Shown here piece after piece: positions 1 to 64,000 of a stretch of DNA of 64,000 nt (the first letter of the stretch is position 1; each line of letters opens with the position of its first letter). The notes beneath the pieces are model-generated. The model had not been told where the DNA came from and searched no databases. It saw only the letters and a program-made list of their open reading frames with translations. Made by a program: the position numbers and the translations under genes. Source of the stretch: Eubacteriales bacterium (GTDB lineage Bacteria > Bacillota > Clostridia > Lachnospirales > Lachnospiraceae); the NCBI GenBank assembly GCA_030524545.1, contig JAUNGM010000022.1, positions 1 to 64,000 on the forward strand, in the 5' to 3' direction.

Positions 1-201
1 CCTATTTATACGGTGTTCAGAGCTTTTTTTACTCAATCTCTAGCAAAAGTCAAGAGAAATAACCCTTTTCTTCATACCAAAATCTTCCTCCTGTTTGTTG
101 TTTTTTCATACAGTACTGTTTTTTTGTAAGTGTATTATAACAATCTGCCGCGGCCGCAAAAATATAAAAAATCTAAGATTTATGTTTCTTTTCTTGGAAT
201 T
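1..201 (-). other. intergenic edge with promoter-like signals
   Basis: No convincing gene. On the minus strand there is a TATAAT box (134-139), a 10-bp palindrome ACAGTACTGT (about 111-120) just downstream, a strong AGGAGG, and then a tiny ORF at 75-40 encoding MKKRVISLDFC. This looks like a promoter with an operator feeding leftward transcription out of the window. The 11-residue ORF could be a leader peptide or chance. I cannot decide without the sequence to the left. Confidence 0.35.
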
Positions 202-250
202 AAAAAAGCTGCTATCTCACCCGGAATACATCCGGAAGAGATAACAGCTT
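202..250 (-). terminator. rho-independent terminator after pduO
   Basis: On the minus strand a long near-perfect stem (AAGCTGTTATCTC paired with GAGATAGCAGCTT, with a CCGG inner stem) is followed by TTTTTT. It lies directly after the pduO stop and marks the 3' end of the whole microcompartment gene cluster. Confidence 0.9.
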
Positions 251-268
251 ACTTTCATTAAATACAAA

Positions 269-1351
269 TCACAGCACTTCATGTAAGACCGACAGTCCAT
301 ATTCCGCCAGACTGTGGTCTTCTTCACCTGTGCCGCCGCTGACGCCAAGGCCTCCGATGATGGTATCGCCTACCTTGATCGGGACACCGCCGCCGAAGAT
401 GACGATCTTGCCGCCGTCCATCTTATCCACACCGTAGAAGGTGCCGCCCGGCTGTGCAAGCCCGGCAAGTTCCATGGTGGACATCTTCACTGCGACAGAG
501 GTGTATGCCTTTTTTACGGCCACATCAAAACTTACAAGAAAAGCACCGTCCATCACATGTACTGCAATGGGGTTTCCGTCCGGCCCGCAGACAGCGATCA
601 CTGCCTTCTTACCGCGGCGGTTTGCTTCCTCTTCGATCCTCTCGATCAGACGTTTGGCACTGTCCAGAGTGATTCTTCCCTGGATTCCCATACGTTTCAG
701 TATTTCCTGAATCACAGCTTCTTCACTTACTGTATGATTCTCATGATTTTCCATACCGGCAACCTTTCCTGATTCTGCGGTTACAGAAGTCTTCTGCACT
801 GCCTTATTTTCTTCGGACACTGCCGCTTCCTTCCCATGACCCTTACCTTCATTCAGTGCATCCGTATATCTTGCCAGCACATAGAGATAATCTGCCAGGC
901 GGTTCATATATTTCTTCGTTCCGGTATCCGCGCCGAACTTCACACTGACAAGCGCCAGTGCCCGTTCTGCCCTTCTTGCCACCGTGCGGGCCACATCGAT
1001 CTCCGCAGACAGGCGGCAGGCACCCGGAAGGATAAATTTCTTCGGACGCTCAAACAGCCCTTCCATCCGGTCGATCTCTTCTTCCAGAACCGCTGTCTTA
1101 TCGTCACTGATCTTATACTCTCTGTTATAAGGGTCTGCCACTCCAGCCATCACCGTGATCAGCGTTGCCTGTATTTTTTCCAGAATGCGGATCACATCCG
1201 GATCATCCAGCATGGTCTTCACCAGCCCCAGATGACTTGTCAGCTCATCTATGGTTCCCACAAGCTGAATGCGGTCATCCGACTTGGAAACGTTTTTTGT
1301 ACGGATCAGATCTGTAGTCCCTTTATCTCCGTTTTTTGTATAAATGTTCAT
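269..1351 (-). CDS. pduO: ATP:cob(I)alamin adenosyltransferase PduO, two-domain
   Basis: Makes adenosylcobalamin from ATP and cob(I)alamin, the cofactor of the diol dehydratase encoded upstream. Residues 1 to about 165 form the PduO-type catalytic domain: the N-terminal TKNGDKGTTDL loop binds ATP and VARTVARRAERAL is the conserved Arg-rich helix. A charged linker (about 170-205) joins it to a GlcG/HbpS-type domain (about 210-360) with the typical GGxPI...IGGLGVSGG segment, which binds haem in PduO of other bacteria. The 360-residue length fits full-length PduO. The ATG overlaps the pduH stop by 4 nt, so the two are translationally coupled. It is the last gene before a strong terminator. Confidence 0.95.
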   Translation of the reverse strand: MNIYTKNGDKGTTDLIRTKNVSKSDDRIQLVGTIDELTSHLGLVKTMLDDPDVIRILEKIQATLITVMAGVADPYNREYKISDDKTAVLEEEIDRMEGLFERPKKFILPGACRLSAEIDVARTVARRAERALALVSVKFGADTGTKKYMNRLADYLYVLARYTDALNEGKGHGKEAAVSEENKAVQKTSVTAESGKVAGMENHENHTVSEEAVIQEILKRMGIQGRITLDSAKRLIERIEEEANRRGKKAVIAVCGPDGNPIAVHVMDGAFLVSFDVAVKKAYTSVAVKMSTMELAGLAQPGGTFYGVDKMDGGKIVIFGGGVPIKVGDTIIGGLGVSGGTGEEDHSLAEYGLSVLHEVL

Positions 1352-1704
1352 AACGGCATCCCCCGTAAACCGTAAATTGTCTTAAACGGCATCTTCTTGA
1401 TCGCTCTTGCGCTGTTTGCCCCAAGGTTTCTGCACTGCCAGAAAGCAGGAGCATTCAGCTCAAACACATTCCGGCCTTTGGGAAGGCGCTGCATCTGCAT
1501 GGCAAGACGGTTTCCAAGCATCCCGATCCCGGAGCCCAGCATGGATTCATTCGCCGCCTCATAGGCCAGCGTATCCAAATCCCCTTCATGATCCTGCACC
1601 TGAAAAAGAACGCCTTCTTCCTCTATCCCGGCACAGACCTCCCGAAGCAGATCCTCGTCCGCCCCGCAGCAGTAAATAATGATCGTCGGCTTATTCACAA
1701 CCAT
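1348..1704 (-). CDS. pduH: diol dehydratase reactivase small subunit
   Basis: Small subunit of the ATP-dependent chaperone that removes damaged cobalamin from inactivated diol dehydratase. The protein has 118 residues, the family length, with PTIIIYC near the start and a GSGIGMLGNRLAMQ segment typical of PduH/DdrB, which shares its fold with the dehydratase medium subunit. It starts after GGAGG and is coupled to pduO by a 4-nt overlap. The partner large subunit is immediately upstream. Confidence 0.92.
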   Translation of the reverse strand: MVVNKPTIIIYCCGADEDLLREVCAGIEEEGVLFQVQDHEGDLDTLAYEAANESMLGSGIGMLGNRLAMQMQRLPKGRNVFELNAPAFWQCRNLGANSARAIKKMPFKTIYGLRGMPL

Positions 1705-1735
1705 AACAAATCCCTCCGAATCGCCAGAATCGCCT

Positions 1736-3559
1736 TTAACGGCTGTTACTCAGATATGACAGCAGCAAGCCTGTCGCCACCGCATTCCTGGGTCCTTCCA
1801 CACCGCGGATATTTCCTCTTCCGCAGACGATCCTGTATTCTGACAGCGCTTCCATCAGCATTTCCGGAATCTCAAAGTCCTCCGCAGATCCGCCTACCAG
1901 AACCACATTCGGAATCTTCCGCAGGTCATGTCCCGGCGCTACGGTCTTCAGGGCCCGAATCGCATTTCTTACGAATACTTTGCGTTTCGCCTCCCTGCGT
2001 ACCTCCAGGATCTTTTCCATCGGAATGTCCTCTTCCACCTTCAGCATCTCTCCGGGAGCCAGAAGCACCACATGTCCGTAATACCTGGGATCAATGGATT
2101 CTTCAAAGAACTGCATTGCCCCGTTTTCCAGACGCATATGGAACAGGCTCTCCACCTTGCCCATGGGGTACTTCTTGATCTGCTCCGCCGTCGTCCGACT
2201 ATGGAGCCCAAGCTCTGTCTGGATCAGCATGGATACCAGCTCGCCCGCTCCGGCCTGGTGAGTCGTCCTCACGCTTCCGTCCGTTTCAAGCACAGCGGCA
2301 TCCGTTGAACCGCCGCCCATGTCCAGAATCGCCAGGGGCAGCTTCGTTCCCGGTGTGGTCATTGCTCCGAGAGAAGCCATTACAGCCTCTACTCCGGCAA
2401 CCACAGCCTTGATATGAAGCTCCTGCTCCAGTCTTTCTGCGATCTTCTGCATGGGCAGATGCTGGGTCTTCACCATTGCGGCAATTCCCACAGCCTTCTC
2501 CATACACGTTTCACCTGCCAGGGATCCGGAAATCTCCACAGGCGCCAGCGTATCCACGGCCAGGATATCCGTGATCCGGATCTCACTGTCATGCTCGTGT
2601 TCCTTTGCCACATCTGCCATACTGGTTTTGATCCTGCGCAGCATATTTCCCACGTTGGTATCCTGCTGCCCGTCAATGTCGCGGATTTCCCCGGCAGTTC
2701 CCAGGGCTTTCATGATCTCATCCGCTCCGGCATCAATATTGATCCTGACTTCCCGCTCTCCGTGAAAAACAACCTCACCTGCGGGAAGAACGTTTTCTCT
2801 GATATTTCCATGAGGGGTACGGATCACGACTGCGCTCCGTTTCCCTATAAGGCTCTTTGCAATGGGAGTCACGGATTTCGTTTCCTCCGCATTTAAGCCT
2901 AAAAGCGTCGCAATCCCATAGGGATTGGAAAGCATCCGGATACTGGTTCCCGGCAGCGCCACCTCAATGGCTGCCATCTTCCCTTCCGGCACTTTGCTGA
3001 TATGACGCACTTCATCCACAATGGGCATCTTCCTGCTCAGGCGGTTTTCCACAAGAAGGGCTTCATCCGCCTGAAGGATCAGTCCCCGGACATCCAGTTC
3101 CGGGATGTGCTGGTTCAGCCTTGCCGCCACTTCCTCATAGGAAAACTTGCTTGCCGCTGCCACTATATACGGCACGCCCGGTTTTCCCTTCCAGATATTT
3201 TCCAGAAAAAGCAGCTCTCCGACAGCCTCTCCTGCACCGGCCGGTGTCGACGGGTTATGCCCGATCATGGAAGATTCCGTGATAATGGTTTCCGTAATGG
3301 TCTCCATGGCCGTATCGCCGATGACAGGGGCTGCCTCGTTTAAGCGCACCAGATCAAGAGCACTCAGGGGCTGGCGGATCTTATCCATTGCTTCCTCAAG
3401 TGCAGCCTTGATTCCCAGAACATTAGGAAGAGTTCCTTTCGTCCCGGTAGTCATACGGGAAGCGCTGGAGAGAAAACGGAAGCTTCCGTCCTCCCCCACT
3501 GCGCCGACACATACTTCAGTTGTGGAATTTCCTATATCAACACCTGCAATCAGTTTCAA
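1736..3559 (-). CDS. pduG: diol dehydratase reactivase large subunit
   Basis: ATPase subunit of the diol dehydratase reactivating factor. Hallmarks are the N-terminal IAGVDIGNSTTEV phosphate-binding loop of the actin/Hsp70-like ATPase fold, LAILDMGGGSTDAA as the second nucleotide loop, and a C-terminal VVLVGGSAEDFEIP. I chose the TTG codon at 3559 (Leu-Lys-Leu-Ile-Ala-Gly) because GGGGAA lies 6 nt upstream and the TTGA overlaps the pduE stop. A longer reading frame exists upstream but lies inside pduE. About 607 residues, normal for PduG. Confidence 0.94.
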   Translation of the reverse strand: MKLIAGVDIGNSTTEVCVGAVGEDGSFRFLSSASRMTTGTKGTLPNVLGIKAALEEAMDKIRQPLSALDLVRLNEAAPVIGDTAMETITETIITESSMIGHNPSTPAGAGEAVGELLFLENIWKGKPGVPYIVAAASKFSYEEVAARLNQHIPELDVRGLILQADEALLVENRLSRKMPIVDEVRHISKVPEGKMAAIEVALPGTSIRMLSNPYGIATLLGLNAEETKSVTPIAKSLIGKRSAVVIRTPHGNIRENVLPAGEVVFHGEREVRINIDAGADEIMKALGTAGEIRDIDGQQDTNVGNMLRRIKTSMADVAKEHEHDSEIRITDILAVDTLAPVEISGSLAGETCMEKAVGIAAMVKTQHLPMQKIAERLEQELHIKAVVAGVEAVMASLGAMTTPGTKLPLAILDMGGGSTDAAVLETDGSVRTTHQAGAGELVSMLIQTELGLHSRTTAEQIKKYPMGKVESLFHMRLENGAMQFFEESIDPRYYGHVVLLAPGEMLKVEEDIPMEKILEVRREAKRKVFVRNAIRALKTVAPGHDLRKIPNVVLVGGSAEDFEIPEMLMEALSEYRIVCGRGNIRGVEGPRNAVATGLLLSYLSNSR

Positions 3560-3951
3560 AGAAGAATTCCCCTTTTTTCGTAAATTTCCGCAGCTTCCAG
3601 CACCAGTTTGGCACAATGAGGCGCCTGATATTTCTCAAGCAGCTCTTTTGCCATCAGAACCAGTTCATTTTTGGTAGAACGGTTTGGGCGAAGCTTGTTG
3701 TACATGTTCAAAATCACATCATCCGGAACATTGGAAAGCTCGGCAGCCCTCTCAAAATTCGCTTCCATCTGGGGATTGTCTGCAGAAGCTGCCACCTGTC
3801 CCTGCCTCTTAAGCATTTCCGGCGAAATCTTAATATCTTCCGCAGTCACGCTGCCGCGCTTTACCTCATCAAGAGTGATCTGGGAAAGCTTTTTCCCTGT
3901 TTTGGAGGTAATGGTGTCGGCTTCGTACTGCCCTAAAGGATACTTACTCAT
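3556..3951 (-). CDS. pduE: B12-dependent propanediol dehydratase small subunit
   Basis: Small (gamma) subunit of adenosylcobalamin-dependent diol dehydratase. About 131 residues with the YPLGxYxAD start and the GKKLSQITLDEV region typical of PduE, then an acidic helical middle and a C-terminal LVLEAAEIYEKRG. The ATG at 3951 is preceded by GGGAGG and overlaps the pduD stop by 4 nt. Gene order pduC-D-E-G-H-O is the classical arrangement. Confidence 0.94.
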   Translation of the reverse strand: MSKYPLGQYEADTITSKTGKKLSQITLDEVKRGSVTAEDIKISPEMLKRQGQVAASADNPQMEANFERAAELSNVPDDVILNMYNKLRPNRSTKNELVLMAKELLEKYQAPHCAKLVLEAAEIYEKRGILL

Positions 3952-4631
3952 CTTGCGCCCTCCCATACAATCATGCCTTTTTCCGGATCAAGCTGCTCTG
4001 TTTCGATGATGTGCATCAGGGCGGCCTTTACCTGGAATTTCGCACGCACCATAGGGTCGTTGGTGCACTCGATCGGAGTCACCTTTTCCCCTTTGACATA
4101 TTTTGCTGCGTTTCTGCCGATCTTACGGTAGGTCTCAAGATTCATCAAAGGTGCCTGGGGGAAAAGCTCCAGATTCGTCAGAGGATAGAGATCCTTCTGA
4201 TGAATGACGGTGGTTCCCTTGGACTGGATTCCGATTCCGATTCCGGAGCCGGAAAGCTTGGCTGCCTGGAGGGCCATAAAGCCTACATCCGAGGTATCCA
4301 GCACTTTTACCACACGGGAAACCATGCCTTCTTCTTCGATTCCTGCTTTCACATTGCGCAGCACCTCATCCAGCGGAATCCCGCCGATGGTCTTGGTGAT
4401 CTCCGTCTGGAAAGCAGCCCCTACACCAATGACAACTTCCTTGGGGTCTGTCCCCTGTTTTGCCCTTACCGCACCTTCATAGGAACGCTTCGGGCGCATT
4501 CTTGTCTTCCCTGCAAGGCTCTGGGTACCGGAGCTTTTGGGAGACTCATCCGGGAGCTTCGCACCATTTCGCTGCAACTGCTCCACGACCGCTTTGGTTA
4601 TGGCTTGTATCAGTTGTTCATTCACTTCCAT
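3948..4631 (-). CDS. pduD: B12-dependent propanediol dehydratase medium subunit, with encapsulation peptide
   Basis: Medium (beta) subunit of diol dehydratase, which forms the cobalamin face with PduC. Residues 1-20 (MEVNEQLIQAITKAVVEQLQ) form an amphipathic helix followed by a polar linker, the standard N-terminal targeting helix that directs PduD into microcompartments. The body contains VIGVGAAF and GSGIGIGIQSKGT, matching the cobalamin-binding fold of this family. The helix is direct sequence evidence that the B12 enzyme is meant to enter the same shell as the glycyl-radical system. RBS TAGGAGG. Lies 11 nt after pduC. Confidence 0.95.
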   Translation of the reverse strand: MEVNEQLIQAITKAVVEQLQRNGAKLPDESPKSSGTQSLAGKTRMRPKRSYEGAVRAKQGTDPKEVVIGVGAAFQTEITKTIGGIPLDEVLRNVKAGIEEEGMVSRVVKVLDTSDVGFMALQAAKLSGSGIGIGIQSKGTTVIHQKDLYPLTNLELFPQAPLMNLETYRKIGRNAAKYVKGEKVTPIECTNDPMVRAKFQVKAALMHIIETEQLDPEKGMIVWEGAR

Positions 4632-4642
4632 GGCACAGCCTC

Positions 4643-6307
4643 CTAAAATTCATTTACATCAATTCTGTGAGGAATCGCTTTGATCTCCTCCCAGCGTTTT
4701 CCGTCAACACGATAGCCGGTTCCCGGTCCCATATAGTCGTTTGGAGTATTCACGCCGGACATAACCTGGAAGTTCTCATCCAGGATGGCTGCGGTGTGCA
4801 TATAGTCTCCGATGACTCTCTGCTTCAGCATGTTCAGGATATTTCCTGCCAGCTTTTCAAAACCGCTTTCAGCCAGTGCCTTTACCACATCGATTCCCGT
4901 AATGCCGCGTTTCAGCATATCATCCGCAGCCATCAGGTCGGAAGCTACGTCTCGCTTCAGCGTATCCTTGCTTCCGTGTGCATAGGTCACAGCCTCTACC
5001 TGCTCATCGGTCACTTCTGTCAGGCCGAGATATTTGAAGACAGCCTGAACAGCTTTGCCTGCTTCACGGCGGACACGGATCACATCTTCCTCCGTTACCG
5101 GACGCAGACCGCCGTCCACCTGCATATCTCTCTGCATGACATTATAATCGTCAAAATCTTCCGCATCAAAATTGGAGCCTGCGAACATGTTGTCATAGTT
5201 CGGCTCTGCCGCATAACCGGAGAAGATGAAATCCGTACCCGGCATAAACTGCAGCATGGTTCTGGCAGTTCTTCTCATATCGGAATTGGAGAAGCTCTGG
5301 TCATTGGAAGATGCACATTCCAGTCCCAGAAGAGCTGCCACCAGGTTCTCTCCGATCACCTCACGGATACCTGCCGGAACGCCGGCGGCAACACCGATAC
5401 AGCTTACGGATCCATTCTGGATTCCCTGGCTTCCTGCACCCTTTGTCACATATAAGCATCTGCATTCCAGATACAGCATGGATTTGCGTTCACTGGAGCC
5501 CATCAGGACTTCGGAACCGGAACCGGAGGTAAAACGTACCTTCAGGCCGCGGGATGCATAGGCGGAATTCAAAAATGCTTTGGAATACGGTGTATCGTCA
5601 CCGTCAATAAAAACTTTTTCCGTACCATAAACAGAAAGTGTCTCTGCATAGGTAGTCAGTCCGCGGATTCCAAGCTCCAGCTCGGTAGCTTCCTCTGCGG
5701 AACACTGTGTCAGGACACCCGGACGGCCTACCTGGGAGCCGATCAGCAGCGCCATGGCACTGAACGGTGCATATCTGGCAACACCCATGGTGGTTTCTTC
5801 TTCACTGAACCCGCGAAGCGCTCCCTCTGCTGCGTCAGCCGCGATCTGCACGGGGTCGTCCTTCAGGTTGGTGATGTGCGCCTGATTGCCCGGCACCTTT
5901 CTGGCACGCATCTTCTGCATGCCCATCATCATTTCCACTACATTTAAGTAGTTGATGACCTCCACCATCTTGGCAGGAGTGATACCGGATACGATTTCCA
6001 GGATTTCTTTACGGGAGGTCTGGATGTCCACGATCTTCCGTGCAATTTCCAGAGAGGGAATTGCCATAGAGCGTTCTGCACGATCAATGCGGATGGCATA
6101 ATCTGCAATAAACTGATCCAGGAAATCAAAATCGGCCCGTTTCTTCCCATCCAGTTCTGTTATGATTCCATTTTCTATTACTATAGACGGCTTTGGATCG
6201 TAGGGGCTTTTCATGGCAATAAAGCCCATCTCCGGCCATTCGTCAATAAATCCGTCTTTATTGACAGCCCGCCGGTCCAATGCCTCGATTCGTTTGGATC
6301 TTTTCAT
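4643..6307 (-). CDS. pduC: B12-dependent propanediol dehydratase large subunit
   Basis: Large (alpha) catalytic TIM-barrel subunit of adenosylcobalamin-dependent diol dehydratase (1,2-propanediol to propionaldehyde). Family features include the MKRSKRIEALDRRAVNKDGF start, PSIVIENGIITELDG, VGRPGVLTQCSAEEATELE, SGSGSEVLMG, CAS(S)NDQSFSNSDMRRTAR and NTPNDYMGPGTGY. With the start at 6307 the protein has 554 residues, as expected. A longer in-frame extension to 6376 is rejected because it would translate a hairpin. First gene of the B12-dependent half-operon. Confidence 0.96.
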   Translation of the reverse strand: MKRSKRIEALDRRAVNKDGFIDEWPEMGFIAMKSPYDPKPSIVIENGIITELDGKKRADFDFLDQFIADYAIRIDRAERSMAIPSLEIARKIVDIQTSRKEILEIVSGITPAKMVEVINYLNVVEMMMGMQKMRARKVPGNQAHITNLKDDPVQIAADAAEGALRGFSEEETTMGVARYAPFSAMALLIGSQVGRPGVLTQCSAEEATELELGIRGLTTYAETLSVYGTEKVFIDGDDTPYSKAFLNSAYASRGLKVRFTSGSGSEVLMGSSERKSMLYLECRCLYVTKGAGSQGIQNGSVSCIGVAAGVPAGIREVIGENLVAALLGLECASSNDQSFSNSDMRRTARTMLQFMPGTDFIFSGYAAEPNYDNMFAGSNFDAEDFDDYNVMQRDMQVDGGLRPVTEEDVIRVRREAGKAVQAVFKYLGLTEVTDEQVEAVTYAHGSKDTLKRDVASDLMAADDMLKRGITGIDVVKALAESGFEKLAGNILNMLKQRVIGDYMHTAAILDENFQVMSGVNTPNDYMGPGTGYRVDGKRWEEIKAIPHRIDVNEF

Positions 6308-6334
6308 ATTGTCTACCTTTATATCCTCTTTTTC

Positions 6335-6373
6335 AAAAAAGGCCCGGCAAAACGGTGATGCCAAGCCTTTTTT
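6335..6373 (-). terminator. terminator-like hairpin between the alcohol dehydrogenase gene and pduC
   Basis: Symmetric hairpin AAAAAAGGC-TT-GGC ... GCC-GG-GCCTTTTTT in the 69-nt gap between the iron alcohol dehydrogenase stop and pduC. On the minus strand it ends in six T residues, so it could terminate or attenuate transcription before the B12-dependent genes. The flanking A and T tracts make it potentially bidirectional. Confidence 0.65.
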
Positions 6374-6376
6374 CAT

Positions 6377-7528
6377 TTAGAATGACCAAAGTTTGGTATA
6401 TATCTTAACGATATCTTCCTTGGTAGGAACTCTCGGATTATTTGCCGTGCAGGTATCCGCAAGTGCAGCTTCCGCCATCTTATCAACAGCGGCAAAATAT
6501 GCATCCGGGGTAATCGTTCCGATTTCCTGTATGGTCAGCGGAATATTCATTTCTTTCTGCATAAACTGGATCCAGTTTACCAGGGAGCGTACGCTCATAA
6601 CTTTGTTGTAATTGCTCAATCCAAGGATATGGGCAATATTTGCATAGCGCTTCACAGCAGGCAGATATTCCTTCTGGCTTCTGCTGTGCTTGTTGATGTT
6701 CGCATTATATTCCACAATGTGCGGAAGCAGCATTGCATTTGCCCTTCCGTGAGGAATATGGAACACAGCACCAAGCTGATGAGCCATACTGTGTGTGATT
6801 CCGAGACCTGCCGTATTAAAGGAAAGTCCGGCAAGACAGGAAGCCACATGCATTTTCTGGCGGGCATGCATATCGCTGCCGTCCAGATACGCACGAAGCA
6901 GGAATACACCGCAGATTTCGATGGATTTCTCTGCAAGTGCGGACGAAAATTCATTATGCTCCGTACTCACATAGGATTCCAGGGCATGGGTAAATACATC
7001 CATACCGGTATCTGCTGTGATCGCCGGCGGTACACTCTTTACCAGCTCCGCGTCCAGGATGGCTTCATCTGCCGTCAGGCTGTCAGATACAAGCGGATAT
7101 TTCACCTTTGCATCCGTATCATTGACAACGGCAAAGGAAGTCACTTCCGATCCTGTTCCGCTGGTAGTAGGAATCGCAATCAGTCCTACCGCACCGTAAT
7201 TATTGATTTTTAAAGCAAACTCACGGATGGCTTTGGATGAGTCAATGGCAGAACCGCCTCCGACTGCTACAATGGCCTCCGGCTGAAACTGAAGGAATTT
7301 TTTTACACCTTCCGCAATTTTTCCTACCGGTGCATCCGGTACTACGTCCTGGAAAATATCGTATTCGATTCCGCCCTTTTCCAACGGCGCAGTGATCAGG
7401 TCAATCATCTTGCTCTGTACAACAAAAGGGTCTGTAATGATCAGAACTCTTTTGTAAGGAAGAACACGAAGCCTGTCAAGGGAGTTCTCCCCAAAATGAA
7501 TGACTGTTTTCATTTCAAAGGTTTTCAT
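6377..7528 (-). CDS. iron-containing alcohol dehydrogenase (PduQ-like)
   Basis: Group III Fe-dependent alcohol dehydrogenase, probably reducing propionaldehyde to 1-propanol to regenerate NAD+ in the microcompartment. GGGSAIDSSKAI is the nucleotide-binding loop; the His metal ligands lie in GMDVFTHALE, THSMAHQLGAVFHIPHGRANA and the following helix. 383 residues, family-typical, with no obvious targeting helix. RBS AAAGGAGC. Lies between the DeoR regulator and pduC and is followed by a hairpin, so it may be the last gene of the upstream transcript. It could serve other short alcohols. Confidence 0.88.
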   Translation of the reverse strand: MKTFEMKTVIHFGENSLDRLRVLPYKRVLIITDPFVVQSKMIDLITAPLEKGGIEYDIFQDVVPDAPVGKIAEGVKKFLQFQPEAIVAVGGGSAIDSSKAIREFALKINNYGAVGLIAIPTTSGTGSEVTSFAVVNDTDAKVKYPLVSDSLTADEAILDAELVKSVPPAITADTGMDVFTHALESYVSTEHNEFSSALAEKSIEICGVFLLRAYLDGSDMHARQKMHVASCLAGLSFNTAGLGITHSMAHQLGAVFHIPHGRANAMLLPHIVEYNANINKHSRSQKEYLPAVKRYANIAHILGLSNYNKVMSVRSLVNWIQFMQKEMNIPLTIQEIGTITPDAYFAAVDKMAEAALADTCTANNPRVPTKEDIVKIYTKLWSF

Positions 7529-7582
7529 ATCAGATGCTCCTTTTCCAATGGATGCCGCAGATTTGTCTGTCCTATCCTCTGC

Positions 7583-8353
7583 TTATGCTTCTGCAGGATA
7601 TTGACATTCAATATCCAGATCCTCAAAATGGTGGAGCCATTTATCAGATGGTTTTTTATCGGTTACGACGACATCCACATCCCGCAGTTTTCCTGCAACG
7701 GAAAATGCGGTCTGGTCAAATTTTGTACTGTCGATTACCAGGATCTTTTTGCGTCCGGAAGCCATCATGGCTTTTTTGGTAGATCCGAACGGCTCCTGGG
7801 ATTCCATAATTCCCCAGTTGTGATCCAGGGCTTTGCAGGAAAAGATTACCTTATCCACATAGTAAGACCGGATCGCCTCTTCTGTCTTGGAGCCAAGAAA
7901 AGCAAGATAGCCTTCCTTCATAACGCCTCCGGTGGAAATGATATTCCATCCGGATACATCAGACAGCTCTAAAAGGATCTCCATAGAATTGGTGATCACC
8001 GTAAGGCGTTCCCTGTCTTTCAATGCTTTCGCCACAAAAACTGCGGTGGTACTGGCGTCCAGAAAAATATGGTCGCCGTCCTGCACCAGGGAGGCGGTGA
8101 TTTCCGCCATTTTCTGCTTGCCTGCCACATTCTGGTTTTTACGGATGTTAAAGGGCAAATCGATACTTACATCCTCGTTGATCACCGCACCGCCGTAGCT
8201 CTTGGTTGCAAGTCCTTCTTTTTCCAGCTTGTCCAGATCCCGGCGGATCGTTTCCTCCGATACATCGAACATCTGGCTCAGTTCACTGACCACAACACGC
8301 TTTTCGGTCTGCAGCTTCTCGAGGATCAAATTACGTCTCTCTAATGCCAGCAT
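7583..8353 (-). CDS. DeoR-family transcriptional regulator
   Basis: Sugar-phosphate-responsive repressor. N-terminal winged helix-turn-helix with the family signature (RRNLILEKLQ...VSELSQMFDVSEETIRRDLDKLE, residues about 6-45), then a DeoR C-terminal sensor with DGDHIFLDASTTA and the ATTxxFDQTAF-like end. 256 residues. It sits inside the microcompartment cluster, and DeoR proteins commonly control fucose/rhamnose genes. The A-rich direct repeats upstream of the two cluster promoters (about 20913-20945 and 16540-16600) are plausible operators. The effector is unknown; a phosphorylated deoxyketose would fit the aldolase in the cluster. Confidence 0.88.
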   Translation of the reverse strand: MLALERRNLILEKLQTEKRVVVSELSQMFDVSEETIRRDLDKLEKEGLATKSYGGAVINEDVSIDLPFNIRKNQNVAGKQKMAEITASLVQDGDHIFLDASTTAVFVAKALKDRERLTVITNSMEILLELSDVSGWNIISTGGVMKEGYLAFLGSKTEEAIRSYYVDKVIFSCKALDHNWGIMESQEPFGSTKKAMMASGRKKILVIDSTKFDQTAFSVAGKLRDVDVVVTDKKPSDKWLHHFEDLDIECQYPAEA

Positions 8354-8436
8354 TTGTTTTGCCCTCCTTTGCTAAGGATGGTAATTTACGATCGACTTTC
8401 ATTTACAGTGATGTCTGCATCAGCAGGCATCTCCTT

Positions 8437-8985
8437 TTACAAAATGGAATCTATCATACGCCTGTCAGGATGGGCAATGACGGAAGAATCCAGATACATG
8501 CCCTTCTCCGCAACAAGCTCTTTGGCTCTCTCAATGGAAGCCTCTACTGCGGAAACCTCGCCTGTAATAAGCATGTAGGATTTGCCGCACATACCTTTGG
8601 CAATTCGAAGCTCGATCAGATCTACGATAGCCGTCTTCGCTGCCTGGTCTGCTGCTTCAATGATCGAAGCCGCATCATAGGTTTCCAGAATTCCCAGTGC
8701 GCTGATCTCTTCTACGGCTGTTGTTCCGTAGATGGCCGGGAAGATAGAGTCATGCGGATTGCCCAGCACAAAGCTGTCAATACACTTGTCTTCATAAGTT
8801 GTAACCGCTGCATCAACGGCTGCTTTTACCGCACTTAAATCACCGGTGATAATTGCAATATATTTGCCCGGACATACGGTCTGCGCTTCCACGATCTCCA
8901 CATCAGATGTCTTAACCATGGCATCTGCTGCTGTGATACCTGTGGCTGTGGTTTTAAATTCAATCATTCCGATTGCTTTACTCAT
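8437..8985 (-). CDS. pduT: trimeric shell protein with two BMC domains, PduT-like Fe-S type
   Basis: Tandem BMC-domain shell protein (domain 1 about residues 1-90, domain 2 about 95-182) forming a pseudohexameric trimer. The pore segment AQTVCPGKY carries a cysteine at the position where Salmonella PduT (TICPGKF) holds a [4Fe-4S] cluster on the three-fold axis, so electron transfer across the shell is likely. It is directly downstream of the PduS flavoprotein/Fe-S gene, its known partner. Start at 8985 (MSKAIGMIEF) is preferred over an upstream ATG because domain homology begins here. It is the only BMC-T gene in the locus; a PduB-type trimer is absent. Confidence 0.92.
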   Translation of the reverse strand: MSKAIGMIEFKTTATGITAADAMVKTSDVEIVEAQTVCPGKYIAIITGDLSAVKAAVDAAVTTYEDKCIDSFVLGNPHDSIFPAIYGTTAVEEISALGILETYDAASIIEAADQAAKTAIVDLIELRIAKGMCGKSYMLITGEVSAVEASIERAKELVAEKGMYLDSSVIAHPDRRMIDSIL

Positions 8986-9001
8986 GTTCTGCACGTCCTT
9001 T

Positions 9002-10330
9002 CTACTTTGCTGCAATTATGATGTGGCGGTCAGTAACTTCTGTTACTTTTCCGCAGATGGTTGCGTGGATGCCGACGCTTAATCCGTTGGCCGGCTTTGC
9101 GATCATCTGACCTCTGGTTACTTCATCGCCTGCACTTACAATTGCCTGCGCCGGTGCTCCGATATGCTGGCTCAAAAGGACTTTTACCTTCGGAACAGCC
9201 ACAAGGGTCTCGTCCATAGGTGCATCCTTGTCATATTTGGTCAGAGCCAAACGTGCCATTAACCGTTCTTCCGGAACTTTACGGTACTCTCTGGATGGTT
9301 TTACAGGCGCTGCCTGTACACCCTGAGGAGGTCTGACACCTGCTGCGCGAAGTCCGCCCTTCATATCTGCAAGGAGACTTCTCGGTGCCAGGCTCTGCGG
9401 ACAGGAATACATCTCGCAGACACCGCAGGAACTGCAGAAGCTTGCATCCAGGTATGGATTCAGATCCCTGAAGTCATTGTTGGATGCCGCTCTCATGAAA
9501 CGGGCCGGATCAATGGGATGTCCCAGATTATTTCTCGGACAAAGATCCGTACAGGTATTACACTGGCAGCAAATGGATGCTGCACGTTTTAAATCTATGG
9601 AAGAAGTTCTTAACTTCTTCATTACAATAGGATGGTCCTTAGGAAGAACCAGGATTGCATTCGTTGTTTTGGTCACCGGATCGGAACCATTGCCGATACG
9701 CCCCATCATCGGTCCGCCTACAAAGTAGACAGGATCTTTGATCGTAATATCACCGGCCTGGGCCACAACCTCATCCAGTGTACAGCCAAGAGGCACTCTC
9801 ACAGTTACCGGGTTGCTGACTTCCGCTACAACGGACACGTATTTGTCTGTTACCGGGCACTGCTTTTCCACAGCGCGGTATACATTGTAGATGGTCTCTA
9901 CGTTAAACACGGCAACGCCCTGTTCAATAGGCAGTCCGCCGGGTCTTACCACTCGTCCGGTCGCCTCATAGATCAGGACAACCTCATCGCCCATGGGATA
10001 TACTTCTTCCAGAAGATGAATCCGCATGTTCGGGAATTCTTCAATATGCTGCTGTAATGCTTTTACAGTCTGTACGTAAGATTTTTTGATTCCAATGATA
10101 GCTTCGGAAGCACCTACGGTCTCTGCTACCAGATGGAATGTCTTCATAATCTCATAAGCGTGCTTCTCTAATAACTGTCTGTGTAATTTCAGTAAAGGTT
10201 CGCACTCCGCACAGTTCATGAGAATCGTGTCTGCTTTGTCCGTCAGTTTTGCATAGGTTGGGAAACCAGCGCCGCCGGCACCTACCACACCATTCTCCTG
10301 CATTATTTTCTGTAATTCTTTGATTTCCAT
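9002..10330 (-). CDS. pduS: PduS/RnfC-like cobalamin reductase and electron-transfer protein
   Basis: Flavin and Fe-S protein that reduces cobalamin or passes electrons through the shell. The N-terminal GVVGAGGAGFPTYAKL glycine-rich loop and NCAECEPLL are typical of the NADH/FMN-binding RnfC/PduS region. Two ferredoxin motifs follow: CCQCNTCTDLCPRN and CSSCGVCEMYSCP. A C-terminal biotinyl/SLBB-like segment (GIHATICGKVTEVTDRHIIIAA) closes it. Start at 10330 (MEIKELQ) uses a GGAG inside the end of the preceding gene. Adjacent to the PduT-like shell protein, supporting an electron conduit. Confidence 0.92.
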   Translation of the reverse strand: MEIKELQKIMQENGVVGAGGAGFPTYAKLTDKADTILMNCAECEPLLKLHRQLLEKHAYEIMKTFHLVAETVGASEAIIGIKKSYVQTVKALQQHIEEFPNMRIHLLEEVYPMGDEVVLIYEATGRVVRPGGLPIEQGVAVFNVETIYNVYRAVEKQCPVTDKYVSVVAEVSNPVTVRVPLGCTLDEVVAQAGDITIKDPVYFVGGPMMGRIGNGSDPVTKTTNAILVLPKDHPIVMKKLRTSSIDLKRAASICCQCNTCTDLCPRNNLGHPIDPARFMRAASNNDFRDLNPYLDASFCSSCGVCEMYSCPQSLAPRSLLADMKGGLRAAGVRPPQGVQAAPVKPSREYRKVPEERLMARLALTKYDKDAPMDETLVAVPKVKVLLSQHIGAPAQAIVSAGDEVTRGQMIAKPANGLSVGIHATICGKVTEVTDRHIIIAAK

Positions 10331-10334
10331 GGCG

Positions 10335-10601
10335 TTACTCCAATCCTGCACCGTCGTCGATGATACCCACAATTGCAGCATCAACCGGTGCTGTTTCTAC
10401 GCCGCAGCCAATTCTTGCTGCGCTTCCCTGTGCCACCAATACATATTCACCGATTCCTGCACCGATGATATCGATTGCAACAATCTGATTGAGGTCAGCT
10501 TTCATATGATTCACTGGCTCAACAATCATGAATTTCTGTCCGATTAATTTTTCACTCTTCCGCGTAGATACTACGCTTCCAACTACCTTGCCTACAATCA
10601 T
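10335..10601 (-). CDS. pduN: pentameric shell vertex protein (BMC-P, EutN/CcmL family)
   Basis: Vertex pentamer that caps the icosahedral shell. 88 residues with the family pattern MIVGKVVGSVVSTRKSEKL at the start, KFMIVEP, VAIDIIGAGIGEYVLVAQGSAAR in the middle and DAAIVGIIDD at the end. RBS GGAGG 6 nt upstream. Only one vertex gene is present, sufficient to close the shell. Its end carries the ribosome-binding site of pduS, implying coupled expression. Confidence 0.95.
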   Translation of the reverse strand: MIVGKVVGSVVSTRKSEKLIGQKFMIVEPVNHMKADLNQIVAIDIIGAGIGEYVLVAQGSAARIGCGVETAPVDAAIVGIIDDGAGLE

Positions 10602-10634
10602 ATGAGCCTCCGCGTTTTTCCTGAATCCTCCTAT

Positions 10635-10658
10635 GCCGGTGGCAGTTCTGCCACCGGC
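10635..10658. repeat. perfect 24-bp palindrome between pduL and pduN
   Basis: GCCGGTGGCAG and CTGCCACCGGC separated by only TT, so the DNA is an uninterrupted inverted repeat. In RNA it would form an 11-bp GC-rich hairpin, extended by outer CCTCC/GGAGG complementarity that could hide the downstream Shine-Dalgarno. No T tract follows, so it is not a classical terminator. mRNA processing or stability, or stoichiometry control of shell genes, is plausible. Confidence 0.6.
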
Positions 10659-10675
10659 GCAGTATGGAGGAATGA

Positions 10676-11320
10676 TTATTTAATAATGGTAACTGTATTG
10701 CCTGTGGCAATTTTTGCTGCATTTGCTTCGTCTGTGTCAATATGCATCTCCAGTGTAAAGCTGTCATGTACGCGGATTTTCACATGGTTGAAAATTGTTC
10801 CGCGTTCGTTGTCAGCTTTTACGGATACAATATCGCCGTCCTTGACACCAGCCGCCTGTGCATCTTTCGGAGACATGTGGATATGACGCATAGCCACGAT
10901 ACAGCCCTCGTTCAGATAGATGGCGCCTTTGGGTCCTACGATGGCAATGGGAGCACTGCCTTTCACATCACCGGATTCGCGGATCGGAACGTTCATTCCA
11001 AGCTTGATCGCATCTGTTGCGGATACTTCTACCTGGGATGCCTTACGTACCGGTCCGAGGATTCGTACGTTTTCGATCGCACGAAGCTTTAATCCTACGA
11101 TGGTGACTGTTTCGTTGGATGCAAACTGGCCGCCCATCAGCTCTTTTTTCTTGGTGAGCTGATATCCGGGGCCGAACAGTGCTTCCACATGCTCCTGTGT
11201 CAGGTGGATGTGTCTTGCGGAAACTCCAATCGGAACTACGAAGCCATTGCTTTTGTCTTCGTTTTTATTAATGGCTGCAATGACCATTTTGGTAATTAAT
11301 TCGATATTATTCGCTTCCAA
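10676..11320 (-). CDS. pduL: phosphate propanoyltransferase PduL
   Basis: Converts propionyl-CoA and phosphate to propionyl-phosphate, recycling CoA inside the shell. The family fingerprint is clear: VPIGVSARHIHLT (first metal-binding histidines), GQFASNETVTIVG, ILGPVRKASQVEVSATDA, and RHIHMSPKDA (second His set). Residues 1-20 (EANNIELITKMVIAAINKN) form an amphipathic N-terminal helix compatible with encapsulation. The start is a TTG at 11320 after AGGTG. No propionate kinase gene is seen in the window, so ATP formation must be encoded elsewhere. Confidence 0.94.
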   Translation of the reverse strand: MEANNIELITKMVIAAINKNEDKSNGFVVPIGVSARHIHLTQEHVEALFGPGYQLTKKKELMGGQFASNETVTIVGLKLRAIENVRILGPVRKASQVEVSATDAIKLGMNVPIRESGDVKGSAPIAIVGPKGAIYLNEGCIVAMRHIHMSPKDAQAAGVKDGDIVSVKADNERGTIFNHVKIRVHDSFTLEMHIDTDEANAAKIATGNTVTIIK

Positions 11321-11360
11321 GAGTACACCTGCTTTCTTTCCGGATTATTGGGAATAGGAT

Positions 11361-11639
11361 TTATTTCAGAACCGGAAGGATTTTTTCTACGTCAGTGTGT
11401 GGTCTCGGGATTACATGGGTAGCTACTAATTCGCCAAGTCTGGATGCTGCTGCACTTCCGCTTTCTACTGCGGATTTAACAGCTCCTACATCGCCGCGAA
11501 CCATAACGGTTACAAGACCGGAACCGATCTTCTCTGTTCCTACTAATGCAACGTTAGCTGCTTTGCACATCTGGTCTGCTGCTTCGATTGCTGCTGTAAG
11601 TCCTCTGGTTTCTACCATTCCTAAAGCTTCCTGTGTCAT
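11361..11639 (-). CDS. hexameric shell protein, PduA/J type (copy 1)
   Basis: Single BMC-domain hexamer forming shell facets. Sequence [44 protein letters not shown] matches PduA/PduJ/CcmK, and KIGSG is the pore-loop region. 92 residues. It is almost identical to the product of 12221-12496 (most differences are [10 protein letters not shown] versus [10 protein letters not shown]), so the two are recent paralogues or kept alike by gene conversion. Probably the bulk shell component. Confidence 0.95.
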
Positions 11640-11675
11640 GATTATTTCCTCCTTATGGATATCAATTCTTAATGA

Positions 11676-11993
11676 TTATTTCTTTTCTTCACTGTTACTG
11701 TTGTTTTTCTTTTTCCAACGTTTTGCACTTAATTCCACGATTTTGACGATTTCCTCATGCGGACGTGCAATCACTGCATAACTCGCCGGTTTCTTAATGG
11801 CATTGGCCGCCGCTGCTTCCACAGCTTCTGTGACAGCCGCCACATCACCTTCCACAATTATGGTCACCAGTCGTCCGCCCAGCTTACGTTCCCAGGACGC
11901 CAGCTCAACGTCTGCAGTTTTACACATGATGTCCAGGGCATCGATCGCCGCTACCACACCAGTGATCTCAATAAAACCATATGATTTACTCAT
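11676..11993 (-). CDS. hexameric shell protein with basic C-terminal tail
   Basis: Single BMC domain (SYGFIEITGVVAAIDALDIMCKTADVELASWERKLGGRLVTIIVEGDVAAV), 105 residues, with a charged extension RWKKKNNSNSEEKK after the domain. The pore loop KLGGR differs from the KIGSG of its neighbours, so its pore chemistry should differ. It resembles EutK/CcmK-type minor hexamers; the short tail is too small to be a DNA-binding domain. RBS AAGGAG. It sits between the two near-identical PduA-like genes and follows an unexplained 227-nt segment. Confidence 0.92.
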   Translation of the reverse strand: MSKSYGFIEITGVVAAIDALDIMCKTADVELASWERKLGGRLVTIIVEGDVAAVTEAVEAAAANAIKKPASYAVIARPHEEIVKIVELSAKRWKKKNNSNSEEKK

Positions 11994-12220
11994 GAGCGAA
12001 CTCCTTTGTTCTTATATGTAATCCCTTCGTCGTGCCACCTCAATTCCGCTTCGCTCCATTCGCGCAGCGTGCTTTCGCACCAGGTTCGAAAATACCTCAC
12101 CAAGTGCTCCATGTATCGGTGAGGGCATTCGCCCTATACAGCTTTCAGCATCAATATCTTCCTGCATGCAAGCACGCGTCAGCCATTTATACTGAAATCC
12201 GTGCACGGCTCATTGCTGAA
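11994..12220 (-). other. structured non-coding segment between shell genes
   Basis: This gap has no convincing gene, although one frame is open from 12206 to 12012. The minus strand contains stacked short inverted repeats (for example GGTGCGAAAGCACG, GGAGCGAAGCGG and GGGCGAATGCCC, each a stem with a GNA-type loop) and ends in GAATTGAGGTGGCACGACG about 35 nt before the next start codon. Density of tetraloop-like hairpins suggests structured RNA or an inserted extragenic repeat element. The last stretch partly resembles a T-box antiterminator core, but the ACCGCG part is not conserved and no terminator follows. Confidence 0.45.
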
Positions 12221-12496
12221 TCAGATCGTAGGAAGGATCTTTTCAACGTCGTTGTGCGGTCTCGGAATTACGTGGGTTGCTACTAATTCGCCAAGTCTGG
12301 ATGCTGCTGCGCTTCCGCTTTCTACTGCTGCTTTTACAGCTCCTACATCGCCGCGAACCATAACGGTTACAAGACCGGAACCGATCTTCTCTGTTCCTAC
12401 TAAAGTAACTTCTGCTGCTTTTGTCATTGCATCTGCTGCTTCGATTGCAGCGGTGAGTCCTCTGGTTTCTACCATTCCTAAAGCTTCCTGTGCCAT
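12221..12496 (-). CDS. hexameric shell protein, PduA/J type (copy 2)
   Basis: Single BMC-domain hexamer, 91 residues, nearly identical to the 11361-11639 product including the KIGSG pore and the [11 protein letters not shown] end. Differences cluster in the first helix region and at the C-terminus. RBS AGGAGG. Having two copies in one operon raises the dosage of the main facet protein relative to minor hexamers. Confidence 0.95.
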
Positions 12497-12588
12497 GATT
12501 CATTCCTCCTGAATTTAAAACTCATGTATATGGGGAGTAACCGTTGCAGTCCACTACGGTTACGTAAATTCTGCTGGATACAGCAGCG

Positions 12589-12903
12589 CTAATCCTTATC
12601 CAGGGCGCTGATCTTCAGCATTTTTTCCGTGCCCTCTTCCGGGTTTGGAATTACATAGTGCTGTACCACACCGGTCATCCGATTTGCAACTTCTATTCCG
12701 GCTTCCACTGCTGCCGTTACGTCAGTTACGCTTCCGCGGAATTTGATGCAGACCAGAAGCGGTACCGGCAGGCTGTCTGCGTTGGCCGGCTTGTTCTTGT
12801 CGAACACTTCCAGGCGGACATTCGCCGCCTTACATCCGGCATCACCAGCTACGAAAGCTGTGGTCAGCCCGAACACCTCTAAAATTCCTACAGCTTCTGC
12901 CAT
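12589..12903 (-). CDS. hexameric shell protein, divergent BMC-H
   Basis: 104-residue BMC-domain protein (AVGILEVFGLTTAFVAGDAGCKAANVRLEVFDKNKP...LLVCIKFRGSVTDVTAAVEAGIEVANRM). Compared with the PduA-like copies it has an insertion of roughly ten residues (KNKPANADSLP) before the strand that leads to the pore, so the pore or its rim is altered. It is the first shell gene after the two dehydrogenases. The 92-nt gap downstream carries a GTAACCGT/ACGGTTAC hairpin. Likely a minor facet or specialised transport hexamer. Confidence 0.9.
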   Translation of the reverse strand: MAEAVGILEVFGLTTAFVAGDAGCKAANVRLEVFDKNKPANADSLPVPLLVCIKFRGSVTDVTAAVEAGIEVANRMTGVVQHYVIPNPEEGTEKMLKISALDKD

Positions 12904-12927
12904 TTCGCGTCTCCTTTACAGTCCGGA

Positions 12928-14157
12928 TTATTTGTTGATCACTGCGATCTTAAGACCGGTCATTGCCAGGTTCGTCTCAAGAGCTTCGTTGATCTGCTCT
13001 AACGGGAACCTGTGTGTGATCAGCTCGGACATCGGAAGGCCGATGCCTTTTGCTCTCTTCAGGAAATCAAACGTAGTTGCGTAATCTCTCAGGTTGTATA
13101 CCCAGGAACCAACCAGGTTGATTTCTTTGGAGCAGAGATCAAAATGCGGATTGATGGTTGCATCTCCGCCATTGATGAAGAAGCCAAGCTCACAAAGTCC
13201 GCCGCCGTTGCGGATGAATTTGTAAATGTTTGCATGCGCCTTCGGATTGCCTGTACACTGGAATGCAAAATCTGCCAGATGTCCGCCCAGAGCAGTCTTT
13301 ACGCCGTCTGCCAGTGCTTCGATCCCCTGGAAATCTCCGAAGTTTACAGTCTGGGTTGCGCCCATTCTCTTAGCAAAGTCAAGACGCTGCTGATTTCCGT
13401 CAACAGCACAGATATTTTCAATACCCATAGTGCGAAGAACGGCAATACAGATTAGACCGATCGGTCCGCATCCCTGTACAACAACTCTGCTGTTGAATTT
13501 CAGGATGCCGGTGGTTTTTGCTCTCTCAACTGCATGTACCAGAACGGCACACGGCTCGATGAGAATACGGGAATCCAGATCCAGATCGCTTACATTAAAG
13601 AATGTGGATCCGAAGTTTCCGCCTCTGATGAATATGTAATCTGCAAACCAGCCGTTGAATTTTACATCATCGTCCGGAAGCAGTCCGTATACATCAGCGC
13701 CGCCTACATTTTTCTTATTTAAGTCAAACATGGTGATCTCAGGATCATCCTTGAAGATCATACAGGTAACTACCTTGTCACCGATCTTAACCGGCTTACC
13801 GGCAGTATCGGTCTTTACGTTTTTACCCATGGCAACGATCTCACCGGTGCCTTCATGACCAAGTACAACCGGAATCAGACCGAACGGGTCGTTTTTGTAT
13901 TCGTGTGCGTCCGTACCGCAGACACCGCAGCCCTCTACCTTAACCAGGATATCATCATCGCCTACCGGCGGAAGAGGATACTCCTGAAGTTCAAAGTGTT
14001 TCTTTGCGGTCATCATTGCTACTCTTGCGGTTTTCGGGATAGCGCCGCCTGCTGCTTTAGCCGGAGCCGGAGCTGCGGATGCTGCCGGTGCGTTTCCCGT
14101 CATGCCGGAGAGAACCTGTTTCACGATCTCTTCAATATTAATATTATTCATATCCAT
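12928..14157 (-). CDS. zinc-binding alcohol dehydrogenase with encapsulation peptide
   Basis: Medium-chain (GroES/Rossmann) dehydrogenase. After an N-terminal targeting helix (NINIEEIVKQVLSGMTG, residues about 4-20) and an Ala/Pro-rich linker (about 22-45), the catalytic domain begins: GCGVCGTDAHEY holds the catalytic Zn cysteine and GHEGTGEIV the His-Glu pair; the Rossmann loop is VVQGCGPIGLI. The usual four-cysteine structural-zinc loop is not obvious. Such a dehydrogenase with a targeting helix occurs in fucose/rhamnose glycyl-radical microcompartments. It may reduce lactaldehyde to 1,2-propanediol or propionaldehyde to propanol. Start at 14157 follows AGGAGGAG. Confidence 0.9.
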   Translation of the reverse strand: MDMNNINIEEIVKQVLSGMTGNAPAASAAPAPAKAAGGAIPKTARVAMMTAKKHFELQEYPLPPVGDDDILVKVEGCGVCGTDAHEYKNDPFGLIPVVLGHEGTGEIVAMGKNVKTDTAGKPVKIGDKVVTCMIFKDDPEITMFDLNKKNVGGADVYGLLPDDDVKFNGWFADYIFIRGGNFGSTFFNVSDLDLDSRILIEPCAVLVHAVERAKTTGILKFNSRVVVQGCGPIGLICIAVLRTMGIENICAVDGNQQRLDFAKRMGATQTVNFGDFQGIEALADGVKTALGGHLADFAFQCTGNPKAHANIYKFIRNGGGLCELGFFINGGDATINPHFDLCSKEINLVGSWVYNLRDYATTFDFLKRAKGIGLPMSELITHRFPLEQINEALETNLAMTGLKIAVINK

Positions 14158-14174
14158 TGTTCTACTCCTCCTGA

Positions 14175-15563
14175 TTAACGAATGCAAAGGCTGTCAGACA
14201 TTACGCAGCGTCTTCTCTTGGTAAAGGTGCTTGCGCTTGTAAGTCCCTCACCTGTACGGCTAGCGATGGTAAATGTACAGTAGCCTTCTCCGCCGAATCC
14301 AAGAGCTGCATAAGACGGTGCATTCTTCACAAGGATCGCGGTATCGATTGCTTTCGCATATTTGGTGATATTGTCAATGTTTTTGGAATGGATGTGTGCG
14401 GAATGGCGGTTGCCATGCTCAAGCCATACGGCCTGTTCTACCGCATCATCAAAATCTTTGGCTCTTACAACACCGAGGATCGGCATCATAAGCTCTTCTG
14501 CGATCAGCGGATGTTCCTTCGGTCCTTCGAATACGATGCAGCGGATATTAGCCGGTACATTGACTCCGATCATGGACAGAAGTGTTCTTGCATCACGTCC
14601 TACGCATTTACGGTTCAGCTTGCCGCCAGCCAGAACAACTGCGGTCAGCTTGTCCTGTTCTTCCTTGGAAGCCAGGTAGCAGTCATTCTCAGTTACCAGG
14701 TAGTGCATCAGCTCATCTGCTATAGAAGAAACTGCCACGATTTCTTTTTCTGCGATACAAGGAAGGTTATTGTCAAAGGTACATCCGTTTACGATATCCT
14801 GGGCAGCCTTACGGATGTCTGCTGTCTCGTCTACAAGTGCCGGAGGGTTGCCTGCGCCTGCGCCGATTCCTCTCTTGCCGGAGGAAAGAACGGCTGTTAC
14901 AACGCCCGGGCCGCCGGTTGCTGCGATCAGCGGGATATCTTTATGTTTCATCATGATATTGCTTGTTTCTAAGGTAGGTTTCTCTACGGTTACGGCAATG
15001 TTGTCCGGGCCGCCTGCTTCCAGGGAAGCTTCGTTTACCAGGTTGATTGCGTAGATAGAGGTTTTGATAGCTGCCGGATGCGGGTTGAATACAACGGTAT
15101 TTCCGCCTGCCAGCATGCCCATTGTGTTGCACAGGATGGTCTCACTCGGGTTGGTACACGGAGTGATCGCTCCGATGACACCGAACGGTCCCATTTCGAT
15201 CAAAGTAAGTCCTCTGTCTCCGGACCATGCAGTTGTGGTAATATCTTCGGTTCCCGGGGTCTTGTCAGCTACCAGGTGGTGCTTGAGGATCTTGTCTCCT
15301 ACATTTCCCATTCCGGTTTCTTCCACACCCATGCGTGCGAAGATTTCTGCATTTTCTTTGATTTTTTTACGGATGCAGGTAATGATCTTTTCTCTCTGGT
15401 CCATGGACATTCTTTTTACGATGAGTTCAGCTTTTTTGGCAGCCTCGATCGCATCATTCATATCCTTAAAAATGCCATGTTTCCCGGCCGGAGCGTCAGC
15501 AATCTGCATTTTTGCCATTACTTCCTGTACAATTTCCTGTACCATGCTTTCACTAATTGGCAT
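14175..15563 (-). CDS. pduP: CoA-acylating propionaldehyde dehydrogenase with encapsulation peptide
   Basis: Oxidises propionaldehyde to propionyl-CoA with NAD+. Residues 2-20 (ISESMVQEIVQEVMAKMQI) form the N-terminal amphipathic helix typical of PduP targeting, followed by a short linker. The aldehyde dehydrogenase body shows GPFGVIGAITPCTNPSET, ATGGPGVVTAVLSSGKRGIGAGAGNPP and the catalytic cysteine in FDNNLPCIAEKE. 462 residues, as usual for PduP/EutE. RBS AAGGAGG. Lies between the aldolase and the zinc dehydrogenase genes. Confidence 0.95.
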   Translation of the reverse strand: MPISESMVQEIVQEVMAKMQIADAPAGKHGIFKDMNDAIEAAKKAELIVKRMSMDQREKIITCIRKKIKENAEIFARMGVEETGMGNVGDKILKHHLVADKTPGTEDITTTAWSGDRGLTLIEMGPFGVIGAITPCTNPSETILCNTMGMLAGGNTVVFNPHPAAIKTSIYAINLVNEASLEAGGPDNIAVTVEKPTLETSNIMMKHKDIPLIAATGGPGVVTAVLSSGKRGIGAGAGNPPALVDETADIRKAAQDIVNGCTFDNNLPCIAEKEIVAVSSIADELMHYLVTENDCYLASKEEQDKLTAVVLAGGKLNRKCVGRDARTLLSMIGVNVPANIRCIVFEGPKEHPLIAEELMMPILGVVRAKDFDDAVEQAVWLEHGNRHSAHIHSKNIDNITKYAKAIDTAILVKNAPSYAALGFGGEGYCTFTIASRTGEGLTSASTFTKRRRCVMSDSLCIR

Positions 15564-15598
15564 GAGATTGTCCTCCTTCTAAAATTGAAAAGTTCCTC

Positions 15599-16459
15599 TT
15601 ATTTCAGTCCTAACTGAGCCATTACCTGTTTGGTGATGTTTGCTACCAGTTCAGCATCTGCAGCCTTCGGTGCTTCGCCGCCGCATTCTTTGCCGACGAA
15701 ATCATACTGATATCCCGGGAACTGTTTGTATTCGTCGCTGTGGCAGGCACCGCCGCAGTTATGACAGTTCTTTCCGTCTTTGTTCAGGCAAAGGCTTGCC
15801 GGATGTTTGCCGGGCATACCGAATTTACGGCGGATCGCATACAGTTTTTCAACGTTCTTCTCATCGAATTCCTTCGGGCCGCCCAGAAGTTTGGACTGGT
15901 ACAGAAGCTGTGCATAGAATTCAACGGATTCCATCTTCATGTATGCAGCGTTCAGGTCTGTGCTCCAGGTCAGTGCGCCATGGTTCTCAAGAAGAACTGC
16001 ATCGAAATATGGAAGGTATTTTTCCAGGTTGTCCGGAATTTCCATTGTGGAAGGTGTACCATATTCAGCGATCGGCACGCATCCAAGTGCGATAACTGCT
16101 TCCGGCATGATCGGCTGTGTCAGCGGAATGCCTGCGATTGCAAAAGAAGTTGCATAAATCGGATGAGCATGTACAACAGATCCAACATCCGGTCTCTTCT
16201 CATATACTCTCATATGCATCTTGATTTCTGAAGATGGCTTGAATCCCGGGTTAGCCTGAATTACATTACCCTTAGCATCTACTTTACAGATGAATTCCGG
16301 GGTCATGAAGCCTTTGGATACACCTGTCGGTGTGCAAAGAAATTCATTGTCATTCAGTTTTACAGAGATGTTACCGTCATTGGCTGCCACCATGTTGCGG
16401 TTGTAGATTCTTCTGCCGATGTCACAAATCTGTTTTTTAATTTCGTACTCGTTTACCAT
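15599..16459 (-). CDS. class II aldolase (L-fuculose/rhamnulose-phosphate type) with C-terminal encapsulation peptide
   Basis: Cleaves a 6-deoxyketose 1-phosphate to dihydroxyacetone phosphate and lactaldehyde. The zinc-binding HAHPIYATSFA and later LLENHGALTW are characteristic, as is NDGNISVKL near the start. Beyond the aldolase core there is a Cys/His-containing linker (CLNKDGKNCHNCGGACH) and a C-terminal helix (AELVANITKQVMAQLGLK) that matches targeting helices of shell cargo. Lactaldehyde would therefore be released inside the compartment. An internal promoter lies just upstream. Confidence 0.9.
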   Translation of the reverse strand: MVNEYEIKKQICDIGRRIYNRNMVAANDGNISVKLNDNEFLCTPTGVSKGFMTPEFICKVDAKGNVIQANPGFKPSSEIKMHMRVYEKRPDVGSVVHAHPIYATSFAIAGIPLTQPIMPEAVIALGCVPIAEYGTPSTMEIPDNLEKYLPYFDAVLLENHGALTWSTDLNAAYMKMESVEFYAQLLYQSKLLGGPKEFDEKNVEKLYAIRRKFGMPGKHPASLCLNKDGKNCHNCGGACHSDEYKQFPGYQYDFVGKECGGEAPKAADAELVANITKQVMAQLGLK

Positions 16460-16505
16460 GCTTTTTTCCTCCTTGAGCGTTTGGTTTCTTTTTGTTTCTA
16501 TGAAG

Positions 16506-16534
16506 ATTTTACTCCATTAAACACGACTTGTCAA
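16506..16534 (-). promoter_or_regulatory. internal promoter upstream of the aldolase gene
   Basis: On the minus strand TTGACA (16534-16529), a 17-nt spacer and TAAAAT (16511-16506) form a near-consensus sigma-70-type promoter 47 nt before the aldolase start. Directly upstream lie A/C-rich repeats (AACAACACGAAACAACAAG and AACAAAAAACAACAC, about 16537-16600) that resemble the repeats at the main promoter and could bind the cluster's DeoR protein. Confidence 0.75.
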
Positions 16535-16560
16535 GATAATCTTGTTGTTTCGTGTTGTTT

Positions 16561-17055
16561 TTATTGGTTTGTAGGTGTTGTTTTTTGTTGTTTTTCTTTT
16601 TCTTCTGTTTCCCAGGGCATCACATCGCCTTCTTCCCGGAGATATTCCAGGATTTCCGGCACTCCCTGATGGATCTTGGAGTCCACATAAAAGATTTTTC
16701 TGCAGCCCGCAAGCCGAAGCCAGGCGGCTGCACGTTCCACGTTGGCATTGGGATGATTGATCTTGGTCACGATGCCGATCACCTCACGGTTTGCCATGCA
16801 GGTGCAGCATGGCGGAAAGAGGCAGTACGGCTCGGTCGCAGAACAGATCAGGCCCACAATATCCGCTTCGTAGGTATAGAGAGCCAGTGCATGCCCAAGG
16901 CCTTGGGTCTGGGCATATTCTCCCGGGGTGTCAATGATAACGTCAAAGTTGTTCACATACTGGGTTTTGTGATAGTGAATCTTTTCCCCTTTCAGGGCCT
17001 GGGTCAAAGTGGTCTTTCCTGCTTCGCTGCGGCCCATCAGGGCAATTTTTTTCAT
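16561..17055 (-). CDS. eutP: EutP/PduV-type small GTPase
   Basis: Ras-like P-loop NTPase associated with microcompartments. The Walker A loop is GRSEAGKTTLTQ (residues 8-19), the Walker B/G3 is DTPGEY, and the G4-like TKINHPNA follows. 164 residues, close to the family. Homologues have been proposed as acetate kinases or compartment-positioning proteins; the function is not settled. Located between the PduU/EutS-like shell gene and the internal promoter. The 3' end of the gene overlaps the A-rich repeat region. Confidence 0.9.
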   Translation of the reverse strand: MKKIALMGRSEAGKTTLTQALKGEKIHYHKTQYVNNFDVIIDTPGEYAQTQGLGHALALYTYEADIVGLICSATEPYCLFPPCCTCMANREVIGIVTKINHPNANVERAAAWLRLAGCRKIFYVDSKIHQGVPEILEYLREEGDVMPWETEEKEKQQKTTPTNQ

Positions 17056-17062
17056 AGGTCCG

Positions 17063-17440
17063 TTATGTCCTCGTGATCGGACAAACGGCGAATCCCAGTT
17101 TTTCGCCTACATAGTCCAGTATTGCATTGACAGATGCTTCCACTTCCGATACGGTGCCCGTAATGATCAGGCTTCCGCTGAAGCGGTCTACAAATCCAAG
17201 CTCCACACCGGAAGACTTGATCGCAATGTCTCCCATGATAATCGCCGTCTCCGCAGGGCTGACCGTCAGAATTCCGATCGCAGACCTGGAATACTCAACG
17301 GCAGGATCCAGTCCCAGCTTTGTATATAATACCTGATCCGGATTGGCAATGATATGCGCCAGTGAAATCTGCTTGCCAGGCACAAGTTCCTGCACGATGC
17401 GCTGTTTTGCTTCCGGTGACAGATCGTCGAAATATGCCAT
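17063..17440 (-). CDS. circularly permuted hexameric shell protein (EutS/PduU)
   Basis: 125-residue permuted BMC-H protein. The N-terminal RIVQELVPGKQISLAHIIANP strand forms the six-stranded beta-barrel cap over the pore; SAIGILTVSPAETAIIMGDIA and LIITGTVSEVEASVNAIL form the BMC core, and the protein ends with CPITRT as in EutS. Likely a minor facet protein with an occluded pore. RBS AGGAGG. The first shell gene after the activase. Confidence 0.94.
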   Translation of the reverse strand: MAYFDDLSPEAKQRIVQELVPGKQISLAHIIANPDQVLYTKLGLDPAVEYSRSAIGILTVSPAETAIIMGDIAIKSSGVELGFVDRFSGSLIITGTVSEVEASVNAILDYVGEKLGFAVCPITRT

Positions 17441-17442
17441 TT

Positions 17443-18234
17443 TTAACCTCCTATCTGACAGTCCAGATTGCAGACGGCATGTACTGCCTTTTTCAATGTT
17501 TCCATGTGTTCCGCAGTGGGAGGAAGGATTCCCTTCATCCGGTATTCCCTTCCCAGCCCGTCGTATTTATCCTGGCCAAGCCTGTGGTATGGCAGAAGAT
17601 GAATCTTCTCCACCCCCGGCAGGGTTGCCGCAAAAGAAGCGATTCCCTGAATTTCTTCCACCGTATCGTTAAAGGTAGGAATCACAGGAACCCGGATGAC
17701 CAGCTTCGTTTGCCCGGACAGGGCAGTCTTTCTGGCATTTTCCAGCATCAGCTCATTGGATCTGCCTGTAAATTCCTTATGCTTTGCCGGATTCGTATGC
17801 TTGATGTCCATCAGATACAGATCCAGATACGGCAGAATCATTTCGATACGCTCATAGGGTGCACACGCCATACTCTCAATGGCAGTATTGATCCCCCGTT
17901 CCTTCGCTGCCCGCAGAAGATCCCGGGCAAATTCCGGCTGGCAGAGACATTCTCCTCCGGAGAGGGTCATGCCGCCTCCGGAGCGGTAATAATAAGGCCT
18001 GTCCTTTTCCACCTGGTCAATCATTTCCCGGACAGTCACATCCCTGCCGATCACCTTATCCTCGCCCTGCACCTTCATAGTCTGGATCGCATATTCCTGA
18101 GACTCCGGATTGCAGCACCAGCGGCAGCGAAGGACACAGCCTTTCAAAAATACAATTGTACGGATTCCCGGACCATCATGGATAGAATAGCGCTGGATAT
18201 CAAAGACCCTGCCTTTTCTGTCTAAATAATCCAT
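17443..18234 (-). CDS. glycyl-radical enzyme activase (radical SAM)
   Basis: Installs the glycyl radical on the dehydratase encoded immediately upstream. The radical-SAM cluster motif CVLRCRWC has Cys33, Cys37 and Cys40, preceded by the activase fingerprint DGPGIRTIVFLKGC. GGGMTLSGGE is the SAM-contacting motif. At 263 residues it lacks the extra ferredoxin domain seen in longer activases, the compact form known for propanediol-type glycyl-radical dehydratases. Starts after AGAGGAG; 37 nt from the dehydratase stop. Confidence 0.95.
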   Translation of the reverse strand: MDYLDRKGRVFDIQRYSIHDGPGIRTIVFLKGCVLRCRWCCNPESQEYAIQTMKVQGEDKVIGRDVTVREMIDQVEKDRPYYYRSGGGMTLSGGECLCQPEFARDLLRAAKERGINTAIESMACAPYERIEMILPYLDLYLMDIKHTNPAKHKEFTGRSNELMLENARKTALSGQTKLVIRVPVIPTFNDTVEEIQGIASFAATLPGVEKIHLLPYHRLGQDKYDGLGREYRMKGILPPTAEHMETLKKAVHAVCNLDCQIGG

Positions 18235-18271
18235 AACTCCTCTTTTCCGGCCGAATGGCCATTATGGCAGT

Positions 18272-20797
18272 TTAAAACCCCTGTTCGGTTCTGCGGATGA
18301 TGTCATCCTGAAGGGAACGGGACAAAGTAGTAAACAATGCACTGTAGCCTGCCACGCGGACAACCAGATGTTTATATTTCTCCGGGTTCTTCTGCGCATC
18401 CAGAAGCGTTTCTCTGCTTACTACATTAAACTGCATATGCATTCCCTTCTGATCAAAATAGGAACGGATCAGCGCAACGAATTTCTCCAGTCCCTCTCTT
18501 CCCGACAGTGCGGAAGGATGGAATTTCTGGTTAAACAGTGTTCCGTTGGATACAATAAAATGATCCAGCCTGGATACCGAGGTTGCTGCTGCTGTCGGGC
18601 CGTTCACATCCTTGCCTGCGGACGGGGAAACACCGTCGGCCACAGGAGTATGTGCATAACGTCCGTCCGGGGTCGCTCCTGTCTGTCCGCCCAGGGGAAC
18701 GTTTGCTGATACAGGATATAATCCGGCCTGATACTGTCCGCCTCTGGGGTTCTGATACTTCTCCATCGGACGGGTATATGTATAAGCAACATCCCTTGCA
18801 AAATAATCCACTTCCGGAATGTCGTTGCCGAATTTCGGCACTTCCTCAATGAGGTTATGGATTTCTTCATATCTGGCATTCTGTTCCGGTGACGGCTTCA
18901 TATTCATCACTACATTTAATATAGAAGAAACTGTTTCCTCATTGATCGTTCTTCCCTGCTCCTGAAGGCCTTTGACAATTGCTGCTGTCACTTCAGCCAC
19001 AGTTATCTCATCCAACCCTTTGCCAAAGTTCCATGCCAGTGCATCCTTATACTCCTGCATGGAAACCTTCTTCTCCTGGTAGACCAGCTTGCGGATCGCA
19101 TACAGGGAATCGGCCATATTGGCAATCCCAAAGCCCTGCGGACCTGTAAAGTTGTACACCGCACCGCCCTCCTGTACGGTCTTGCCCCGTTTCAGGCAGT
19201 CATCCACCATACTGGAAAGGAACGGCAGCGGGCAAAGCTCCGCATGCGCCACATCAATGGCATTGTCTGCATTTACCAGAAGGGAAATGCAGTATTCCAT
19301 CTGTTTCTTATAAGCGTCATAAAATTCTTCAAAGGTGGTCATCTTCGTGACATCACCGGTAGGAATCCCCACCATTTCACCCTTGTCCATACCGTTGGCA
19401 AAAACCAGCTCCATCGGGCGGCACATATTGAAGAACGCCGCATCGTGCCACCCTTCCGTCTTGCCCGCCTTCTGCGGCTCCACGCATCCGATAATGTTGT
19501 ACTCCCGGGCATCTGCAAGGGACAGCCCTCTGTTCTGCAGGGAAGGGATGATCACTTCGTCATTATAGTAAGCCGGCAGGCCGATTCCCGTTCTGGTAAG
19601 CTCTGCAGCCTTGATCAGAAATTCGTGAGGGGAGCCGTTCCAAACCCTCACAGACAGGGACGGCTGCGGCAGATGTACATGCATGGATGCCTGAATGCAC
19701 ATAATAGAAAGGTCGTTGGTCACATCCCGCCCGTCCTTGTCCTGACCGCCTGCGATCAGGTTCTGGAAAAGGCTGTATCCCGCAAAGCCTTCCGCAGATG
19801 CGGCATCACGGCATTTGTTCAGGTCATTGAGCTTTACCCAGATGCAGTCCATCAGTTCCTGGGCAAATTCCCGGGTGATCATTCCTTTCTTCATATCCTT
19901 CTGATAATAAGGATACATATACTGGTCAAAACGTCCCGGAGAAATGGAATGTCCGCTGGACTCCATCTGCAAAAGCTGCTGCACAAACCAGAAGGACTGG
20001 CAGGCTTCGTAAAAGCCGTCGGCACCTTTTGCCGGAACATGGCTGCAGTTTGCCGCAATGGTCAGAAGTTCCTGTTTTCTTACAGGGTCGCCGCACCTGG
20101 AAGCCATTTCCTCTGCCAGCACCGCATAGCGCTGTGCATATTCGATCACTGCCCTGCAGCTTAAGATCACTGCCTGCAGGAAACGGGAACGCTTCGCATA
20201 GTCGCCGTCACCCACCTGGCACTGGTCCAGTTCCGCCTGGGCTTTGGCAATGATGCCCTCAAATCCGATGGCAAGCACCTCTTCATATTTTACAGTTACA
20301 TGTCCTACACCATTATAAAAATAGTTGCCTGGTGTAAAGATATTGTGTTCAATCGCTTTGATTGCTTCCGGAGCCATGTAGGAAGTAGCCAGTTCACTGG
20401 TGGTTTTTCCTTTCCAGTATTTGTGGATCTCCCGAAGCTCCTGCTTCGTTTCTTCTGCGATGTAAAACGGGTCCGCGCTCCTCGTCTCAACCGTATCCAG
20501 TTCATCCTCCAGCCACTGGTAGGAAAATTCCGGAAAAGTCTGGCATCCTCTGGGTGCCAGGGTACTGCTTCCTACGATCAGCTCCTCATCACGGATGATG
20601 ATGGGAATGTGACGCAGGATATGGGCAAAAGCTTCTGCACGCCTTGTAATAATGGGCTGGCCCTCCGTAGCCATATAAGACTCTGTGATAAGTCTGGCTC
20701 TGGCAGATTCGATTACCGGCATCTTCGCATACAGATTGTCTACTAATCTGGTGATTCTGGAAGATTTTGGAATATCTGTGGTATTAAACATCTCCAC
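18272..20797 (-). CDS. glycyl-radical (B12-independent) 1,2-propanediol dehydratase
   Basis: Radical dehydration of 1,2-propanediol to propionaldehyde without cobalamin. With the GTG start at 20797 (841 residues), the thiyl-radical cysteine is Cys438 in NIIGCVEPQ, the general base is Glu440, and the radical glycine is Gly817 in RVAGYSALF near the C-terminus. His166 (GVGHVTVKYEE) fits the diol dehydratase subgroup rather than pyruvate formate-lyase or choline lyase. An alternative ATG at 20791 has better RBS spacing. First gene after the main promoter, so it should be the most strongly expressed enzyme. Extremely oxygen-sensitive when active. Confidence 0.94.
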   Translation of the reverse strand: MEMFNTTDIPKSSRITRLVDNLYAKMPVIESARARLITESYMATEGQPIITRRAEAFAHILRHIPIIIRDEELIVGSSTLAPRGCQTFPEFSYQWLEDELDTVETRSADPFYIAEETKQELREIHKYWKGKTTSELATSYMAPEAIKAIEHNIFTPGNYFYNGVGHVTVKYEEVLAIGFEGIIAKAQAELDQCQVGDGDYAKRSRFLQAVILSCRAVIEYAQRYAVLAEEMASRCGDPVRKQELLTIAANCSHVPAKGADGFYEACQSFWFVQQLLQMESSGHSISPGRFDQYMYPYYQKDMKKGMITREFAQELMDCIWVKLNDLNKCRDAASAEGFAGYSLFQNLIAGGQDKDGRDVTNDLSIMCIQASMHVHLPQPSLSVRVWNGSPHEFLIKAAELTRTGIGLPAYYNDEVIIPSLQNRGLSLADAREYNIIGCVEPQKAGKTEGWHDAAFFNMCRPMELVFANGMDKGEMVGIPTGDVTKMTTFEEFYDAYKKQMEYCISLLVNADNAIDVAHAELCPLPFLSSMVDDCLKRGKTVQEGGAVYNFTGPQGFGIANMADSLYAIRKLVYQEKKVSMQEYKDALAWNFGKGLDEITVAEVTAAIVKGLQEQGRTINEETVSSILNVVMNMKPSPEQNARYEEIHNLIEEVPKFGNDIPEVDYFARDVAYTYTRPMEKYQNPRGGQYQAGLYPVSANVPLGGQTGATPDGRYAHTPVADGVSPSAGKDVNGPTAAATSVSRLDHFIVSNGTLFNQKFHPSALSGREGLEKFVALIRSYFDQKGMHMQFNVVSRETLLDAQKNPEKYKHLVVRVAGYSALFTTLSRSLQDDIIRRTEQGF

Positions 20798-20848
20798 GCT
20801 TCTCCTTTCTCACGGCAGCATAAAGCCGCCATGTTTTCATATAAAATT

Positions 20849-20877
20849 ATTATACTCCTATTCCTATCTGGTGTCAA
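20849..20877 (-). promoter_or_regulatory. main promoter of the microcompartment operon
   Basis: Perfect consensus on the minus strand: TTGACA (20877-20872), 17-nt spacer, TATAAT (20854-20849), 52 nt before the dehydratase start codon. Such strength implies control by a repressor. Confidence 0.88.
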
Positions 20878-20912
20878 CAAAAAACAACATCTTCTCACTG
20901 TTAAAAATGTGG

Positions 20913-20950
20913 TTTTTGTTTGTTTTTTATTGTGTTTTTTGTTTGTTTTT
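20913..20950. promoter_or_regulatory. candidate DeoR operator repeats
   Basis: TTTTTGTTTG occurs at 20913-20922 and again at 20936-20945, 23 nt apart (about two helical turns), 35-70 nt upstream of the -35 box. On the coding strand these read CAAACAAAAA. DeoR-family proteins often bind A-rich direct repeats. Similar AACAA repeats sit upstream of the internal promoter near 16.55 kb. Confidence 0.45.
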
Positions 20951-20984
20951 ATTTGGATTTTTATTTAGAATATGTTTTCCGATA

Positions 20985-21013
20985 TTGACAACGGCCTTTT
21001 CATCTGTCATACT
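20985..21013 (+). promoter_or_regulatory. promoter for the PHP-family gene
   Basis: TTGACA (20985-20990), 17-nt spacer, CATACT (21008-21013). A GC-rich hairpin GGGGCCAAA/TTTGGCCCC (21030-21052) lies in the presumed 5' leader, without a T tract. Confidence 0.6.
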
Positions 21014-21115
21014 GAAAAATAATGATGTTGGGGCCAAAAGGCATTTGGCCCCTATGATACACGGATTTGTTTTTTTGCAAAGTTCTGCACATTTTTTTAC
21101 AAAAGGAGCGATACC

Positions 21116-21829
21116 ATGTACCTTTCCGATATGCACACCCACTCCATTGCAAGCGGCCACGGCACCGTTTGTACTATTTCCGATATGGCAAAGGCAGCTT
21201 CTGCCAGGGGGCTGAAGCTTCTCGGCATCACCGACCACGGCCCCGGCACGCTTGCCGCAGGAACCTCCTCCTATTTCCGCAGCCTTACCTATTCGCCAAA
21301 AAAGCGTTTCGGAGTGGAGTTATTATATGGAATCGAACTAAATATCCTTGACATGGACGGACATGTGGATTTAGAGGAAGAGCTTCTTTCCAAACTGGAC
21401 TATGCCATTGCCAGCATGCACACCCGGAATTGCCGCCCCGGAACCCGGGAAGAGAATACCAAAGCCTATCTGAATGTAATGAAAAATCCCCACGTAAAGA
21501 TTCTGGGGCACTGTGACGATCCCCACTATCCCGTAGATTATGAGGCACTGGCCCGCTGTGCCAAAGAACAGCAGGTGATGTTTGAGATCAACGAAGCCTC
21601 TCTTGCCCCTTACGGCTACCGCGGAGATACCACAGCAAATAACCGGGAAATCCTCCGCTGCTGCGTCAAATACAAAATACCGATCGTGCTCTCAAGCGAC
21701 AGCCACGGAACAGAGCATATCGGTGACTTTACTTATGCCGCAGATTTTGTACATGAGATGATGTTTCCTGAAAGCCTGATCTATAATAATCAGATTCCCA
21801 AACTCAAAGTATTTTTGCAGACAAGATAG
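21116..21829 (+). CDS. PHP-domain phosphoesterase (YcdX-like)
   Basis: Metal-dependent hydrolase of the polymerase-and-histidinol-phosphatase fold. Metal ligands are visible in DMHTHSIASGHGT (HxH), GITDHGPG, GIELNI, ASMHTRN, GHCDDPHYP and SSDSHGTEHIG. 237 residues, like YcdX/YcdX-type phosphatases whose natural substrate is usually unknown. Stand-alone gene with its own promoter and terminator; RBS AAAGGAGC. It need not be related to the divergent microcompartment operon. Confidence 0.85.
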   Translation: MYLSDMHTHSIASGHGTVCTISDMAKAASARGLKLLGITDHGPGTLAAGTSSYFRSLTYSPKKRFGVELLYGIELNILDMDGHVDLEEELLSKLDYAIASMHTRNCRPGTREENTKAYLNVMKNPHVKILGHCDDPHYPVDYEALARCAKEQQVMFEINEASLAPYGYRGDTTANNREILRCCVKYKIPIVLSSDSHGTEHIGDFTYAADFVHEMMFPESLIYNNQIPKLKVFLQTR

Positions 21830-21838
21830 CACTGTTTT

Positions 21839-21866
21839 CCCGGCCCGGGCAGGCCGGGATTCTTTC
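21839..21866 (+). terminator. terminator after the PHP-family gene
   Basis: Stem CCCGGCC/GGCCGGG with loop CGGGCA, then ATTCTTTC. Ten nt after the stop codon. Confidence 0.7.
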
Positions 21867-21947
21867 GTATCCAACCTGCCGGGTATTCCGGACATTATCC
21901 TTCAATGTTCAGACACGTCACTACATATCAGTAACTCAGACTCTTAT

Positions 21948-21994
21948 TTTTATTTTTCTGTGTTAAATAGTTTTATTTTTTCTGTGTTAAATAG
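21948..21994. repeat. tandem direct repeat just upstream of a -35 box
   Basis: Two adjacent copies of about 23-24 nt, each TTTTATTTTT(T) followed by CTGTGTTAAATAG, the second ending exactly at the TTGACA of the riboswitch promoter. Candidate regulator-binding site or UP-like element. Confidence 0.55.
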
Positions 21995-22026
21995 TTGACA
22001 GGCAGTTCCATCAGTGCTATTATAAT
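21995..22026 (+). promoter_or_regulatory. promoter of the cobalamin riboswitch transcript
   Basis: TTGACA at 21995-22000 with TATTAT at 22018-22023 (17-nt spacer); an overlapping TATAAT starts at 22021. It lies about 25-30 nt before the riboswitch. Confidence 0.75.
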
Positions 22027-22052
22027 GTCAGTATAATTCCATATTGAACATA

Positions 22053-22220
22053 TGAAGTGCTGGCCACTATCCGCGTGGTGGACAGAAGAGGGAATCAGGT
22101 GAGAATCCTGAGCGATCCGGTCACTGTAACAGAGGAGCGAGTTCTCAATATCCCATTGTACCATTGGTATGAGAAGGGGAGAAGGAGCGATGATTCTGAA
22201 GTCAGGAAACCTGCTTTGTA
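22053..22220 (+). promoter_or_regulatory. cobalamin riboswitch (plus strand)
   Basis: Conserved elements appear in order: GAGGGAATCAGGTGAGAATCCTGAGC, in which a GGGAA is followed by the GGTGAGAATCC P3/J region, GTCACTGTAAC, and the B12 box GAAGTCAGGAAACCTGC (22198-22214). A T-tailed hairpin follows 70 nt later, indicating control by transcription termination in response to adenosylcobalamin. The first credible gene downstream is the Cys-rich protein at 22600. Confidence 0.9.
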
Positions 22221-22285
22221 TGGCGAGGTTAAACTTCCGTGTAAAGTGTAACAACCAACCTGATGATATCCGCAATCACCAGGCG

Positions 22286-22317
22286 TTGTCTGCTTTATCT
22301 GAAGCAGGCATTTTTTT
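22286..22317 (+). terminator. riboswitch expression-platform terminator
   Basis: Stem GTCTGCTT/AAGCAGGC followed by ATTTTTTT. An upstream CCTG-TGAT / ATCA-CAGG pairing is available as an alternative structure. Confidence 0.75.
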
Positions 22318-22599
22318 ATGGAATTCGCCTGTTCGTATGAATTATACACCGCTGTATATTACAGTGGTACGCCTTAAAGGCATGATTAAATGGCAGGCGA
22401 TACTGCTTCGGATGCATTCATTCCCTCCGCATATTTTGAATGAAGCATTGTCTACCCCGGAGCAGCGTCGTCCCTCGTAAAAAATTACAGAAAAAATGAC
22501 CGGCGCAGTTGACGCCGTTTTTTTATTTTTTGAAAAAACCTTTGGGAAATCCTATTTTGGAAATCCCGTTTCGGAAATCCTATCTCGGAGGTACCTATT
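22318..22599 (+). other. region between riboswitch and Cys-rich gene
   Basis: No recognisable gene. An open frame to 22480 ends in a 48-residue stretch from MNYTPLY that has no RBS and no family resemblance; it may be a gene remnant. A small terminator-like hairpin CGGCG/CGCCG with TTTTTTT lies at 22501-22526. At about 22546-22590 there are three imperfect tandem 15-16 nt units around GGAAATCC, ending at the GGAGG of the next gene. Confidence 0.5.
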
Positions 22600-22920
22600 A
22601 TGGACAAAAAATATTGGGAAGGGAAAGAATATTCCTATTTCAGTCACAAGAAATGCGAGTTTTTCCCCTGCCATCAGGGTGCTGACCCCGATAACTTCAA
22701 CTGCCTTTTCTGCTACTGCCCCCTTTACGCACTTGGTACCGGCTGCGGCGGAAATTTCCGGATCACGGAAAAGGGCATCAAAGACTGCACCAGCTGCCAG
22801 CTTCCTCATAAAAAAGAGAACTATGGTTATGTAACAGGGAAATATCGGGAACTGGTAGAAATGATGAAAGCTTCCGGTACCCTCCCGGAAAATGATCCCG
22901 TAAACGATCCCGAAAAATAA
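22600..22920 (+). CDS. small Cys-rich protein (zf-like cysteine-rich domain)
   Basis: 106 residues with a metal-binding pattern: KKCEFFPC, then FNCLFCYCPLY, CGGNF and KDCTSCQLPHK. This is the cysteine-rich small domain family (Pfam zf-like), found next to or fused to cobalamin biosynthesis proteins; its biochemical role is not established. Zinc or Fe-S binding is likely from eight or nine cysteines. RBS GGAGG 9 nt upstream. It is the only good gene downstream of the plus-strand cobalamin riboswitch, which supports a corrinoid-related role. Confidence 0.85.
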   Translation: MDKKYWEGKEYSYFSHKKCEFFPCHQGADPDNFNCLFCYCPLYALGTGCGGNFRITEKGIKDCTSCQLPHKKENYGYVTGKYRELVEMMKASGTLPENDPVNDPEK

Positions 22921-22984
22921 TCCTGCAAGAAATGATTCCGTAAAAAGCCTGATCCCATTTTTTCAAAGGCAGCCTCCCATGCTA

Positions 22985-23893
22985 TCACTCCTCCGAGGCT
23001 GCCTTTGCCGCTGTACGGATCATCTTTTCCAGTTCCCGTGCAGCAACACCGATAGGCCGTTTCGGATCCCAGACCATACAGATCTCTCTTGTGGGAATTC
23101 TTTCGGACAGCTTTACCTCAAACACTTCCCCCTTTCCAATCGCCTCCATTGCCAGATCTCCGGGCAGGAAACCCAGTCCCAGATCATTTTTCACCAGCGG
23201 AAGGATCTGGTCCGATGTCGCCACCTCGATATCCGGCTGCAGAACCAGCCCATGCTCTGCAAAAAACTGATTATAAAATTCATAAGTCCTGGTATCCCTG
23301 CCAAGGCAGATCACCGGATATTCTGCCAAATCTGCCAGGCACAGCGTCTTCCCTTTCAATTCCAAAAACTGCGGCCCCGCTACAAGGACATCCCGAAACC
23401 TTACCAGGGAGATATCCCGAAGCGTTTTGTCCACACCCTCCGGCATGGTCACTACCGCAAATTCCACCCTTCCGCTCTTTACCGCTGCGATCGCCTGGGG
23501 TGCGGAACAGTTGGTAAGGCGGAGATGAACGCCCGGATAAGCAAGATGAAACTCCCGGAGGATCGGAAGCAGAAGACAATGCAGGGCAATCTCACTGACC
23601 CCCAGGGAGACCGCGCCTTTACTGAGGGTTTTATCACTTGCCAGTTCATCTTCCGCAGCCTGAAGCTGTTCCTGGGCGATCTGCACATGGGCAAACAGCT
23701 TCTCCCCTTCCGGCGTCAGTGTCACACCGCGGTTAGAGCGCAGAAACAGCGTACATCCCAGTTCCTGCTCCAGATTGTTCATGGCGCGGGTAATATTAGG
23801 CTGGCTGTTCATGAGAATATGCGCCGCCCTGGTAAAGCTGCGGTATTTTGCCACAAAGTAGAAGATCCGGTAATAATCATACGTCACTGCCAA
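22985..23893 (-). CDS. LysR-family transcriptional regulator
   Basis: N-terminal helix-turn-helix (FYFVAKYRSFTRAAHILMNSQPNITRAMNNLEQELGCTLFLRSNRGVTLTPEG, residues about 10-62) and a periplasmic-binding-type effector domain. About 302 residues. The TTG start at 23893 is preceded by GGAGGTGGG. Divergent from the MATE exporter gene with a 241-nt shared intergenic region, the usual arrangement for a regulator and its target. Effector unknown. Confidence 0.9.
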   Translation of the reverse strand: MAVTYDYYRIFYFVAKYRSFTRAAHILMNSQPNITRAMNNLEQELGCTLFLRSNRGVTLTPEGEKLFAHVQIAQEQLQAAEDELASDKTLSKGAVSLGVSEIALHCLLLPILREFHLAYPGVHLRLTNCSAPQAIAAVKSGRVEFAVVTMPEGVDKTLRDISLVRFRDVLVAGPQFLELKGKTLCLADLAEYPVICLGRDTRTYEFYNQFFAEHGLVLQPDIEVATSDQILPLVKNDLGLGFLPGDLAMEAIGKGEVFEVKLSERIPTREICMVWDPKRPIGVAARELEKMIRTAAKAASEE

Positions 23894-24134
23894 TCTTTTC
23901 CCACCTCCGTCTATATCTGAGTGTGCTGCTCCAAATACGGATGAATCACAGCATTTCCGGTCAGATATATTATTTTGATATGATAGATATATGAAATATA
24001 GCTTTTACATATTGCCCGATTCTAAGTATAATACCTACGGATTGAAAAGACAAGAACACATTCTTCTGAAAAATGACGATGTGAATTGTCGATCCGCCTA
24101 TATCAAATCTTTATGTTAAAGGAGAATCCCACCC
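23894..24134. promoter_or_regulatory. divergent intergenic region lysR/MATE
   Basis: AT-rich region with no ORF. It contains TATATTATTTTGATATGATAGATATATGA around 23965-23996, rich in ATAT/TATA half-sites, where LysR-type binding and both promoters would be expected. I cannot assign individual boxes with confidence. A GGAG lies before the MATE start. Confidence 0.4.
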
Positions 24135-25511
24135 ATGAACCAGGATCTTACCGTAGGCAGGCCGGAAAATGTCTTATGGAAATTCTGCCTGCCGCTTTTC
24201 GGCAGTATCATCTTCCAGCAGCTTTACAATATCGCAGACAGTCTTGTAGCAGGTAAGTTTATCGGCGAGAATGCCCTTGCAGCCGTAGGCAACAGCTATG
24301 AGATCACTCTTATCTTTATCGCTTTTGCATTCGGCTGTAATATCGGCTGTTCCGTCATCGTTTCCCAGCTTTTCGGAGCCAAAGATTACAGAGGCATGAA
24401 AACTGCCGTTTATACTGCCATGATCTCCAGCGCAGTACTCTGCATCCTGCTGATGATCTTCGGTATCTTCGGCTGTGATGCACTGCTGCGCCTCATCAAT
24501 ACTCCGGAGGAAATCCTTGGGGATTCCAAACTGTATCTGGATATTTATGTATGGGGACTGCCTTTTATGTTCTTCTATAATATTGCCACAGGAATCTTCT
24601 CCGCACTGGGAGATTCCCGTACCCCATTTCTCTTCCTTGCAGTTTCTTCCACCTCCAATATTGCAGTGGATATCCTCTTTGTAACTGCCTTTCAGATGGG
24701 CGTATCCGGTGTGGCATGGGCAACCTTTTTATGCCAGGGAATCAGTTGTATCCTTGCGGTTGCAGTGGTGCTCCGCCGCCTGAAATCCGTGAAAACCAGC
24801 GGACATATTCCTCTTTTTTCCTGGACACTGTTCCGAAAGATCGTTGTGATCGCAGTTCCCAGTATCCTGCAGCAGAGCTTTATCTCCATAGGCAATATCA
24901 TCCTTCAGAGTGTGATCAACACTTTTGGGGCAAGTGTCATTGCAGGCTACTCCGCAGCAGTCAAACTGAACAATCTGGTCATCACTTCCTTCACCACTCT
25001 GGGTAATGGAATTTCCAACTATACCGCCCAGAATATTGGTGCAGGAAAGCTGCCCCGCATCAAAGAAGGCTTCCGTGCAGGCATTAAGCTGGTATGGGTT
25101 CTGAGCCTGCCGCTGTTCCTGGCCTACTTCTTTGCAGGACGCTGGCTTTTATACCTGTTTATGGACGCCCCCACCGGAACTGCCATCTCCACAGGCATCC
25201 GGTTCCTGCGCATCCTGTCTCCCTTCTATTTCGTTGTTTCCGCAAAGCTGGTAGCGGACGGAATCCTGCGGGGTGCAGGCATTATGAACAAATTTATGGT
25301 CTCCACCTTTACGGACCTGATCCTTCGTGTCGCCCTGGCAGAGATTCTTTCCAGGACAATCCTCGGATCAACCGGAATCTGGTGCGCATGGCCCATCGGC
25401 TGGTCCATCGGCACTGCATTATCTATTTATTTCTATCGAAAAGGCCCATGGAAAAACACAGTTTCCAAAGAAACAAAGGCGCCGGAAATCAGTCCTCTTC
25501 ACCAGAACTAA
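24135..25511 (+). CDS. MATE-family efflux transporter
   Basis: Multidrug/toxin extrusion type antiporter of the inner membrane, about 458 residues and 12 predicted hydrophobic segments. Starts with LTVGRPENVLWKFCLPLFGSIIFQQLYNIADSLVAGKFIGENALAAVGNSYEI, typical of the clostridial branch in which QQLYN..D is conserved; the second half repeats the pattern (AVPSILQQSFISIGNIILQSVIN). Substrate cannot be predicted. Likely controlled by the divergent LysR gene. A bidirectional hairpin follows. Confidence 0.92.
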   Translation: MNQDLTVGRPENVLWKFCLPLFGSIIFQQLYNIADSLVAGKFIGENALAAVGNSYEITLIFIAFAFGCNIGCSVIVSQLFGAKDYRGMKTAVYTAMISSAVLCILLMIFGIFGCDALLRLINTPEEILGDSKLYLDIYVWGLPFMFFYNIATGIFSALGDSRTPFLFLAVSSTSNIAVDILFVTAFQMGVSGVAWATFLCQGISCILAVAVVLRRLKSVKTSGHIPLFSWTLFRKIVVIAVPSILQQSFISIGNIILQSVINTFGASVIAGYSAAVKLNNLVITSFTTLGNGISNYTAQNIGAGKLPRIKEGFRAGIKLVWVLSLPLFLAYFFAGRWLLYLFMDAPTGTAISTGIRFLRILSPFYFVVSAKLVADGILRGAGIMNKFMVSTFTDLILRVALAEILSRTILGSTGIWCAWPIGWSIGTALSIYFYRKGPWKNTVSKETKAPEISPLHQN

Positions 25512-25520
25512 AGGAACCTC

Positions 25521-25558
25521 TTTTGCCCTGCCGGATATCTGCCTGCAGGGCGAAAAAT
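25521..25558. terminator. bidirectional terminator between convergent genes
   Basis: TTTTGCCCTGC ... GCAGGGCGAAAAA stem between the MATE stop (25511) and the convergent small gene stop (25568). T tracts are available in both directions. Confidence 0.75.
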
Positions 25559-25567
25559 TTCCGGTGC

Positions 25568-25858
25568 CTATTCTCCCAGACACCGGAAACGTTCTATCCA
25601 TTCTTCGATTTTTTCACACTCATCCTGATGCATTGCCAGCCGAAAATGTGCATTTCCCTGAACACCCTTTATCACAAAGCTATCCTGCTCCACTTTAAAA
25701 AAGGGCTGTTTCAGCATACTCAGAAACAAAAATCCTCCCAGGGGACGGAACAGTACGATATCCTCTCTTGTCAGAGGTTCCTCCAGCAGGATATCATAGG
25801 CAAACCAGCCGGACTCCGCACACCGCTCCCTGGATTCTTCATATCCCGTAATCTTCAT
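25568..25858 (-). CDS. unknown small protein paired with a cysteine desulfurase-like gene
   Basis: 96 residues, no signal peptide or membrane segment, acidic C-terminus (HQDECEKIEEWIERF). I do not recognise the family. The start at 25858 follows GGAGG by 5 nt. It is downstream of, and 90 nt from, the cysteine desulfurase-like gene on the same strand, so a shared function in sulfur or selenium handling is possible but unproven. Only two cysteines (ERCAES and RCLGE); the sequence VIKGVQGNAHFRLAMHQ might be a beta-strand core. Confidence 0.7.
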   Translation of the reverse strand: MKITGYEESRERCAESGWFAYDILLEEPLTREDIVLFRPLGGFLFLSMLKQPFFKVEQDSFVIKGVQGNAHFRLAMHQDECEKIEEWIERFRCLGE

Positions 25859-25948
25859 TTTATCCTCCAATCCGCCGCATCAAAACACTTCTTCCGCGTT
25901 CTCCCAAATCTCCGCAGAGTCTTTACAGGCACCCGCATCCGACACCCT

Positions 25949-27115
25949 TCATCGGTTCACCGCACCTGCAATTTCCCGCACTGCATCAAGCAGCAGCTCT
26001 ATCTCTGCCTCTTCATTCAGATAAGATACGCTGATACGCACAGTTCCGTACTTTTCCGTGCCCATGGCCCGATGAATCAGAGGAGCGCAATGCAGACCTG
26101 TCCGCACAAGGATTCCATAGGAATTCTGAAGGATATAAGCCGTATCCGAAGGAGTCAGGCCATTAATCCGGAAGCTGAGCGCCGGGCCCTGTACGCAGGC
26201 AGAAGCCTGTTCACCGAAATCCTCGTCCGGTACTCCGCCGTAAACTCTGACCCCCGGAATTTCTTTCAGGCCCAGGAATAACTTCCTGATCAGCCTCTGC
26301 TCCTTCTTTACCACGTTCCCGATTCCCTGTTCCAGAATAAATTCCACGCCTGCACGCAGGGATTCGATTCCGGGCTGGTTCTGGGTTCCGACTTCATATT
26401 CAAAGTCATCAGCATACTCGATCTGGCTGCTGTTCCGCCCTGTCCCGCCGAATTTCAGAGGCATCAGAGGAATCCCCTTTCGAAGATAATACCCTCCGGT
26501 TCCGCGCATCCCAAACAGGCTTTTGTGCCCGGTAAAAACAACGCCGTCCAGCTCCCATTCATCCACATGAACAGGAACACAGCCTGCGCTCTGGGAAAGA
26601 TCCGCAATCACCAGGATTCCTCTTTCATGGCAGATTTGTACGATTGTCTTCAAATCCTGCACTCTTCCTGTCACGTTGGAGCAATGATTGATAAAAAGCA
26701 CTTTTGCGCCATCTGCCGCATATTCCCGGACAGTCTCAGGCAAAATTGTGCCGTCTGCCGTACAGGGAATGATCTCCTGCGGGAGATTCCTTGTTTTTTC
26801 CAGATTTTTCAAGGGGCGGAGCACACTGTTGTGCTCCGTCTGGGTAGTCAGGATACGCCCACCCTGATAATCCAGGCCTCCGATCAATTGATTCAAAGCT
26901 TCCGTTGCACCGGACGTAAAGATGATCCGCTCCGTATCGGCCATCCCAAGAAGCTCTCCGAGTTTTTCCCTGCAGATTCCCGTGCCGTCTCTTTTTCCTG
27001 CGGAAATTCCTCCCCGAAACTGAGCAGCAGGCGGTTCTTTCAAACACGCCTGCACTGCTTCCAGCACACCGGGCGGCTTAGGATAAGACGTTGCCGCCTG
27101 ATTCAGATAAATCAT
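25949..27115 (-). CDS. cysteine desulfurase/aminotransferase class V family protein
   Basis: PLP-dependent enzyme of the SufS/CsdA-like family. The PLP lysine lies in VVFTGHKSLFGM, the cofactor Asp-His context in VIADLSQSAG, and the candidate persulfide cysteine in VRTGLHCAPLIHRAMGT, as in group II desulfurases. 388 residues. Starts with MIYLNQAATSYPKPPGV. It is followed by an unknown 96-residue protein rather than SufU/NifU, so its acceptor is unclear. Could act in cofactor or selenium metabolism. Confidence 0.88.
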   Translation of the reverse strand: MIYLNQAATSYPKPPGVLEAVQACLKEPPAAQFRGGISAGKRDGTGICREKLGELLGMADTERIIFTSGATEALNQLIGGLDYQGGRILTTQTEHNSVLRPLKNLEKTRNLPQEIIPCTADGTILPETVREYAADGAKVLFINHCSNVTGRVQDLKTIVQICHERGILVIADLSQSAGCVPVHVDEWELDGVVFTGHKSLFGMRGTGGYYLRKGIPLMPLKFGGTGRNSSQIEYADDFEYEVGTQNQPGIESLRAGVEFILEQGIGNVVKKEQRLIRKLFLGLKEIPGVRVYGGVPDEDFGEQASACVQGPALSFRINGLTPSDTAYILQNSYGILVRTGLHCAPLIHRAMGTEKYGTVRISVSYLNEEAEIELLLDAVREIAGAVNR

Positions 27116-27145
27116 TTGATTGCCTCCTGCGCACTTTGCCAGCCA

Positions 27146-28513
27146 TCAGCCCTCAAGAACCTGAAAGCCCATTACCTTTGCAATCTTTTTCAGTTCCTTC
27201 ATCCAGTCACCGAAGATCAGCACCTGATGATGGCCGAAGCCTGCCAGATTGTGCATATAGGTTCTTGCATCATCCATCTTAATGTAATAGTACGGGCTGC
27301 AGTAAAGCTCATCATATTCGGAACGGAGCACCTCGCCCACTTTCACGCACATGGTATCTCCCGCAGGGTTGAATCTGGCAAGGGTCACGTAATCGTCGTT
27401 ATTCTCCGTAAAGTCCACCTGCAGCTTGCCGCCGAAGCCCTGGCCCGTAAATGCCCACAGCTTGTATTCCAGCGGTTTTGTGCCGTATCCGTTCATGCAG
27501 AGCGCCGGAACTGCGTGATGAATGCGCAGAAGTTCGTCTGTTTCATGATTCGGATTGCCCATGAAAGCCGGACGGTTGGCAGCATACTGCATAATGATCA
27601 TTGCCATCAGCGCATTTAAATCTTCCTCGCATCCGCTCGGGATTCCTTCATCCTTCAGAAGGGAATGGCACATACACGGCGTAAATTTTTTCTCCTGCGG
27701 AATCTCGGATGTACAAAGCTCATGACATGCAGTGGAAAATGCGTTGCAGTGATAAATATCCATCATTTTCTTTGCTGCCAGATAATATTTCACGTCATTG
27801 ATAAACCAGTCCGTATTTACCTTGGTATCTTTTGAGCCATTAATGATCTTGTCTGCGATCGGTCTTGCTTCTTCGTCCGTGATCTCATCCATGTATTTTA
27901 CAATTGACTGGAAAGGAAGCTTGATCACCTCAAAGCCATAGCGCTGTCTTAAAATCTCCGGGTCGCGGATCAGGCTCTGGATGCCGAATGTCGGCTGTGA
28001 ACCTGCAGTAAGAATCAGTGCCCTTGTGTTTGCAACCGCCTTTCTCACCCAGAGGATATGGGCAATTTCATTCAGATCCTGCAAATCCATGGCAACATAG
28101 GCTTCCAGTCCGATGGAACGGCAGTATGCACAGAAATCAATGCCTTCGTTTCCGTTCTGCATTACAACGACCGGCTTGCCGAAACGTTCCAGCTTGGGGA
28201 TTCTCCAGTTCATGCACAGGAAAAAGTCCACCTTGTCCGCATCTTCCCCAATCTTCTCAAACAGCTCTTCGCTGACGATAAATTTCTCATCATAACGACA
28301 GTCTATCGGCTCTAAAAACTGTATTTCATCGGTAGCCTTTTCAAGCTGTCTGCATGCTGCTTCAAAAGCCTTATCTGCGGCAGCATTCTCTGCCTCGGCT
28401 GTCATATCTTTTGCACGGCCTGCACGGCAGGGGCCTTCCCAGAAATGGGAGTGAGTCAGGCATCCAATGATGGGACGTACGATCAATTTTGTGTTCATTG
28501 CCGGTTCTTTCAT
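27146..28513 (-). CDS. L-fucose/L-arabinose isomerase-family protein
   Basis: 455-residue cytosolic protein that resembles the fucose/arabinose ketol isomerase superfamily (RPIIGCLTHSHFWEGPCRAG start; MQNGNEGIDF; AHILWVRKAV; a late LARFNPAGDTMCVKVGEVL and FGHHQVLIFGD). Shorter than classic FucI (about 590), so substrate is uncertain. It may feed the deoxy-sugar aldolase of the microcompartment with a ketose, or act on another sugar. RBS AAGGAG 10 nt upstream. No kinase gene is adjacent. Confidence 0.7.
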   Translation of the reverse strand: MKEPAMNTKLIVRPIIGCLTHSHFWEGPCRAGRAKDMTAEAENAAADKAFEAACRQLEKATDEIQFLEPIDCRYDEKFIVSEELFEKIGEDADKVDFFLCMNWRIPKLERFGKPVVVMQNGNEGIDFCAYCRSIGLEAYVAMDLQDLNEIAHILWVRKAVANTRALILTAGSQPTFGIQSLIRDPEILRQRYGFEVIKLPFQSIVKYMDEITDEEARPIADKIINGSKDTKVNTDWFINDVKYYLAAKKMMDIYHCNAFSTACHELCTSEIPQEKKFTPCMCHSLLKDEGIPSGCEEDLNALMAMIIMQYAANRPAFMGNPNHETDELLRIHHAVPALCMNGYGTKPLEYKLWAFTGQGFGGKLQVDFTENNDDYVTLARFNPAGDTMCVKVGEVLRSEYDELYCSPYYYIKMDDARTYMHNLAGFGHHQVLIFGDWMKELKKIAKVMGFQVLEG

Positions 28514-28683
28514 GATAAATATTCTCCTTTTCTGATAATACTATCCGCGCATTTTTCTGCATCCCAATCCGCATTTTAGGGCTTGCATCTGTTTCTTTAT
28601 GCTCACAGTATAACAGTCGCCCGGGAGAAAATCTTCCTGTATTTTCCGATAAACATATACTATTTTATTTCTTTTTATTCCTT

Positions 28684-28735
28684 TAAAAAGCAGCAGGAAA
28701 CACATCCCATCCGAAATGTATTTCCTGCTGTTTTC
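28684..28735 (-). terminator. terminator of the BtuFCD-type operon
   Basis: Long stem CAGCAGGAAATACATTTC / ATGTGTTTCCTGCTG on the minus strand, followed by CTTTTTAAAG. It separates the transporter operon from the isomerase gene. Confidence 0.85.
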
Positions 28736-28777
28736 TGCGTTTATTGATTGTTGCATTATTGCTGCATTCCTGTTTTT

Positions 28778-29881
28778 TTACGGTTTTTCCGCTATTTTTC
28801 CAAGGCTTTCGGCAAGTACAAGAAGCTCCCGGTTTCCCTGATTCATGGTACCGAAAGTTTCCTGGCAGCAGATGACCTTTTCACATTGCTTCAGAATCTC
28901 CGCTGCTTTTTTTACCTGCTCTTCACGAATGGGTTCGAAGGGCTCCTCCGCAATAATTTCTGCGGCCAGTACCTTCGCCACCTGATAATCCAGATCGTTT
29001 TTATGAAGCACGCCTGCGGCAAAGGGAATTCCTTTCCGCTGCAGCTTCCGGTATACGGGAATTCCTTTTCCATTTCCTCCGATCACGAACACCTTCGGCT
29101 CTCCGGAGGGCTTTTCCATTTCCACACAGCCGAAAGCCGCATTGTAGCTGCCGCTCTCGATCTCGTAGAGCTCATGGATATACCCGGAGGAAAAAATCTC
29201 TTCCGGTGCCCCGTATTTTTGGATGTGATCTCCTTTTACGCAAATTACGCAGTCGGATACTTTCTGCGCCAGATCCAGTTCATGAAGAGACATAAACACG
29301 GCAGTCTGACGTTCTTTGACCATTCGTTTCAGAATTGCCAGCAATTCCAGCTTATGCCTAATGTCCAGAAAGGAGGTGGGTTCATCCAGCACAATGATCT
29401 CCGGTTCCTGGCAGATGGCTCTTGCAAGAAGTACTCTCTGCCTCTGGCCGTCACTGATGGCGGTAAAATCCCGATCCTTAAATTCCAGGGCATGAACCGT
29501 CTCCATAGCTTCCCAAACCTTTTTATGGTCCTCGGAAGAAAGAATCCCAAGCGCTCCCGTGTAGGGGTAACGCCCGGTTGCAACGATATCCTCACAGGTC
29601 ATCATTTCCGGACGAATCCGCTCCGTCATCACTACCGCAAGCTTGCGGGCTACCTCTTTTCCGGACATTTTATGCATCATTTCCCCGTCCAGATAGACCG
29701 TTCCGGCAACTAATCGAAGCTGTCGGATAATACTCTTCAGTATGGTAGATTTTCCTGCTCCGTTGGGGCCGATGAGGGTAAGGATCTCCCCCTTTTTCAG
29801 CCGGATCTCAATATCTTTGATCAACGGCTTACCATCGTAGCCCACAGTCATCTGTTCCGTATAAATCGAATAATCTTTCAT
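28778..29881 (-). CDS. FecE/BtuD-type ABC transporter ATPase with extra C-terminal domain
   Basis: ATPase of a siderophore/cobalamin-type importer. Walker A GPNGAGKST, signature ISDGQRQRVLLARA, Walker B PEIIVLDEPTSFLD, and the switch His in SLHELDLA. The ATPase core ends near residue 255; residues about 265-367 add an unusual extension beginning KVFVIGGNGKGIPVYRKLQRKGIPFAAGV, resembling a small Rossmann-like domain. Directly adjoins the permease gene. Under the cobalamin riboswitch at 34.6 kb, so corrinoid or cobalt chelate is the likely substrate. Confidence 0.9.
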   Translation of the reverse strand: MKDYSIYTEQMTVGYDGKPLIKDIEIRLKKGEILTLIGPNGAGKSTILKSIIRQLRLVAGTVYLDGEMMHKMSGKEVARKLAVVMTERIRPEMMTCEDIVATGRYPYTGALGILSSEDHKKVWEAMETVHALEFKDRDFTAISDGQRQRVLLARAICQEPEIIVLDEPTSFLDIRHKLELLAILKRMVKERQTAVFMSLHELDLAQKVSDCVICVKGDHIQKYGAPEEIFSSGYIHELYEIESGSYNAAFGCVEMEKPSGEPKVFVIGGNGKGIPVYRKLQRKGIPFAAGVLHKNDLDYQVAKVLAAEIIAEEPFEPIREEQVKKAAEILKQCEKVICCQETFGTMNQGNRELLVLAESLGKIAEKP

Positions 29882-30907
29882 CTAAACCTGCCTCTGCTTC
29901 CGAATCATGATATATATTACTACAGGTGCACCGAAAACCGCCGTTACGGAACTGATGCTAAGCTCCGTAGGAGCAAATACCGTCCTTGCGATCAGGTCGC
30001 AGAACAGGCAGAAGACCGCCCCGCCCAGAAAGCATGCCGGAATCACCAGGATCGGTTTGGATGTTTTCAGAAGGTTCTTTACCAGATGCGGAACTGCGAT
30101 TCCCACAAAGGAGATCGGCCCTGCAAACGCCGTCACACAGGCGGACAAAACGCTGGACAACAGGATCAGGGCAACACGGAACAGTTTGATATTGACACCC
30201 ATATTCTGTGCATAAGCCTCTCCAAGCTGGTATGCACTTATGGGCTTGGACATCAGGAAGGTCAGGCCAAGAGCGATCACCACCACGCCTGCCATCACTT
30301 TTACATTATCCCAGGACATCCCGGAAAAGCTTCCCAGCGACCAGTTGTGCAGATTTACGATATTGGAATCATCCGCAAAAGTCACAACAAAATCCGTAAT
30401 CGCAGAGCAGATATAACCGATCATCACGCCGCTGATGACCAGCATGGACATTTTGTTTACCTTTTTGGAAACCAGGAGCACAAAGCCCATGGAGATCATG
30501 GAACCCACAAAAGCGGCAATGATCATAGCCGCGGAGCTTACCACCACAGATCTGCTGAGGAAAAAGATCATCACCAGGGAAACCACCAGCTTGGCCCCTG
30601 ATGAAATTCCCAGCACAAAGGGACCTGCAATGGGATTTCCAAAAAATGTCTGAAGAAGAAATCCCGAAACCGAAAGCGCCCCTCCCAGAATGATTACCGA
30701 AAGGATACGGGGCAGCCGGATTTCCCAGATGATATTATAGAAAGTCTCATCCCCCTGATGCCGGAAAATGATCCGGAAAATTTCCTGCACGGACATGTGA
30801 ATGCTTCCCGCATTGATATTCCATATGATCAGAAATACCAGAAGTGCAAGCAGTATGAGAAACGAAAACCAATATCTTGCATGGTTTCTTCTGCCTTTAT
30901 CTTCCAT
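29882..30907 (-). CDS. FecCD/BtuC-type ABC transporter permease
   Basis: Inner-membrane permease of a cobalamin/siderophore-type importer, about 341 residues and roughly ten membrane segments. LPRILSVIILGGALSVSGFLLQTFFGNPIAGPFVLGISSGA is the strongly conserved FecCD block and GPISFVGIAVPHLVKNL another. The start at 30907 (MEDKGRR) has AGAGG 9 nt upstream and is preferred to the ATG 9 nt earlier. It is the middle gene of binding protein, permease, ATPase. Confidence 0.93.
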   Translation of the reverse strand: MEDKGRRNHARYWFSFLILLALLVFLIIWNINAGSIHMSVQEIFRIIFRHQGDETFYNIIWEIRLPRILSVIILGGALSVSGFLLQTFFGNPIAGPFVLGISSGAKLVVSLVMIFFLSRSVVVSSAAMIIAAFVGSMISMGFVLLVSKKVNKMSMLVISGVMIGYICSAITDFVVTFADDSNIVNLHNWSLGSFSGMSWDNVKVMAGVVVIALGLTFLMSKPISAYQLGEAYAQNMGVNIKLFRVALILLSSVLSACVTAFAGPISFVGIAVPHLVKNLLKTSKPILVIPACFLGGAVFCLFCDLIARTVFAPTELSISSVTAVFGAPVVIYIMIRKQRQV

Positions 30908-30950
30908 CACCGTCATCCTCTCTTTCTGCGGTTTTCCCGTATTTGCATAC

Positions 30951-32141
30951 TCAGCTCAGTCTGTGCATATAAGTGAGTTCTGTCAGATTTTCATCCTCTG
31001 TAGTCAGCATTGTATGGATGTCTTCGATCATTTTGCCAAGGCCAGTCGTTTCCTGGAACAGGTTTTTGCCCGTGCACCAGACATTGCCCTCCTTTACAGC
31101 CTTAAACTCCTTCAGAAGCGCGCTCTTCCCGAACAGCTCCTCCATCGTGTGAAGTTCTCCGTCTATAGCGCTGTTGTAAATGATATAATCCGCATCCTTT
31201 GCCTTTGCATAAAACTCTTCCATGGTCATATTGACCGTGGACAGGGCATTGTCATCCTCTCCTAAGTCGTCAAAGATGTATTTGCCTCCGGCAAGCTCGA
31301 TCATCCTGGAAACATAATCGCCGGATTTGCGCACATTGGCGCTTCCTGTAGAATTGATATAAAAAAACGCCACGGATTTTCCGGTGTTTTTTGCCTGGAA
31401 CACCTCCTCCAGGTTTTCTGTTTCTTCTGCAAACAGAGCTTCCGCCTCTTCTTCTTTTCCAAGGAGTGCACCGTAGAGCTTCAGCCACTCTGTCCTTCCG
31501 AGAGGATGGCTCTCGTAGCTGGAGCGCTCCACAAGGACAGGAATGCCGAACTGCTCCAGCTTTTCCTTCACTTCCGGCGTATGATAGATCATGGTGGACT
31601 CAACGGCAAGGTCGCAGCCCTCAGACACGATCAGCTCATAATCCGGTGCGCTGTATTTTCCTGCAAAGAGAATATTTCCGTCTTCCATGGCTTTTTTGGC
31701 TTCTGCAATATACCAGCCGTCCGCGTTTGTTCCGGAAAGGCTGATTTCATCCAGGGCATCCAGGGAGCAGAAAAGATCCATGGCGGAGGTTGCCACAAGA
31801 TAAATATGGTCTACCGGCTTTTGGATGACGGTGATATCCTCATCCAGCGTTTCCGGTGCCTCCTTTCCCTCGGGAACCAGCAGGAAACGGCCGCTGTCCG
31901 TAATGGACACCAGCACATAATCATCTTGATAATAATCTACGGCAAACTGATCCGCATACTCCAGCTCCATGCTGTGGTCATAAATCAGCCCGTCGATCTG
32001 CACAGGCTCCGCGCTTAATGCATTTTCTGACCCGCCTGCCTGTTCTTCCGTCTCTGCTGCCTGTACAAAAAACGCACAGGACAGCGGAGAAACCAGCATC
32101 ATTGCCGCAGCGAGTACGGCACAATATTTCTTCTTCATCAT
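30951..32141 (-). CDS. BtuF/FepB-type ABC substrate-binding protein, secreted
   Basis: Cluster-A-III-type binding protein with an N-terminal signal peptide (MMKKKYCAVLAAAMMLVSPLSCAFFVQA). The mature part has TroA-fold features (YADQFAVDYYQDDYVLVSI; ILFAGKYSAPDYELIVSEGCDLAVESTMIYHTPEV; GKSVAFFYINSTGSANVR; YIIYNSAIDG). Cys22 is not in a canonical lipobox (PLSC has Pro at -3), so lipid anchoring is uncertain. Its ATG overlaps the preceding stop. Under the cobalamin riboswitch, so it probably binds a corrinoid. Confidence 0.85.
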   Translation of the reverse strand: MMKKKYCAVLAAAMMLVSPLSCAFFVQAAETEEQAGGSENALSAEPVQIDGLIYDHSMELEYADQFAVDYYQDDYVLVSITDSGRFLLVPEGKEAPETLDEDITVIQKPVDHIYLVATSAMDLFCSLDALDEISLSGTNADGWYIAEAKKAMEDGNILFAGKYSAPDYELIVSEGCDLAVESTMIYHTPEVKEKLEQFGIPVLVERSSYESHPLGRTEWLKLYGALLGKEEEAEALFAEETENLEEVFQAKNTGKSVAFFYINSTGSANVRKSGDYVSRMIELAGGKYIFDDLGEDDNALSTVNMTMEEFYAKAKDADYIIYNSAIDGELHTMEELFGKSALLKEFKAVKEGNVWCTGKNLFQETTGLGKMIEDIHTMLTTEDENLTELTYMHRLS

Positions 32142-33019
32142 TCAGCCTTTTTCAGTGTTGAGGAATCGAAGGTTAATGTGTAATCAATCTCATGAGGGGT
32201 GCTCATGGCGACCGTATCGGCTGTCACCGGCATTGGATAGTCAAAACCCGGCACAGGAATTTCAAAGGCTGAGTTTCCTTCTGTATTCACCGGTTCATAT
32301 TTTTCTCCGTCCACCAGCATATAGTCATAGTTTGAACTGCTCCAGATAATCTCTGCAGTTGCTTTCTGATCCTGAATATTCACCACAGCCGGAGTCTCCA
32401 CGGTTGCTTTTCCGGAGCCGCCCTCCAAAGCAACCTCCACTGTATAGCTGCCGTCTTCCAGATTTAAATCTTCAACTGCCGTGCCCTCACTTGCTGCATT
32501 CTCTGCCTGCGGATCCGTCACAACCACCTTATGATCATACCATTTTCCTTTTTTTCCAATGAGTGCAACATCAAATTCTTCATCAAGGGTCGGAACAGGA
32601 ATATCAAATCCATAAACCTCTTCTGTCCATCCGTCACTATAGGTTACCTTGTCAGTTGTCGGCTCAAGAAGCTCTGCGCCTTCCTTCTGCGCATCCTCTG
32701 CAGTTCCTGCAAAAAGACTGGTAATACTCTTGGATACAAGGCTGACATGAATGGTCATCTCACCATCTTTTACAGTCAGGATTCCACGGCCTTCATTTGC
32801 TTCATTCACATGAAACATGCTGCTGTCCGTATCAAACTCTGCACTGTAAACGCCATCCTCCAACACACTGCTCTTGGAAGCAATGCCTTCGTCTTCTTTA
32901 TCCGGTGCCTCTGCAGCCGTCTCTTTTGTTTCTGCTGCCAGAACAGAATTGTATCCGGCCAGCATCGTCGAAGTGCTTATTGCAAATAAAGCCAGTACCA
33001 GGGAACGCTTCATTCTCAT
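32138..33019 (-). CDS. secreted two-domain protein, possibly NEAT/Shp-like
   Basis: About 293 residues. Signal peptide MRMKRSLVLALFAISTSTMLAGYNSVLAA, an acidic linker, then two homologous domains of about 115 residues, each beginning LEDGxY and containing an FxIPVP element (LEDGVYSAEF ... FDIPVPTLDEEF; LEDGSYTVEV ... FEIPVPGFDYPM). The second domain has WSSSNYDYMLVDGEKYEP and AMSTPHEIDYTL. This beta-rich pattern reminds me of haem-binding Shp/NEAT-type domains, but I cannot confirm the family. No LPxTG or lipobox. Located between a secreted CbiK and a BtuF-type binding protein under a cobalamin riboswitch, so it could capture corrinoids. Confidence 0.7.
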   Translation of the reverse strand: MRMKRSLVLALFAISTSTMLAGYNSVLAAETKETAAEAPDKEDEGIASKSSVLEDGVYSAEFDTDSSMFHVNEANEGRGILTVKDGEMTIHVSLVSKSITSLFAGTAEDAQKEGAELLEPTTDKVTYSDGWTEEVYGFDIPVPTLDEEFDVALIGKKGKWYDHKVVVTDPQAENAASEGTAVEDLNLEDGSYTVEVALEGGSGKATVETPAVVNIQDQKATAEIIWSSSNYDYMLVDGEKYEPVNTEGNSAFEIPVPGFDYPMPVTADTVAMSTPHEIDYTLTFDSSTLKKAE

Positions 33020-33110
33020 TTTTTTCTCCTCCATGAAAACTGCCCGGAAATCGCCTAAAGCATTCCGGGCAGTCATATCTCTTAATAATCTTGCTGCAAA
33101 TTTATGATTC

Positions 33111-34352
33111 TTATTCTGCTAAAGAATCGATAGCTGCCTTTGCATGGTCAACATAAAGCTGTTTCACTGCATCGATTCTGCCAAGTCCGGCAACCTGGGT
33201 ATCTACGCTGTCAAAGTTTCCGGATGCACTAAACATGCTTAACCAGGAATCTTCTTCGCTGCCTGCCATATCATTGTTTGCGTGGTCACCGGCAACTACC
33301 ATAAGCGGACGAAGAATTACTTTCTTGTAGCCTGCTTCTGTTACTTTATCAATAACAGCTTCGCATGCGGTATCTTCCGGTTCACCCTCTACAGTACCAA
33401 TGAAAACATTCTTATAGCCAAGCTCTTCCATCTGCGTCTGCATCTGGCTGTAGCTTACCTTTGCTGTATGGGAAGTTCCATGGCCCATAAATACAAATGC
33501 TGTACCGTCTTCTGCTGCTGCGTCAACGCTTTCATAACCGGCGGTTGCTACTGCTTCTGCAGTAACAGCCTCTGCAACTGCTGCTTTATCTTCATTGACA
33601 ACGGTTGCATCATCGCCTACTTCGCCCAGCAGAGGTTCTGCAATGGCAACGGATTCAAATTTGTCCTTGTAGCCTTCGATTGCTTCTGCCATTTCATCAT
33701 ACTCAGCACCGTGCATTAAATGAGTCGGCTGTACAACCAGTTTCTTAACGCCGTTTGCTACTGCACGATCCAGTGCCTGCTGCATATTGTCGATTGCTTC
33801 CCCGTCTCTTGCCTGTACATGGTTGATAATAATCTGAGCAGTAAATGCCCTTCTTACAGCCCAATCCGGATAAGCTTCTTTTAAAGTATCTTCAATTCCC
33901 TTGATGTCTTCTACACGGCTGTCGTTATAAGAAGTACCAAAGCTTACTACCAACAGTTCATTTTCTCCGATTTCGTCCTGGTTCAAAGCATCATCATTAG
34001 CAGCATCTCCTGTGTCAAGTCCGAAGTAATCCGGGCTGGCTTCTTCGCCTTCTACCAGTTCTTTCTGTGCATCTGTCAGAGCGTCCCATGCTTCTTTTGC
34101 AGCTTTGCAGTCATCATCGGTTGTCTCTGTTCTTTCCTGAACATAAATATTATCAATCAAAGCTGCTACATTATCTGCTGCTTCCTGGTCTGCATCAGCG
34201 CCTTCTTCTGCTGCCTCATCAGTTGTTTCTCCCTCTGCAGTTTCTTCTACTGCGGTTTCTTCCTCTGCTGCATAGGGTGCTACGGTTCCCATCATCATAA
34301 GGGTGGTTACGGAAAGGCCCAGTGCCAGTGCTCTTAATGCTTTGTTCTTCAT
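33111..34352 (-). CDS. cbiK: secreted CbiK-like sirohydrochlorin cobaltochelatase
   Basis: Signal peptide MKNKALRALALGLSVTTLMMMGTVAPYAA, an acidic low-complexity stretch (about residues 25-55), a helical domain with WDALTDAQKELVEGEEA (about 60-100), and a class II chelatase (about 115-413). The chelatase keeps both metal-ligand histidines, in FVFMGHGTSHTAK and VVAGDHANND, and the family's VVQPTHLMHGAEYDE. An extracytoplasmic chelatase is unusual since sirohydrochlorin is cytoplasmic; it may bind or deliver cobalt or tetrapyrroles. ATG at 34352 follows AAGGAGG. First gene after the riboswitch. Confidence 0.9.
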   Translation of the reverse strand: MKNKALRALALGLSVTTLMMMGTVAPYAAEEETAVEETAEGETTDEAAEEGADADQEAADNVAALIDNIYVQERTETTDDDCKAAKEAWDALTDAQKELVEGEEASPDYFGLDTGDAANDDALNQDEIGENELLVVSFGTSYNDSRVEDIKGIEDTLKEAYPDWAVRRAFTAQIIINHVQARDGEAIDNMQQALDRAVANGVKKLVVQPTHLMHGAEYDEMAEAIEGYKDKFESVAIAEPLLGEVGDDATVVNEDKAAVAEAVTAEAVATAGYESVDAAAEDGTAFVFMGHGTSHTAKVSYSQMQTQMEELGYKNVFIGTVEGEPEDTACEAVIDKVTEAGYKKVILRPLMVVAGDHANNDMAGSEEDSWLSMFSASGNFDSVDTQVAGLGRIDAVKQLYVDHAKAAIDSLAE

Positions 34353-34454
34353 GTTTGTCTCCTCCTTAACTCGTGAGAAATTTTGTGTTTCTGATGTATC
34401 TTCAAATACTGCATCAGCGATTTCATAAGGTACGACAACATGAAGAAGATGATG

Positions 34455-34487
34455 TAAAAAAATCCTTTCACCATGGGGTAAAAGGAC
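34455..34487 (-). terminator. riboswitch expression-platform terminator
   Basis: Minus-strand stem GTCCTTTTACC-CCAT-GGTGAAAGGA followed by TTTTTTT, between the riboswitch and the secreted cbiK start. Indicates transcriptional attenuation by adenosylcobalamin. Confidence 0.85.
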
Positions 34488-34569
34488 CGTTGAGGAAATA
34501 AACAGGTTTATGTTCTTCCTGACCGGTACAATCAATTACTCGTGATCCGGAACTATCATGTTCCCGTAC

Positions 34570-34755
34570 CAACAGCAGGCAGGTTTCCTGGCTTATAGAT
34601 CATCATATAAGACGCCTTCCCGGTTTCCCAGTGACTGTGTATGCAGACACCTGTCTTATACTCCTTAAATACAGTGACGAGATCGTACAGGATTCTCACC
34701 TGTTTCCCTTTTAAACGGATATCGGATGATGTTCAAACAATATCCGTCACCTGTT
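34570..34755 (-). promoter_or_regulatory. cobalamin riboswitch (minus strand, BtuFCD-type operon)
   Basis: On the minus strand: GGAAACAGGTGAGAATCC, then GTCACTGTA, a variable peripheral region, and the B12 box ending GCCAGGAAACCTGCCTGCTG (about 34595-34572). All core elements are present and correctly spaced. A promoter with TTGTAG-N17-TATCCT is possible around 34778-34806 but weak. Confidence 0.92.
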
Positions 34756-34855
34756 GTTTTCTTTATTCAATTTTCTATAGGATAGCATATTTTTTAACAA
34801 ACTACAAGTATTTTTGCGAAATGAAATGTTTTTTTGTGAAATGGAATGGTTTTCT

Positions 34856-37033
34856 TCACGTTACCTGCCGGGAACACAATTTCCTGTAGATCCTATCCAG
34901 CGCCTGCTCCTGATAAGTGCCAAGAATTGCCTTTTGATGAGATGCCTCTGAATCTGTATACACCTGTATAACCGTATCCTTCGCCGCATAACCCAGATCC
35001 AGAAAATTGTTATTCGAGTATTTCTTATGGTGAACCTTTCCATTGATCCATACATGAACCGGTTCTTTCCCCAACAGGCATAAATAGCCATGTTCCCCTG
35101 CTTTCAGCGGTACGGAAAACCGGAAGCGCCATTTGGAAGCAGTGTGTCTGGTTCCTTCCGCCCTTCTGATACTGTACAGCCTTCCGCAGCCGAGGCGTGA
35201 CAGGATTTCCTCATGTACAGCAAATGGATTTCTTCCTTTAAGGCGTATGTTTTTGATCAGTGTTTCTGCCGGATTTCCCGGAGAAATGGCTCTGTGGTTC
35301 TCATATAAGATAAAATTTCTGCTCTCAGCCACCTTCCTGTAAAATCTTTTCACCGCATTCTTTTTGTCATCTACAAAATATTTTACACCAAACAGCATAT
35401 CCACCACTTCTGATGTACCGGTATATTGGTATCTGTTTTTCCCTGTGTCCCCGCCGATCTTATGGATAAATACCTGCATATCTGCCTGATTCGTAGAAGA
35501 ATACTGCGACATGCCATTGATCTGATACAGCAGTTCCTCATTCCGGATTCTTGGAGAAGTGAGGACTGTCCGAAATTTCTCTGCATCCGGAAAGGATTTT
35601 AAAAGCCCTTTGATTTCCTTCTTTCTTTCCAGATAAAGCTCTCTGTTCGCTGTTCCCACATGCTTAAGCCCTGTCAGCGCATGGCTTCCCACATCTGCCA
35701 CAAGAAATAGCGAGAGCAGAATCACGAAAAAGGAACGATTGATTCTTTTGATACAACAGCAAAGGGCCAAAAGAGAGCATACGATCATCCAACCGAAGGT
35801 AGTACCGACTTTCCAGTTTCCCGAAAGCCCGCTGACCAGACAAACAAGAGCAGCAGCCAGCCCGGTACAGGCCAGAATATCTTTGGCGCAATATTCCTTC
35901 AGTCCCAGCATTGCTTCCGCACAGAAAATCAGGACAAGAAATATAAAGATAAAAGAAAAGCGGTTCGGCATTCCTATTGGTTTATGAAAGCCATGCAAAA
36001 ACAAATTCAAAGGGCGAAAATAGAATCCGAAAAAATAAAAAGCCAGCAGCAATATCCCAGACAGCTTCGCTTTTCGGCTGATGGATCTGTTCCTCAGATA
36101 GAGCAGAAAAAAGAGACATATGCAGCTTCCGCAGTACAGATTTACCGCCCCCTGTTTTCCCGATGATGCAAATGCCGTGGAAGAGTGAAAAAGCCGTGCC
36201 GCTTGCTTTGCAATATTTCCGCAGGTAAAGCCCGCCAGATCCAGATTCAGGCGTTTTCCTGCACTGGTCTGCGCCAGCGCAAAAATACTTGGAACCCATA
36301 TAACAGAAGAAAGGGCACCGCCCAAAAAAGACGCGCCGGCAAACCGCACAATTCCCCGTCCTGTCTCATTTTTTCTTCCTTCTCTGATGATCAGACTTAC
36401 AAAATATACAACCGAAAATACACACAGCATATATCCGGTATAGTAATTCGTAATAATACAGTAAGCCAATACCAGGGAATACATTTTCCATTTCCCGCAT
36501 TTCACCATGCGCTCTATTGCATACGCAAGAACCGGCAGCATGATTACCGCATCCAGCCACATCAGATTGGTATAATAGCCGATTACATAATCCGATAAGG
36601 CATACATGGTTCCTGCAGCAACCGGTATACATGCAGCAATGGCTCTTCCGCCTCCGGATGCAGGCGGCACCTTTTTCCCGGATAAATACCAGCACATGGA
36701 CACACTGCAAAAACCGATTTTTATCACTATAACAAGCGTCAGCGCTTCACTAATATAAAAAAAATTTCTCAGCAGCAAGACCAGAAGACTGAACGGGCTT
36801 GCAAGGTAATAGGCAAATAAGTTAAAAAAATTATACCCCAATGCATGATTGGAATATAAAAGCCCCTTACTGGAACGAATCATTTTTGCAAATTCCTCAT
36901 AAAAGGCCATATACTGATGGACCCCGTCCACGATCAGGGCGGAACGGCTGCCAAACGGATAAACTCCGGAAAGGGCAAACCCAAGAGTCACCACGCTGAC
37001 CGGAATCAGAAATGCCAATACATATCTCTTCAT
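34856..37033 (-). CDS. YfhO-family polytopic membrane protein
   Basis: 725 residues; N-terminal half with about 12 membrane segments, then a C-terminal extracytoplasmic domain from about residue 440. The start MKRYVLAFLIPVSVVTLGFALSGVYPFG and the following DGVHQYMAFYEEF and YNFFNLFAYYLASP are typical of YfhO, a GT-C-fold family linked to glycosylation of cell-envelope polymers such as lipoteichoic acid. Last gene of an envelope-related series downstream of a two-component system. ATG 48 nt after the permease stop. Confidence 0.88.
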   Translation of the reverse strand: MKRYVLAFLIPVSVVTLGFALSGVYPFGSRSALIVDGVHQYMAFYEEFAKMIRSSKGLLYSNHALGYNFFNLFAYYLASPFSLLVLLLRNFFYISEALTLVIVIKIGFCSVSMCWYLSGKKVPPASGGGRAIAACIPVAAGTMYALSDYVIGYYTNLMWLDAVIMLPVLAYAIERMVKCGKWKMYSLVLAYCIITNYYTGYMLCVFSVVYFVSLIIREGRKNETGRGIVRFAGASFLGGALSSVIWVPSIFALAQTSAGKRLNLDLAGFTCGNIAKQAARLFHSSTAFASSGKQGAVNLYCGSCICLFFLLYLRNRSISRKAKLSGILLLAFYFFGFYFRPLNLFLHGFHKPIGMPNRFSFIFIFLVLIFCAEAMLGLKEYCAKDILACTGLAAALVCLVSGLSGNWKVGTTFGWMIVCSLLALCCCIKRINRSFFVILLSLFLVADVGSHALTGLKHVGTANRELYLERKKEIKGLLKSFPDAEKFRTVLTSPRIRNEELLYQINGMSQYSSTNQADMQVFIHKIGGDTGKNRYQYTGTSEVVDMLFGVKYFVDDKKNAVKRFYRKVAESRNFILYENHRAISPGNPAETLIKNIRLKGRNPFAVHEEILSRLGCGRLYSIRRAEGTRHTASKWRFRFSVPLKAGEHGYLCLLGKEPVHVWINGKVHHKKYSNNNFLDLGYAAKDTVIQVYTDSEASHQKAILGTYQEQALDRIYRKLCSRQVT

Positions 37034-37081
37034 AGGTAATCTCTCTTCATTGATAAGTTCTCCTCTTGACCCTCACACCGG

Positions 37082-38335
37082 CTATTCTCTTCTCAGTGCA
37101 TCGATCGGATTCAAATTGGCCGCTTTCACCGACGGCAGAAAGCCAAAAATAATTCCGATCACCATGGAAAAGAATACGGAGCCGATCACCGCCGGAACAC
37201 TGACTGCGACCGGTATCCCGGCAATTCGGGAGATGGCCTGTGCCAGCCCTATTCCTGCTGCAACGCCAAGAATTCCTCCCAGGCTGGTAAGCACTGCCGC
37301 CTCTGTCAGAAACTGCATCATGATCTTGCTTTTTCTGGCACCGATTGCCTTTTTTAAACCGATTTCACTTGTTCTTTCCGTCACGGAAACCAGCATGATA
37401 TTCATCACTCCGATACCTCCCACAAGCAGGGCTATGCTGGCGATCCAGACCAACTGGCGGTTGGTATGTTCACTGAGTTCCTGCTGTTTTTTTACCTGTT
37501 CCAGAATATCAACAGCCTTGTATTTCAGACTGCTTTCTTTATTCGGGATCGCTTCATTCAGAATTTTTTCCGCATCATGCCCGGCATCGCTCATAGCGTC
37601 AGCGTTCACAGCCTGAATGACCGCATTCGGCGGTTCATCAAACCTGCAGATCATCGGCCAGCATGTATTCGGAACCAAAACAGTCCCTACCCTGTTCTGG
37701 TAGTAGTTATTATAGTCGTCAATGGAGTTGATCGGAGGTATATAGGGTTTGCTGTCCGTATAAATCCCTACAACAATAAAAGGTTCCCCGCTGATTTCAA
37801 CCGTCTGCCCTATCGAATGATCATTTCCGAACAGCGTAACGGCAGCGTCCTTGTCAACAAGCGCAACTTTTCTGTAGTTCTCAAAATCCTGCGGGACAAA
37901 GCCCCGGCCCATCTGCATAATGTATCCGCAGGTATTCAGGTAATGGCTGTCCACGCCGTAAATCTGTCCGCCGCTTAAGCCGGTATTTCTGTAATAAATC
38001 CCATTCCCAACGCTTCTGCTGTAAAGAAAAGTAGCATCCTTTACAGTTTCCAGTTCTCTTACCTTCTCCTTAATCTCTTCTGTCAGAATCGGCGTTTTCT
38101 TACTGCTGTCAGAAACGGAGGGATCATATTCCGAGTCACCGTCATTCAGCTTCACGTCAACCGTATTTTTCCCGGAACCAAGCAGCTCTTCCTTGATCTG
38201 CTCACTTGTTCCTTTTATCGTTGATACGATTGCAATAATAGATGCGATTCCGATAATGATGCCAAGCATCGTGAGGAAGGAGCGCATCTTATGTACCCAG
38301 ATTCCCAGAAATGCCTGTCCGATGTCCTCTATCAT
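37082..38335 (-). CDS. FtsX/MacB-type ABC permease
   Basis: 417 residues: cytoplasmic N-terminus IEDIGQAFLGIWVHKMRSFLTMLGIIIGIASIIAIVSTIKGTSEQI, one membrane segment, a large extracellular MacB-type periplasmic core domain (about 45-290), and three C-terminal membrane segments (GGIGVMNIMLVSVTERTSEIGLKKAIGARKSKIMMQFLTEAA is diagnostic). Neither the LolD/MacB-type ATPase nor a membrane-fusion protein is adjacent, so partners must be elsewhere or lost. Functions in peptide efflux or envelope stress sensing in homologues. Confidence 0.9.
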   Translation of the reverse strand: MIEDIGQAFLGIWVHKMRSFLTMLGIIIGIASIIAIVSTIKGTSEQIKEELLGSGKNTVDVKLNDGDSEYDPSVSDSSKKTPILTEEIKEKVRELETVKDATFLYSRSVGNGIYYRNTGLSGGQIYGVDSHYLNTCGYIMQMGRGFVPQDFENYRKVALVDKDAAVTLFGNDHSIGQTVEISGEPFIVVGIYTDSKPYIPPINSIDDYNNYYQNRVGTVLVPNTCWPMICRFDEPPNAVIQAVNADAMSDAGHDAEKILNEAIPNKESSLKYKAVDILEQVKKQQELSEHTNRQLVWIASIALLVGGIGVMNIMLVSVTERTSEIGLKKAIGARKSKIMMQFLTEAAVLTSLGGILGVAAGIGLAQAISRIAGIPVAVSVPAVIGSVFFSMVIGIIFGFLPSVKAANLNPIDALRRE

Positions 38336-38396
38336 TTTATTATCCTCCGTTAAACTCTATCAAAACATACTGTCCCGGCATCAGCCTGTACATCCC

Positions 38397-39740
38397 CTAT
38401 ATCTTTTTCAAAAGCTGCCGCGGCATATTCTCCTGCCTTCCCGGGAACAGCAGAATAATCTTAAACAGCGGCCCGTTTTCCTCAACTTTGCAGCGGCCGT
38501 TCATTTTATCCATCATATTCTTCATATTTCGGATGCCGATCCCGGTACTGTCTTCTTTTCGTTCCAATGGCCTGCATGTATTTTCAAAGGAAATCCCCGC
38601 CTCTTCTTTTGTATACACCGAACATACCTTCACCGGGATGGAAGCCTCCGCATATTTGATGATGTTTGAGGTGATATTATCCAGTATCCGGACAAGATAA
38701 TCCGGATTTATCCGGATTTTCCGCTCTTCCCACTGAAACTCCAGAACAATCCGGAACCCCCTCTGCTCCAAATAAGCGCAGGTCTCAGACAGAAGGTCAT
38801 AAAATACGGTTTGAAATAATTCCGGTTTTTCCAATTCTATATCCGGCTCACTGGTCACCAGAGAATATTCAAAGATCCGGTCTGATAATTGCTTCATCCG
38901 GTGGGTTTTCCGGTCAATCTTATCAAGATATTCCTGCATCTGGTTTTCGTCCTTATATCTTTTTGTTTTTAAGATTTCCGTATAGATCATAATGGACGTA
39001 AGAGGTGTACGCAGGTCATGGGACATATTTGTGATCATCTTCTGGTTCGCCCGTACCAGATAATTCTCCTTTTCCACCTGGTCGCGGAAGGAACATCTCA
39101 TATTATCCAGGCATTCTGCCAACTGCGCCAGTTCATCATTTCCGGAAACAGTGATCTCATATTCCAGATTTCCCCCTTCCAGAATCTCTATCTCACTGCT
39201 GAGTTTCCGGATATATTCCATAGACCTGCGTATTCCCATCATCACAATTCCCAGGAACAGGATAAAGGACAGCAGAAGCTCTGCAACCATCGCAAAGGTA
39301 TAGAACTGGAAGTAGTACTTGCCGGATATGACGATATCGGCAGCACCGTCGGCAAACTGCACTTCATAACAGCTCTCCCATTCATAATACCCCTGTTCCG
39401 AGGAAGCTCCCCACTCCTGGTCTGGATAATCCGAATCGTAGGTCAGATGATTGTTTTTATAAACCTGAACGGACAGAACCCTCTGTTTCTTCACCCACTC
39501 CGTCAATTCCTCAGCATTTTCTGTGGACAATCGGTTTTTCCGCACATATTCCTGCAGCTTTCCAATATATTTCTCATTTTTTTTCTCTATATAATCAGAG
39601 TTGGAATAATAATCATCAACCAGACATTCTCCCATTCCATACAGCAAAGTAAATACCGCCCCGGAAATCAGGAAGGCAGCTACAAGCAGTTTCAACAGCC
39701 GCAGATAGATGGAACTCCTTTTATTCGTATCTCGTCTCAA
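38397..39740 (-). CDS. sensor histidine kinase
   Basis: Two membrane segments (about residues 12-35 and 150-175 from the chosen start) flank an extracellular sensor of about 110 residues. HAMP region, then HisKA H-box MSHDLRTPLTSIMIYTEIL and HATPase_c with NITSNIIKYA and a GIGIRNMKNMM G-box variant. I chose TTG at 39740 (GAAAGGGG upstream, 20-nt overlap with the regulator gene); the longer ATG at 39800 would overlap the regulator by 80 nt. Partner of the adjacent response regulator. Confidence 0.9.
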   Translation of the reverse strand: MRRDTNKRSSIYLRLLKLLVAAFLISGAVFTLLYGMGECLVDDYYSNSDYIEKKNEKYIGKLQEYVRKNRLSTENAEELTEWVKKQRVLSVQVYKNNHLTYDSDYPDQEWGASSEQGYYEWESCYEVQFADGAADIVISGKYYFQFYTFAMVAELLLSFILFLGIVMMGIRRSMEYIRKLSSEIEILEGGNLEYEITVSGNDELAQLAECLDNMRCSFRDQVEKENYLVRANQKMITNMSHDLRTPLTSIMIYTEILKTKRYKDENQMQEYLDKIDRKTHRMKQLSDRIFEYSLVTSEPDIELEKPELFQTVFYDLLSETCAYLEQRGFRIVLEFQWEERKIRINPDYLVRILDNITSNIIKYAEASIPVKVCSVYTKEEAGISFENTCRPLERKEDSTGIGIRNMKNMMDKMNGRCKVEENGPLFKIILLFPGRQENMPRQLLKKI

Positions 39741-40434
39741 ACTTATACCCCTTTCCCCAAACCGTTTTGATATATTCCGGTTTCTGCGGGTCTTTTTCAA
39801 TCTTTACCCTGAGCTTTCGGATATGCACCATGACGGTGCTGTTGCATGAATAAAAATAGGGTTCATTCCAAATACTTTCATACAGGTTCTGGGCGGAAAA
39901 GATTTTCTTCGGATGCCGCATCAGCAATAAAAGAATGTTGTATTCAATATCGGAAAGCTCCTTTTCCAGCCCGTCTACATAGACCTCATTAAAATTTTCG
40001 CTGATCCGGATACCGGCCTGTTCCAGATATTTTTCCGTTTCTCTATGAGTCTCCGTCTTTCCCCTGTACACCTGATAACGGCGGAGCAGGGCTTTCACTC
40101 TTCCCAAAAGCTCCGAATAAGAAAAGGGCTTCGGCAGATAATCATCCCCACCGGCCATAAGCCCGATCAGCTTGTCAGACTCCTGGCTTTTGGCAGTCAG
40201 AAACAAGACCGGCACATAAGAAACCTTCCGTATTTCCTCACAGGTTTTCAGCCCCGATATGCCGGGCATCATCACATCCAGGATCACAAGATCTGTTTCT
40301 TCTGTGAGAAGCTTCAATCCGGAAATTCCGTTTTCTGCCTCCGTAACCGAAAAATTTTCACTTTCCAGCAAGATACGCACCCCTTCCCTGATATCCGCAT
40401 CATCCTCGATCAGCAAAATATTTGATTTTTCCAT
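39721..40434 (-). CDS. OmpR-family response regulator
   Basis: 237 residues. Receiver domain ILLIEDDADIREGVRILLE with phosphoacceptor Asp in LVILDVMMPGISGL and the conserved TAKSQ and LPKPFSYSEL; C-terminal winged-helix DNA-binding domain (EKELSDIEYNILLLLMRHPKKIFSAQNLYESIW ... VHIRKLRVKIEKDPQKPEYIKTVWGKGYKF). ATG at 40434 after AGGAGG; upstream frame is an extension without RBS. Likely binds the TCTTAA-type repeats found at three promoters in this region, including that of its own operon. Confidence 0.95.
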   Translation of the reverse strand: MEKSNILLIEDDADIREGVRILLESENFSVTEAENGISGLKLLTEETDLVILDVMMPGISGLKTCEEIRKVSYVPVLFLTAKSQESDKLIGLMAGGDDYLPKPFSYSELLGRVKALLRRYQVYRGKTETHRETEKYLEQAGIRISENFNEVYVDGLEKELSDIEYNILLLLMRHPKKIFSAQNLYESIWNEPYFYSCNSTVMVHIRKLRVKIEKDPQKPEYIKTVWGKGYKFETRYE

Positions 40435-40508
40435 ATGCAGTCCCTCCTGTTTTCTTTTCTCATACTTTTGTTTTGTACCCTTACCGAATACTGCCTGAAC
40501 GGTTGTCG

Positions 40509-41153
40509 TTATACATCCAGCACAGTTCCTGTCAGTATGATTATAAATTCCACCGCTCCGGCAATGGTAATCCCTACCTTTCCTGCCAGATACGGCTTCT
40601 TTATCCGAAACGGCAGCAGAAATGCGGCTGCTGTCACAAAAAGCACCGCTATGTAGCTGCCTGCGCTCCCTGCTGTCCCTCTCCGCTGTATCACATAGCA
40701 TGTAGGCAAAATTAAGGCAATCGTCGTTACCGGAAGCCCCAGGTACAATTTTCTGCACCCGTCCTCCCGGTTCTGCCTTTCCTCCTCCATCACATTGAAA
40801 TACGCCAGCCTGACCAGGGCGCACAAGATATAAAAACCGGCGGCAAGAAATGCCGGATAGCTTTTTCCATTGATCTCATATACGAACAGTGCCGGCAAAG
40901 CCCCAAAACAGATCAGGTCACTCAATGAGTCGATCTGGACACCGAAGCGTTTCTCTCTTTTCGTCCTTTCCTTCGTTGCAGCAACGGTTCCGTCCAGCAT
41001 GTCACAAATCCCTGCCGCCATCAGACAGAGCATTGCCTGCCGGAATCTGCCCTCCATGACACAAGTGATCCCGGTAAATCCAACCAACATCCCGATATAA
41101 GTCAGAATGACTGTATAATCGTAATATCCCAGCACCTTTTTATTTTCTTCCAT
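40509..41153 (-). CDS. CDP-alcohol phosphatidyltransferase (PssA-like)
   Basis: Membrane phospholipid synthase family, about 214 residues, six hydrophobic segments. The CDP-alcohol motif D-x2-DG-x2-A-x(8-9)-G-x3-D-x3-D is present as CDMLDGTVAATKERTKREKRFGVQIDSLSD, though the usual Arg after A is replaced (AATKER), a small deviation. Probably phosphatidylserine synthase, since the C-terminal part resembles PssA. ATG at 41153 after GGGAGG. In operon with TVP38 and the two-component system, pointing to membrane lipid remodelling. Confidence 0.88.
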   Translation of the reverse strand: MEENKKVLGYYDYTVILTYIGMLVGFTGITCVMEGRFRQAMLCLMAAGICDMLDGTVAATKERTKREKRFGVQIDSLSDLICFGALPALFVYEINGKSYPAFLAAGFYILCALVRLAYFNVMEEERQNREDGCRKLYLGLPVTTIALILPTCYVIQRRGTAGSAGSYIAVLFVTAAAFLLPFRIKKPYLAGKVGITIAGAVEFIIILTGTVLDV

Positions 41154-41170
41154 ATCGCACCTCCCATTTG

Positions 41171-41749
41171 TTAAATAATCCCTGCAAAAATTAAGCTGTA
41201 TGCCAAAATGCACCACGGTTTTCCCACAATGATGATTCCCGTAAATTTCTTCGCAGTCATCTTTGTCAAACCGGAAAAATAGCAGAAAAAGTCATCCGGA
41301 AACAGCGGCAATACCATGCCCAGGAACAGAATCACACTGTAAAACCGGCTCTTTCCCGCCCATAACGACCATTTCTCGTACCGCGCTCCCGGAAACATGT
41401 TTTCCACCAGCCTTGCTCCATATCTTCTTGCCAGCCAGAATGCAATGACAGAGCCTGCCGAAATTCCGATGTAGTTGCACCAGAATCCTCCCATAGCCCC
41501 GAATAATACGGCGCCTACAATACAGCCGAAGAATCCGGGAAGTATAGGAATGACTACCTGGGCTGCCTGGATTACGGTCAGTATGATCGGGGCAAGGATT
41601 CCAAATCCGGCTACATAACTCTGCAGTGTATCCACGGAATGAAATTTCCCTTCCAGATATGCTTTAAGAAGAACCGCAAAGACTGCCATACAAAGCAGCA
41701 AAAGCCCTGCCGATATCACTTTCTTCCATTCGATTTTCCAACTCATCAT
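41171..41749 (-). CDS. TVP38/TMEM64 (DedA-like) membrane protein
   Basis: 192 residues with four to six hydrophobic segments. Family block: PGFFGCIVGAVLFGAMGGFWCNYIGISAGSVIAFWLARRYG and later FLGMVLPLFPDDFFCYFSGLTKMTAKKF, with the re-entrant helix motif of the VTT domain. Such proteins are linked to phospholipid scrambling or membrane homeostasis. First gene of the operon that contains the two-component system; the repeated operator is 80-130 nt upstream. Confidence 0.88.
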   Translation of the reverse strand: MMSWKIEWKKVISAGLLLLCMAVFAVLLKAYLEGKFHSVDTLQSYVAGFGILAPIILTVIQAAQVVIPILPGFFGCIVGAVLFGAMGGFWCNYIGISAGSVIAFWLARRYGARLVENMFPGARYEKWSLWAGKSRFYSVILFLGMVLPLFPDDFFCYFSGLTKMTAKKFTGIIIVGKPWCILAYSLIFAGII

Positions 41750-41827
41750 GCATCATCCTTTCGTATTTCCTAATTTCTGTTCCGTTTCTTCTATCCACCA
41801 GCCGGACACAGTCCTGTTGCTGTTTCT

Positions 41828-41880
41828 ATTATTACCTTCAAATCTTAAGAATTCCTAAAAGAAATTCTTAATAATTCTAA
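41828..41880 (-). promoter_or_regulatory. promoter with repeated operator, TVP38/PssA/two-component operon
   Basis: On the plus strand TCTTAA (41843), TCCTAA (41853), TCTTAA (41866) and TCTAAA (41876) occur in two 10-nt-spaced pairs. Reading the minus strand, the last unit TTAAGA is followed after exactly 9 nt by AATAAT (-10 box). The same layout recurs upstream of htrA and the lipoprotein gene. Confidence 0.7.
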
Positions 41881-41908
41881 AGGCTGCTTCCTGCATTTTA
41901 TAAATCTG

Positions 41909-43072
41909 CTATAGGACTTTAAGAAAAATGCGCTCAATCATTCTTTCAAACAATTGAACGCATACACCGCCATTCTCCATACCTGCCTGATCGGCTGCTC
42001 CGCCATCGGTTACCTCAGATACAAAAACCCCTTCCGGTATTCCATACATCTGCATTGCGCTTGTATCCACTGATGCGGCTTTGATGCCAAGGGATCCCTG
42101 CTGCCCGCTTTTTACCTTCTCCCGGGTAGTTTCATTCATCAGGCTGCTCAGCTTATCCGCTACGTCCGTAATTTTAATGGCATATCCCATCCCTTCAATT
42201 CCTGATGATGCAAGCTTCACAGAATTAATGCCAATCACTTCTCCGTTCATATTCAGAAGCGGCCCGCCGCTGTTGCCCGGATTAATTGCCGCATCCGTCT
42301 GGATCAGTTTTACTGCTTCTTTTTCCCCGCTGCCCCCGTCAGATTTGCTGTTTTGGGATAATGTACGGTTGTTCGCACTTACAATGCCGGTTGTTACGGA
42401 CTGGCCGTAACCAAGGGCATTACCAATCGCTACTACCTGCTCTCCTATTTTTATGCTGTCAGCATCTCCCATCACGGCAACGGATATTTTATTCTGTGTA
42501 TCTTTTGAAATGCTGTCCAGCTTTACGGCAACAACAGCCAGGTCACTGTCCGTATCCGTGCCTTTTACCTGCGCCTCATAAGAACTGTCATCCACAAAGG
42601 TAACAGACACGGTATCCACATTTTCAATCACATGATTATTCGTTACAAGCAAAAGCTCTGAATCATTTTTTCCAACAATAAATCCGGAACCGCTGCCCTC
42701 TACTTCCTTCTGGGTTGAGGAACTGCCGCCAAATGGATACATCCCGCAATAATCCTGGATCTCCTGTACCGTCTTTGTAGTAATAGAAACGACAGAAGGC
42801 ATTGCAGATTCCACAATGTCAGATACATCCAGATTCCCTTTCTCTGCTGAATCAGACTTCTTTTTACTGCTCACCAATTTCACCTCACTACCGGCCTTCG
42901 TCTGAACCGCGGCATTCACAGCCTGTCCACCCTGGGACTGTCCATTTCCCATATACATTCCTGCCAGTATCCCTGCCATTACCCCTCCGGCAAGAAGCAG
43001 GCAAAAACCGGTATTTTTTCTGTGTGTTCCATTCTGGTTTTCAGGTACGTTTTCGTAATTTTGTTTCAACAT
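41909..43072 (-). CDS. HtrA/DegP-like serine protease with truncated PDZ domain
   Basis: Membrane-anchored protease of the trypsin-like S1C family. N-terminal cytoplasmic tail, one transmembrane segment (FCLLLAGGVMAGILAGMYMG, about residues 23-42), low-complexity linker, protease domain with His in TNNHVIENV, Asp in SDLAVVAV and Ser in NPGNSGGPL. The PDZ domain begins (GIPEGVFVSEVTDGGAADQAGMENGG) but breaks off and the protein ends GVCVQLFERMIERIFLKVL, reading through a terminator hairpin. The missing portion is not found in other frames downstream. Protease activity may remain, but PDZ regulation is probably lost. Confidence 0.9.
   Translation of the reverse strand: MLKQNYENVPENQNGTHRKNTGFCLLLAGGVMAGILAGMYMGNGQSQGGQAVNAAVQTKAGSEVKLVSSKKKSDSAEKGNLDVSDIVESAMPSVVSITTKTVQEIQDYCGMYPFGGSSSTQKEVEGSGSGFIVGKNDSELLLVTNNHVIENVDTVSVTFVDDSSYEAQVKGTDTDSDLAVVAVKLDSISKDTQNKISVAVMGDADSIKIGEQVVAIGNALGYGQSVTTGIVSANNRTLSQNSKSDGGSGEKEAVKLIQTDAAINPGNSGGPLLNMNGEVIGINSVKLASSGIEGMGYAIKITDVADKLSSLMNETTREKVKSGQQGSLGIKAASVDTSAMQMYGIPEGVFVSEVTDGGAADQAGMENGGVCVQLFERMIERIFLKVL
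41921..41961 (-). terminator. terminator lying inside the 3' end of the HtrA-like gene
   Basis: Minus-strand stem GCGTTCAAT/ATTGAGCGC (one G-U pair) followed by ATTTTTCTT. It overlaps the last coding codons, supporting a deletion that fused the PDZ region to the original terminator. Confidence 0.7.
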
Positions 43073-43124
43073 AATTAAAATCCTCCTTTATCATGATGAG
43101 ATGCTTTCCTTTTCCTGTTAATGT

Positions 43125-43168
43125 ATTATGCTGTACATTTCTTAACAAATCCTGAAAGAGTTCTAAAC
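43125..43168 (-). promoter_or_regulatory. promoter with repeated operator, HtrA-like gene
   Basis: Plus-strand units TCTTAA (43140), TCCTGA (43150) and TCTAAA (43162). On the minus strand TTAAGA, 9 nt, then CATAAT (-10). No good -35 box, as expected for an activator-dependent promoter. Confidence 0.7.
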
Positions 43169-43196
43169 AAATCTAGTTTTCTGCAACATTTCAACA

Positions 43197-43233
43197 CGCG
43201 GGCTGCATGTTTTGATCCCATACAGCCCGCAAT
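43197..43233 (-). terminator. GC-rich hairpin after lipoprotein gene
   Basis: Stem GCGGGCTGTATG/CATGCAGCCCGC four nt after the lipoprotein stop. A true T tract is lacking, so it may be a weak terminator or a 3' stabilising hairpin. Confidence 0.55.
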
Positions 43234-43237
43234 CCCT

Positions 43238-43621
43238 TTAATTGCTTTGTTTCGTATTTCCGGTTGATTTACTTGCGCCAGAAGAACTGCTTTTGTTATT
43301 CGTCTTATCCTGGCTATTCTCTTTACTTACACCTTTCGTGCCTGCCGTTTTCTGATTCTTAGTGGTGCTGTTCGTTTTAGTGCTGTCTGTTTTAGTGCTG
43401 TTCGTATCGGCAGCAGTTCCCTTATTCTCATCTTTTTTAGTAGTCGTATTCTTTTCCTTGTTTTCTGTTTTCTTAGTAGTTGTATTCTTCTCCTGGGTTT
43501 CTGCCTGGGTCGTTGTCTGCCCCGTCTTCTTTTCGGTTCCAGAATTTCCGCATGCCGCCATAGAAAGTGCCATCACACCCACAACGCCTGCTACCATGCC
43601 TTTTTTTAATAATCCTTTCAT
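43238..43621 (-). CDS. small Thr/Lys-rich lipoprotein
   Basis: 127 residues. Type II signal peptide MKGLLKKGMVAGVVGVMALSMAAC with lipobox SMAAC, so it is anchored to the outer face of the membrane. The mature part is almost entirely low-complexity: repeated TTTKKxENKEKN units and TKTDSTKTNSTTK. No catalytic domain. It shares the repeated operator with the HtrA-like gene, so it is probably an envelope-stress lipoprotein or spacer. The repetitive DNA could vary in length between strains. Confidence 0.85.
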   Translation of the reverse strand: MKGLLKKGMVAGVVGVMALSMAACGNSGTEKKTGQTTTQAETQEKNTTTKKTENKEKNTTTKKDENKGTAADTNSTKTDSTKTNSTTKNQKTAGTKGVSKENSQDKTNNKSSSSGASKSTGNTKQSN

Positions 43622-43676
43622 ATTCTTCTGTTCCTTTCGTTTTGTATTTCAGGAATGTTTTATTCTTGATGCTTCT

Positions 43677-43730
43677 ATTATCGTCCCTATATCTTAACAG
43701 TTCCTGAAAAGCCCCTTAACGATTCTAAAT
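43677..43730 (-). promoter_or_regulatory. promoter with repeated operator, lipoprotein gene
   Basis: Plus-strand units TCTTAA (43692), TCCTGA (43702), CCTTAA (43714) and TCTAAA (43724): two pairs with 10-nt spacing, 12 nt between pairs. On the minus strand TTAAGA, 9 nt, GATAAT (-10). Confidence 0.7.
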
Positions 43731-43781
43731 CCACCGGATAGGATATCGTTTAGTTCAAAAGCCTAAATAACCAGTCAACAC

Positions 43782-43844
43782 AAAACGCCGCCTGCAAGCA
43801 AACCATGGAAAATTCTTTCACAGTCCGCCAGCAGGCAGCGTTTT
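43782..43844. terminator. terminator of the AAA-family gene
   Basis: Long stem AAAACGCTGCCTGC / GCAGGCGGCGTTTT on the minus strand, 20 nt after the stop of the AAA-type gene. Symmetric enough to act in both directions. Confidence 0.75.
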
Positions 43845-43862
43845 ATACAACTACTATCTATA

Positions 43863-45536
43863 CTACTGCAATCTCTCACGCAGCACTTCAACCTTACATT
43901 CATGTCGTTTATTCGCATCATCCTTACGATAGGCAATACCAACTGCAAGGATGCGTCCTGTATACTCCGGGTTCTCTCCAAACTTTCCTTCAAAGCGGAG
44001 TGCGTACCGACGATCCCTGATCTGCCTGATTGCCTCATCCGCTGTATGGTTTACCTTCAGCTCTATGATGATGGCATCATCGCTCTTTACAAATGGATAA
44101 AAAATAAAATCCACATACCCAACACCCGCTTTATCCTCCCGTTCAATCCGGTAGGAATCCAGCGCTTTCAGATATACCCATCTTATGATCGAAGCCAGTT
44201 CCGCTTCGTCGCTGTATGTCTGCAAAGGGCTGTGCGTGTTATGGGCATATTCCAGAAGTTCCGTCATAGTTTTTGTATCTCCGGCCTTTGTCGCCGCAAG
44301 CATCCTGCCCGATTCCTTTGTGAGCTTATAAACATTTCCAAGGGAGGGTTCCCGCTGAACCACCTCTGCAAATTTGTCCATCAGCTCCTTATTTGGAATG
44401 GAAACATACCCATTATCATAATTGAGAAAGCCATAAACCACCATTGCGGAAAAAATCTCATCCCTTGTCTTAAGCTCCATTGAAGTGGCCGCATACTCCT
44501 GTACCTTTGCCGGAACAGGATTGTCAGCCACCATCAAGGCCACATCATTTTTCACAGCATCCGTATTTGCCCCTATATAATAGAATATCTCATCATACGG
44601 TCCCGCACTCGTCCAGTAGCTGCCAAGCTGATCATCGCTCAATGCGCCCACCACAGACCTCGGATTATACAATTTCTTTCCTCCTGCTGTCTGATAGCCG
44701 TCATACCACAATTCCAGACCCTCACGGGTCACCTTCGGCTCACCTTTTTCCTTAAGGTACTTCTGATATAAAACATCAACTTCCTCATCCGTAAACCCAA
44801 AGTATTCACTATATTTCACTCGCGTAGCCATAGAATACTCAAAGAACATATTCAGTTCTGATCCGCTGGAATATTTCGCGATCGGCAGGATTCCCGTCAT
44901 GTAGGCCATTTCCACATAAGCTTTATCTTTCAGAAGATTACTGAGGAATCTGGTAAATGCTTTTTTATCTTCGTCCGTAACAAAATCCTGATGGTAAATA
45001 TAATCCCATTCATCAAGCACAAAGATAAACTTCTCACCGTTACAGTATTCGTACACTTTTGTCAGTGCATCCCACACAGCATCCTCGTTTTCTATTTCAG
45101 CATCAGGATAGGCCTTCCGCAGATCCGTGATCAGCCCCTTTTCATATCTTGCAATATATTGGTCATAGGACTTGCAGTTTTTTGGCATTTCATTAAATAC
45201 AATGCGAATCACATTATGCCGGTTCAAATGTTCCTCATACCAGTCATACTCAGACACTTTCAGATTACGGAACAGCCTGCTGCTGTCTACTCCTTTTCCA
45301 AAATAAGACACGATCATATTCGCCATAACCGTTTTACCAAAGCGGCGAGGCCTGGTAATGGCTACATACTTTTGCCCTTTCCCCTGGTTCGGGCCGGATT
45401 CCTCAATCTCATTTTCTTCCATCTCTACGAGCAGTACAAGTTCAGCAAGTATACTCGTCTTATCCACAAAATAGGCAGATGCGTAATCTCTGCGGAACAA
45501 GCCATATGCGCTTGTATTATTCAAATAAACACCCAT
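43863..45536 (-). CDS. AAA-ATPase-like/DUF1703 (PD-(D/E)XK nuclease-like) protein
   Basis: About 557 residues. N-terminal AAA-ATPase-like domain (NTSAYGLFRRDYASAYFVDKTSILAELV; ATP loop TRPRRFGKTVMANMI; Walker B FIFVLDEWDYIYH) and a C-terminal DUF1703 region with a PD-(D/E)XK-like core (GVGYVDFIFYPFVKSDDAIIIELKVNHTADEAIRQI...RYALRF). The family is abundant and often multi-copy in gut anaerobes; function unknown, mobility and defence have been suggested. ATG at 45536 has GGAG 5 nt upstream. Lone gene, out of keeping with its neighbours. Confidence 0.9.
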   Translation of the reverse strand: MGVYLNNTSAYGLFRRDYASAYFVDKTSILAELVLLVEMEENEIEESGPNQGKGQKYVAITRPRRFGKTVMANMIVSYFGKGVDSSRLFRNLKVSEYDWYEEHLNRHNVIRIVFNEMPKNCKSYDQYIARYEKGLITDLRKAYPDAEIENEDAVWDALTKVYEYCNGEKFIFVLDEWDYIYHQDFVTDEDKKAFTRFLSNLLKDKAYVEMAYMTGILPIAKYSSGSELNMFFEYSMATRVKYSEYFGFTDEEVDVLYQKYLKEKGEPKVTREGLELWYDGYQTAGGKKLYNPRSVVGALSDDQLGSYWTSAGPYDEIFYYIGANTDAVKNDVALMVADNPVPAKVQEYAATSMELKTRDEIFSAMVVYGFLNYDNGYVSIPNKELMDKFAEVVQREPSLGNVYKLTKESGRMLAATKAGDTKTMTELLEYAHNTHSPLQTYSDEAELASIIRWVYLKALDSYRIEREDKAGVGYVDFIFYPFVKSDDAIIIELKVNHTADEAIRQIRDRRYALRFEGKFGENPEYTGRILAVGIAYRKDDANKRHECKVEVLRERLQ

Positions 45537-45689
45537 ACTATCTCCGCACTCCTTTCCCGCCACAAGTATTCGAACATTACGGCTGAAGAGTTTACTACTT
45601 GATGATTTGAAACCTATTATGCTTTTATGCTACCATAAAGCCCTTTGGATTTCAAGCTGCCGCAAAAACTGCGTTTCTGTCAAAAATCC

Positions 45690-46496
45690 TCATTTTGTTA
45701 CTGATAGCTGCTTCATCGCTTCCTGCAGATGCTCCATATAAACCGCACGGATTCCCGGGTATTCTCCCAGCCCCTTCAGATCACAGGACACTTCATAGCC
45801 CTCTTTTTCCAGGATGCTCTTCCAGGAATCCTCATCCTCTCCGGCCAGGTCATTGTTTGCATGATCCCCGGCCACGAGCATGAAGGGAGCAAGCCGGACT
45901 TTCTTCCTGTTTCTTTTGGCAGCCTCTTTTACAACATGGTCTACGGACGGGTAAGCTTCTACCGTTGCAATAAACACATTCTCTTGCCCCATATCCTTTA
46001 ATATGAAATTCAGCGCTGCATAAACCGCATTGGAATGATGCTCTGTTCCGTGTCCCATGAAAATAAGCAGTTCCTCATCCGAAGGCTGCATTTCCTCTAA
46101 AACAGCTTTAATCACCTCTTCATTATCCTTCTGTGTAGTTAAAAGCGGAGTCCCGATGGAAATGCTCTGAAACTGATTTTCGAATTTCATGACTGCTTTT
46201 GTCATTTCCTCATTCTCAATTCCATTGATCACATGGGTCGGCTGCACAATAACCTCTTCCATGCCATCAGCCTTCATCTGCCCCAATGCTTCTTCCACGC
46301 CGAAGATCCGGATTCCGTCCCGTTTCAGCACCTTTCTGCGGATCATTCCACTGGTCCAGGCCCTGTATACGGAATGCTCCGGACAGGCTGCACGAATCTC
46401 GTCCTCGATCTTTTCGATGGTCTTTCTGCATGTCTCCGGATAGCTTGTTCCAAAGCTGACAACCAGAATTCCCACGGCCTTTTTCTTATCTGTCAC
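45690..46496 (-). CDS. cbiK: cytoplasmic CbiK sirohydrochlorin cobaltochelatase
   Basis: Class II chelatase inserting Co2+ into sirohydrochlorin in anaerobic B12 synthesis. 268 residues without a signal peptide. Both ligand histidines are present (LLIFMGHGTEHHSN; FMLVAGDHANNDLAG), plus VVSFGTSYPETCRKTIEKIE and VQPTHVINGIENEEM. GTG start at 46496 after GGGAGG. Last gene of the Opp-type operon controlled by the riboswitch at 53.5 kb, suggesting the transporter brings in cobalt. Other cbi genes are not in the window. Confidence 0.92.
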   Translation of the reverse strand: MTDKKKAVGILVVSFGTSYPETCRKTIEKIEDEIRAACPEHSVYRAWTSGMIRRKVLKRDGIRIFGVEEALGQMKADGMEEVIVQPTHVINGIENEEMTKAVMKFENQFQSISIGTPLLTTQKDNEEVIKAVLEEMQPSDEELLIFMGHGTEHHSNAVYAALNFILKDMGQENVFIATVEAYPSVDHVVKEAAKRNRKKVRLAPFMLVAGDHANNDLAGEDEDSWKSILEKEGYEVSCDLKGLGEYPGIRAVYMEHLQEAMKQLSVTK

Positions 46497-46564
46497 TTTT
46501 TTTCCTCCCGTATGCTGTATTTCATTATGTATAAAACATTATGCATAAAACACTATCTATAAAA

Positions 46565-46612
46565 GAATAAGGGCAAGATAAACTCCATGTCAAGTTTAAG
46601 ATGCCCTTATTC
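46565..46612 (-). terminator. long hairpin between binding-protein and cbiK genes
   Basis: GAATAAGGGCA...TGCCCTTATTC with inner AAACT/AGTTT pairing; on the minus strand followed by TTTTATAG. May partly terminate or be a processing site within the operon. Confidence 0.5.
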
Positions 46613-46620
46613 CCAGATAT

Positions 46621-47859
46621 TTACTGTCCTAATATTCTCTCTTTCACATCATCAACCGTGTACGCTTCTGTCAGCTCCTTCAGTTTTTCCGGAGCTGCCT
46701 CCTCACTAAATACCTTGATCACCTGCATCAGGTCATTGCAGCTATAAGCATTCTCGTAGATACCGGTGGTATAGCCGTAAAGTTCAATGAAACTCTCACG
46801 GCTGTTGGCAGTCCAGAATCCCTGATACAGACGTACGGCAGTGCCATCCGCCGTGTTGGCTTCCGGGTGTCCGGTCACTGCATTATAAACCATTGCAAAA
46901 GCCGGGCCTGCCATGGACGCATACTTGCCTTCCACATAGTCGATCTTGGAATTTCCAAAAGCATCCTCTTCTTTTATGGCCTCAAAGTTTGCTTCTGTAA
47001 AGCTGTCGATCGCACCTACCATGATGTTGGAACCCTGCGCTTGTTCCTGTGCGGAAATCTGATCCAGATAGGTGCTTGCATGGAAGGCACTCATCAGTAC
47101 ATCACAGGTGCCTTCAGAAAAAGCCTTTTCCAGATTTTCCAGGCCCTTTCCACCTTCCGTATAATCCGGGCAGAGGGTCACGGTAATGGTTCCGTCCTCG
47201 CTCTCCAGCGTCACGTTTTCTTCGGAAACAGCCAGCTTATCGGAAGTATCGGTAAGCACAAGGCCTGCCTGCTCCTCAAACACATCCAGCATTCCTTCTG
47301 CTCTGGCTGCGTGCAGGGAGTTGCCTTTGGAAGCGCCGCCTGTCATGATGACAAAAGACTTTGCCTCTGCCCCGAGAAAATGCTCTGCCATATTCCTGCC
47401 TGACTGATAGACATCTTCCATTTTCGGGCCTACGGTTCCCAAAAACCAGGGATTCTCTTTTACTGCCTCATAATCCTCATCGGCAAGGATATTGGAGCCA
47501 AGAACATAGTACATTTCATTCTCTTCGCAGAGACTCATGGTACTTTCCACATCCATGCCAAGGAAAGAAATGATTCCCTGCGCACCCTGTTCCTTCACAG
47601 CGCTGATAAATGCATTCTCTTCCTCTGCACTGTATACTTCGCCGGAGAAAATAAATTTCACCGGAAAACCCTCTTCCAGGTAGTCCTTGTAGTAATTCAT
47701 AAACATATTCATTTCCTGGCTGTCAGGATTATAGACTACCACACCGATGGTATAAACTCCGGAGCCGTCCGCCTGCGCGGCAGAAACCGGAACTGCCAAA
47801 GACAGTACCAGAAGAATCAGAAGCAGAGAACTGATCGCTCTATTTCTTTTCATTTTCAT
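46621..47859 (-). CDS. type I periplasmic-binding-protein-like secreted protein
   Basis: 412 residues. Signal peptide (MKMKRNRAISSLLLILLVLSLAVPVSA, no lipobox), then a Peripla_BP-type two-lobe protein (GVYTIGVVVYNPDSQEMNMFMNYYKDYLEE; GAQGIISFLGMDVESTMSLCEEN; FVIMTGGASKGNSLHAARAEGM; NIMVGAIDSFTEAN). Such folds usually bind sugars or nucleosides, yet this gene sits in a cobalamin-riboswitch operon between an Opp-type transporter and cbiK. It may be an accessory corrinoid or nucleoside/dimethylbenzimidazole-type ligand receptor. I do not recognise a closer subfamily. Confidence 0.8.
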   Translation of the reverse strand: MKMKRNRAISSLLLILLVLSLAVPVSAAQADGSGVYTIGVVVYNPDSQEMNMFMNYYKDYLEEGFPVKFIFSGEVYSAEEENAFISAVKEQGAQGIISFLGMDVESTMSLCEENEMYYVLGSNILADEDYEAVKENPWFLGTVGPKMEDVYQSGRNMAEHFLGAEAKSFVIMTGGASKGNSLHAARAEGMLDVFEEQAGLVLTDTSDKLAVSEENVTLESEDGTITVTLCPDYTEGGKGLENLEKAFSEGTCDVLMSAFHASTYLDQISAQEQAQGSNIMVGAIDSFTEANFEAIKEEDAFGNSKIDYVEGKYASMAGPAFAMVYNAVTGHPEANTADGTAVRLYQGFWTANSRESFIELYGYTTGIYENAYSCNDLMQVIKVFSEEAAPEKLKELTEAYTVDDVKERILGQ

Positions 47860-47874
47860 TCTGTTTTGCCTCTC

Positions 47875-48843
47875 TTATTTTTGATCTGTTACGTAACAGC
47901 AGGCCACTTCATGGCCCGGCGCCACTTCCTTCAGAACCTGCTTTTCGGTTTTGCATTTTTCCGTACAGTGTTCACAGCGGTTCTGGAACGGACATCCTGT
48001 CGGTACTTCCAGCGGGCTTGGGGCCTCGCTTTCAATACTTTCGATTTTTTTGTTCTGATCCATATGGATGGAGAACTGTGCCCCGAGAAGTGCCTGGGTG
48101 TAAGGATGCATAGAGTGATGGGCAACCTCTTCTCCCGGAAGTACCTCCACAATGTGTCCAAGATACATCACCGCAATCTGGTGCGCAAAGGACTGGATCA
48201 GTGCCAGGTCATGACAGATAAAGATCATACTGATATTCTTTTCCTTCTGAAGACGTACCAGAAGCTCGATGACAGATTCCTGTACGGAAACGTCAAGGGC
48301 TGAGGTTGCCTCGTCGCACACCAGGATCTCCGGTTCCAGGGAAAGGGCTCTTGCAATGCTGACCCTCTGTCTCTGGCCGCCGCTCATGTTATGCGGGTAA
48401 CGGTAGAGAAAATCTTCCGGAAGCTCTACCATTTTCAAAAGCTCTTTTGCCTTTGCCTCTTTTTCGCTCTTTTTGATCTTTTTGTAATTCAAAAGCGGCT
48501 CTGTCAGGATGTCCACGATCTTCATCTTTGGGTTGAAGGATGCCAGGGGGTCCTGAAAAACCATCTGCATGTTCTGACGGTTCAGCCAGGTTTCCTGCTT
48601 GGAAAGCTTTGCAATATCCTTATCATGGTACAGGATCTCGCCGCTGGTGGGCTTGTCCATAGAGATGACCATGCGGACAAAGGTGGATTTGCCGCATCCG
48701 CTTTCCCCTACGATTCCAAGGGTTTTTCCCTTATATACATTTAAATTGATATCATTGCATGCTGTCAGCGTTCTTCCGCCGGAGGCCGGGAACTGTTTGA
48801 CAATATGATTTGCTTTCATTACAATATCAGATTCATGAAACAA
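47875..48843 (-). CDS. OppF/DppF-type ABC transporter ATPase
   Basis: Second ATPase of a peptide/nickel-type importer. Walker A GESGCGKST, signature MSGGQRQRVSIARAL, Walker B PEILVCDEATSALD, and a C-terminal oligopeptide-type region with four cysteines (GCPFQNRCEHCTEKCKTEKQ), a putative Fe-S motif common in OppD/OppF. Start TTG at 48843 has GGAGGG 7-8 nt upstream; ATG at 48819 is the alternative. Overlaps the previous ATPase gene by 11 nt. Confidence 0.92.
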   Translation of the reverse strand: MFHESDIVMKANHIVKQFPASGGRTLTACNDINLNVYKGKTLGIVGESGCGKSTFVRMVISMDKPTSGEILYHDKDIAKLSKQETWLNRQNMQMVFQDPLASFNPKMKIVDILTEPLLNYKKIKKSEKEAKAKELLKMVELPEDFLYRYPHNMSGGQRQRVSIARALSLEPEILVCDEATSALDVSVQESVIELLVRLQKEKNISMIFICHDLALIQSFAHQIAVMYLGHIVEVLPGEEVAHHSMHPYTQALLGAQFSIHMDQNKKIESIESEAPSPLEVPTGCPFQNRCEHCTEKCKTEKQVLKEVAPGHEVACCYVTDQK

Positions 48844-49621
48844 AACGCCGTCCCTCCATTTCCGGAACTGCTTCCAGCAGTTTCTTTGTATAATCATTGG
48901 TCGGATGGCTCATAACCTCATCACGGGTTCCCTGATCCACCACTTTACCGTTTTTCATAACAATGAGCTGGTCAGCCATGTAAGCTGCTACGCCCAGGTT
49001 ATGAGTAACGATGATGATGCTCGTTCCGAAGGAATCCCGAAGCTCCATCATCTGACGCACGATCTGCGCCTGTGTTGTAACGTCCAGGGCGCTGGTAGGC
49101 TCGTCAGCCAGCAGAAGCTCCGGGCTGAAGGTCATTGCCATGGCAATGCCGACACGCTGGCGCATACCGCCGCTAAGCTGATGCGGATAACTCTTCATAA
49201 TATTTTCCGCATCCGGAAGACGCATTTTCTCAAGCATTGTGACTCCCAGCTTCCAGGCCTCGTCTTTGGACATTTTTCTGTGGGTGCAGATGTATTCCAC
49301 ATACTGGCTTCCGATTTTCCGGATGGGATTCAGCGTACCGCCGCAATCCTGGAAAATCATGGACATTTTTGTCCCGCGCAGCTTTCTCCATTCGTCCCTG
49401 GAGTTGTTCAGCAGGGATTTTCCCTGAAACAGGATATCTCCGGAAGTCACCCTTCCCGCTCCGGCCAGTGCCCCCAGGACAGCACGGATTACGGTTGTTT
49501 TGCCGCTTCCGCTCTCGCCTACCACGCTGATGATCTCCCCTTTCTTCATGGAAAGGTTGAAATGTTCAATGGTCGGTGCCTGTTTCCCGTACTGAACAGC
49601 CAAATCTTTTATTTCCAGCAT
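48833..49621 (-). CDS. OppD/DppD/NikD-type ABC transporter ATPase
   Basis: First ATPase of the importer. Walker [11 protein letters not shown], signature [15 protein letters not shown], Walker [15 protein letters not shown], switch His in IIVTHNLGV. At 262 residues it is shorter than OppD (about 330) and closer to NikD-length proteins, ending just after the ATPase core without the Cys-rich extension. This short form is a mild hint of a metal-type (Nik) transporter. RBS AAGGAGC. Confidence 0.92.
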
Positions 49622-49700
49622 AATTTTGCTCCTTATTGTTCATGTGCAGGCGGCAGGCGGAACCAGAAGGTCTGATTCCGGCCTGCGGCTGCAGGATGTT

Positions 49701-51254
49701 TTATTCTGCCAGTGCAATGTCCTTTGTCAGCCAGTAGTAATCCATCGGGTACATCTTTACGCCTGTGACGCGGTTGCTGGAGAACAGATAGGTTGTTTCG
49801 TATCCGAAGAATACGGTTGCCGCATCATCCATGATGTGCTGCTCGATCTGCATTACCAGGTCTTTTCTTGCATCTGTGTCAAAGGTAGCAGCCAGCTCGT
49901 CCAGAAGCTTATCTACTTCCGGATTGTTATAGCCTGCAGTATTGTTTGCAGAGGTGCTGTACCAGTTCTCTCTTAAATAGTTTTCCGGGTCACCGGTGTT
50001 GGCAACAAGTACGTTCCAGATCAGAAGGTCATACTGGCCGGAATCTCTCATATCCAGAAGAGTTTCATAGCTTACGGTGTTAAGGTTTACATTAATGCCG
50101 ATATTCTTTAAGTCAGCCTGTGCTGCCTGTGCATAAACGCCAAGCTCCGCACGGCTTGTATAGATCACGAAATTCAGTTCCAGCTTTTCTCCGTCCGGAG
50201 TCTCTACAAATCCGTCTCCGTCTTTGTCTACATAGCCTGCTTCCTCCAGGATGGCCATTGCGCCTTCCGGATCGTAAGAATTTTCATCGTTCAGCTCATC
50301 AAAGCCGAAGTCCAGTGTCGGAGGTACCGGAGCTTTTCCCGGTGTTGCGCCGCCTTCCAGAAGGTTTGCACAGTATACTTCTTTGTTCAGGCCGCGAAGA
50401 AGTGCCTGACGAAGTGCAAGATCACCGAGAGCGCCGTTCTGGTTCATAAATGCATAGGTGGAACGCAGGGACTGCAGATCCTGGATGGTGTACTGGTCAT
50501 TTCCTTCAAATTCGATCAGGTTCTCTGTTTTCAGGTTATAGGCAATATCGATTTCACCGGTCTGGAGTGCCATGGAACGGGTAGTCTGGTCATCAATACA
50601 TTTCAGGGTTACACGGTCAAGCGGCACTTCGCCGTCCCAGTAATATTCATTTCTTACAACCACACAGGCATCTGTCGGGCTGAAGGATTCTACTGCGTAA
50701 GGCCCTGTACAGATCGGCCCCTCCATTGCAAAGGTAGAATCATCCACGCTTGTATCCACGATCAGGAACAGCGGGTCTGCAAGGCTTCCGGCCATGTTTG
50801 CATTTGCTCTTTTCAGGTGGAAGATCAGGTTCTGTCCGTCTACTTCCATGTTGTCCAGGTCAAAGAATTCCGGAACACGGTCGCTTTTTTCAATGACACG
50901 TTCCAGAGCGGATTTTACTGCTTCTACGGTCATGTCGTTTCCGTTGGAGAATTTTACGCCTTCACGGATCTTAAAAGTCCAGGTCAGGCCGTCCTCGCTG
51001 CCTTCCCAGCTTTCAGCAAGACATGGTGCAATATTTCCTTCTTCATCAAATTTCGTAAGACATTCCCCAACTGCATAACGGGATACCACCCAGCTAAAGT
51101 ACTGTTCCGTAGGCTCCAGAGTATCTGCAAAGCTGGTAACACCGATGGTGATCTCTTTATCTGCTGCTGCAACGGGTACTGCCGGCAGCATGGTAAGGCT
51201 CATTGCAAGGGTCAGGGAAATTCCCAGTGCTCTTTTTAACCAATTCTTCTTCAT
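49701..51254 (-). CDS. Opp/Nik-type ABC substrate-binding protein, secreted
   Basis: SBP_bac_5 family, 517 residues, with signal peptide MKKNWLKRALGISLTLAMSLTMLPAVPVAA and no lipobox, which is unusual for a Gram-positive binding protein. Mature domain: LTKFDEEGNIAPCLAESWEGSEDGLTWTFKIREGVKFSNG (family signature), NEYYWDGEVPLDRVTLKCIDDQTTRSMALQTGEIDIAYNL, then NTAGYNNPEVDKLLDEL. Under the cobalamin riboswitch; candidate ligands are a cobalt chelate, nickel/cobalt-histidine complex, or a corrinoid fragment. Confidence 0.9.
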   Translation of the reverse strand: MKKNWLKRALGISLTLAMSLTMLPAVPVAAADKEITIGVTSFADTLEPTEQYFSWVVSRYAVGECLTKFDEEGNIAPCLAESWEGSEDGLTWTFKIREGVKFSNGNDMTVEAVKSALERVIEKSDRVPEFFDLDNMEVDGQNLIFHLKRANANMAGSLADPLFLIVDTSVDDSTFAMEGPICTGPYAVESFSPTDACVVVRNEYYWDGEVPLDRVTLKCIDDQTTRSMALQTGEIDIAYNLKTENLIEFEGNDQYTIQDLQSLRSTYAFMNQNGALGDLALRQALLRGLNKEVYCANLLEGGATPGKAPVPPTLDFGFDELNDENSYDPEGAMAILEEAGYVDKDGDGFVETPDGEKLELNFVIYTSRAELGVYAQAAQADLKNIGINVNLNTVSYETLLDMRDSGQYDLLIWNVLVANTGDPENYLRENWYSTSANNTAGYNNPEVDKLLDELAATFDTDARKDLVMQIEQHIMDDAATVFFGYETTYLFSSNRVTGVKMYPMDYYWLTKDIALAE

Positions 51255-51289
51255 TCTGTTTTCTCCTATTTTTCTGAAATTTTTTGTCC

Positions 51290-52117
51290 CTATTCCTGTC
51301 TTGGGTCGAGGACATCGCGGATGCTGTCGCCAAGCATATTAAAGACAATGACTACGATTACAATGGCAATACCGGGATAGATCATCAGCCACGGGGCTTT
51401 TGCCATATAGGTTCTTCCTTCGTTCAGCATCAGCCCCCATTCCGGTGTCGGTGCGGTTGCACCAAATCCCAGGAAGGACAGGGATGCCAGCTCCAGCATC
51501 ATGGTTCCGATATCTGCTGCTGCCGTAACGATCATCTGCGTGATCATATTGGGAAGAATGTGTTTCCACAAAATCTTGGCTGTTTTTGTACCATTTACGA
51601 TGGCAGCCTCTATGTACAGGTTCTTTCGGATCTTCAGCACCATGCTTCGGGAAAGACGTGCATATTTGGTCCAGCTTACTGCTGAAATTGCGATTACCGC
51701 ATTCACGATGTTTGGTCCCAGCATACCTGCAATGGCAATGGCAAGTACAAGACCAGGGAAAGAAATCATCATATCTGCAATACGCATGATGATCGTATCC
51801 ACGATTCCCCCGAAGTATCCGGCCAGAACACCAAGGAAGGTACCTACTACAAAGATTACAGCTACCAGGATCAATGTCATAACAAGGGAGGTTCTCGTTC
51901 CGAAAATAACTCTTGACAGAATATCCCTGCCCAGTTTATCCGTACCGCAGATATAACCGTCCTGTCCCGGTGCCTTCAGGGAATCCAGCATGACTGCTTC
52001 ATAGGGATCCTTCGGTGCAATCCACGGTGCAAATACGGCAACTCCAACGATCATCATCGCCAAGATAAAGAAAAGAGTAAACTGCTTATTCTCTTTAAAG
52101 AATTTTAATACCTTCAA
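51290..52117 (-). CDS. OppC/DppC/NikC-type ABC permease
   Basis: 275 residues, N-terminal membrane segment followed by five more and the EAA loop (EAAIVNGTKTAKILWKHILPNMITQMIV). APWIAPKDPYEAVMLDSLKAPGQDGYICGTDKLGRDILSRVIFGTRTSL is the DppC signature. TTG start at 52117 after GGAGG (9-nt spacing), one nt after the preceding gene's stop. Forms the channel with the OppB-type subunit. Confidence 0.92.
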   Translation of the reverse strand: MKVLKFFKENKQFTLFFILAMMIVGVAVFAPWIAPKDPYEAVMLDSLKAPGQDGYICGTDKLGRDILSRVIFGTRTSLVMTLILVAVIFVVGTFLGVLAGYFGGIVDTIIMRIADMMISFPGLVLAIAIAGMLGPNIVNAVIAISAVSWTKYARLSRSMVLKIRKNLYIEAAIVNGTKTAKILWKHILPNMITQMIVTAAADIGTMMLELASLSFLGFGATAPTPEWGLMLNEGRTYMAKAPWLMIYPGIAIVIVVIVFNMLGDSIRDVLDPRQE

Positions 52118-52118
52118 A

Positions 52119-53057
52119 TCAACGTTCCTCCTTTAATCTTGGATCCAGATAATTATATGACAGGTCAACAATCAGGTTTATGCACATGTACAGAATGGCG
52201 ATCCATAATACGTATCCCTGAACCAGAGGATAGTCACGGCATGAGATTGCCTTTACAGCCATGCTTCCCATACCGGGCCAGTTGTAGATAATTTCCACAA
52301 CTGCGGTTCCTCCCAGAAGGCTTCCCAGAGACAGTCCAAGAAGTGTTACAATCGGAAGCATCACATTCGGAAGCACATGACGCCATAAAATGACGTTTTC
52401 TTTGATACCTCTCATACGTGCTCCTGTTACATAATCCTGGCGCAGCTCCTCCAATACGGCGCTTCGCACCTGTCTGGTGTATTTTGCAGACATGGCAAGG
52501 GCAAGCGTTACAGACGGCAGGATCATTGCCTTCAGATCCGTACTTCCTCCTGCCACATTTACCCAGCGAAGCTGAACGCCGAAAATGCTGAGAAGGATCA
52601 AGCCCAGCCAAAAGCTCGGAACGGATACTCCGATGAAAGTAATTCCGCGTACAAAGTAGTCAGGCCATTTGTTCTGATAGACCGCAGCTACGATTCCCAA
52701 TGGAATGGAAAGCACAACCATGATCAGAAGCGCAAGCAGGGACATTTGAAGCGTCGGCCAGAATGCGGATACCAGTTTTTCCACAACAGGCACTTTCATG
52801 GAATACGACATTCCCATGTCACCGGTCAGTACGCCTCCAAGCCAGGTTCCGTACTGAACCAGAAACGGTTTGTCCAGACCCAGCTCATGTCTTGTCTGCT
52901 CCAACAGCTCCGGGGTAGGCAGGTTGCCGCACTCTGTCAGCATGATCTCTGCAGGATCACCAGGTGACAGATAGGTCAGCCCAAAAGTAAAGAAGCTGAT
53001 TCCAAACAACACGATCAGAATCTGGAGAAACCGTTTCCCAATTTGTTTTTTAGTCAC
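52119..53057 (-). CDS. OppB/DppB/NikB-type ABC permease
   Basis: 312 residues, six membrane segments. KRFLQILIVLFGISFFTFGLTYLSPGDPAEIML and LGLDKPFLVQYGTWLGGVLTGDMGMSYSMKVPV are the classic DppB N-terminal blocks; the EAA loop is TGARMRGIKENVILWRHVLPNVMLPIVTLLG. The correct start is a GTG at 53057 (AAGGAG, 6 nt spacer). The reading frame runs open to 53249, but that portion lies in the palindromic leader and is not coding. First gene downstream of the riboswitch. Confidence 0.93.
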   Translation of the reverse strand: MTKKQIGKRFLQILIVLFGISFFTFGLTYLSPGDPAEIMLTECGNLPTPELLEQTRHELGLDKPFLVQYGTWLGGVLTGDMGMSYSMKVPVVEKLVSAFWPTLQMSLLALLIMVVLSIPLGIVAAVYQNKWPDYFVRGITFIGVSVPSFWLGLILLSIFGVQLRWVNVAGGSTDLKAMILPSVTLALAMSAKYTRQVRSAVLEELRQDYVTGARMRGIKENVILWRHVLPNVMLPIVTLLGLSLGSLLGGTAVVEIIYNWPGMGSMAVKAISCRDYPLVQGYVLWIAILYMCINLIVDLSYNYLDPRLKEER

Positions 53058-53137
53058 TTTTAACTCCTTCCTACATTCCTCTGATTTTTTCGCCAAGCCT
53101 GCTGCCTTTTCCCAAAGCCTCCATGCTTTTTTGGAAA

Positions 53138-53330
53138 ATATTATACAGGGAATTCCCTGTATAACAAAAATGTGCTTCGCACATCTTCGCGGTTTCCATT
53201 TCTTCCAAAGAAGCACATTTTTGCCGCGCCGAGCACGATTGCAAAGCAATATTTTCCTCTCGTGCGAGTGCGCATCATTGCACGAAGTGCTTTTTTATGA
53301 TATAGGAAAGTGAGAACTTTCCTATATCAT
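53138..53330. repeat. cluster of inverted repeats in the riboswitch leader
   Basis: Between the transporter start and the terminator lie: a perfect 24-bp palindrome at 53141-53164 (TTATACAGGGAA and complement), a 13-bp inverted repeat AAAAATGTGCTTC at 53166-53178 and 53210-53222 enclosing ATGTGC-TTC-GCACAT, GCACGA/TCGTGC arms, and a 15-bp stem at 53297-53330 that extends into flanking T6/A6 to 21 bp. Too dense for chance; likely an inserted palindromic repeat element or a structured RNA. Confidence 0.7.
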
Positions 53331-53361
53331 AAAAAATGCGCCCGTACTTTCATACGGACGC
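53331..53361 (-). terminator. riboswitch-associated terminator
   Basis: Minus-strand stem GCGTCCGTA/TACGGGCGC with loop TGAAAG followed by ATTTTTT, about 65 nt downstream of the riboswitch B12 box. Confidence 0.8.
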
Positions 53362-53425
53362 AAAAATTGAACAACAAGAAAAGATGCTTCCTATCTACCG
53401 TAAGAATCATACCGAAAATCATTTA

Positions 53426-53600
53426 CAAGCAGTTCTCCTGACTTAAGATCATCGCTCCAAGGCGCCTTCCCAGGCTTACTTTGCAACAAAGCCCAGTGAC
53501 TTTTCTGCCTTGAAACTCCCAATTACAGTGACGGGATCGTACCGGACTCACACCGGTTTCTCTATTAATCCTCGCGGAACTTGTAAAGGCTGGTTCAAAA
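53426..53600 (-). promoter_or_regulatory. cobalamin riboswitch (minus strand, Opp-type operon)
   Basis: Minus-strand elements: GAAACCGGTGTGAGTCCGGTACGATCCCGTCACTGTAA in two parts (core and J6 loop), a variable arm, and the B12 box TAAGTCAGGAGAACTGCTTG (53447-53428). All conserved blocks are in order. The promoter lies about 53615-53640, with TATAAT on the minus strand. Confidence 0.92.
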
Positions 53601-53676
53601 CCAACAAATGTTATTTTATTATACACTTTAACTATAATCCTCTTGTCGAAAATTGTCCAGTAGGCGTTTCTTTGAA

Positions 53677-53698
53677 ATTGTATTAAATTTAATACAAT
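53677..53698. promoter_or_regulatory. 22-bp perfect AT palindrome upstream of the riboswitch promoter
   Basis: ATTGTATTAAA and its exact complement TTTAATACAAT abut with no spacer. It lies about 45-60 nt upstream of the -10 region of the riboswitch transcript. Probable dimeric repressor or activator operator. Confidence 0.55.
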
Positions 53699-53730
53699 AT
53701 TTTCCTATTTATAAGACATCCCTATTTACA

Positions 53731-53784
53731 GAAGAAAGATGCCGTGTATCTGCTTACAGCAAATTCAGCGGCATCTTTCTTCTT
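53731..53784. terminator. terminator of the GH5-GPH operon
   Basis: 14-bp stem GAAGAAAGATGCCG/CGGCATCTTTCTTC, 22 nt after the transporter stop on the minus strand, with T-rich 3' flank. Confidence 0.75.
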
Positions 53785-53805
53785 AATCACTGTCTGATAA
53801 GACGA

Positions 53806-55206
53806 CTATCTGCTTCCCTTCCACTTTCCTTCGGCAAGGTCTGCGACTGCTTTCTCATAATACTTATCCAGGTCAAAAAACAGCATACATACAACACCGA
53901 TCACACAGGTGGCAAGCGGTACCCAGATACAGGATACGTTAATAGATGCAATGGCAGAGGCACTGGTAGGATCGGCATTAAAGTTTCCTGCTGCTAATAT
54001 CCATCCAAGTGCAGCCGTTCCAATTCCGGAACCAACCTTCATACAGAAGGAGGAAGCGGCATTTCCCATACCCATAGCCTGCACGCCGGTCAGCCAGGAA
54101 CCATAGGTAATGGCATCCTGAAGCAGGCCGAACATGGTCGCTGCTCCGCATCCGAAGGCAGCTCCCTTCAGGATATTGCATGCAATCACTAGATTCACAT
54201 TACTTCCAACCACGGCAGTCAGAACAAATGCCACGGAAGCTGCTGCCATGCCAATCATTGCTGTATAGCGCTTTCCGATTTTCTTCATAATAAACGGAGT
54301 GATAAACATCATCACGATCTGCGCCATGGACAACGCATTAGAGGTCGCTGCAAATACGGTCTCATCGCCTAATACATACTGCGCAAAATAATAGGCGCTT
54401 CCAAAGAAGGTGGACATCATGAAATACAGACAAAACAGGAAGATTACCATTAAAATCCAGTATTTATTTACCACAAGGCTCTTCAGGCATTCCACAACGG
54501 ACGGGCCCTTACCTGCTTTTCCATTCTCAGAAACAGTTCCGTCTGTAACACGTTCCTGACAGAAGAAAAATGTAACCAGATTCAGAAGCACAAACACAAC
54601 CGCAAGGACGATAAAGGTTAACGTCCATCCCCTCTGGCTGTTGGAATCGCCGCCGCCGAAAAATGTACAGAGCTTCATTACAAAGGTATTCACGGTCATT
54701 GTACCCGCAGTTGCAAGAAGCATACGGAAGTTTCCAAGCAGGCCTCTTTCATACTGATCTGTAGTCATCAATCCCTGCAGGGTTGCGTACGGCACATTTA
54801 AACCTGTATAAAATACCGTCGAAACCAGGTTATACGTCAAAAACATATAGGCAATCTGAACCTTTCCTGCCAGAGCGGACGGAACCGTGAACATCAGCAC
54901 CGTACATACAGCCAGAGGGATACACATCCGAAGGATCCACGGACGCGCTTTTCCCCATTTGCTGTGGGTCTTATCCACAATACGTCCCATGATCAGATCC
55001 GATACTCCGTCAAAAATCTTGGAAACTGCCATGATCGATGCTGCTACGGCAGCATCAACGCCCAGGACGCTCACATAATACACCAGTAAGAAGGAGGAAA
55101 TCGAGGAATAGATCAGATTTCCCGAATAGTCCCCCAAACCATATGCCAATCGTTCTATAAATGATAATTTTGCATTTGGATTCTGTATTTTTTCATTACC
55201 GCTCAT
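53806..55206 (-). CDS. GPH-family (MelB/XynP-type) sugar:cation symporter
   Basis: 466 residues, 12 membrane segments. The N-terminal RLAYGLGDYSGNLIYSSISSFLLVYYVSVLGVDAAVAASIMAVSKIFDGVSDLIMGRIVDKTHSKWGKARPW is a textbook GPH signature, including the Asp cation-site residues. Follows a GH5 gene in the same operon with a 64-nt gap, so it probably imports an oligosaccharide or beta-glucoside hydrolysed inside the cell by the GH5 enzyme. Confidence 0.93.
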   Translation of the reverse strand: MSGNEKIQNPNAKLSFIERLAYGLGDYSGNLIYSSISSFLLVYYVSVLGVDAAVAASIMAVSKIFDGVSDLIMGRIVDKTHSKWGKARPWILRMCIPLAVCTVLMFTVPSALAGKVQIAYMFLTYNLVSTVFYTGLNVPYATLQGLMTTDQYERGLLGNFRMLLATAGTMTVNTFVMKLCTFFGGGDSNSQRGWTLTFIVLAVVFVLLNLVTFFFCQERVTDGTVSENGKAGKGPSVVECLKSLVVNKYWILMVIFLFCLYFMMSTFFGSAYYFAQYVLGDETVFAATSNALSMAQIVMMFITPFIMKKIGKRYTAMIGMAAASVAFVLTAVVGSNVNLVIACNILKGAAFGCGAATMFGLLQDAITYGSWLTGVQAMGMGNAASSFCMKVGSGIGTAALGWILAAGNFNADPTSASAIASINVSCIWVPLATCVIGVVCMLFFDLDKYYEKAVADLAEGKWKGSR

Positions 55207-55270
55207 AAAATAATCTCCTTTTCCTAAGTATCAACATTTTGTACACGCTGGCTGCCGGGCCTGCTGCCTG

Positions 55271-56443
55271 TCAGCCTCCGATCGGGAACCAGCCCAGGTC
55301 AACGCACTTGCCCAGGTCCCAACTGTCCCATCCAAACCAATGAGGCTCATTAACCGTATCCAGAAGCAATTTGTAGCTCCAGTAGAAATATCCGGCTCCT
55401 TCCCGCCATGCAGCAAGCTGCGCATTGGCAAGCTGCTGATACAAATGCTGCCGGGCCTCTTCCGACATAGCCGGTGTATTCTCCGAAAAATCCATACCGT
55501 TCAGCACGGTCTGTCCGCCTCTGGTATCAACTCCGACAGCGTAAGAATTAAAGAGACACCATTCTCCGCAGACTACCGGAACATATTCCTCTACCTCTGC
55601 GATCTGTTTTGCATAGTTTTCCTGAATGTATTCAATATATCCGTTCAGCGTCTGCTTACATCCCATGGCTTCCGCTACCATCAGATACTGATGGGTATCC
55701 AGCATCACATGATGAAAACGCGGCTGTGTAAGGAATTCCTTCCATGCTTTCAGTTGGAATCCATCATGGAATACCACATATTGATCCTCTGCGATATTCG
55801 GCCGGATGCGGTCATAAGCCCTGTTATAAAAATCCTGCAGAAATTCCAGGGTGTTAGGCGCACTTCCTTTTGCCATCTCCTGATCCACGGCCGGATACCG
55901 CTGCGGTACATTCATCATGTTCCACATTTCTTCCGTAATGGGCTCATTGATCGGAGTAATTCCAAACAGTCCTTCCCGTTTTCCGTAGCGCTTTGCCAGC
56001 TTTTCCAGAACATCCAGGACAAACTCTACTTCTTCCGGAGTCTGGCTCCATTTGCAGACACCGCAGATTCCGCCATTGTCAAATCCATTCTGGCTAAGGG
56101 GTGCCGTATGCAGATCGATCAGGATCTTCAGCTCATACTTTTCCGCCCATGCAAAAGCCTTGTCCAGCTCCTCAATACATCCGATAAAGGGCTTACGGTC
56201 TCCAAAGACAAAGTACGGCACAGGAATACGCACCGTATTCAGCCCCATCCGCCTGATACATGCAAAATCACGCTCTGTTATGTATTCACTGCGATGGATC
56301 CTGATACGTGCCTCATACACCTCCGGGGACAATTGTCCGGGCAGATAGTATTCGTCTTCAGCCGTGGTCCCCTCAAATAATGCCGGGCTCATCCATTTTT
56401 CCAGAACAAGCCAGTTTCCCAGATTTACACCTTTTACATACAT
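55271..56443 (-). CDS. glycoside hydrolase family 5, cytoplasmic beta-glucanase/glucosidase
   Basis: 390-residue TIM-barrel. YVKGVNLGNWLVLEKWM at the start resembles exo-beta-1,3-glucanase-type GH5 (subfamily 9-like). Acid/base Glu is in FGITPINEPITEEM, the nucleophile Glu in VPVVCGEWCLF, and LIDLHTAPLSQNG carries conserved barrel residues. No signal peptide, so the substrate is a short imported oligosaccharide. Followed by a GPH symporter and preceded on the same strand by an AraC regulator. RBS GAGGAAA. Confidence 0.88.
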   Translation of the reverse strand: MYVKGVNLGNWLVLEKWMSPALFEGTTAEDEYYLPGQLSPEVYEARIRIHRSEYITERDFACIRRMGLNTVRIPVPYFVFGDRKPFIGCIEELDKAFAWAEKYELKILIDLHTAPLSQNGFDNGGICGVCKWSQTPEEVEFVLDVLEKLAKRYGKREGLFGITPINEPITEEMWNMMNVPQRYPAVDQEMAKGSAPNTLEFLQDFYNRAYDRIRPNIAEDQYVVFHDGFQLKAWKEFLTQPRFHHVMLDTHQYLMVAEAMGCKQTLNGYIEYIQENYAKQIAEVEEYVPVVCGEWCLFNSYAVGVDTRGGQTVLNGMDFSENTPAMSEEARQHLYQQLANAQLAAWREGAGYFYWSYKLLLDTVNEPHWFGWDSWDLGKCVDLGWFPIGG

Positions 56444-56501
56444 ACGTCATTTCCTCTCTTTTCTTTTTCGTTATTCTGCCTTAAAATGTAAAAAAAGTAT
56501 A

Positions 56502-56543
56502 AAAAGAAATGGCACTAAAATATATCATAAATTTCAGTGCCAT
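56502..56543 (-). terminator. terminator of the AraC-family gene
   Basis: Minus-strand stem ATGGCACT/AGTGCCAT with AT-rich loop, then TTCTTTTT, between the regulator gene and GH5. Confidence 0.75.
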
Positions 56544-56612
56544 GTCACATTTTTCATTTTTCACTTTTTTTCTACAAATATTTCAAAAATGCACATCTGT
56601 TTTTGTGCATTT

Positions 56613-57803
56613 TTACTTTTTCTCTTTTCCATAACGTGTCCGGTACTGTCCCGGCGTCATTCCCGTCCATTTTTTAAACACCCTGCCAAAATGACTCTGC
56701 GAAAAAAAGGCATAAGAATAGGCAATGGACTCATATGTATCATCTGTGTAAATGAGCTGCTGTTTTGCAAAATGAATTTTTTCACGGGCTATATAATCTT
56801 TGAGCGTGATTCCCTCTTCTTTCACAAAAAGCTGTGACAGATAATTGGCGTTCAGCTCCAGTTCTTCCGCAAGCTCTCCTATGGATATCTTGGCATGCAT
56901 ACGCTGCAGTACCAGCTCCTTGCATTTCAAAATGACCGGATTTTGCTGCTTGTCTCCCGCAGTATCCCTGACCAGGCAGCAAAGCTCGATCTCCGCCTGC
57001 CGTCCGAGAGCCAGCACCTCCCCTTCATTGGTCATTTCTTCGATTCTCTGAATGTAGGCATCTGACAGGGAATAGGCGATCTCCGGAAGAACGCCTCCCT
57101 CTATAGCAGAACGAATGGCCAGTGTCACTACGACAATACTCAGGTTTTTGGCATTTCGGAGGCTGTTATGGGCAAGCGTTCCCATCTTTCCCACATAAAT
57201 TTCCTGAAAGCTCTTCTGCAGGGCCTCCGGATTTCCCGTACGAATGCTGTCCTGCTCCCTCTTTTCCTGGCTGTATGGATTATGTACCGTCCCGTTTTCC
57301 TGATTCGCATAAAATACATGGTGTATTTTTTTACGGACAGACAAATCAAGTGCATCATTGAAAAAATTCTTCAGCCAGAGTTCATTGGAACTGATGCTCT
57401 CCCCTGTTTCCATTTCATAAAGCATAATTACCATCTCTGAAAACTCGAACAACGACAGATAAAAAAGTCCGTACGTGCTCCCTTCTGACAGGCCATGGGC
57501 TTTTCGCAGATATTTCGCAGCAGAGCTGATCTCGCCGTTGACACAGCACGGCCCTAACACATACGTCTGTTCCGGGCTGCTTACAATTCCATAAACGATC
57601 TGATTGGCTTCCAGATAAAGTACCGGATACTCAATACACCTTTTTGCCAGAAGGCTGTTTCTGAACTCCTTATCCCATGCCAGGATATCCGGCTGCTCTC
57701 CATTGTCCACATAAACGGCAGTCTCTTCCCCTGCCGAATCGTAAACGTGAATCGGCGCATGCGTCAATCGGATGATATGCCCGCACAATTGTTCCATAGT
57801 CAC
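56613..57803 (-). CDS. AraC-family transcriptional regulator
   Basis: 396 residues. The C-terminal pair of helix-turn-helix motifs is clear (ISIGELAEELELNANYLSQLFVKEEGITLKDYIAREKIHFAKQQL; YAFFSQSHFGRVFKKWTGMTPGQYR). The 290-residue N-terminal part is a sensor without an obvious cupin motif, as in the clostridial AraC regulators of carbohydrate operons. Likely activates the adjacent GH5-GPH genes. GTG at 57803 or ATG 6 nt later. Confidence 0.9.
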   Translation of the reverse strand: MTMEQLCGHIIRLTHAPIHVYDSAGEETAVYVDNGEQPDILAWDKEFRNSLLAKRCIEYPVLYLEANQIVYGIVSSPEQTYVLGPCCVNGEISSAAKYLRKAHGLSEGSTYGLFYLSLFEFSEMVIMLYEMETGESISSNELWLKNFFNDALDLSVRKKIHHVFYANQENGTVHNPYSQEKREQDSIRTGNPEALQKSFQEIYVGKMGTLAHNSLRNAKNLSIVVVTLAIRSAIEGGVLPEIAYSLSDAYIQRIEEMTNEGEVLALGRQAEIELCCLVRDTAGDKQQNPVILKCKELVLQRMHAKISIGELAEELELNANYLSQLFVKEEGITLKDYIAREKIHFAKQQLIYTDDTYESIAYSYAFFSQSHFGRVFKKWTGMTPGQYRTRYGKEKK

Positions 57804-57964
57804 AGTCCATTCACCACCATTCCTGTTTCTTAATAACTATATTTTACTATACGGAAATCCCTGCCGCAATCTATTTCCGCTTCTCTTTTCCTCTTCTGCT
57901 TTAAAAACAGTTTTATACTTTCGGGTATTGTTTTTTGTTTCTGCATGTCAAACAGGCCGCAGCA

Positions 57965-58035
57965 TTGTTTTTTCCGGGCATTTATGCTATGATGGGCTGG
58001 AAAACGGCGGCACATTCTGTCTGCCGCATCCTTTT
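57965..58035 (+). promoter_or_regulatory. promoter and leader hairpin of the Gx-type gene
   Basis: TTGTTT (57965-57970), 17-nt spacer, TATGAT (57988-57993). The presumed leader holds a GCGGCA/TGCCGC hairpin (58007-58027) followed by ATCCTTTTT, an attenuator-like arrangement, then AAGGAG. Confidence 0.5.
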
Positions 58036-58082
58036 TGGAAAGGAGACAAACCTGTATTTGAGGAAATACAGAAAAAAATCCT

Positions 58083-58562
58083 ATGAGTAAAAAAACTGCC
58101 TATCTCGGACTTTTTTCTGCAGTTGCCATCATTTTCGGCTATGTGGAATCCCTGATTCCCATATTTGCCGGAATTCCAGGTATCAAGCTCGGCCTCGCCA
58201 ATCTGGCCGTTCTTTTTATCTTGGAACGCTACTCCTGGAAGGAGGCCGCCATGGTATCCACAGTCCGAATCCTTGTCATCGGCTTTCTCTTCGGAAATCT
58301 GTTCAGCATTGTCTACAGCCTCGCCGGTGCGGCATTCAGCCTTCTGGTCATGACCATCCTGAAAAAACAGGAGGGATTCAGTCTCACAGGAATCAGCATC
58401 GCAGGCGGTGTCAGCCACAATGTGGGACAGCTTCTGGCCGCTGTGGCCATTGTGGAAAACCTAAGCCTGCTTTATTATGCTCCGGTCCTCCTGGTTTCCG
58501 GCGTGGTCACAGGACTTCTGATCGGCCTTCTTACAGCAGAAACCGCCAAAAGAATCCCATAA
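58083..58562 (+). CDS. Gx transporter family/heptaprenyl diphosphate synthase component I-like protein
   Basis: 159-residue membrane protein with five or six hydrophobic segments. YLGLFSAVAIIFGYVESLIPIFAGIPGIKLGLANLAVLFILERYSWKEAAMVSTVRILVIGFLFGNLFSIVYSLAGA is characteristic. Often found next to NusG domain II proteins and thought to be an S-component-like transporter subunit; the name 'heptaprenyl diphosphate synthase component I' is historical. ATG has no close Shine-Dalgarno; an AAGGAG is 40 nt upstream. Confidence 0.88.
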   Translation: MSKKTAYLGLFSAVAIIFGYVESLIPIFAGIPGIKLGLANLAVLFILERYSWKEAAMVSTVRILVIGFLFGNLFSIVYSLAGAAFSLLVMTILKKQEGFSLTGISIAGGVSHNVGQLLAAVAIVENLSLLYYAPVLLVSGVVTGLLIGLLTAETAKRIP

Positions 58563-58568
58563 TTCATA

Positions 58569-58647
58569 TTGACTTTCCCGTTATAAAGTATTAAAATGGG
58601 AAAAAGCGCAAAGGAGCCTTTTATAAGCCATTTTGCGCTCTTTTTTT
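58569..58647 (+). promoter_or_regulatory. promoter immediately followed by terminator hairpin
   Basis: TTGACT (58569-58574), 17-nt spacer, TAAAAT (58592-58597); then AGCGCAAA/TTTTGCGCT stem and TTTTTTT (58605-58647). The hairpin is the expected terminator of the preceding gene but also begins at the predicted transcription start, so it may attenuate the amino-acid transporter operon. Confidence 0.6.
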
Positions 58648-58705
58648 CGCAGGAGATTCCTGTGGGAGATTCGTAAATAAAAAAGATTTACATAATGAGG
58701 AGGAA

Positions 58706-59560
58706 ATGAAAATGAGAAGGAACAAAATGTGGAAAATGATGACAGCCTCTGCTGCTGCAGCAGCTATGGTTTGCGCTGCTGTAGGCGTTCAGACAGTAAG
58801 TGCTGATGATAAGAAGGTTCTGAAGGTTGCCATGGAATGCGGTTATGCACCTTATAACTGGACACAGCCGGATGATTCCAACGGTGCCGTTCCCATTGCT
58901 GACAGCAAGGACTATGCATACGGATACGACGTTATGATCGCCAAGAAGATTGCAGATGAACTGGGATATGAGCTTCAGATCGTGAAATCCGACTGGGATT
59001 CCCTGGTTCCGGCTGTTCAGTCCGGCACCATCGACTGCGTCATCGCAGGCCAGTCCATCACCTCCGAGAGACTCCAGATGGTAGATTTCTCTGAGCCGTA
59101 CTACTATGCAACCGTTGTCGGCCTTGTAAAAGCTGACGGTGAATATGCAGATGCTAAGGGCATGTCCGAACTGAAGGGCGCTACCTGTACCTCCCAGCTC
59201 GGAACCATCTGGTATGATGTATGCCTGCCGCAGATTGAAGATGCGGACATCCAGCCTGCACAGGAATCTGCACCGGCCATGCTGGTTGCACTGGAAAGCG
59301 GCCGTACGGACCTGATCGTAACCGATATGCCTACAGCAATGGCAGCATGCGTTGCATACCCGGACCTGAAGCTTCTTGACTTCTCCGAAACAGATGATGA
59401 CTTTGAGGTATCTGAGGAAGAAATCAACATCGGTATCTCCGTACAGAAAGGAAACACCGAACTTCTGGACGGCATTAACAGCGTACTCGAAACCATGACC
59501 GTAGACGATTACAACGAAATGATGGATGAGGCCATTTCCGTACAGCCTCTTTCCGAGTAA
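58706..59560 (+). CDS. polar amino-acid ABC transporter substrate-binding protein
   Basis: SBP_bac_3 family, about 284 residues. Signal peptide MRRNKMWKMMTASAAAAAMVCAAVGVQTVSA without a lipobox. The mature protein has LKVAMECGYAPYNWTQPDD, YGYDVMIAKKIADELGYELQIVKSDWDSLVPAVQSGTIDCVIAGQSITSERLQMVDFSEPYYY, typical of lysine/histidine/glutamine-type receptors. ATG at 58706; a second ATG at 58712 has better spacing to GAGGAGG. First of three co-transcribed genes. Confidence 0.92.
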   Translation: MKMRRNKMWKMMTASAAAAAMVCAAVGVQTVSADDKKVLKVAMECGYAPYNWTQPDDSNGAVPIADSKDYAYGYDVMIAKKIADELGYELQIVKSDWDSLVPAVQSGTIDCVIAGQSITSERLQMVDFSEPYYYATVVGLVKADGEYADAKGMSELKGATCTSQLGTIWYDVCLPQIEDADIQPAQESAPAMLVALESGRTDLIVTDMPTAMAACVAYPDLKLLDFSETDDDFEVSEEEINIGISVQKGNTELLDGINSVLETMTVDDYNEMMDEAISVQPLSE

Positions 59561-59590
59561 TCATATTGAAGAGAAAGGAATCTTAGAACA

Positions 59591-60376
59591 TTGATATCCG
59601 AAATGAATTTCCTGGAGAGAATTATTTATATTCTCCAGCAGTATGGAGTTTCCTATCTCAAAGGAGCCGGAACCACTCTGGCGATTGCCGTTGTTTCCAC
59701 GATTGTCGGCTGTATCATCGGCTTTCTCGTCGGTATCGTACAGACGATCCCCGTGGATAAAAAGAAAGACAACGCAGCCAAGCGCGGACTTCTGGGTCTT
59801 GTAAAGCTTATCCTGAAAGCATATGTGGAACTTTTCCGCGGCACCCCCATGATCGTACAGGCCGTTTTTATTTACTACGGGATGTCCCAGGTATTCCATA
59901 TCCAGCTTGGCATGTGGACGTCAGCTTTTCTGATCGTTTCCATTAATACAGGCGCTTATATGGCAGAATCCGTGAGAGGCGGCATCATTTCCGTTGACCC
60001 GGGCCAGATGGAGGGAGCCAAGGCCATTGGTATGACCCATGTACAGGCCATGGCAAATGTCATCCTTCCACAGGCATTTCGGAATATCATGCCTCAGATC
60101 GGAAATAACCTGATCATCAATATCAAAGATACGTCCGTTCTTTCCGTCATCAGTATCGTGGACCTGTTCTTTGTTCATAAAAGCGTGTCAGGCGCACTGT
60201 ACACCTATTTTGAATCCGCAACCATCGTTATGGTCATTTATCTGACCATGACGCTTGCTGCATCCAAGCTCCTCGCCCTCTGGGAGAAGAAGCTGGACGG
60301 CGATGACAATTATGAGCTTGTGGATGTGATGGGTATCGGTGATCAGCTCCGCAAGGCGAAAGGAGACATGAAATAA
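59591..60376 (+). CDS. polar amino-acid ABC transporter permease
   Basis: About 261 residues, five membrane segments, HisMQ type. [28 protein letters not shown] and the EAA-like [51 protein letters not shown] are diagnostic. TTG at 59591 or ATG at 59603 is the start. A 50-residue charged C-terminal tail ([31 protein letters not shown]) is somewhat long. Its stop overlaps the ATPase start. Confidence 0.92.
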
Positions 60377-61122
60377 TGAACAAAAAAGATGTCATCCTTG
60401 AGGTTTCCCATCTCGGCAAAAGCTTCGGAAACCACGAGGTATTAAGAGATATTGATTTCCAGGTACGCAAAGGAGATGTGGTTTCCATTATCGGCGCTTC
60501 CGGTTCCGGTAAATCCACCATGCTCCGCTGCATCAATCTTCTGGAAACACCGGGCAGCGGCCAGATTCTGTTCCACGAGAAGGATATTACAGACCCGAAG
60601 ATCAATGTTCCGGCTTACCGCGAGAAGGTTGGAATGGTATTCCAGAATTTTAATCTGTTTAACAATATGACGGTTCTGGAAAACTGTATGGTCGGCCAGA
60701 TCAAGGTTGCAAAAAAGGATAAAGAAACTGCCGGAGCGCAGGCATTGAAATTTCTTCAGAAGGTTGGAATGGAGCAGTTTATCAATGCCAAGCCCCGCCA
60801 GCTTTCCGGCGGCCAGAAGCAGCGTGTCGCCATTGCGAGAGCACTTGCCATGGAACCGGAGATTCTGCTCTTTGACGAGCCTACTTCCGCTCTTGACCCG
60901 CAGATGGTCGGGGAGGTACTGAATGTTATGGAGACCCTTGCGAAGGAAGGGCTTACCATGCTGGTTGTCACACATGAAATGGCATTTGCACGGGATGTTT
61001 CCAGTCATGTGATTTTCATGGCAAATGGTGTGATCGCTGAAGAAGGAACTCCGGAGGACATTTTCGTCCATCCCAGGCAGCAGCAGACAAAGGAATTTTT
61101 AAGCAGGTTCCGTAATTCCTGA
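60376..61122 (+). CDS. polar amino-acid ABC transporter ATPase (GlnQ-like)
   Basis: 248 residues. Walker [11 protein letters not shown]-loop VFQNFNLF, signature [15 protein letters not shown], Walker [15 protein letters not shown], switch His in VVTHEMAFA. Matches GlnQ/HisP-type ATPases. Starts at the A of the preceding TAATG, so it is coupled to the permease. Ends shortly before a strong hairpin. Confidence 0.94.
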
Positions 61123-61137
61123 TTCATACAAAAATTT

Positions 61138-61175
61138 AGGAGGAGGGTGTGACTCATATAAGTCACATCCTCCCC
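61138..61175. terminator. hairpin between convergent operons
   Basis: AGGAGGGTGTGACT / AGTCACATCCTCCC, a 13-14-bp GC-rich stem between the ABC operon and the convergent RpiB-like gene. No long T tract on the plus strand. Confidence 0.65.
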
Positions 61176-61200
61176 TAAGATAATCTGTTTCCTAACGTTA

Positions 61201-61647
61201 TTAATGATGTGCCTGTTCCAGCTCCATGATTCTATCTACCTTTGGAGCAGAACCACCTCCTGCAAATTCACAATCAAGCCAGATATCTACAAGATATTTT
61301 GCCAGCTCAACACCTACAACTCTTTCTCCCATGCACATAATCTGTGCATTATTACTCTTTCTTGAACGTTCGGCAGAGAAAGGATCATGGCATACCGCAG
61401 CTCTTACTCCCGGAACTTTATTTGCACAGATTGCCATTCCGATTCCTGTTCCGCAAAGAAGAATTCCCCGCTCATAGTTTCCGGCGGCTATCTGGTCTGC
61501 TACCTTATAGGCCACATCCGGATAAAGAACCACTTCCCCTTTTTCAGCGCCAAAATCATCTACTTCATATCCTTTTTCTTTCAAATGATCAATGATCACT
61601 ACTTTCAGGCCATATGCGGCCTCGTCACATCCTATAATAATTTTCAT
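61201..61647 (-). CDS. RpiB/LacAB-family sugar-phosphate isomerase
   Basis: 148 residues. The family core GTGIGMAICANKVPGVRAAVCHDPFSAERSRKSNNAQIMCMGERVVG is intact. The N-terminus reads IIIGCDEAAYGLK instead of the pentose-type GSDHAGFxLK, a form I associate with tetrulose-phosphate (erythrulose) isomerases rather than ribose 5-phosphate isomerase. That fits the neighbouring NCS1-type permease and DhaL-type kinase subunit. Substrate is inferred. Confidence 0.85.
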   Translation of the reverse strand: MKIIIGCDEAAYGLKVVIIDHLKEKGYEVDDFGAEKGEVVLYPDVAYKVADQIAAGNYERGILLCGTGIGMAICANKVPGVRAAVCHDPFSAERSRKSNNAQIMCMGERVVGVELAKYLVDIWLDCEFAGGGSAPKVDRIMELEQAHH

Positions 61648-61671
61648 AATCTTACGATACCTTTCCTGTAT

Positions 61672-63369
61672 TTATTCTTCTCCCTGAATATCTCCTGATG
61701 GTTCATTTCGATAAATCATAACCATAGCGATTCCATTACACAGGAAGAAAATCAGCGAAGCAACAAACGCAATCGTTTTGAACAATTCCAAATCCAGATT
61801 ACCGGCTGAACATATAAGTCCAAGCACGATCATAATGGCCAGATCTATAAATGCCGTTCCTCTTAATATCTTTGCTGCCACCGGCATTGGTTTTTCTGTT
61901 TCCTCCGGCTGCAGATGATTAACATAATCCTGTAATGCTTTTTGATATTCCAGTTCTTCGGCTTCTTCCTTCGGATATTTTTCTTTTGCACCCATCATTC
62001 CTGCAAGGATAATGTAGCTCACCATTGGAATGATATAATTGGGGATGAACCAGAAATTCTGATGTATTGGCTGTGTGATTATCATAACGATAACAAATAA
62101 AATACTGATTCCCCATGAAATCGTGGCTGCCCAGTTCACATCTTTTTTACGATACATATTCCAGTATCTGGTGTAACCGATTTTCGGGAAAATGTAGTGC
62201 TCTGTAATACAAATAGCTCCTACCCCTTCCACTGCAAGCCCTAAAAATGTGAGAATATCTGATGCTCTCTGTACAATCGGAAAACATGCTGCAAGTGTAA
62301 TCAGGCATCCTGCAATATAGGTAACCTGTTTGTGGGACAGTTTCTTAAAAATCGCATTCAGAGACAATGTCACACGATAAAATGTAGGATTTGCTGTTGT
62401 CCACCCTGCGATAATTACTCCCAGAAGTCCTGAGTATCCAAGAACCGCAAAGGTAACTTCACCGGAATCCAGCGCACCAAGTGGTGTGCTTAATAAAATA
62501 GATGCTGTCGCTCCCATGATTCCGGCACTGATCCAGGCAAAAAAATGTCCGATGAACATTCCCACTGCAGAAGTATAGCCATATTTATAATTCTTCGCGA
62601 ATCTGAGAAGGGACATATCGTTCAGCGCAAAGTGCCATGCTACATTACAGGTCCACGCAAATCCAATGACATGTATGATCCCTAACTTTTCTCCGCCTTC
62701 TATTGGCTGTGCAACCCACACGTGTTCATTAAGTAATCTCATCAGATCCGAAAAGGATGTTATTTTTCCAAAGCCGGTAGCTTCCAGAAGCTGTGGCAAT
62801 GTAACTACAATTCCAAGGAAAAATAAGGTAATCATCCAGGGTACACATGTAGAAGCAAATTTTGCAACTGCTTCAAATCCATTGGCGGCTATTACCGTTA
62901 TTACAGCGCCTAATACAATCACAATCAATACAAATTTAATACTGGTTGGATACCACTCATGCTGAATCGGTACATCAAATAGTCTTCGTATGGCTGTTGC
63001 AGATATACAAATTCCTGCTGCACCAAGTGCCGAAAAACCGATCCCCCATACGAGGTTATAAACTTTCTGCATTTTCGCACCGAGAATTCGGTACAAATAG
63101 GTATATAATGTAAGTCTTGTATCAACAGCAATCGTGGCACATAAAAATGTAAATGTGAGCACAGCCAGTATATTTCCAATCGCAAGCCCGATAATGATAT
63201 CTGATGCAGAGCAGCCATATTGAACCAGAGTTGCCCCGATTACAAATTCCGTTGCCGCAATATGTTCCCCACCATATAATCCAACAAAATTCCCTACGCC
63301 TGACTGTTCCCAATCTGCCACCGGCCAGTCACACCGAGGGGTAGCTTTTACTCTTTCCCATACTGTCAT
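61672..63369 (-). CDS. NCS1-type (cytosine/purine permease-like) transporter
   Basis: 565 residues, about 12 membrane segments plus a charged loop (GAKEKYPKEEAEELEYQKALQDYVNH, about residues 455-490) before the last two. GVGNFVGLYGGEHIAATEFVIGATLVQYGCSASDIIIGLAIGNILAVL and AWTCNVAWHFALNDMSLLRFAKNYKYG match the nucleobase-cation-symporter-1 fold but not closely to known cytosine permeases. Sandwiched between sugar-phosphate metabolism genes, so a polyol or tetrose is a plausible substrate. Confidence 0.85.
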   Translation of the reverse strand: MTVWERVKATPRCDWPVADWEQSGVGNFVGLYGGEHIAATEFVIGATLVQYGCSASDIIIGLAIGNILAVLTFTFLCATIAVDTRLTLYTYLYRILGAKMQKVYNLVWGIGFSALGAAGICISATAIRRLFDVPIQHEWYPTSIKFVLIVIVLGAVITVIAANGFEAVAKFASTCVPWMITLFFLGIVVTLPQLLEATGFGKITSFSDLMRLLNEHVWVAQPIEGGEKLGIIHVIGFAWTCNVAWHFALNDMSLLRFAKNYKYGYTSAVGMFIGHFFAWISAGIMGATASILLSTPLGALDSGEVTFAVLGYSGLLGVIIAGWTTANPTFYRVTLSLNAIFKKLSHKQVTYIAGCLITLAACFPIVQRASDILTFLGLAVEGVGAICITEHYIFPKIGYTRYWNMYRKKDVNWAATISWGISILFVIVMIITQPIHQNFWFIPNYIIPMVSYIILAGMMGAKEKYPKEEAEELEYQKALQDYVNHLQPEETEKPMPVAAKILRGTAFIDLAIMIVLGLICSAGNLDLELFKTIAFVASLIFFLCNGIAMVMIYRNEPSGDIQGEE

Positions 63370-63388
63370 CTGCTATTACCCCCAACTC

Positions 63389-64000
63389 TTATTTCAAAAG
63401 CTCAATGATCGCATCTGCCATAGAGGTAAGAATAATACAGCATGAAGTAGCACCTGCATCCAATACTCCTCTGGAACGTTCACCCAGACGACTGGAACGG
63501 CCGAATTTTGCCACCAGATTCTTTGTCGAATCTCTGCCTTTGGCAGCTTCCTGTTTCATATTCTCAAGAGCACTTTGGAAGTCCTGATGATCATCTGCCC
63601 CTTTTTTAAGTGCATCTACCGCCGGGCTTAAAGTGTCCACCAGTGTTTTGTCACCGACTTTTGCTTCCACGATTTCCTGAAGACCGTTAAGCCCTGCTTC
63701 CAGCATATCTGCCAGATTGTTCACGCCGATTTCTTCTAATTCTTCACCGGCATCAGACATATCCATAAGAATCGTTCCGTAAATAGGTCCCATAGAACCG
63801 CCGATTTCTGAAAATAAAATATTTCCTAGTTCCCAAAGTCCTTCTGTAAAAGAAAACTCTTTGTCTTTGAATCGTGTTTCAAATACGGTAAACCCTTTAT
63901 TCATATTCATTCCATGGTCACCGTCGCCAATCAGGCCATCCACTTCCGCCAGATAATCCTTGTTCTCCTGAATTGCTTTTACCATTGCAAGAAGAATGCT
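63389..64000 (-). CDS. DhaL-family kinase ATP-binding subunit, partial at window edge
   Basis: ADP/ATP-binding DAK2 domain of dihydroxyacetone (or tetrulose) kinase. The Mg-ATP Asp motif is in VDGLIGDGDHGMNMNKGF; GGSMGPIYGTILMDM and GRSSRLGERSRGVLDAGATSCCIIL follow. The reading frame stays open to the window end (residues SILLAMVKAIQENKDYL), so 10-15 N-terminal residues are missing and the internal Met at 63985 is not the true start. The cognate DhaK-type gene should lie just beyond 64000. Confidence 0.9.
   Translation of the reverse strand, partial: SILLAMVKAIQENKDYLAEVDGLIGDGDHGMNMNKGFTVFETRFKDKEFSFTEGLWELGNILFSEIGGSMGPIYGTILMDMSDAGEELEEIGVNNLADMLEAGLNGLQEIVEAKVGDKTLVDTLSPAVDALKKGADDHQDFQSALENMKQEAAKGRDSTKNLVAKFGRSSRLGERSRGVLDAGATSCCIILTSMADAIIELLK

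Follow-up and report, generated by a model that had tools for sequence, protein, structure and literature searches.

The locus described here encodes two unrelated enzymes for the same fucose/rhamnose step in a single bacterial microcompartment (BMC) cluster, one of them B12-dependent and the other not. The window, a stretch of 64,000 nucleotides, comes from the Blautia-type genome of a gut bacterium and starts at the first base of its contig, which is 66,761 bp long.

A GRM5-type locus with two dehydratases

As the earlier sequence-only reading had proposed, the named genes form one run on a single strand (269-20797), and gene calls and profile matches agree that both dehydratases lie in one cluster with a common set of shell genes. 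That reading's pduC was likewise confirmed as a gene, with its start most likely at 6304 rather than 6307. The genes, in order of transcription, are:

18272-20797, minus: GRE, glycyl-radical 1,2-propanediol dehydratase (profile match, closest solved structure)
17443-18234, minus: GRE activase, radical SAM, without ferredoxin insert (profile and Pfam matches)
17063-17440, minus: EutS/PduU-like BMC shell protein (profile match)
16561-17055, minus: EutP/PduV-like protein, last gene of proposed transcription unit 1 (profile match)
15599-16459, minus: class II aldolase, fuculose/rhamnulose-phosphate type, first gene of proposed unit 2 (profile and Pfam)
14175-15563, minus: PduP-type CoA-acylating aldehyde dehydrogenase (profile match)
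12928-14157, minus: zinc alcohol dehydrogenase (Zn-ADH; start probably 14157, open frame from 14187)
12589-12903, minus: BMC-H shell protein (profile match)
12221-12496, minus: BMC-H shell protein (profile match)
11676-11993, minus: BMC-H shell protein (profile match)
11361-11639, minus: BMC-H shell protein (profile match)
10676-11320, minus: PduL phosphate propanoyltransferase (profile match)
10335-10601, minus: BMC-P (EutN/CcmL) vertex protein (profile match)
9002-10384, minus: PduS, RnfC-like (profile match)
8437-9015, minus: PduT BMC-T shell protein (profile match)
7583-8353, minus: DeoR-family regulator (profile match)
6377-7528, minus: iron alcohol dehydrogenase (Fe-ADH), putative PduQ role (profile match)
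4643-6304, minus: PduC, large subunit of the B12-dependent dehydratase (profile match, structure-sequence alignment)
3948-4631, minus: PduD, medium subunit, N-terminal targeting helix (profile match, alignment, conservation)
3556-3951, minus: PduE, small subunit (open frame from 3966)
1736-3616, minus: PduG, reactivase large subunit (start uncertain)
1348-1704, minus: PduH, reactivase small subunit (Pfam Dehydratase_MU)
269-1351, minus: PduO, cobalamin adenosyltransferase with a second, DUF336-like domain (profile match)

The pduCDE-GH-O genes thus close a GRM5-type fucose/rhamnose locus on the same strand as the GRE, and between PduCDE and the GRE-activase pair lie the EutS-like protein, EutP, aldolase, PduP, Zn-ADH, four BMC-H proteins, PduL, BMC-P, PduS, PduT, DeoR and Fe-ADH. 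The largest intergenic gap within the cluster is 227 nt (11994-12220). A candidate Clostridiales-1 RNA at 12060-12208 was rejected, with an Rfam score of 26.8 bits against a gathering threshold of 48 and an unexceptional fold (z -1.75). Because the contig starts where the window does, the locus is seen only as far as PduO, and statements about its shell and regulator concern the part on this contig. PF00936 shell genes occur on four further contigs of the genome, so the shell of this locus need not be the only one.

Among solved structures the diol dehydratase 5i2a/5i2g is the GRE's best relative, with an alignment that spans residues 4-840; NCBIfam equivalog models give the GRE no substrate name, all matches being below cut-off except that to the general PFL2-3 subfamily. 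Its cognate activase, encoded with it inside the BMC locus, has 263 residues, of which 60-252 align to positions 98-290 of the general activase profile TIGR02494. The sole Pfam matches, Radical_SAM and Fer4_12, cover the radical-SAM portion, and the protein has no ferredoxin (pfam00037-type) insert. In the excerpted text of PMC6325248, activases of this form are assigned to GRM5 only.

The B12-dependent set is complete, with PduCDE accompanied by reactivase (GH) and adenosyltransferase (O). PduD retains the N-terminal extension from which targeting to the compartment had been proposed: it can be aligned, from its first residue on, to the beta chain of diol dehydratase, 1dio_B, and in 19 loci it consists of a conserved helix and a variable linker. 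The glycerol enzyme 1iwp_B shows no alignment to it. The targeting claim rests on this alignment and conservation, because helical moments separate nothing from controls (0.51 for PduD, 0.39 for PduP, 0.48 for Zn-ADH and 0.41 for PduL, within the 0-0.63 range of 18 controls).

Comparison with described systems

According to the portions of PMC3557285, PMC4207490 and PMC6325248 consulted, described loci carry one dehydratase type or the other, which the sequence-only reading had called usual. The GRM5 loci of Roseburia inulinivorans and Clostridium phytofermentans, the latter induced by fucose and rhamnose (PMC3557285, in part), share with ours the GRE, short activase, aldolase, Zn-ADH, PduP, PduL, PduS, PduT, DeoR and shell genes. 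The Zn-ADH of GRM5 loci is described as a lactaldehyde reductase (PMC6325248, excerpt). The same part of PMC3557285 gives these two loci no pduCDE or pduGH, both of which are present here, and GRM5 is characterised in the excerpts of PMC4207490 and PMC3557285 as free of cobalamin-dependent enzymes. Our locus has the class II aldolase and Zn-ADH together with PduS and PduT, as in GRM5, and also PduCDE-GH-O at 269-6304; because of this cobalamin-dependent set we call it a GRM5-type hybrid rather than plain GRM5.

With the PDU (pduCDEGHO) metabolosome the locus has PduCDE, GH, O, P, L, S, T and the PduD targeting helix in common, but its shell and regulator are of the GRM5 kind and it adds GRE, aldolase and Zn-ADH. 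A PduB-type BMC-T and a PocR-type regulator are absent from the contig's part of the locus, where the one BMC-T is PduT and the regulator belongs to the DeoR type. The fucose/rhamnose BMC of Clostridium methylpentosum DSM 5476 also has a B12-dependent dehydratase beside an aldolase-type BMC locus, but the excerpt of PMC6620236 makes no mention of a GRE. PduCDE and PduC2 have been reported in one genome for 28 Clostridiales and one Bacillus, although the available part of that paper does not describe the two as sharing a locus (PMC9403272). In PDU1AB/GRM4, closely related shells take either signature enzyme (PMC8217296, in part), which is an exchange of enzymes, whereas here the two coexist.

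Distribution and ancestry of the pair

The two-dehydratase locus is not unique to this genome. Among 64 genomes of the genus, 33 have PduC, 40 have GRE and 22 have both; in 14 the two are on one contig and the same strand, 10.9-12.1 kb apart, a pairing that is beyond chance. Three of these hybrids are cultured strains (Blautia caecimuris DSM 29492, Blautia schinkii DSM 10518 and Blautia sp. XA-2221). The earlier reading had named as a refuting result that both enzyme types are routine in one cluster; this holds within the genus (14 of 64), and such clusters are seen again in three further genera of its family.

Closely similar loci occur in three states, with both enzymes, GRE alone or PduCDE alone. 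GRE-only loci lack PduCDEGH between Fe-ADH and PduO, and in PduCDE-only loci GRE-activase is absent from its place between EutS or aldolase on one side and a PHP gene on the other; in 18 mapped genomes, covering all three states, the L-fucose isomerase gene fucI adjoins the locus on the right. Within the genus we mapped the 14 hybrids, seven GRE-only loci plus a short contig of G754, and 12 PduC genomes without an adjoining GRE. In five of these 12 (G703, G731, G752, G763, G767) a GRE lies elsewhere, on a different contig, and none of the other seven has one at E <= 1e-100; in two of the 12 (G738, G752) the fetched stretch has no shell genes. Each dehydratase also occurs by itself in shell loci that resemble one another closely, so either can probably support the pathway. 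B12-synthesis potential was rejected as a reason for which enzyme is kept: the B12-synthesis gene cbiD is nearly invariant (57 of 64 genus genomes, 33 of the 34 better ones and all seven mapped GRE-only genomes), leaving almost no variation to correlate.

On a tree of 43 rows, comprising the mapped genus genomes and 10 chosen named loci, parsimony places both enzymes at the base of Blautia, with four changes in GRE and five in PduC. With whole-genome rows without satellites there are three changes in each, and over the full tree including outgroups PduC has seven, with an ambiguous root state. One locus (L177) was scored GRE-free on 2.4 kb of upstream sequence only, and rescoring it as unknown changed nothing; a Zn-ADH row that had an internal stop was left out of the alignment. 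By this reconstruction the two dehydratases have probably shared a locus since before the Blautia species diverged, with later losses of one or the other. Some of the losses could be exchanges by recombination, and a trace of such recombination exists. In hybrids both enzymes are under purifying selection (dN/dS 0.026-0.078 for GRE and 0.004-0.042 for PduC in eight pairs, at synonymous distances of 0.35-1.7). GRE and PduC have been joined separately in other Lachnospiraceae genera; groups in the GRE tree were set aside here, one group label also covering GRE-only Blautia rows. Outside the family, six of 22 genomes with PduC were mapped, and in all six, from four other families, the order is aldolase-PduCDEGHO-PduP-Zn-ADH with no GRE in the stretch.

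Promoters and a putative common operator

We propose that the cluster is transcribed as two units, each from a strong promoter-like site behind a similar element composed of A and C:

20905-20968, minus: A/C-only element (putative DeoR operator) ahead of promoter 1 (composition scan, aligned loci)
20849-20877, minus: promoter-like site of unit 1, TTGACA-17-TATAAT (12/12 consensus match)
16539-16610, minus: A/C-only element ahead of promoter 2 (composition scan, aligned loci)
16506-16534, minus: promoter-like site of unit 2, TTGACA-17-TAAAAT (11/12 consensus match)

At promoter 1, TTGAC and TATAAT are invariant in all 14 aligned loci (11 hybrid, three GRE-only), and at promoter 2 CTTGAC is retained in nine of 11 aligned hybrids. 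There is no conserved promoter ahead of PduC. The window has exactly two A/C elements, one per promoter. Elements precede both GRE and aldolase in 5, 9 and 12 of the 14 hybrids at up to 5, 6 and 8 G+T per 50 nt, a count that never falls below 10 in random pieces of the window (n=1963); the remaining two have none at one site even at 8. In 80 named loci there are 52 same-strand elements, all ahead of cluster genes (aldolase 30, GRE 15, EutS 3, PduT 3, PduC 1), and one on the other strand, with any element at all in only 41 of the loci. The co-located pairs of G340, G015 and G237 have none ahead of PduC or GRE (15-23 G+T).

Spacing between C residues in the 52 elements is raised at 9-12 nt (z 4.3-8.2), 23 nt (8.2) and 3 nt (10.1), these z values being inflated over related rows. 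A strict 11-nt array is seen at the GRE site only, with a score of 32 compared with a maximum of 27 among 40 Markov copies; the aldolase array does not keep to that spacing. A pattern derived from the two sites has three matches in the genome, all at this locus, and its reversed control seven. Predicted sites of the DeoR-family regulator RhaR are direct repeats with a 10-11 bp period (PMC3870299, in part), and a periodicity of about 10 nt in the elements would fit a DeoR-family operator. From its position and this resemblance, the element may be the operator of the locus DeoR, and both dehydratases are probably under one common control signal.

Working of the locus and alternative explanations

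The reading we favour, and judge reasonably likely, is a GRM5-type locus with two interchangeable dehydratases that are induced together in one shell, where cofactor supply picks the active one. Aldolase and Zn-ADH would convert fuculose- or rhamnulose-phosphate to 1,2-propanediol, which would be dehydrated either by GRE from unit 1 (GRE-activase-EutS-EutP) or by adenosylcobalamin-dependent PduCDE, encoded at the end of unit 2 (aldolase...DeoR...PduCDEGHO). The remaining steps would fall to PduP, PduL and the alcohol dehydrogenases, inside the common shell. Both predicted transcripts would be turned on together once the local DeoR repressor lets go of its matching operators, both dehydratases would be made simultaneously and packed into the same shells, and B12 status and redox or oxygen history would set which is active.

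The sequence-only reading had suggested that the cell could switch dehydratase with cobalamin supply or contact with oxygen. As a transcriptional switch, this would mean that GRE is expressed when B12 is scarce, and PduCDE under ample B12 (or once oxygen has been met). Each dehydratase unit does have its own promoter-like site, and 1.2 kb upstream of GRE there is a cobalamin riboswitch (22038-22232); two of seven relatives have one that shares the strand of the cluster and precedes its first gene by some 1.7-1.8 kb, L186 at 1.7 kb upstream of GRE and L178 at about 1.8 kb upstream of EutS. However, the riboswitch of the window is on the plus strand and points away from GRE, towards a cysteine-rich small-domain gene, an oppositely directed PHP gene separates riboswitch and cluster in L186 and L178, and the other five relatives have none. 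Neither unit of the window carries a cobalamin riboswitch, even at a permissive threshold. With similar A/C elements at both promoters and cbiD nearly invariant, including in GRE-only genomes, such switching has little support and we regard it as very doubtful.

A division of substrates, in which 1,2-propanediol would be left to GRE while PduCDE took glycerol or some other diol, draws on the kinship of GRE to a characterised diol dehydratase and on the bit scores of PduC, 858 with the alpha chain of glycerol dehydratase, 1iwp, and 817 with diol dehydratase 1dio. The earlier different-diol idea has this much in its favour, but the single-enzyme loci are closely similar in shell, PduCDE being the sole dehydratase in Blautia loci much like this one and in the six mapped aldolase loci of the four other families, and PduD has the extension of the diol enzyme; we think such a division unlikely. 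The hybrid might also be a redundant passing state of no selective value, formed by recombination and then reduced to one enzyme, as the abundance of both single states and the ending of missing parts at gene boundaries would allow. An apparently ancestral hybrid spread over the tree, purifying selection on both enzymes over such synonymous distances and the separate joining of the pair in other genera make this quite improbable.

Co-induction of interchangeable dehydratases is part of a broader picture to which we give an even chance: a dual-engine organelle, ancestral to Blautia, in which two unrelated radical dehydratases share one shell and one sugar-responsive DeoR repressor, as insurance against running short of B12 and against losing the glycyl radical to oxidation. 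Published BMC types, in the accounts excerpted here, are each defined by a single signature enzyme, and this locus retains two. Relatives that have dropped one or the other form a natural series on the use of a B12-independent or a B12-dependent dehydratase in the same shell, and the presence of hybrids in named strains makes co-expression and co-encapsulation testable, with a bearing on how gut bacteria form propionate from fucose.

Gene order and enzymes of the cluster

The window covers bases 1-64000 of a 66,761-bp contig in a 4.34-Mb genome of the genus Blautia, the same genus as Blautia caecimuris DSM 29492 (G716), Blautia schinkii DSM 10518 (G728) and Blautia sp. XA-2221 (G745). The sequence-only reading placed a glycyl-radical dehydratase (GRE) and the B12-dependent PduCDE on one strand in one cluster, and this was borne out: the minus strand holds both, in the order GRE, activase, EutS-like, EutP, aldolase, PduP, Zn-ADH, four BMC-H, PduL, BMC-P, then PduS, PduT, DeoR, Fe-ADH, PduC, PduD, PduE, PduG, PduH and PduO. 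We propose two units, GRE to EutP and aldolase to PduO.

Features of the window
20797 to 269, minus strand: whole cluster
20877-20849, minus strand: promoter-like site before GRE (12/12 match, plus conservation)
16534-16506, minus strand: promoter-like site before aldolase (11/12 match, plus conservation)
22038-22232, plus strand: cobalamin riboswitch, before a cysteine-rich small-domain gene
34561-34769, minus strand: cobalamin riboswitch
53411-53599, minus strand: cobalamin riboswitch

By alignment, the window's enzymes look complete. The diol dehydratase 5i2a, which we take to be the Roseburia inulinivorans enzyme, aligns with the GRE nearly end to end in one stretch, including GCVEP and RVAGY, presumably the sites of the catalytic cysteine and glycyl radical, whereas the B12-independent glycerol dehydratase 1r8w gives two matching stretches, of which the first stops at residue 591. 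PduC aligns over its full length with glycerol and diol dehydratases, and PduO has matches to adenosyltransferases as well as to a second family, the heme-degrading/DUF336-like proteins. PduD was said to keep an N-terminal targeting helix, which would make the B12 enzyme cargo; this region does align from residue 1 with 1dio_B, the beta chain of diol dehydratase, while the match to 1iwp_B of the glycerol enzyme begins at PduD residue 50. Further PF00936 shell genes lie on contigs C3, C29, C30 and C40 of this genome, and positions 43863-45563 of the window encode a protein with PF09820 (AAA-ATPase-like) and PF08011 (PD-(D/E)XK nuclease) domains.

Occurrence of the pair

The survey of genomes that the sequence-only reading had suggested shows that clusters with both enzymes recur, in 5 of 397 genomes sampled from the family and 14 of 64 from the genus. 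In the family, PduC is above cut-off in 26 genomes, of which 16 carry in addition a GRE of at least 69% identity, and a GRE at E <= 1e-250 is found in 73 of the 397; the five with both on one strand within ~12 kb (the window's genome, G237, G099, G340 and G015) represent four genera. In the order sample, PduC occurs in 29 of 392 genomes. GRE was sought in 26 of these (the other three had been searched before) and in three PduC-free genomes, and 10 of these 29 searched genomes matched at E <= 1e-200; for the five outside the genus, PduC and GRE are on different contigs in four and more than 1 Mb apart in one. In the genus, PduC is present in 33 genomes, and 40 carry a GRE of at least 69% identity; at E <= 1e-100 the GRE count is 41, including one of only 40% identity. 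Twenty-two genomes have both: in 14 the genes share a contig and strand at a distance of 10.9-12.1 kb, and in eight they are on different contigs, perhaps in some cases because the assembly is broken.

In the accessible parts of the open-licence papers that were covered (PMC4207490, PMC6325248, PMC6620236, PMC8217296, PMC8156839, PMC6384099, PMC9403272, PMC11414229, PMC3870299, PMC3557285), we found no locus described as having the two enzymes together. Already in print there are both dehydratases in one genome (PMC9403272), PduCDE adjoining a fucose/rhamnose microcompartment locus (PMC6620236) and signature enzymes exchanged in one shell type (PMC8217296).

States of the locus

Among fetched loci with a closely similar core, 14 have both enzymes, seven, plus G754 on a short contig, have GRE alone, and 10 have PduCDE and shell genes with no adjoining GRE; G738 and G752 have PduC with neither an adjoining GRE nor shell genes within the mapped stretch. 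The 80 named loci around Zn-ADH divide into 10 with both enzymes within 10 kb, 33 with GRE only, 10 with PduC only and 27 with neither, many of the last ending early at contig ends. The right-hand neighbour is an L-fucose isomerase (identified in G705), mostly preceded by an AraC-type gene, in 18 mapped genomes (six hybrid, seven GRE-only, five PduCDE-only); six other hybrids have different genes at this position, which the contigs of the window and of G737 do not show.

PduCDEGH is absent from the seven GRE-only loci, where Fe-ADH is followed by an open PduO frame. All seven keep the adenosyltransferase part of PduO (for example G263:C11 from 294117), and the second domain of PduO may have a B12-free role. 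In seven of eight PduC-only named loci examined, a PHP-domain gene is followed by EutS or aldolase with no GRE between; the eighth, L188, is without the PHP gene. L195 (Blautia sp. RGIG4371) has a similar locus with neither dehydratase in the 9-10 kb on each side of Zn-ADH, possibly a fourth, dehydratase-free state. G703 carries GRE and activase (G703:C96:34268-36790) with none of this locus's shell genes in the 20 kb fetched, and its PduCDE is in a shell locus on another contig. Two genomes named Blautia schinkii differ in state, L186 with GRE only and L189 with both; their GREs are 85% and 87% identical to that of the window, and one of the names may be wrong.

History of the pair

A quick tree built from nine concatenated proteins of the locus (43 rows, some basal forks weak) groups the Blautia loci in a single clade, through which the hybrids are scattered. 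Parsimony over 36 scored Blautia rows places both enzymes at the base, with minima of four changes for GRE and five for PduC; shuffled states average 11.3 and 8.1, and were equally low in 0/500 and 2/500 shuffles. With whole-genome rows only and no satellites, three changes suffice for each and the base state is unchanged. Pairwise distances among hybrids track the core (r 0.87 for GRE, 0.80 for PduC), and both enzymes are under purifying selection. PduC of the Blautia shell loci forms one clade (97% SH-aLRT).

The two enzymes have probably been joined more than once, since PduC of G340/G015, G099 and G237 falls outside that clade. In G099, a single shell locus holds PduCDEGHO and GRE-activase next to each other. 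In G340, G015 and G237 the dehydratases adjoin, and the fetched 50-60 kb contain no match to the shell genes of this locus; shell genes are present on other contigs. Four other families have aldolase-PduCDEGHO-PduP-Zn-ADH in all six mapped loci (of 22 PduC genomes), followed by shell genes in five, the G599 stretch stopping at Zn-ADH. Relative to G749, window stretches 10676-9002 and 4631-3556 stand out: PduS, PduD and PduE are synonymously identical and PduL has dS 0.06, while dS is about 1 for PduC, PduG and GRE; by sequence comparison, the cluster is a recombination mosaic between related species.

A shared element before both proposed units

Upstream of GRE, TTGAC-17-TATAAT is kept, small spacing changes aside, in all 14 aligned loci (11 of 14 hybrids and three GRE-only), and upstream of aldolase, CTTGAC with a -10 box is kept in 9 of 11 aligned hybrids (the G749 stretch is too short; G750 is without CTTGAC). 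The argument for promoters is this conservation, because such matches are equally common in shuffles over the whole region.

Directly upstream of each site is a stretch nearly free of G and T. With the limits set at 5 G+T or fewer per 50 nt and a minimum of 6 C and 25 A, this element occurs exactly twice in the window, both strands counted, at the two promoter-like sites; 1963 random 400-nt window pieces had a minimum of 10 G+T. Hybrids have it at both sites in 5, 9 and 12 of 14 cases at limits of 5, 6 and 8 G+T. At up to 6 G+T, the 80 named loci (1.47 Mb) have 52 cluster-strand elements in 41 loci, and one on the other strand; each of the 52 is no more than 500 nt ahead of a cluster gene (aldolase 30, GRE 15, EutS 3, PduT 3, PduC 1). 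In L239 (Tyzzerella sp.), the element (1561-1651) directly precedes PduC, which heads its own PduCDEGHO unit upstream of aldolase. G099 has it before aldolase (7 G+T) and PduC (8), not before GRE (19); it is absent ahead of both PduC and GRE in G340, G015 and G237. A pattern built from the two window sites matches three times genome-wide, always there, and its reversed control seven times, elsewhere, so placement counts, not number.

Cs in the elements recur at 9-12, 23 and 3 nt. In the accessible part of one study, predicted sites of DeoR-family rhamnose regulators are two imperfect direct repeats with a 10-11 bp period (PMC3870299). The locus encodes a DeoR protein, and we infer that it represses both units.

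Neither unit of the window has a cobalamin riboswitch. The one nearest the cluster reads away from it; of the other two, the one at 34561-34769 precedes a CbiK-type gene and the one at 53411-53599, by eye, an apparent peptide/nickel-type ABC transporter. In two of seven relatives a cobalamin riboswitch shares the strand of the cluster and lies 1.7-1.8 kb ahead of its first gene, with a PHP gene in the opposite direction between.

Biological meaning

Closely similar loci exist with only one or only the other dehydratase, so either can probably serve the pathway, and most simply the two together are redundant in reaction and different in cofactor. Co-encapsulation is suggested by the PduD helix and a ~60-residue GRE insert, a predicted targeting element according to the accessible part of PMC6325248. 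The sequence-only reading proposed that the cell could switch dehydratase; the shared element argues for joint induction rather than alternation, in which case the supply of adenosylcobalamin and the survival of the glycyl radical would determine which enzyme is active.
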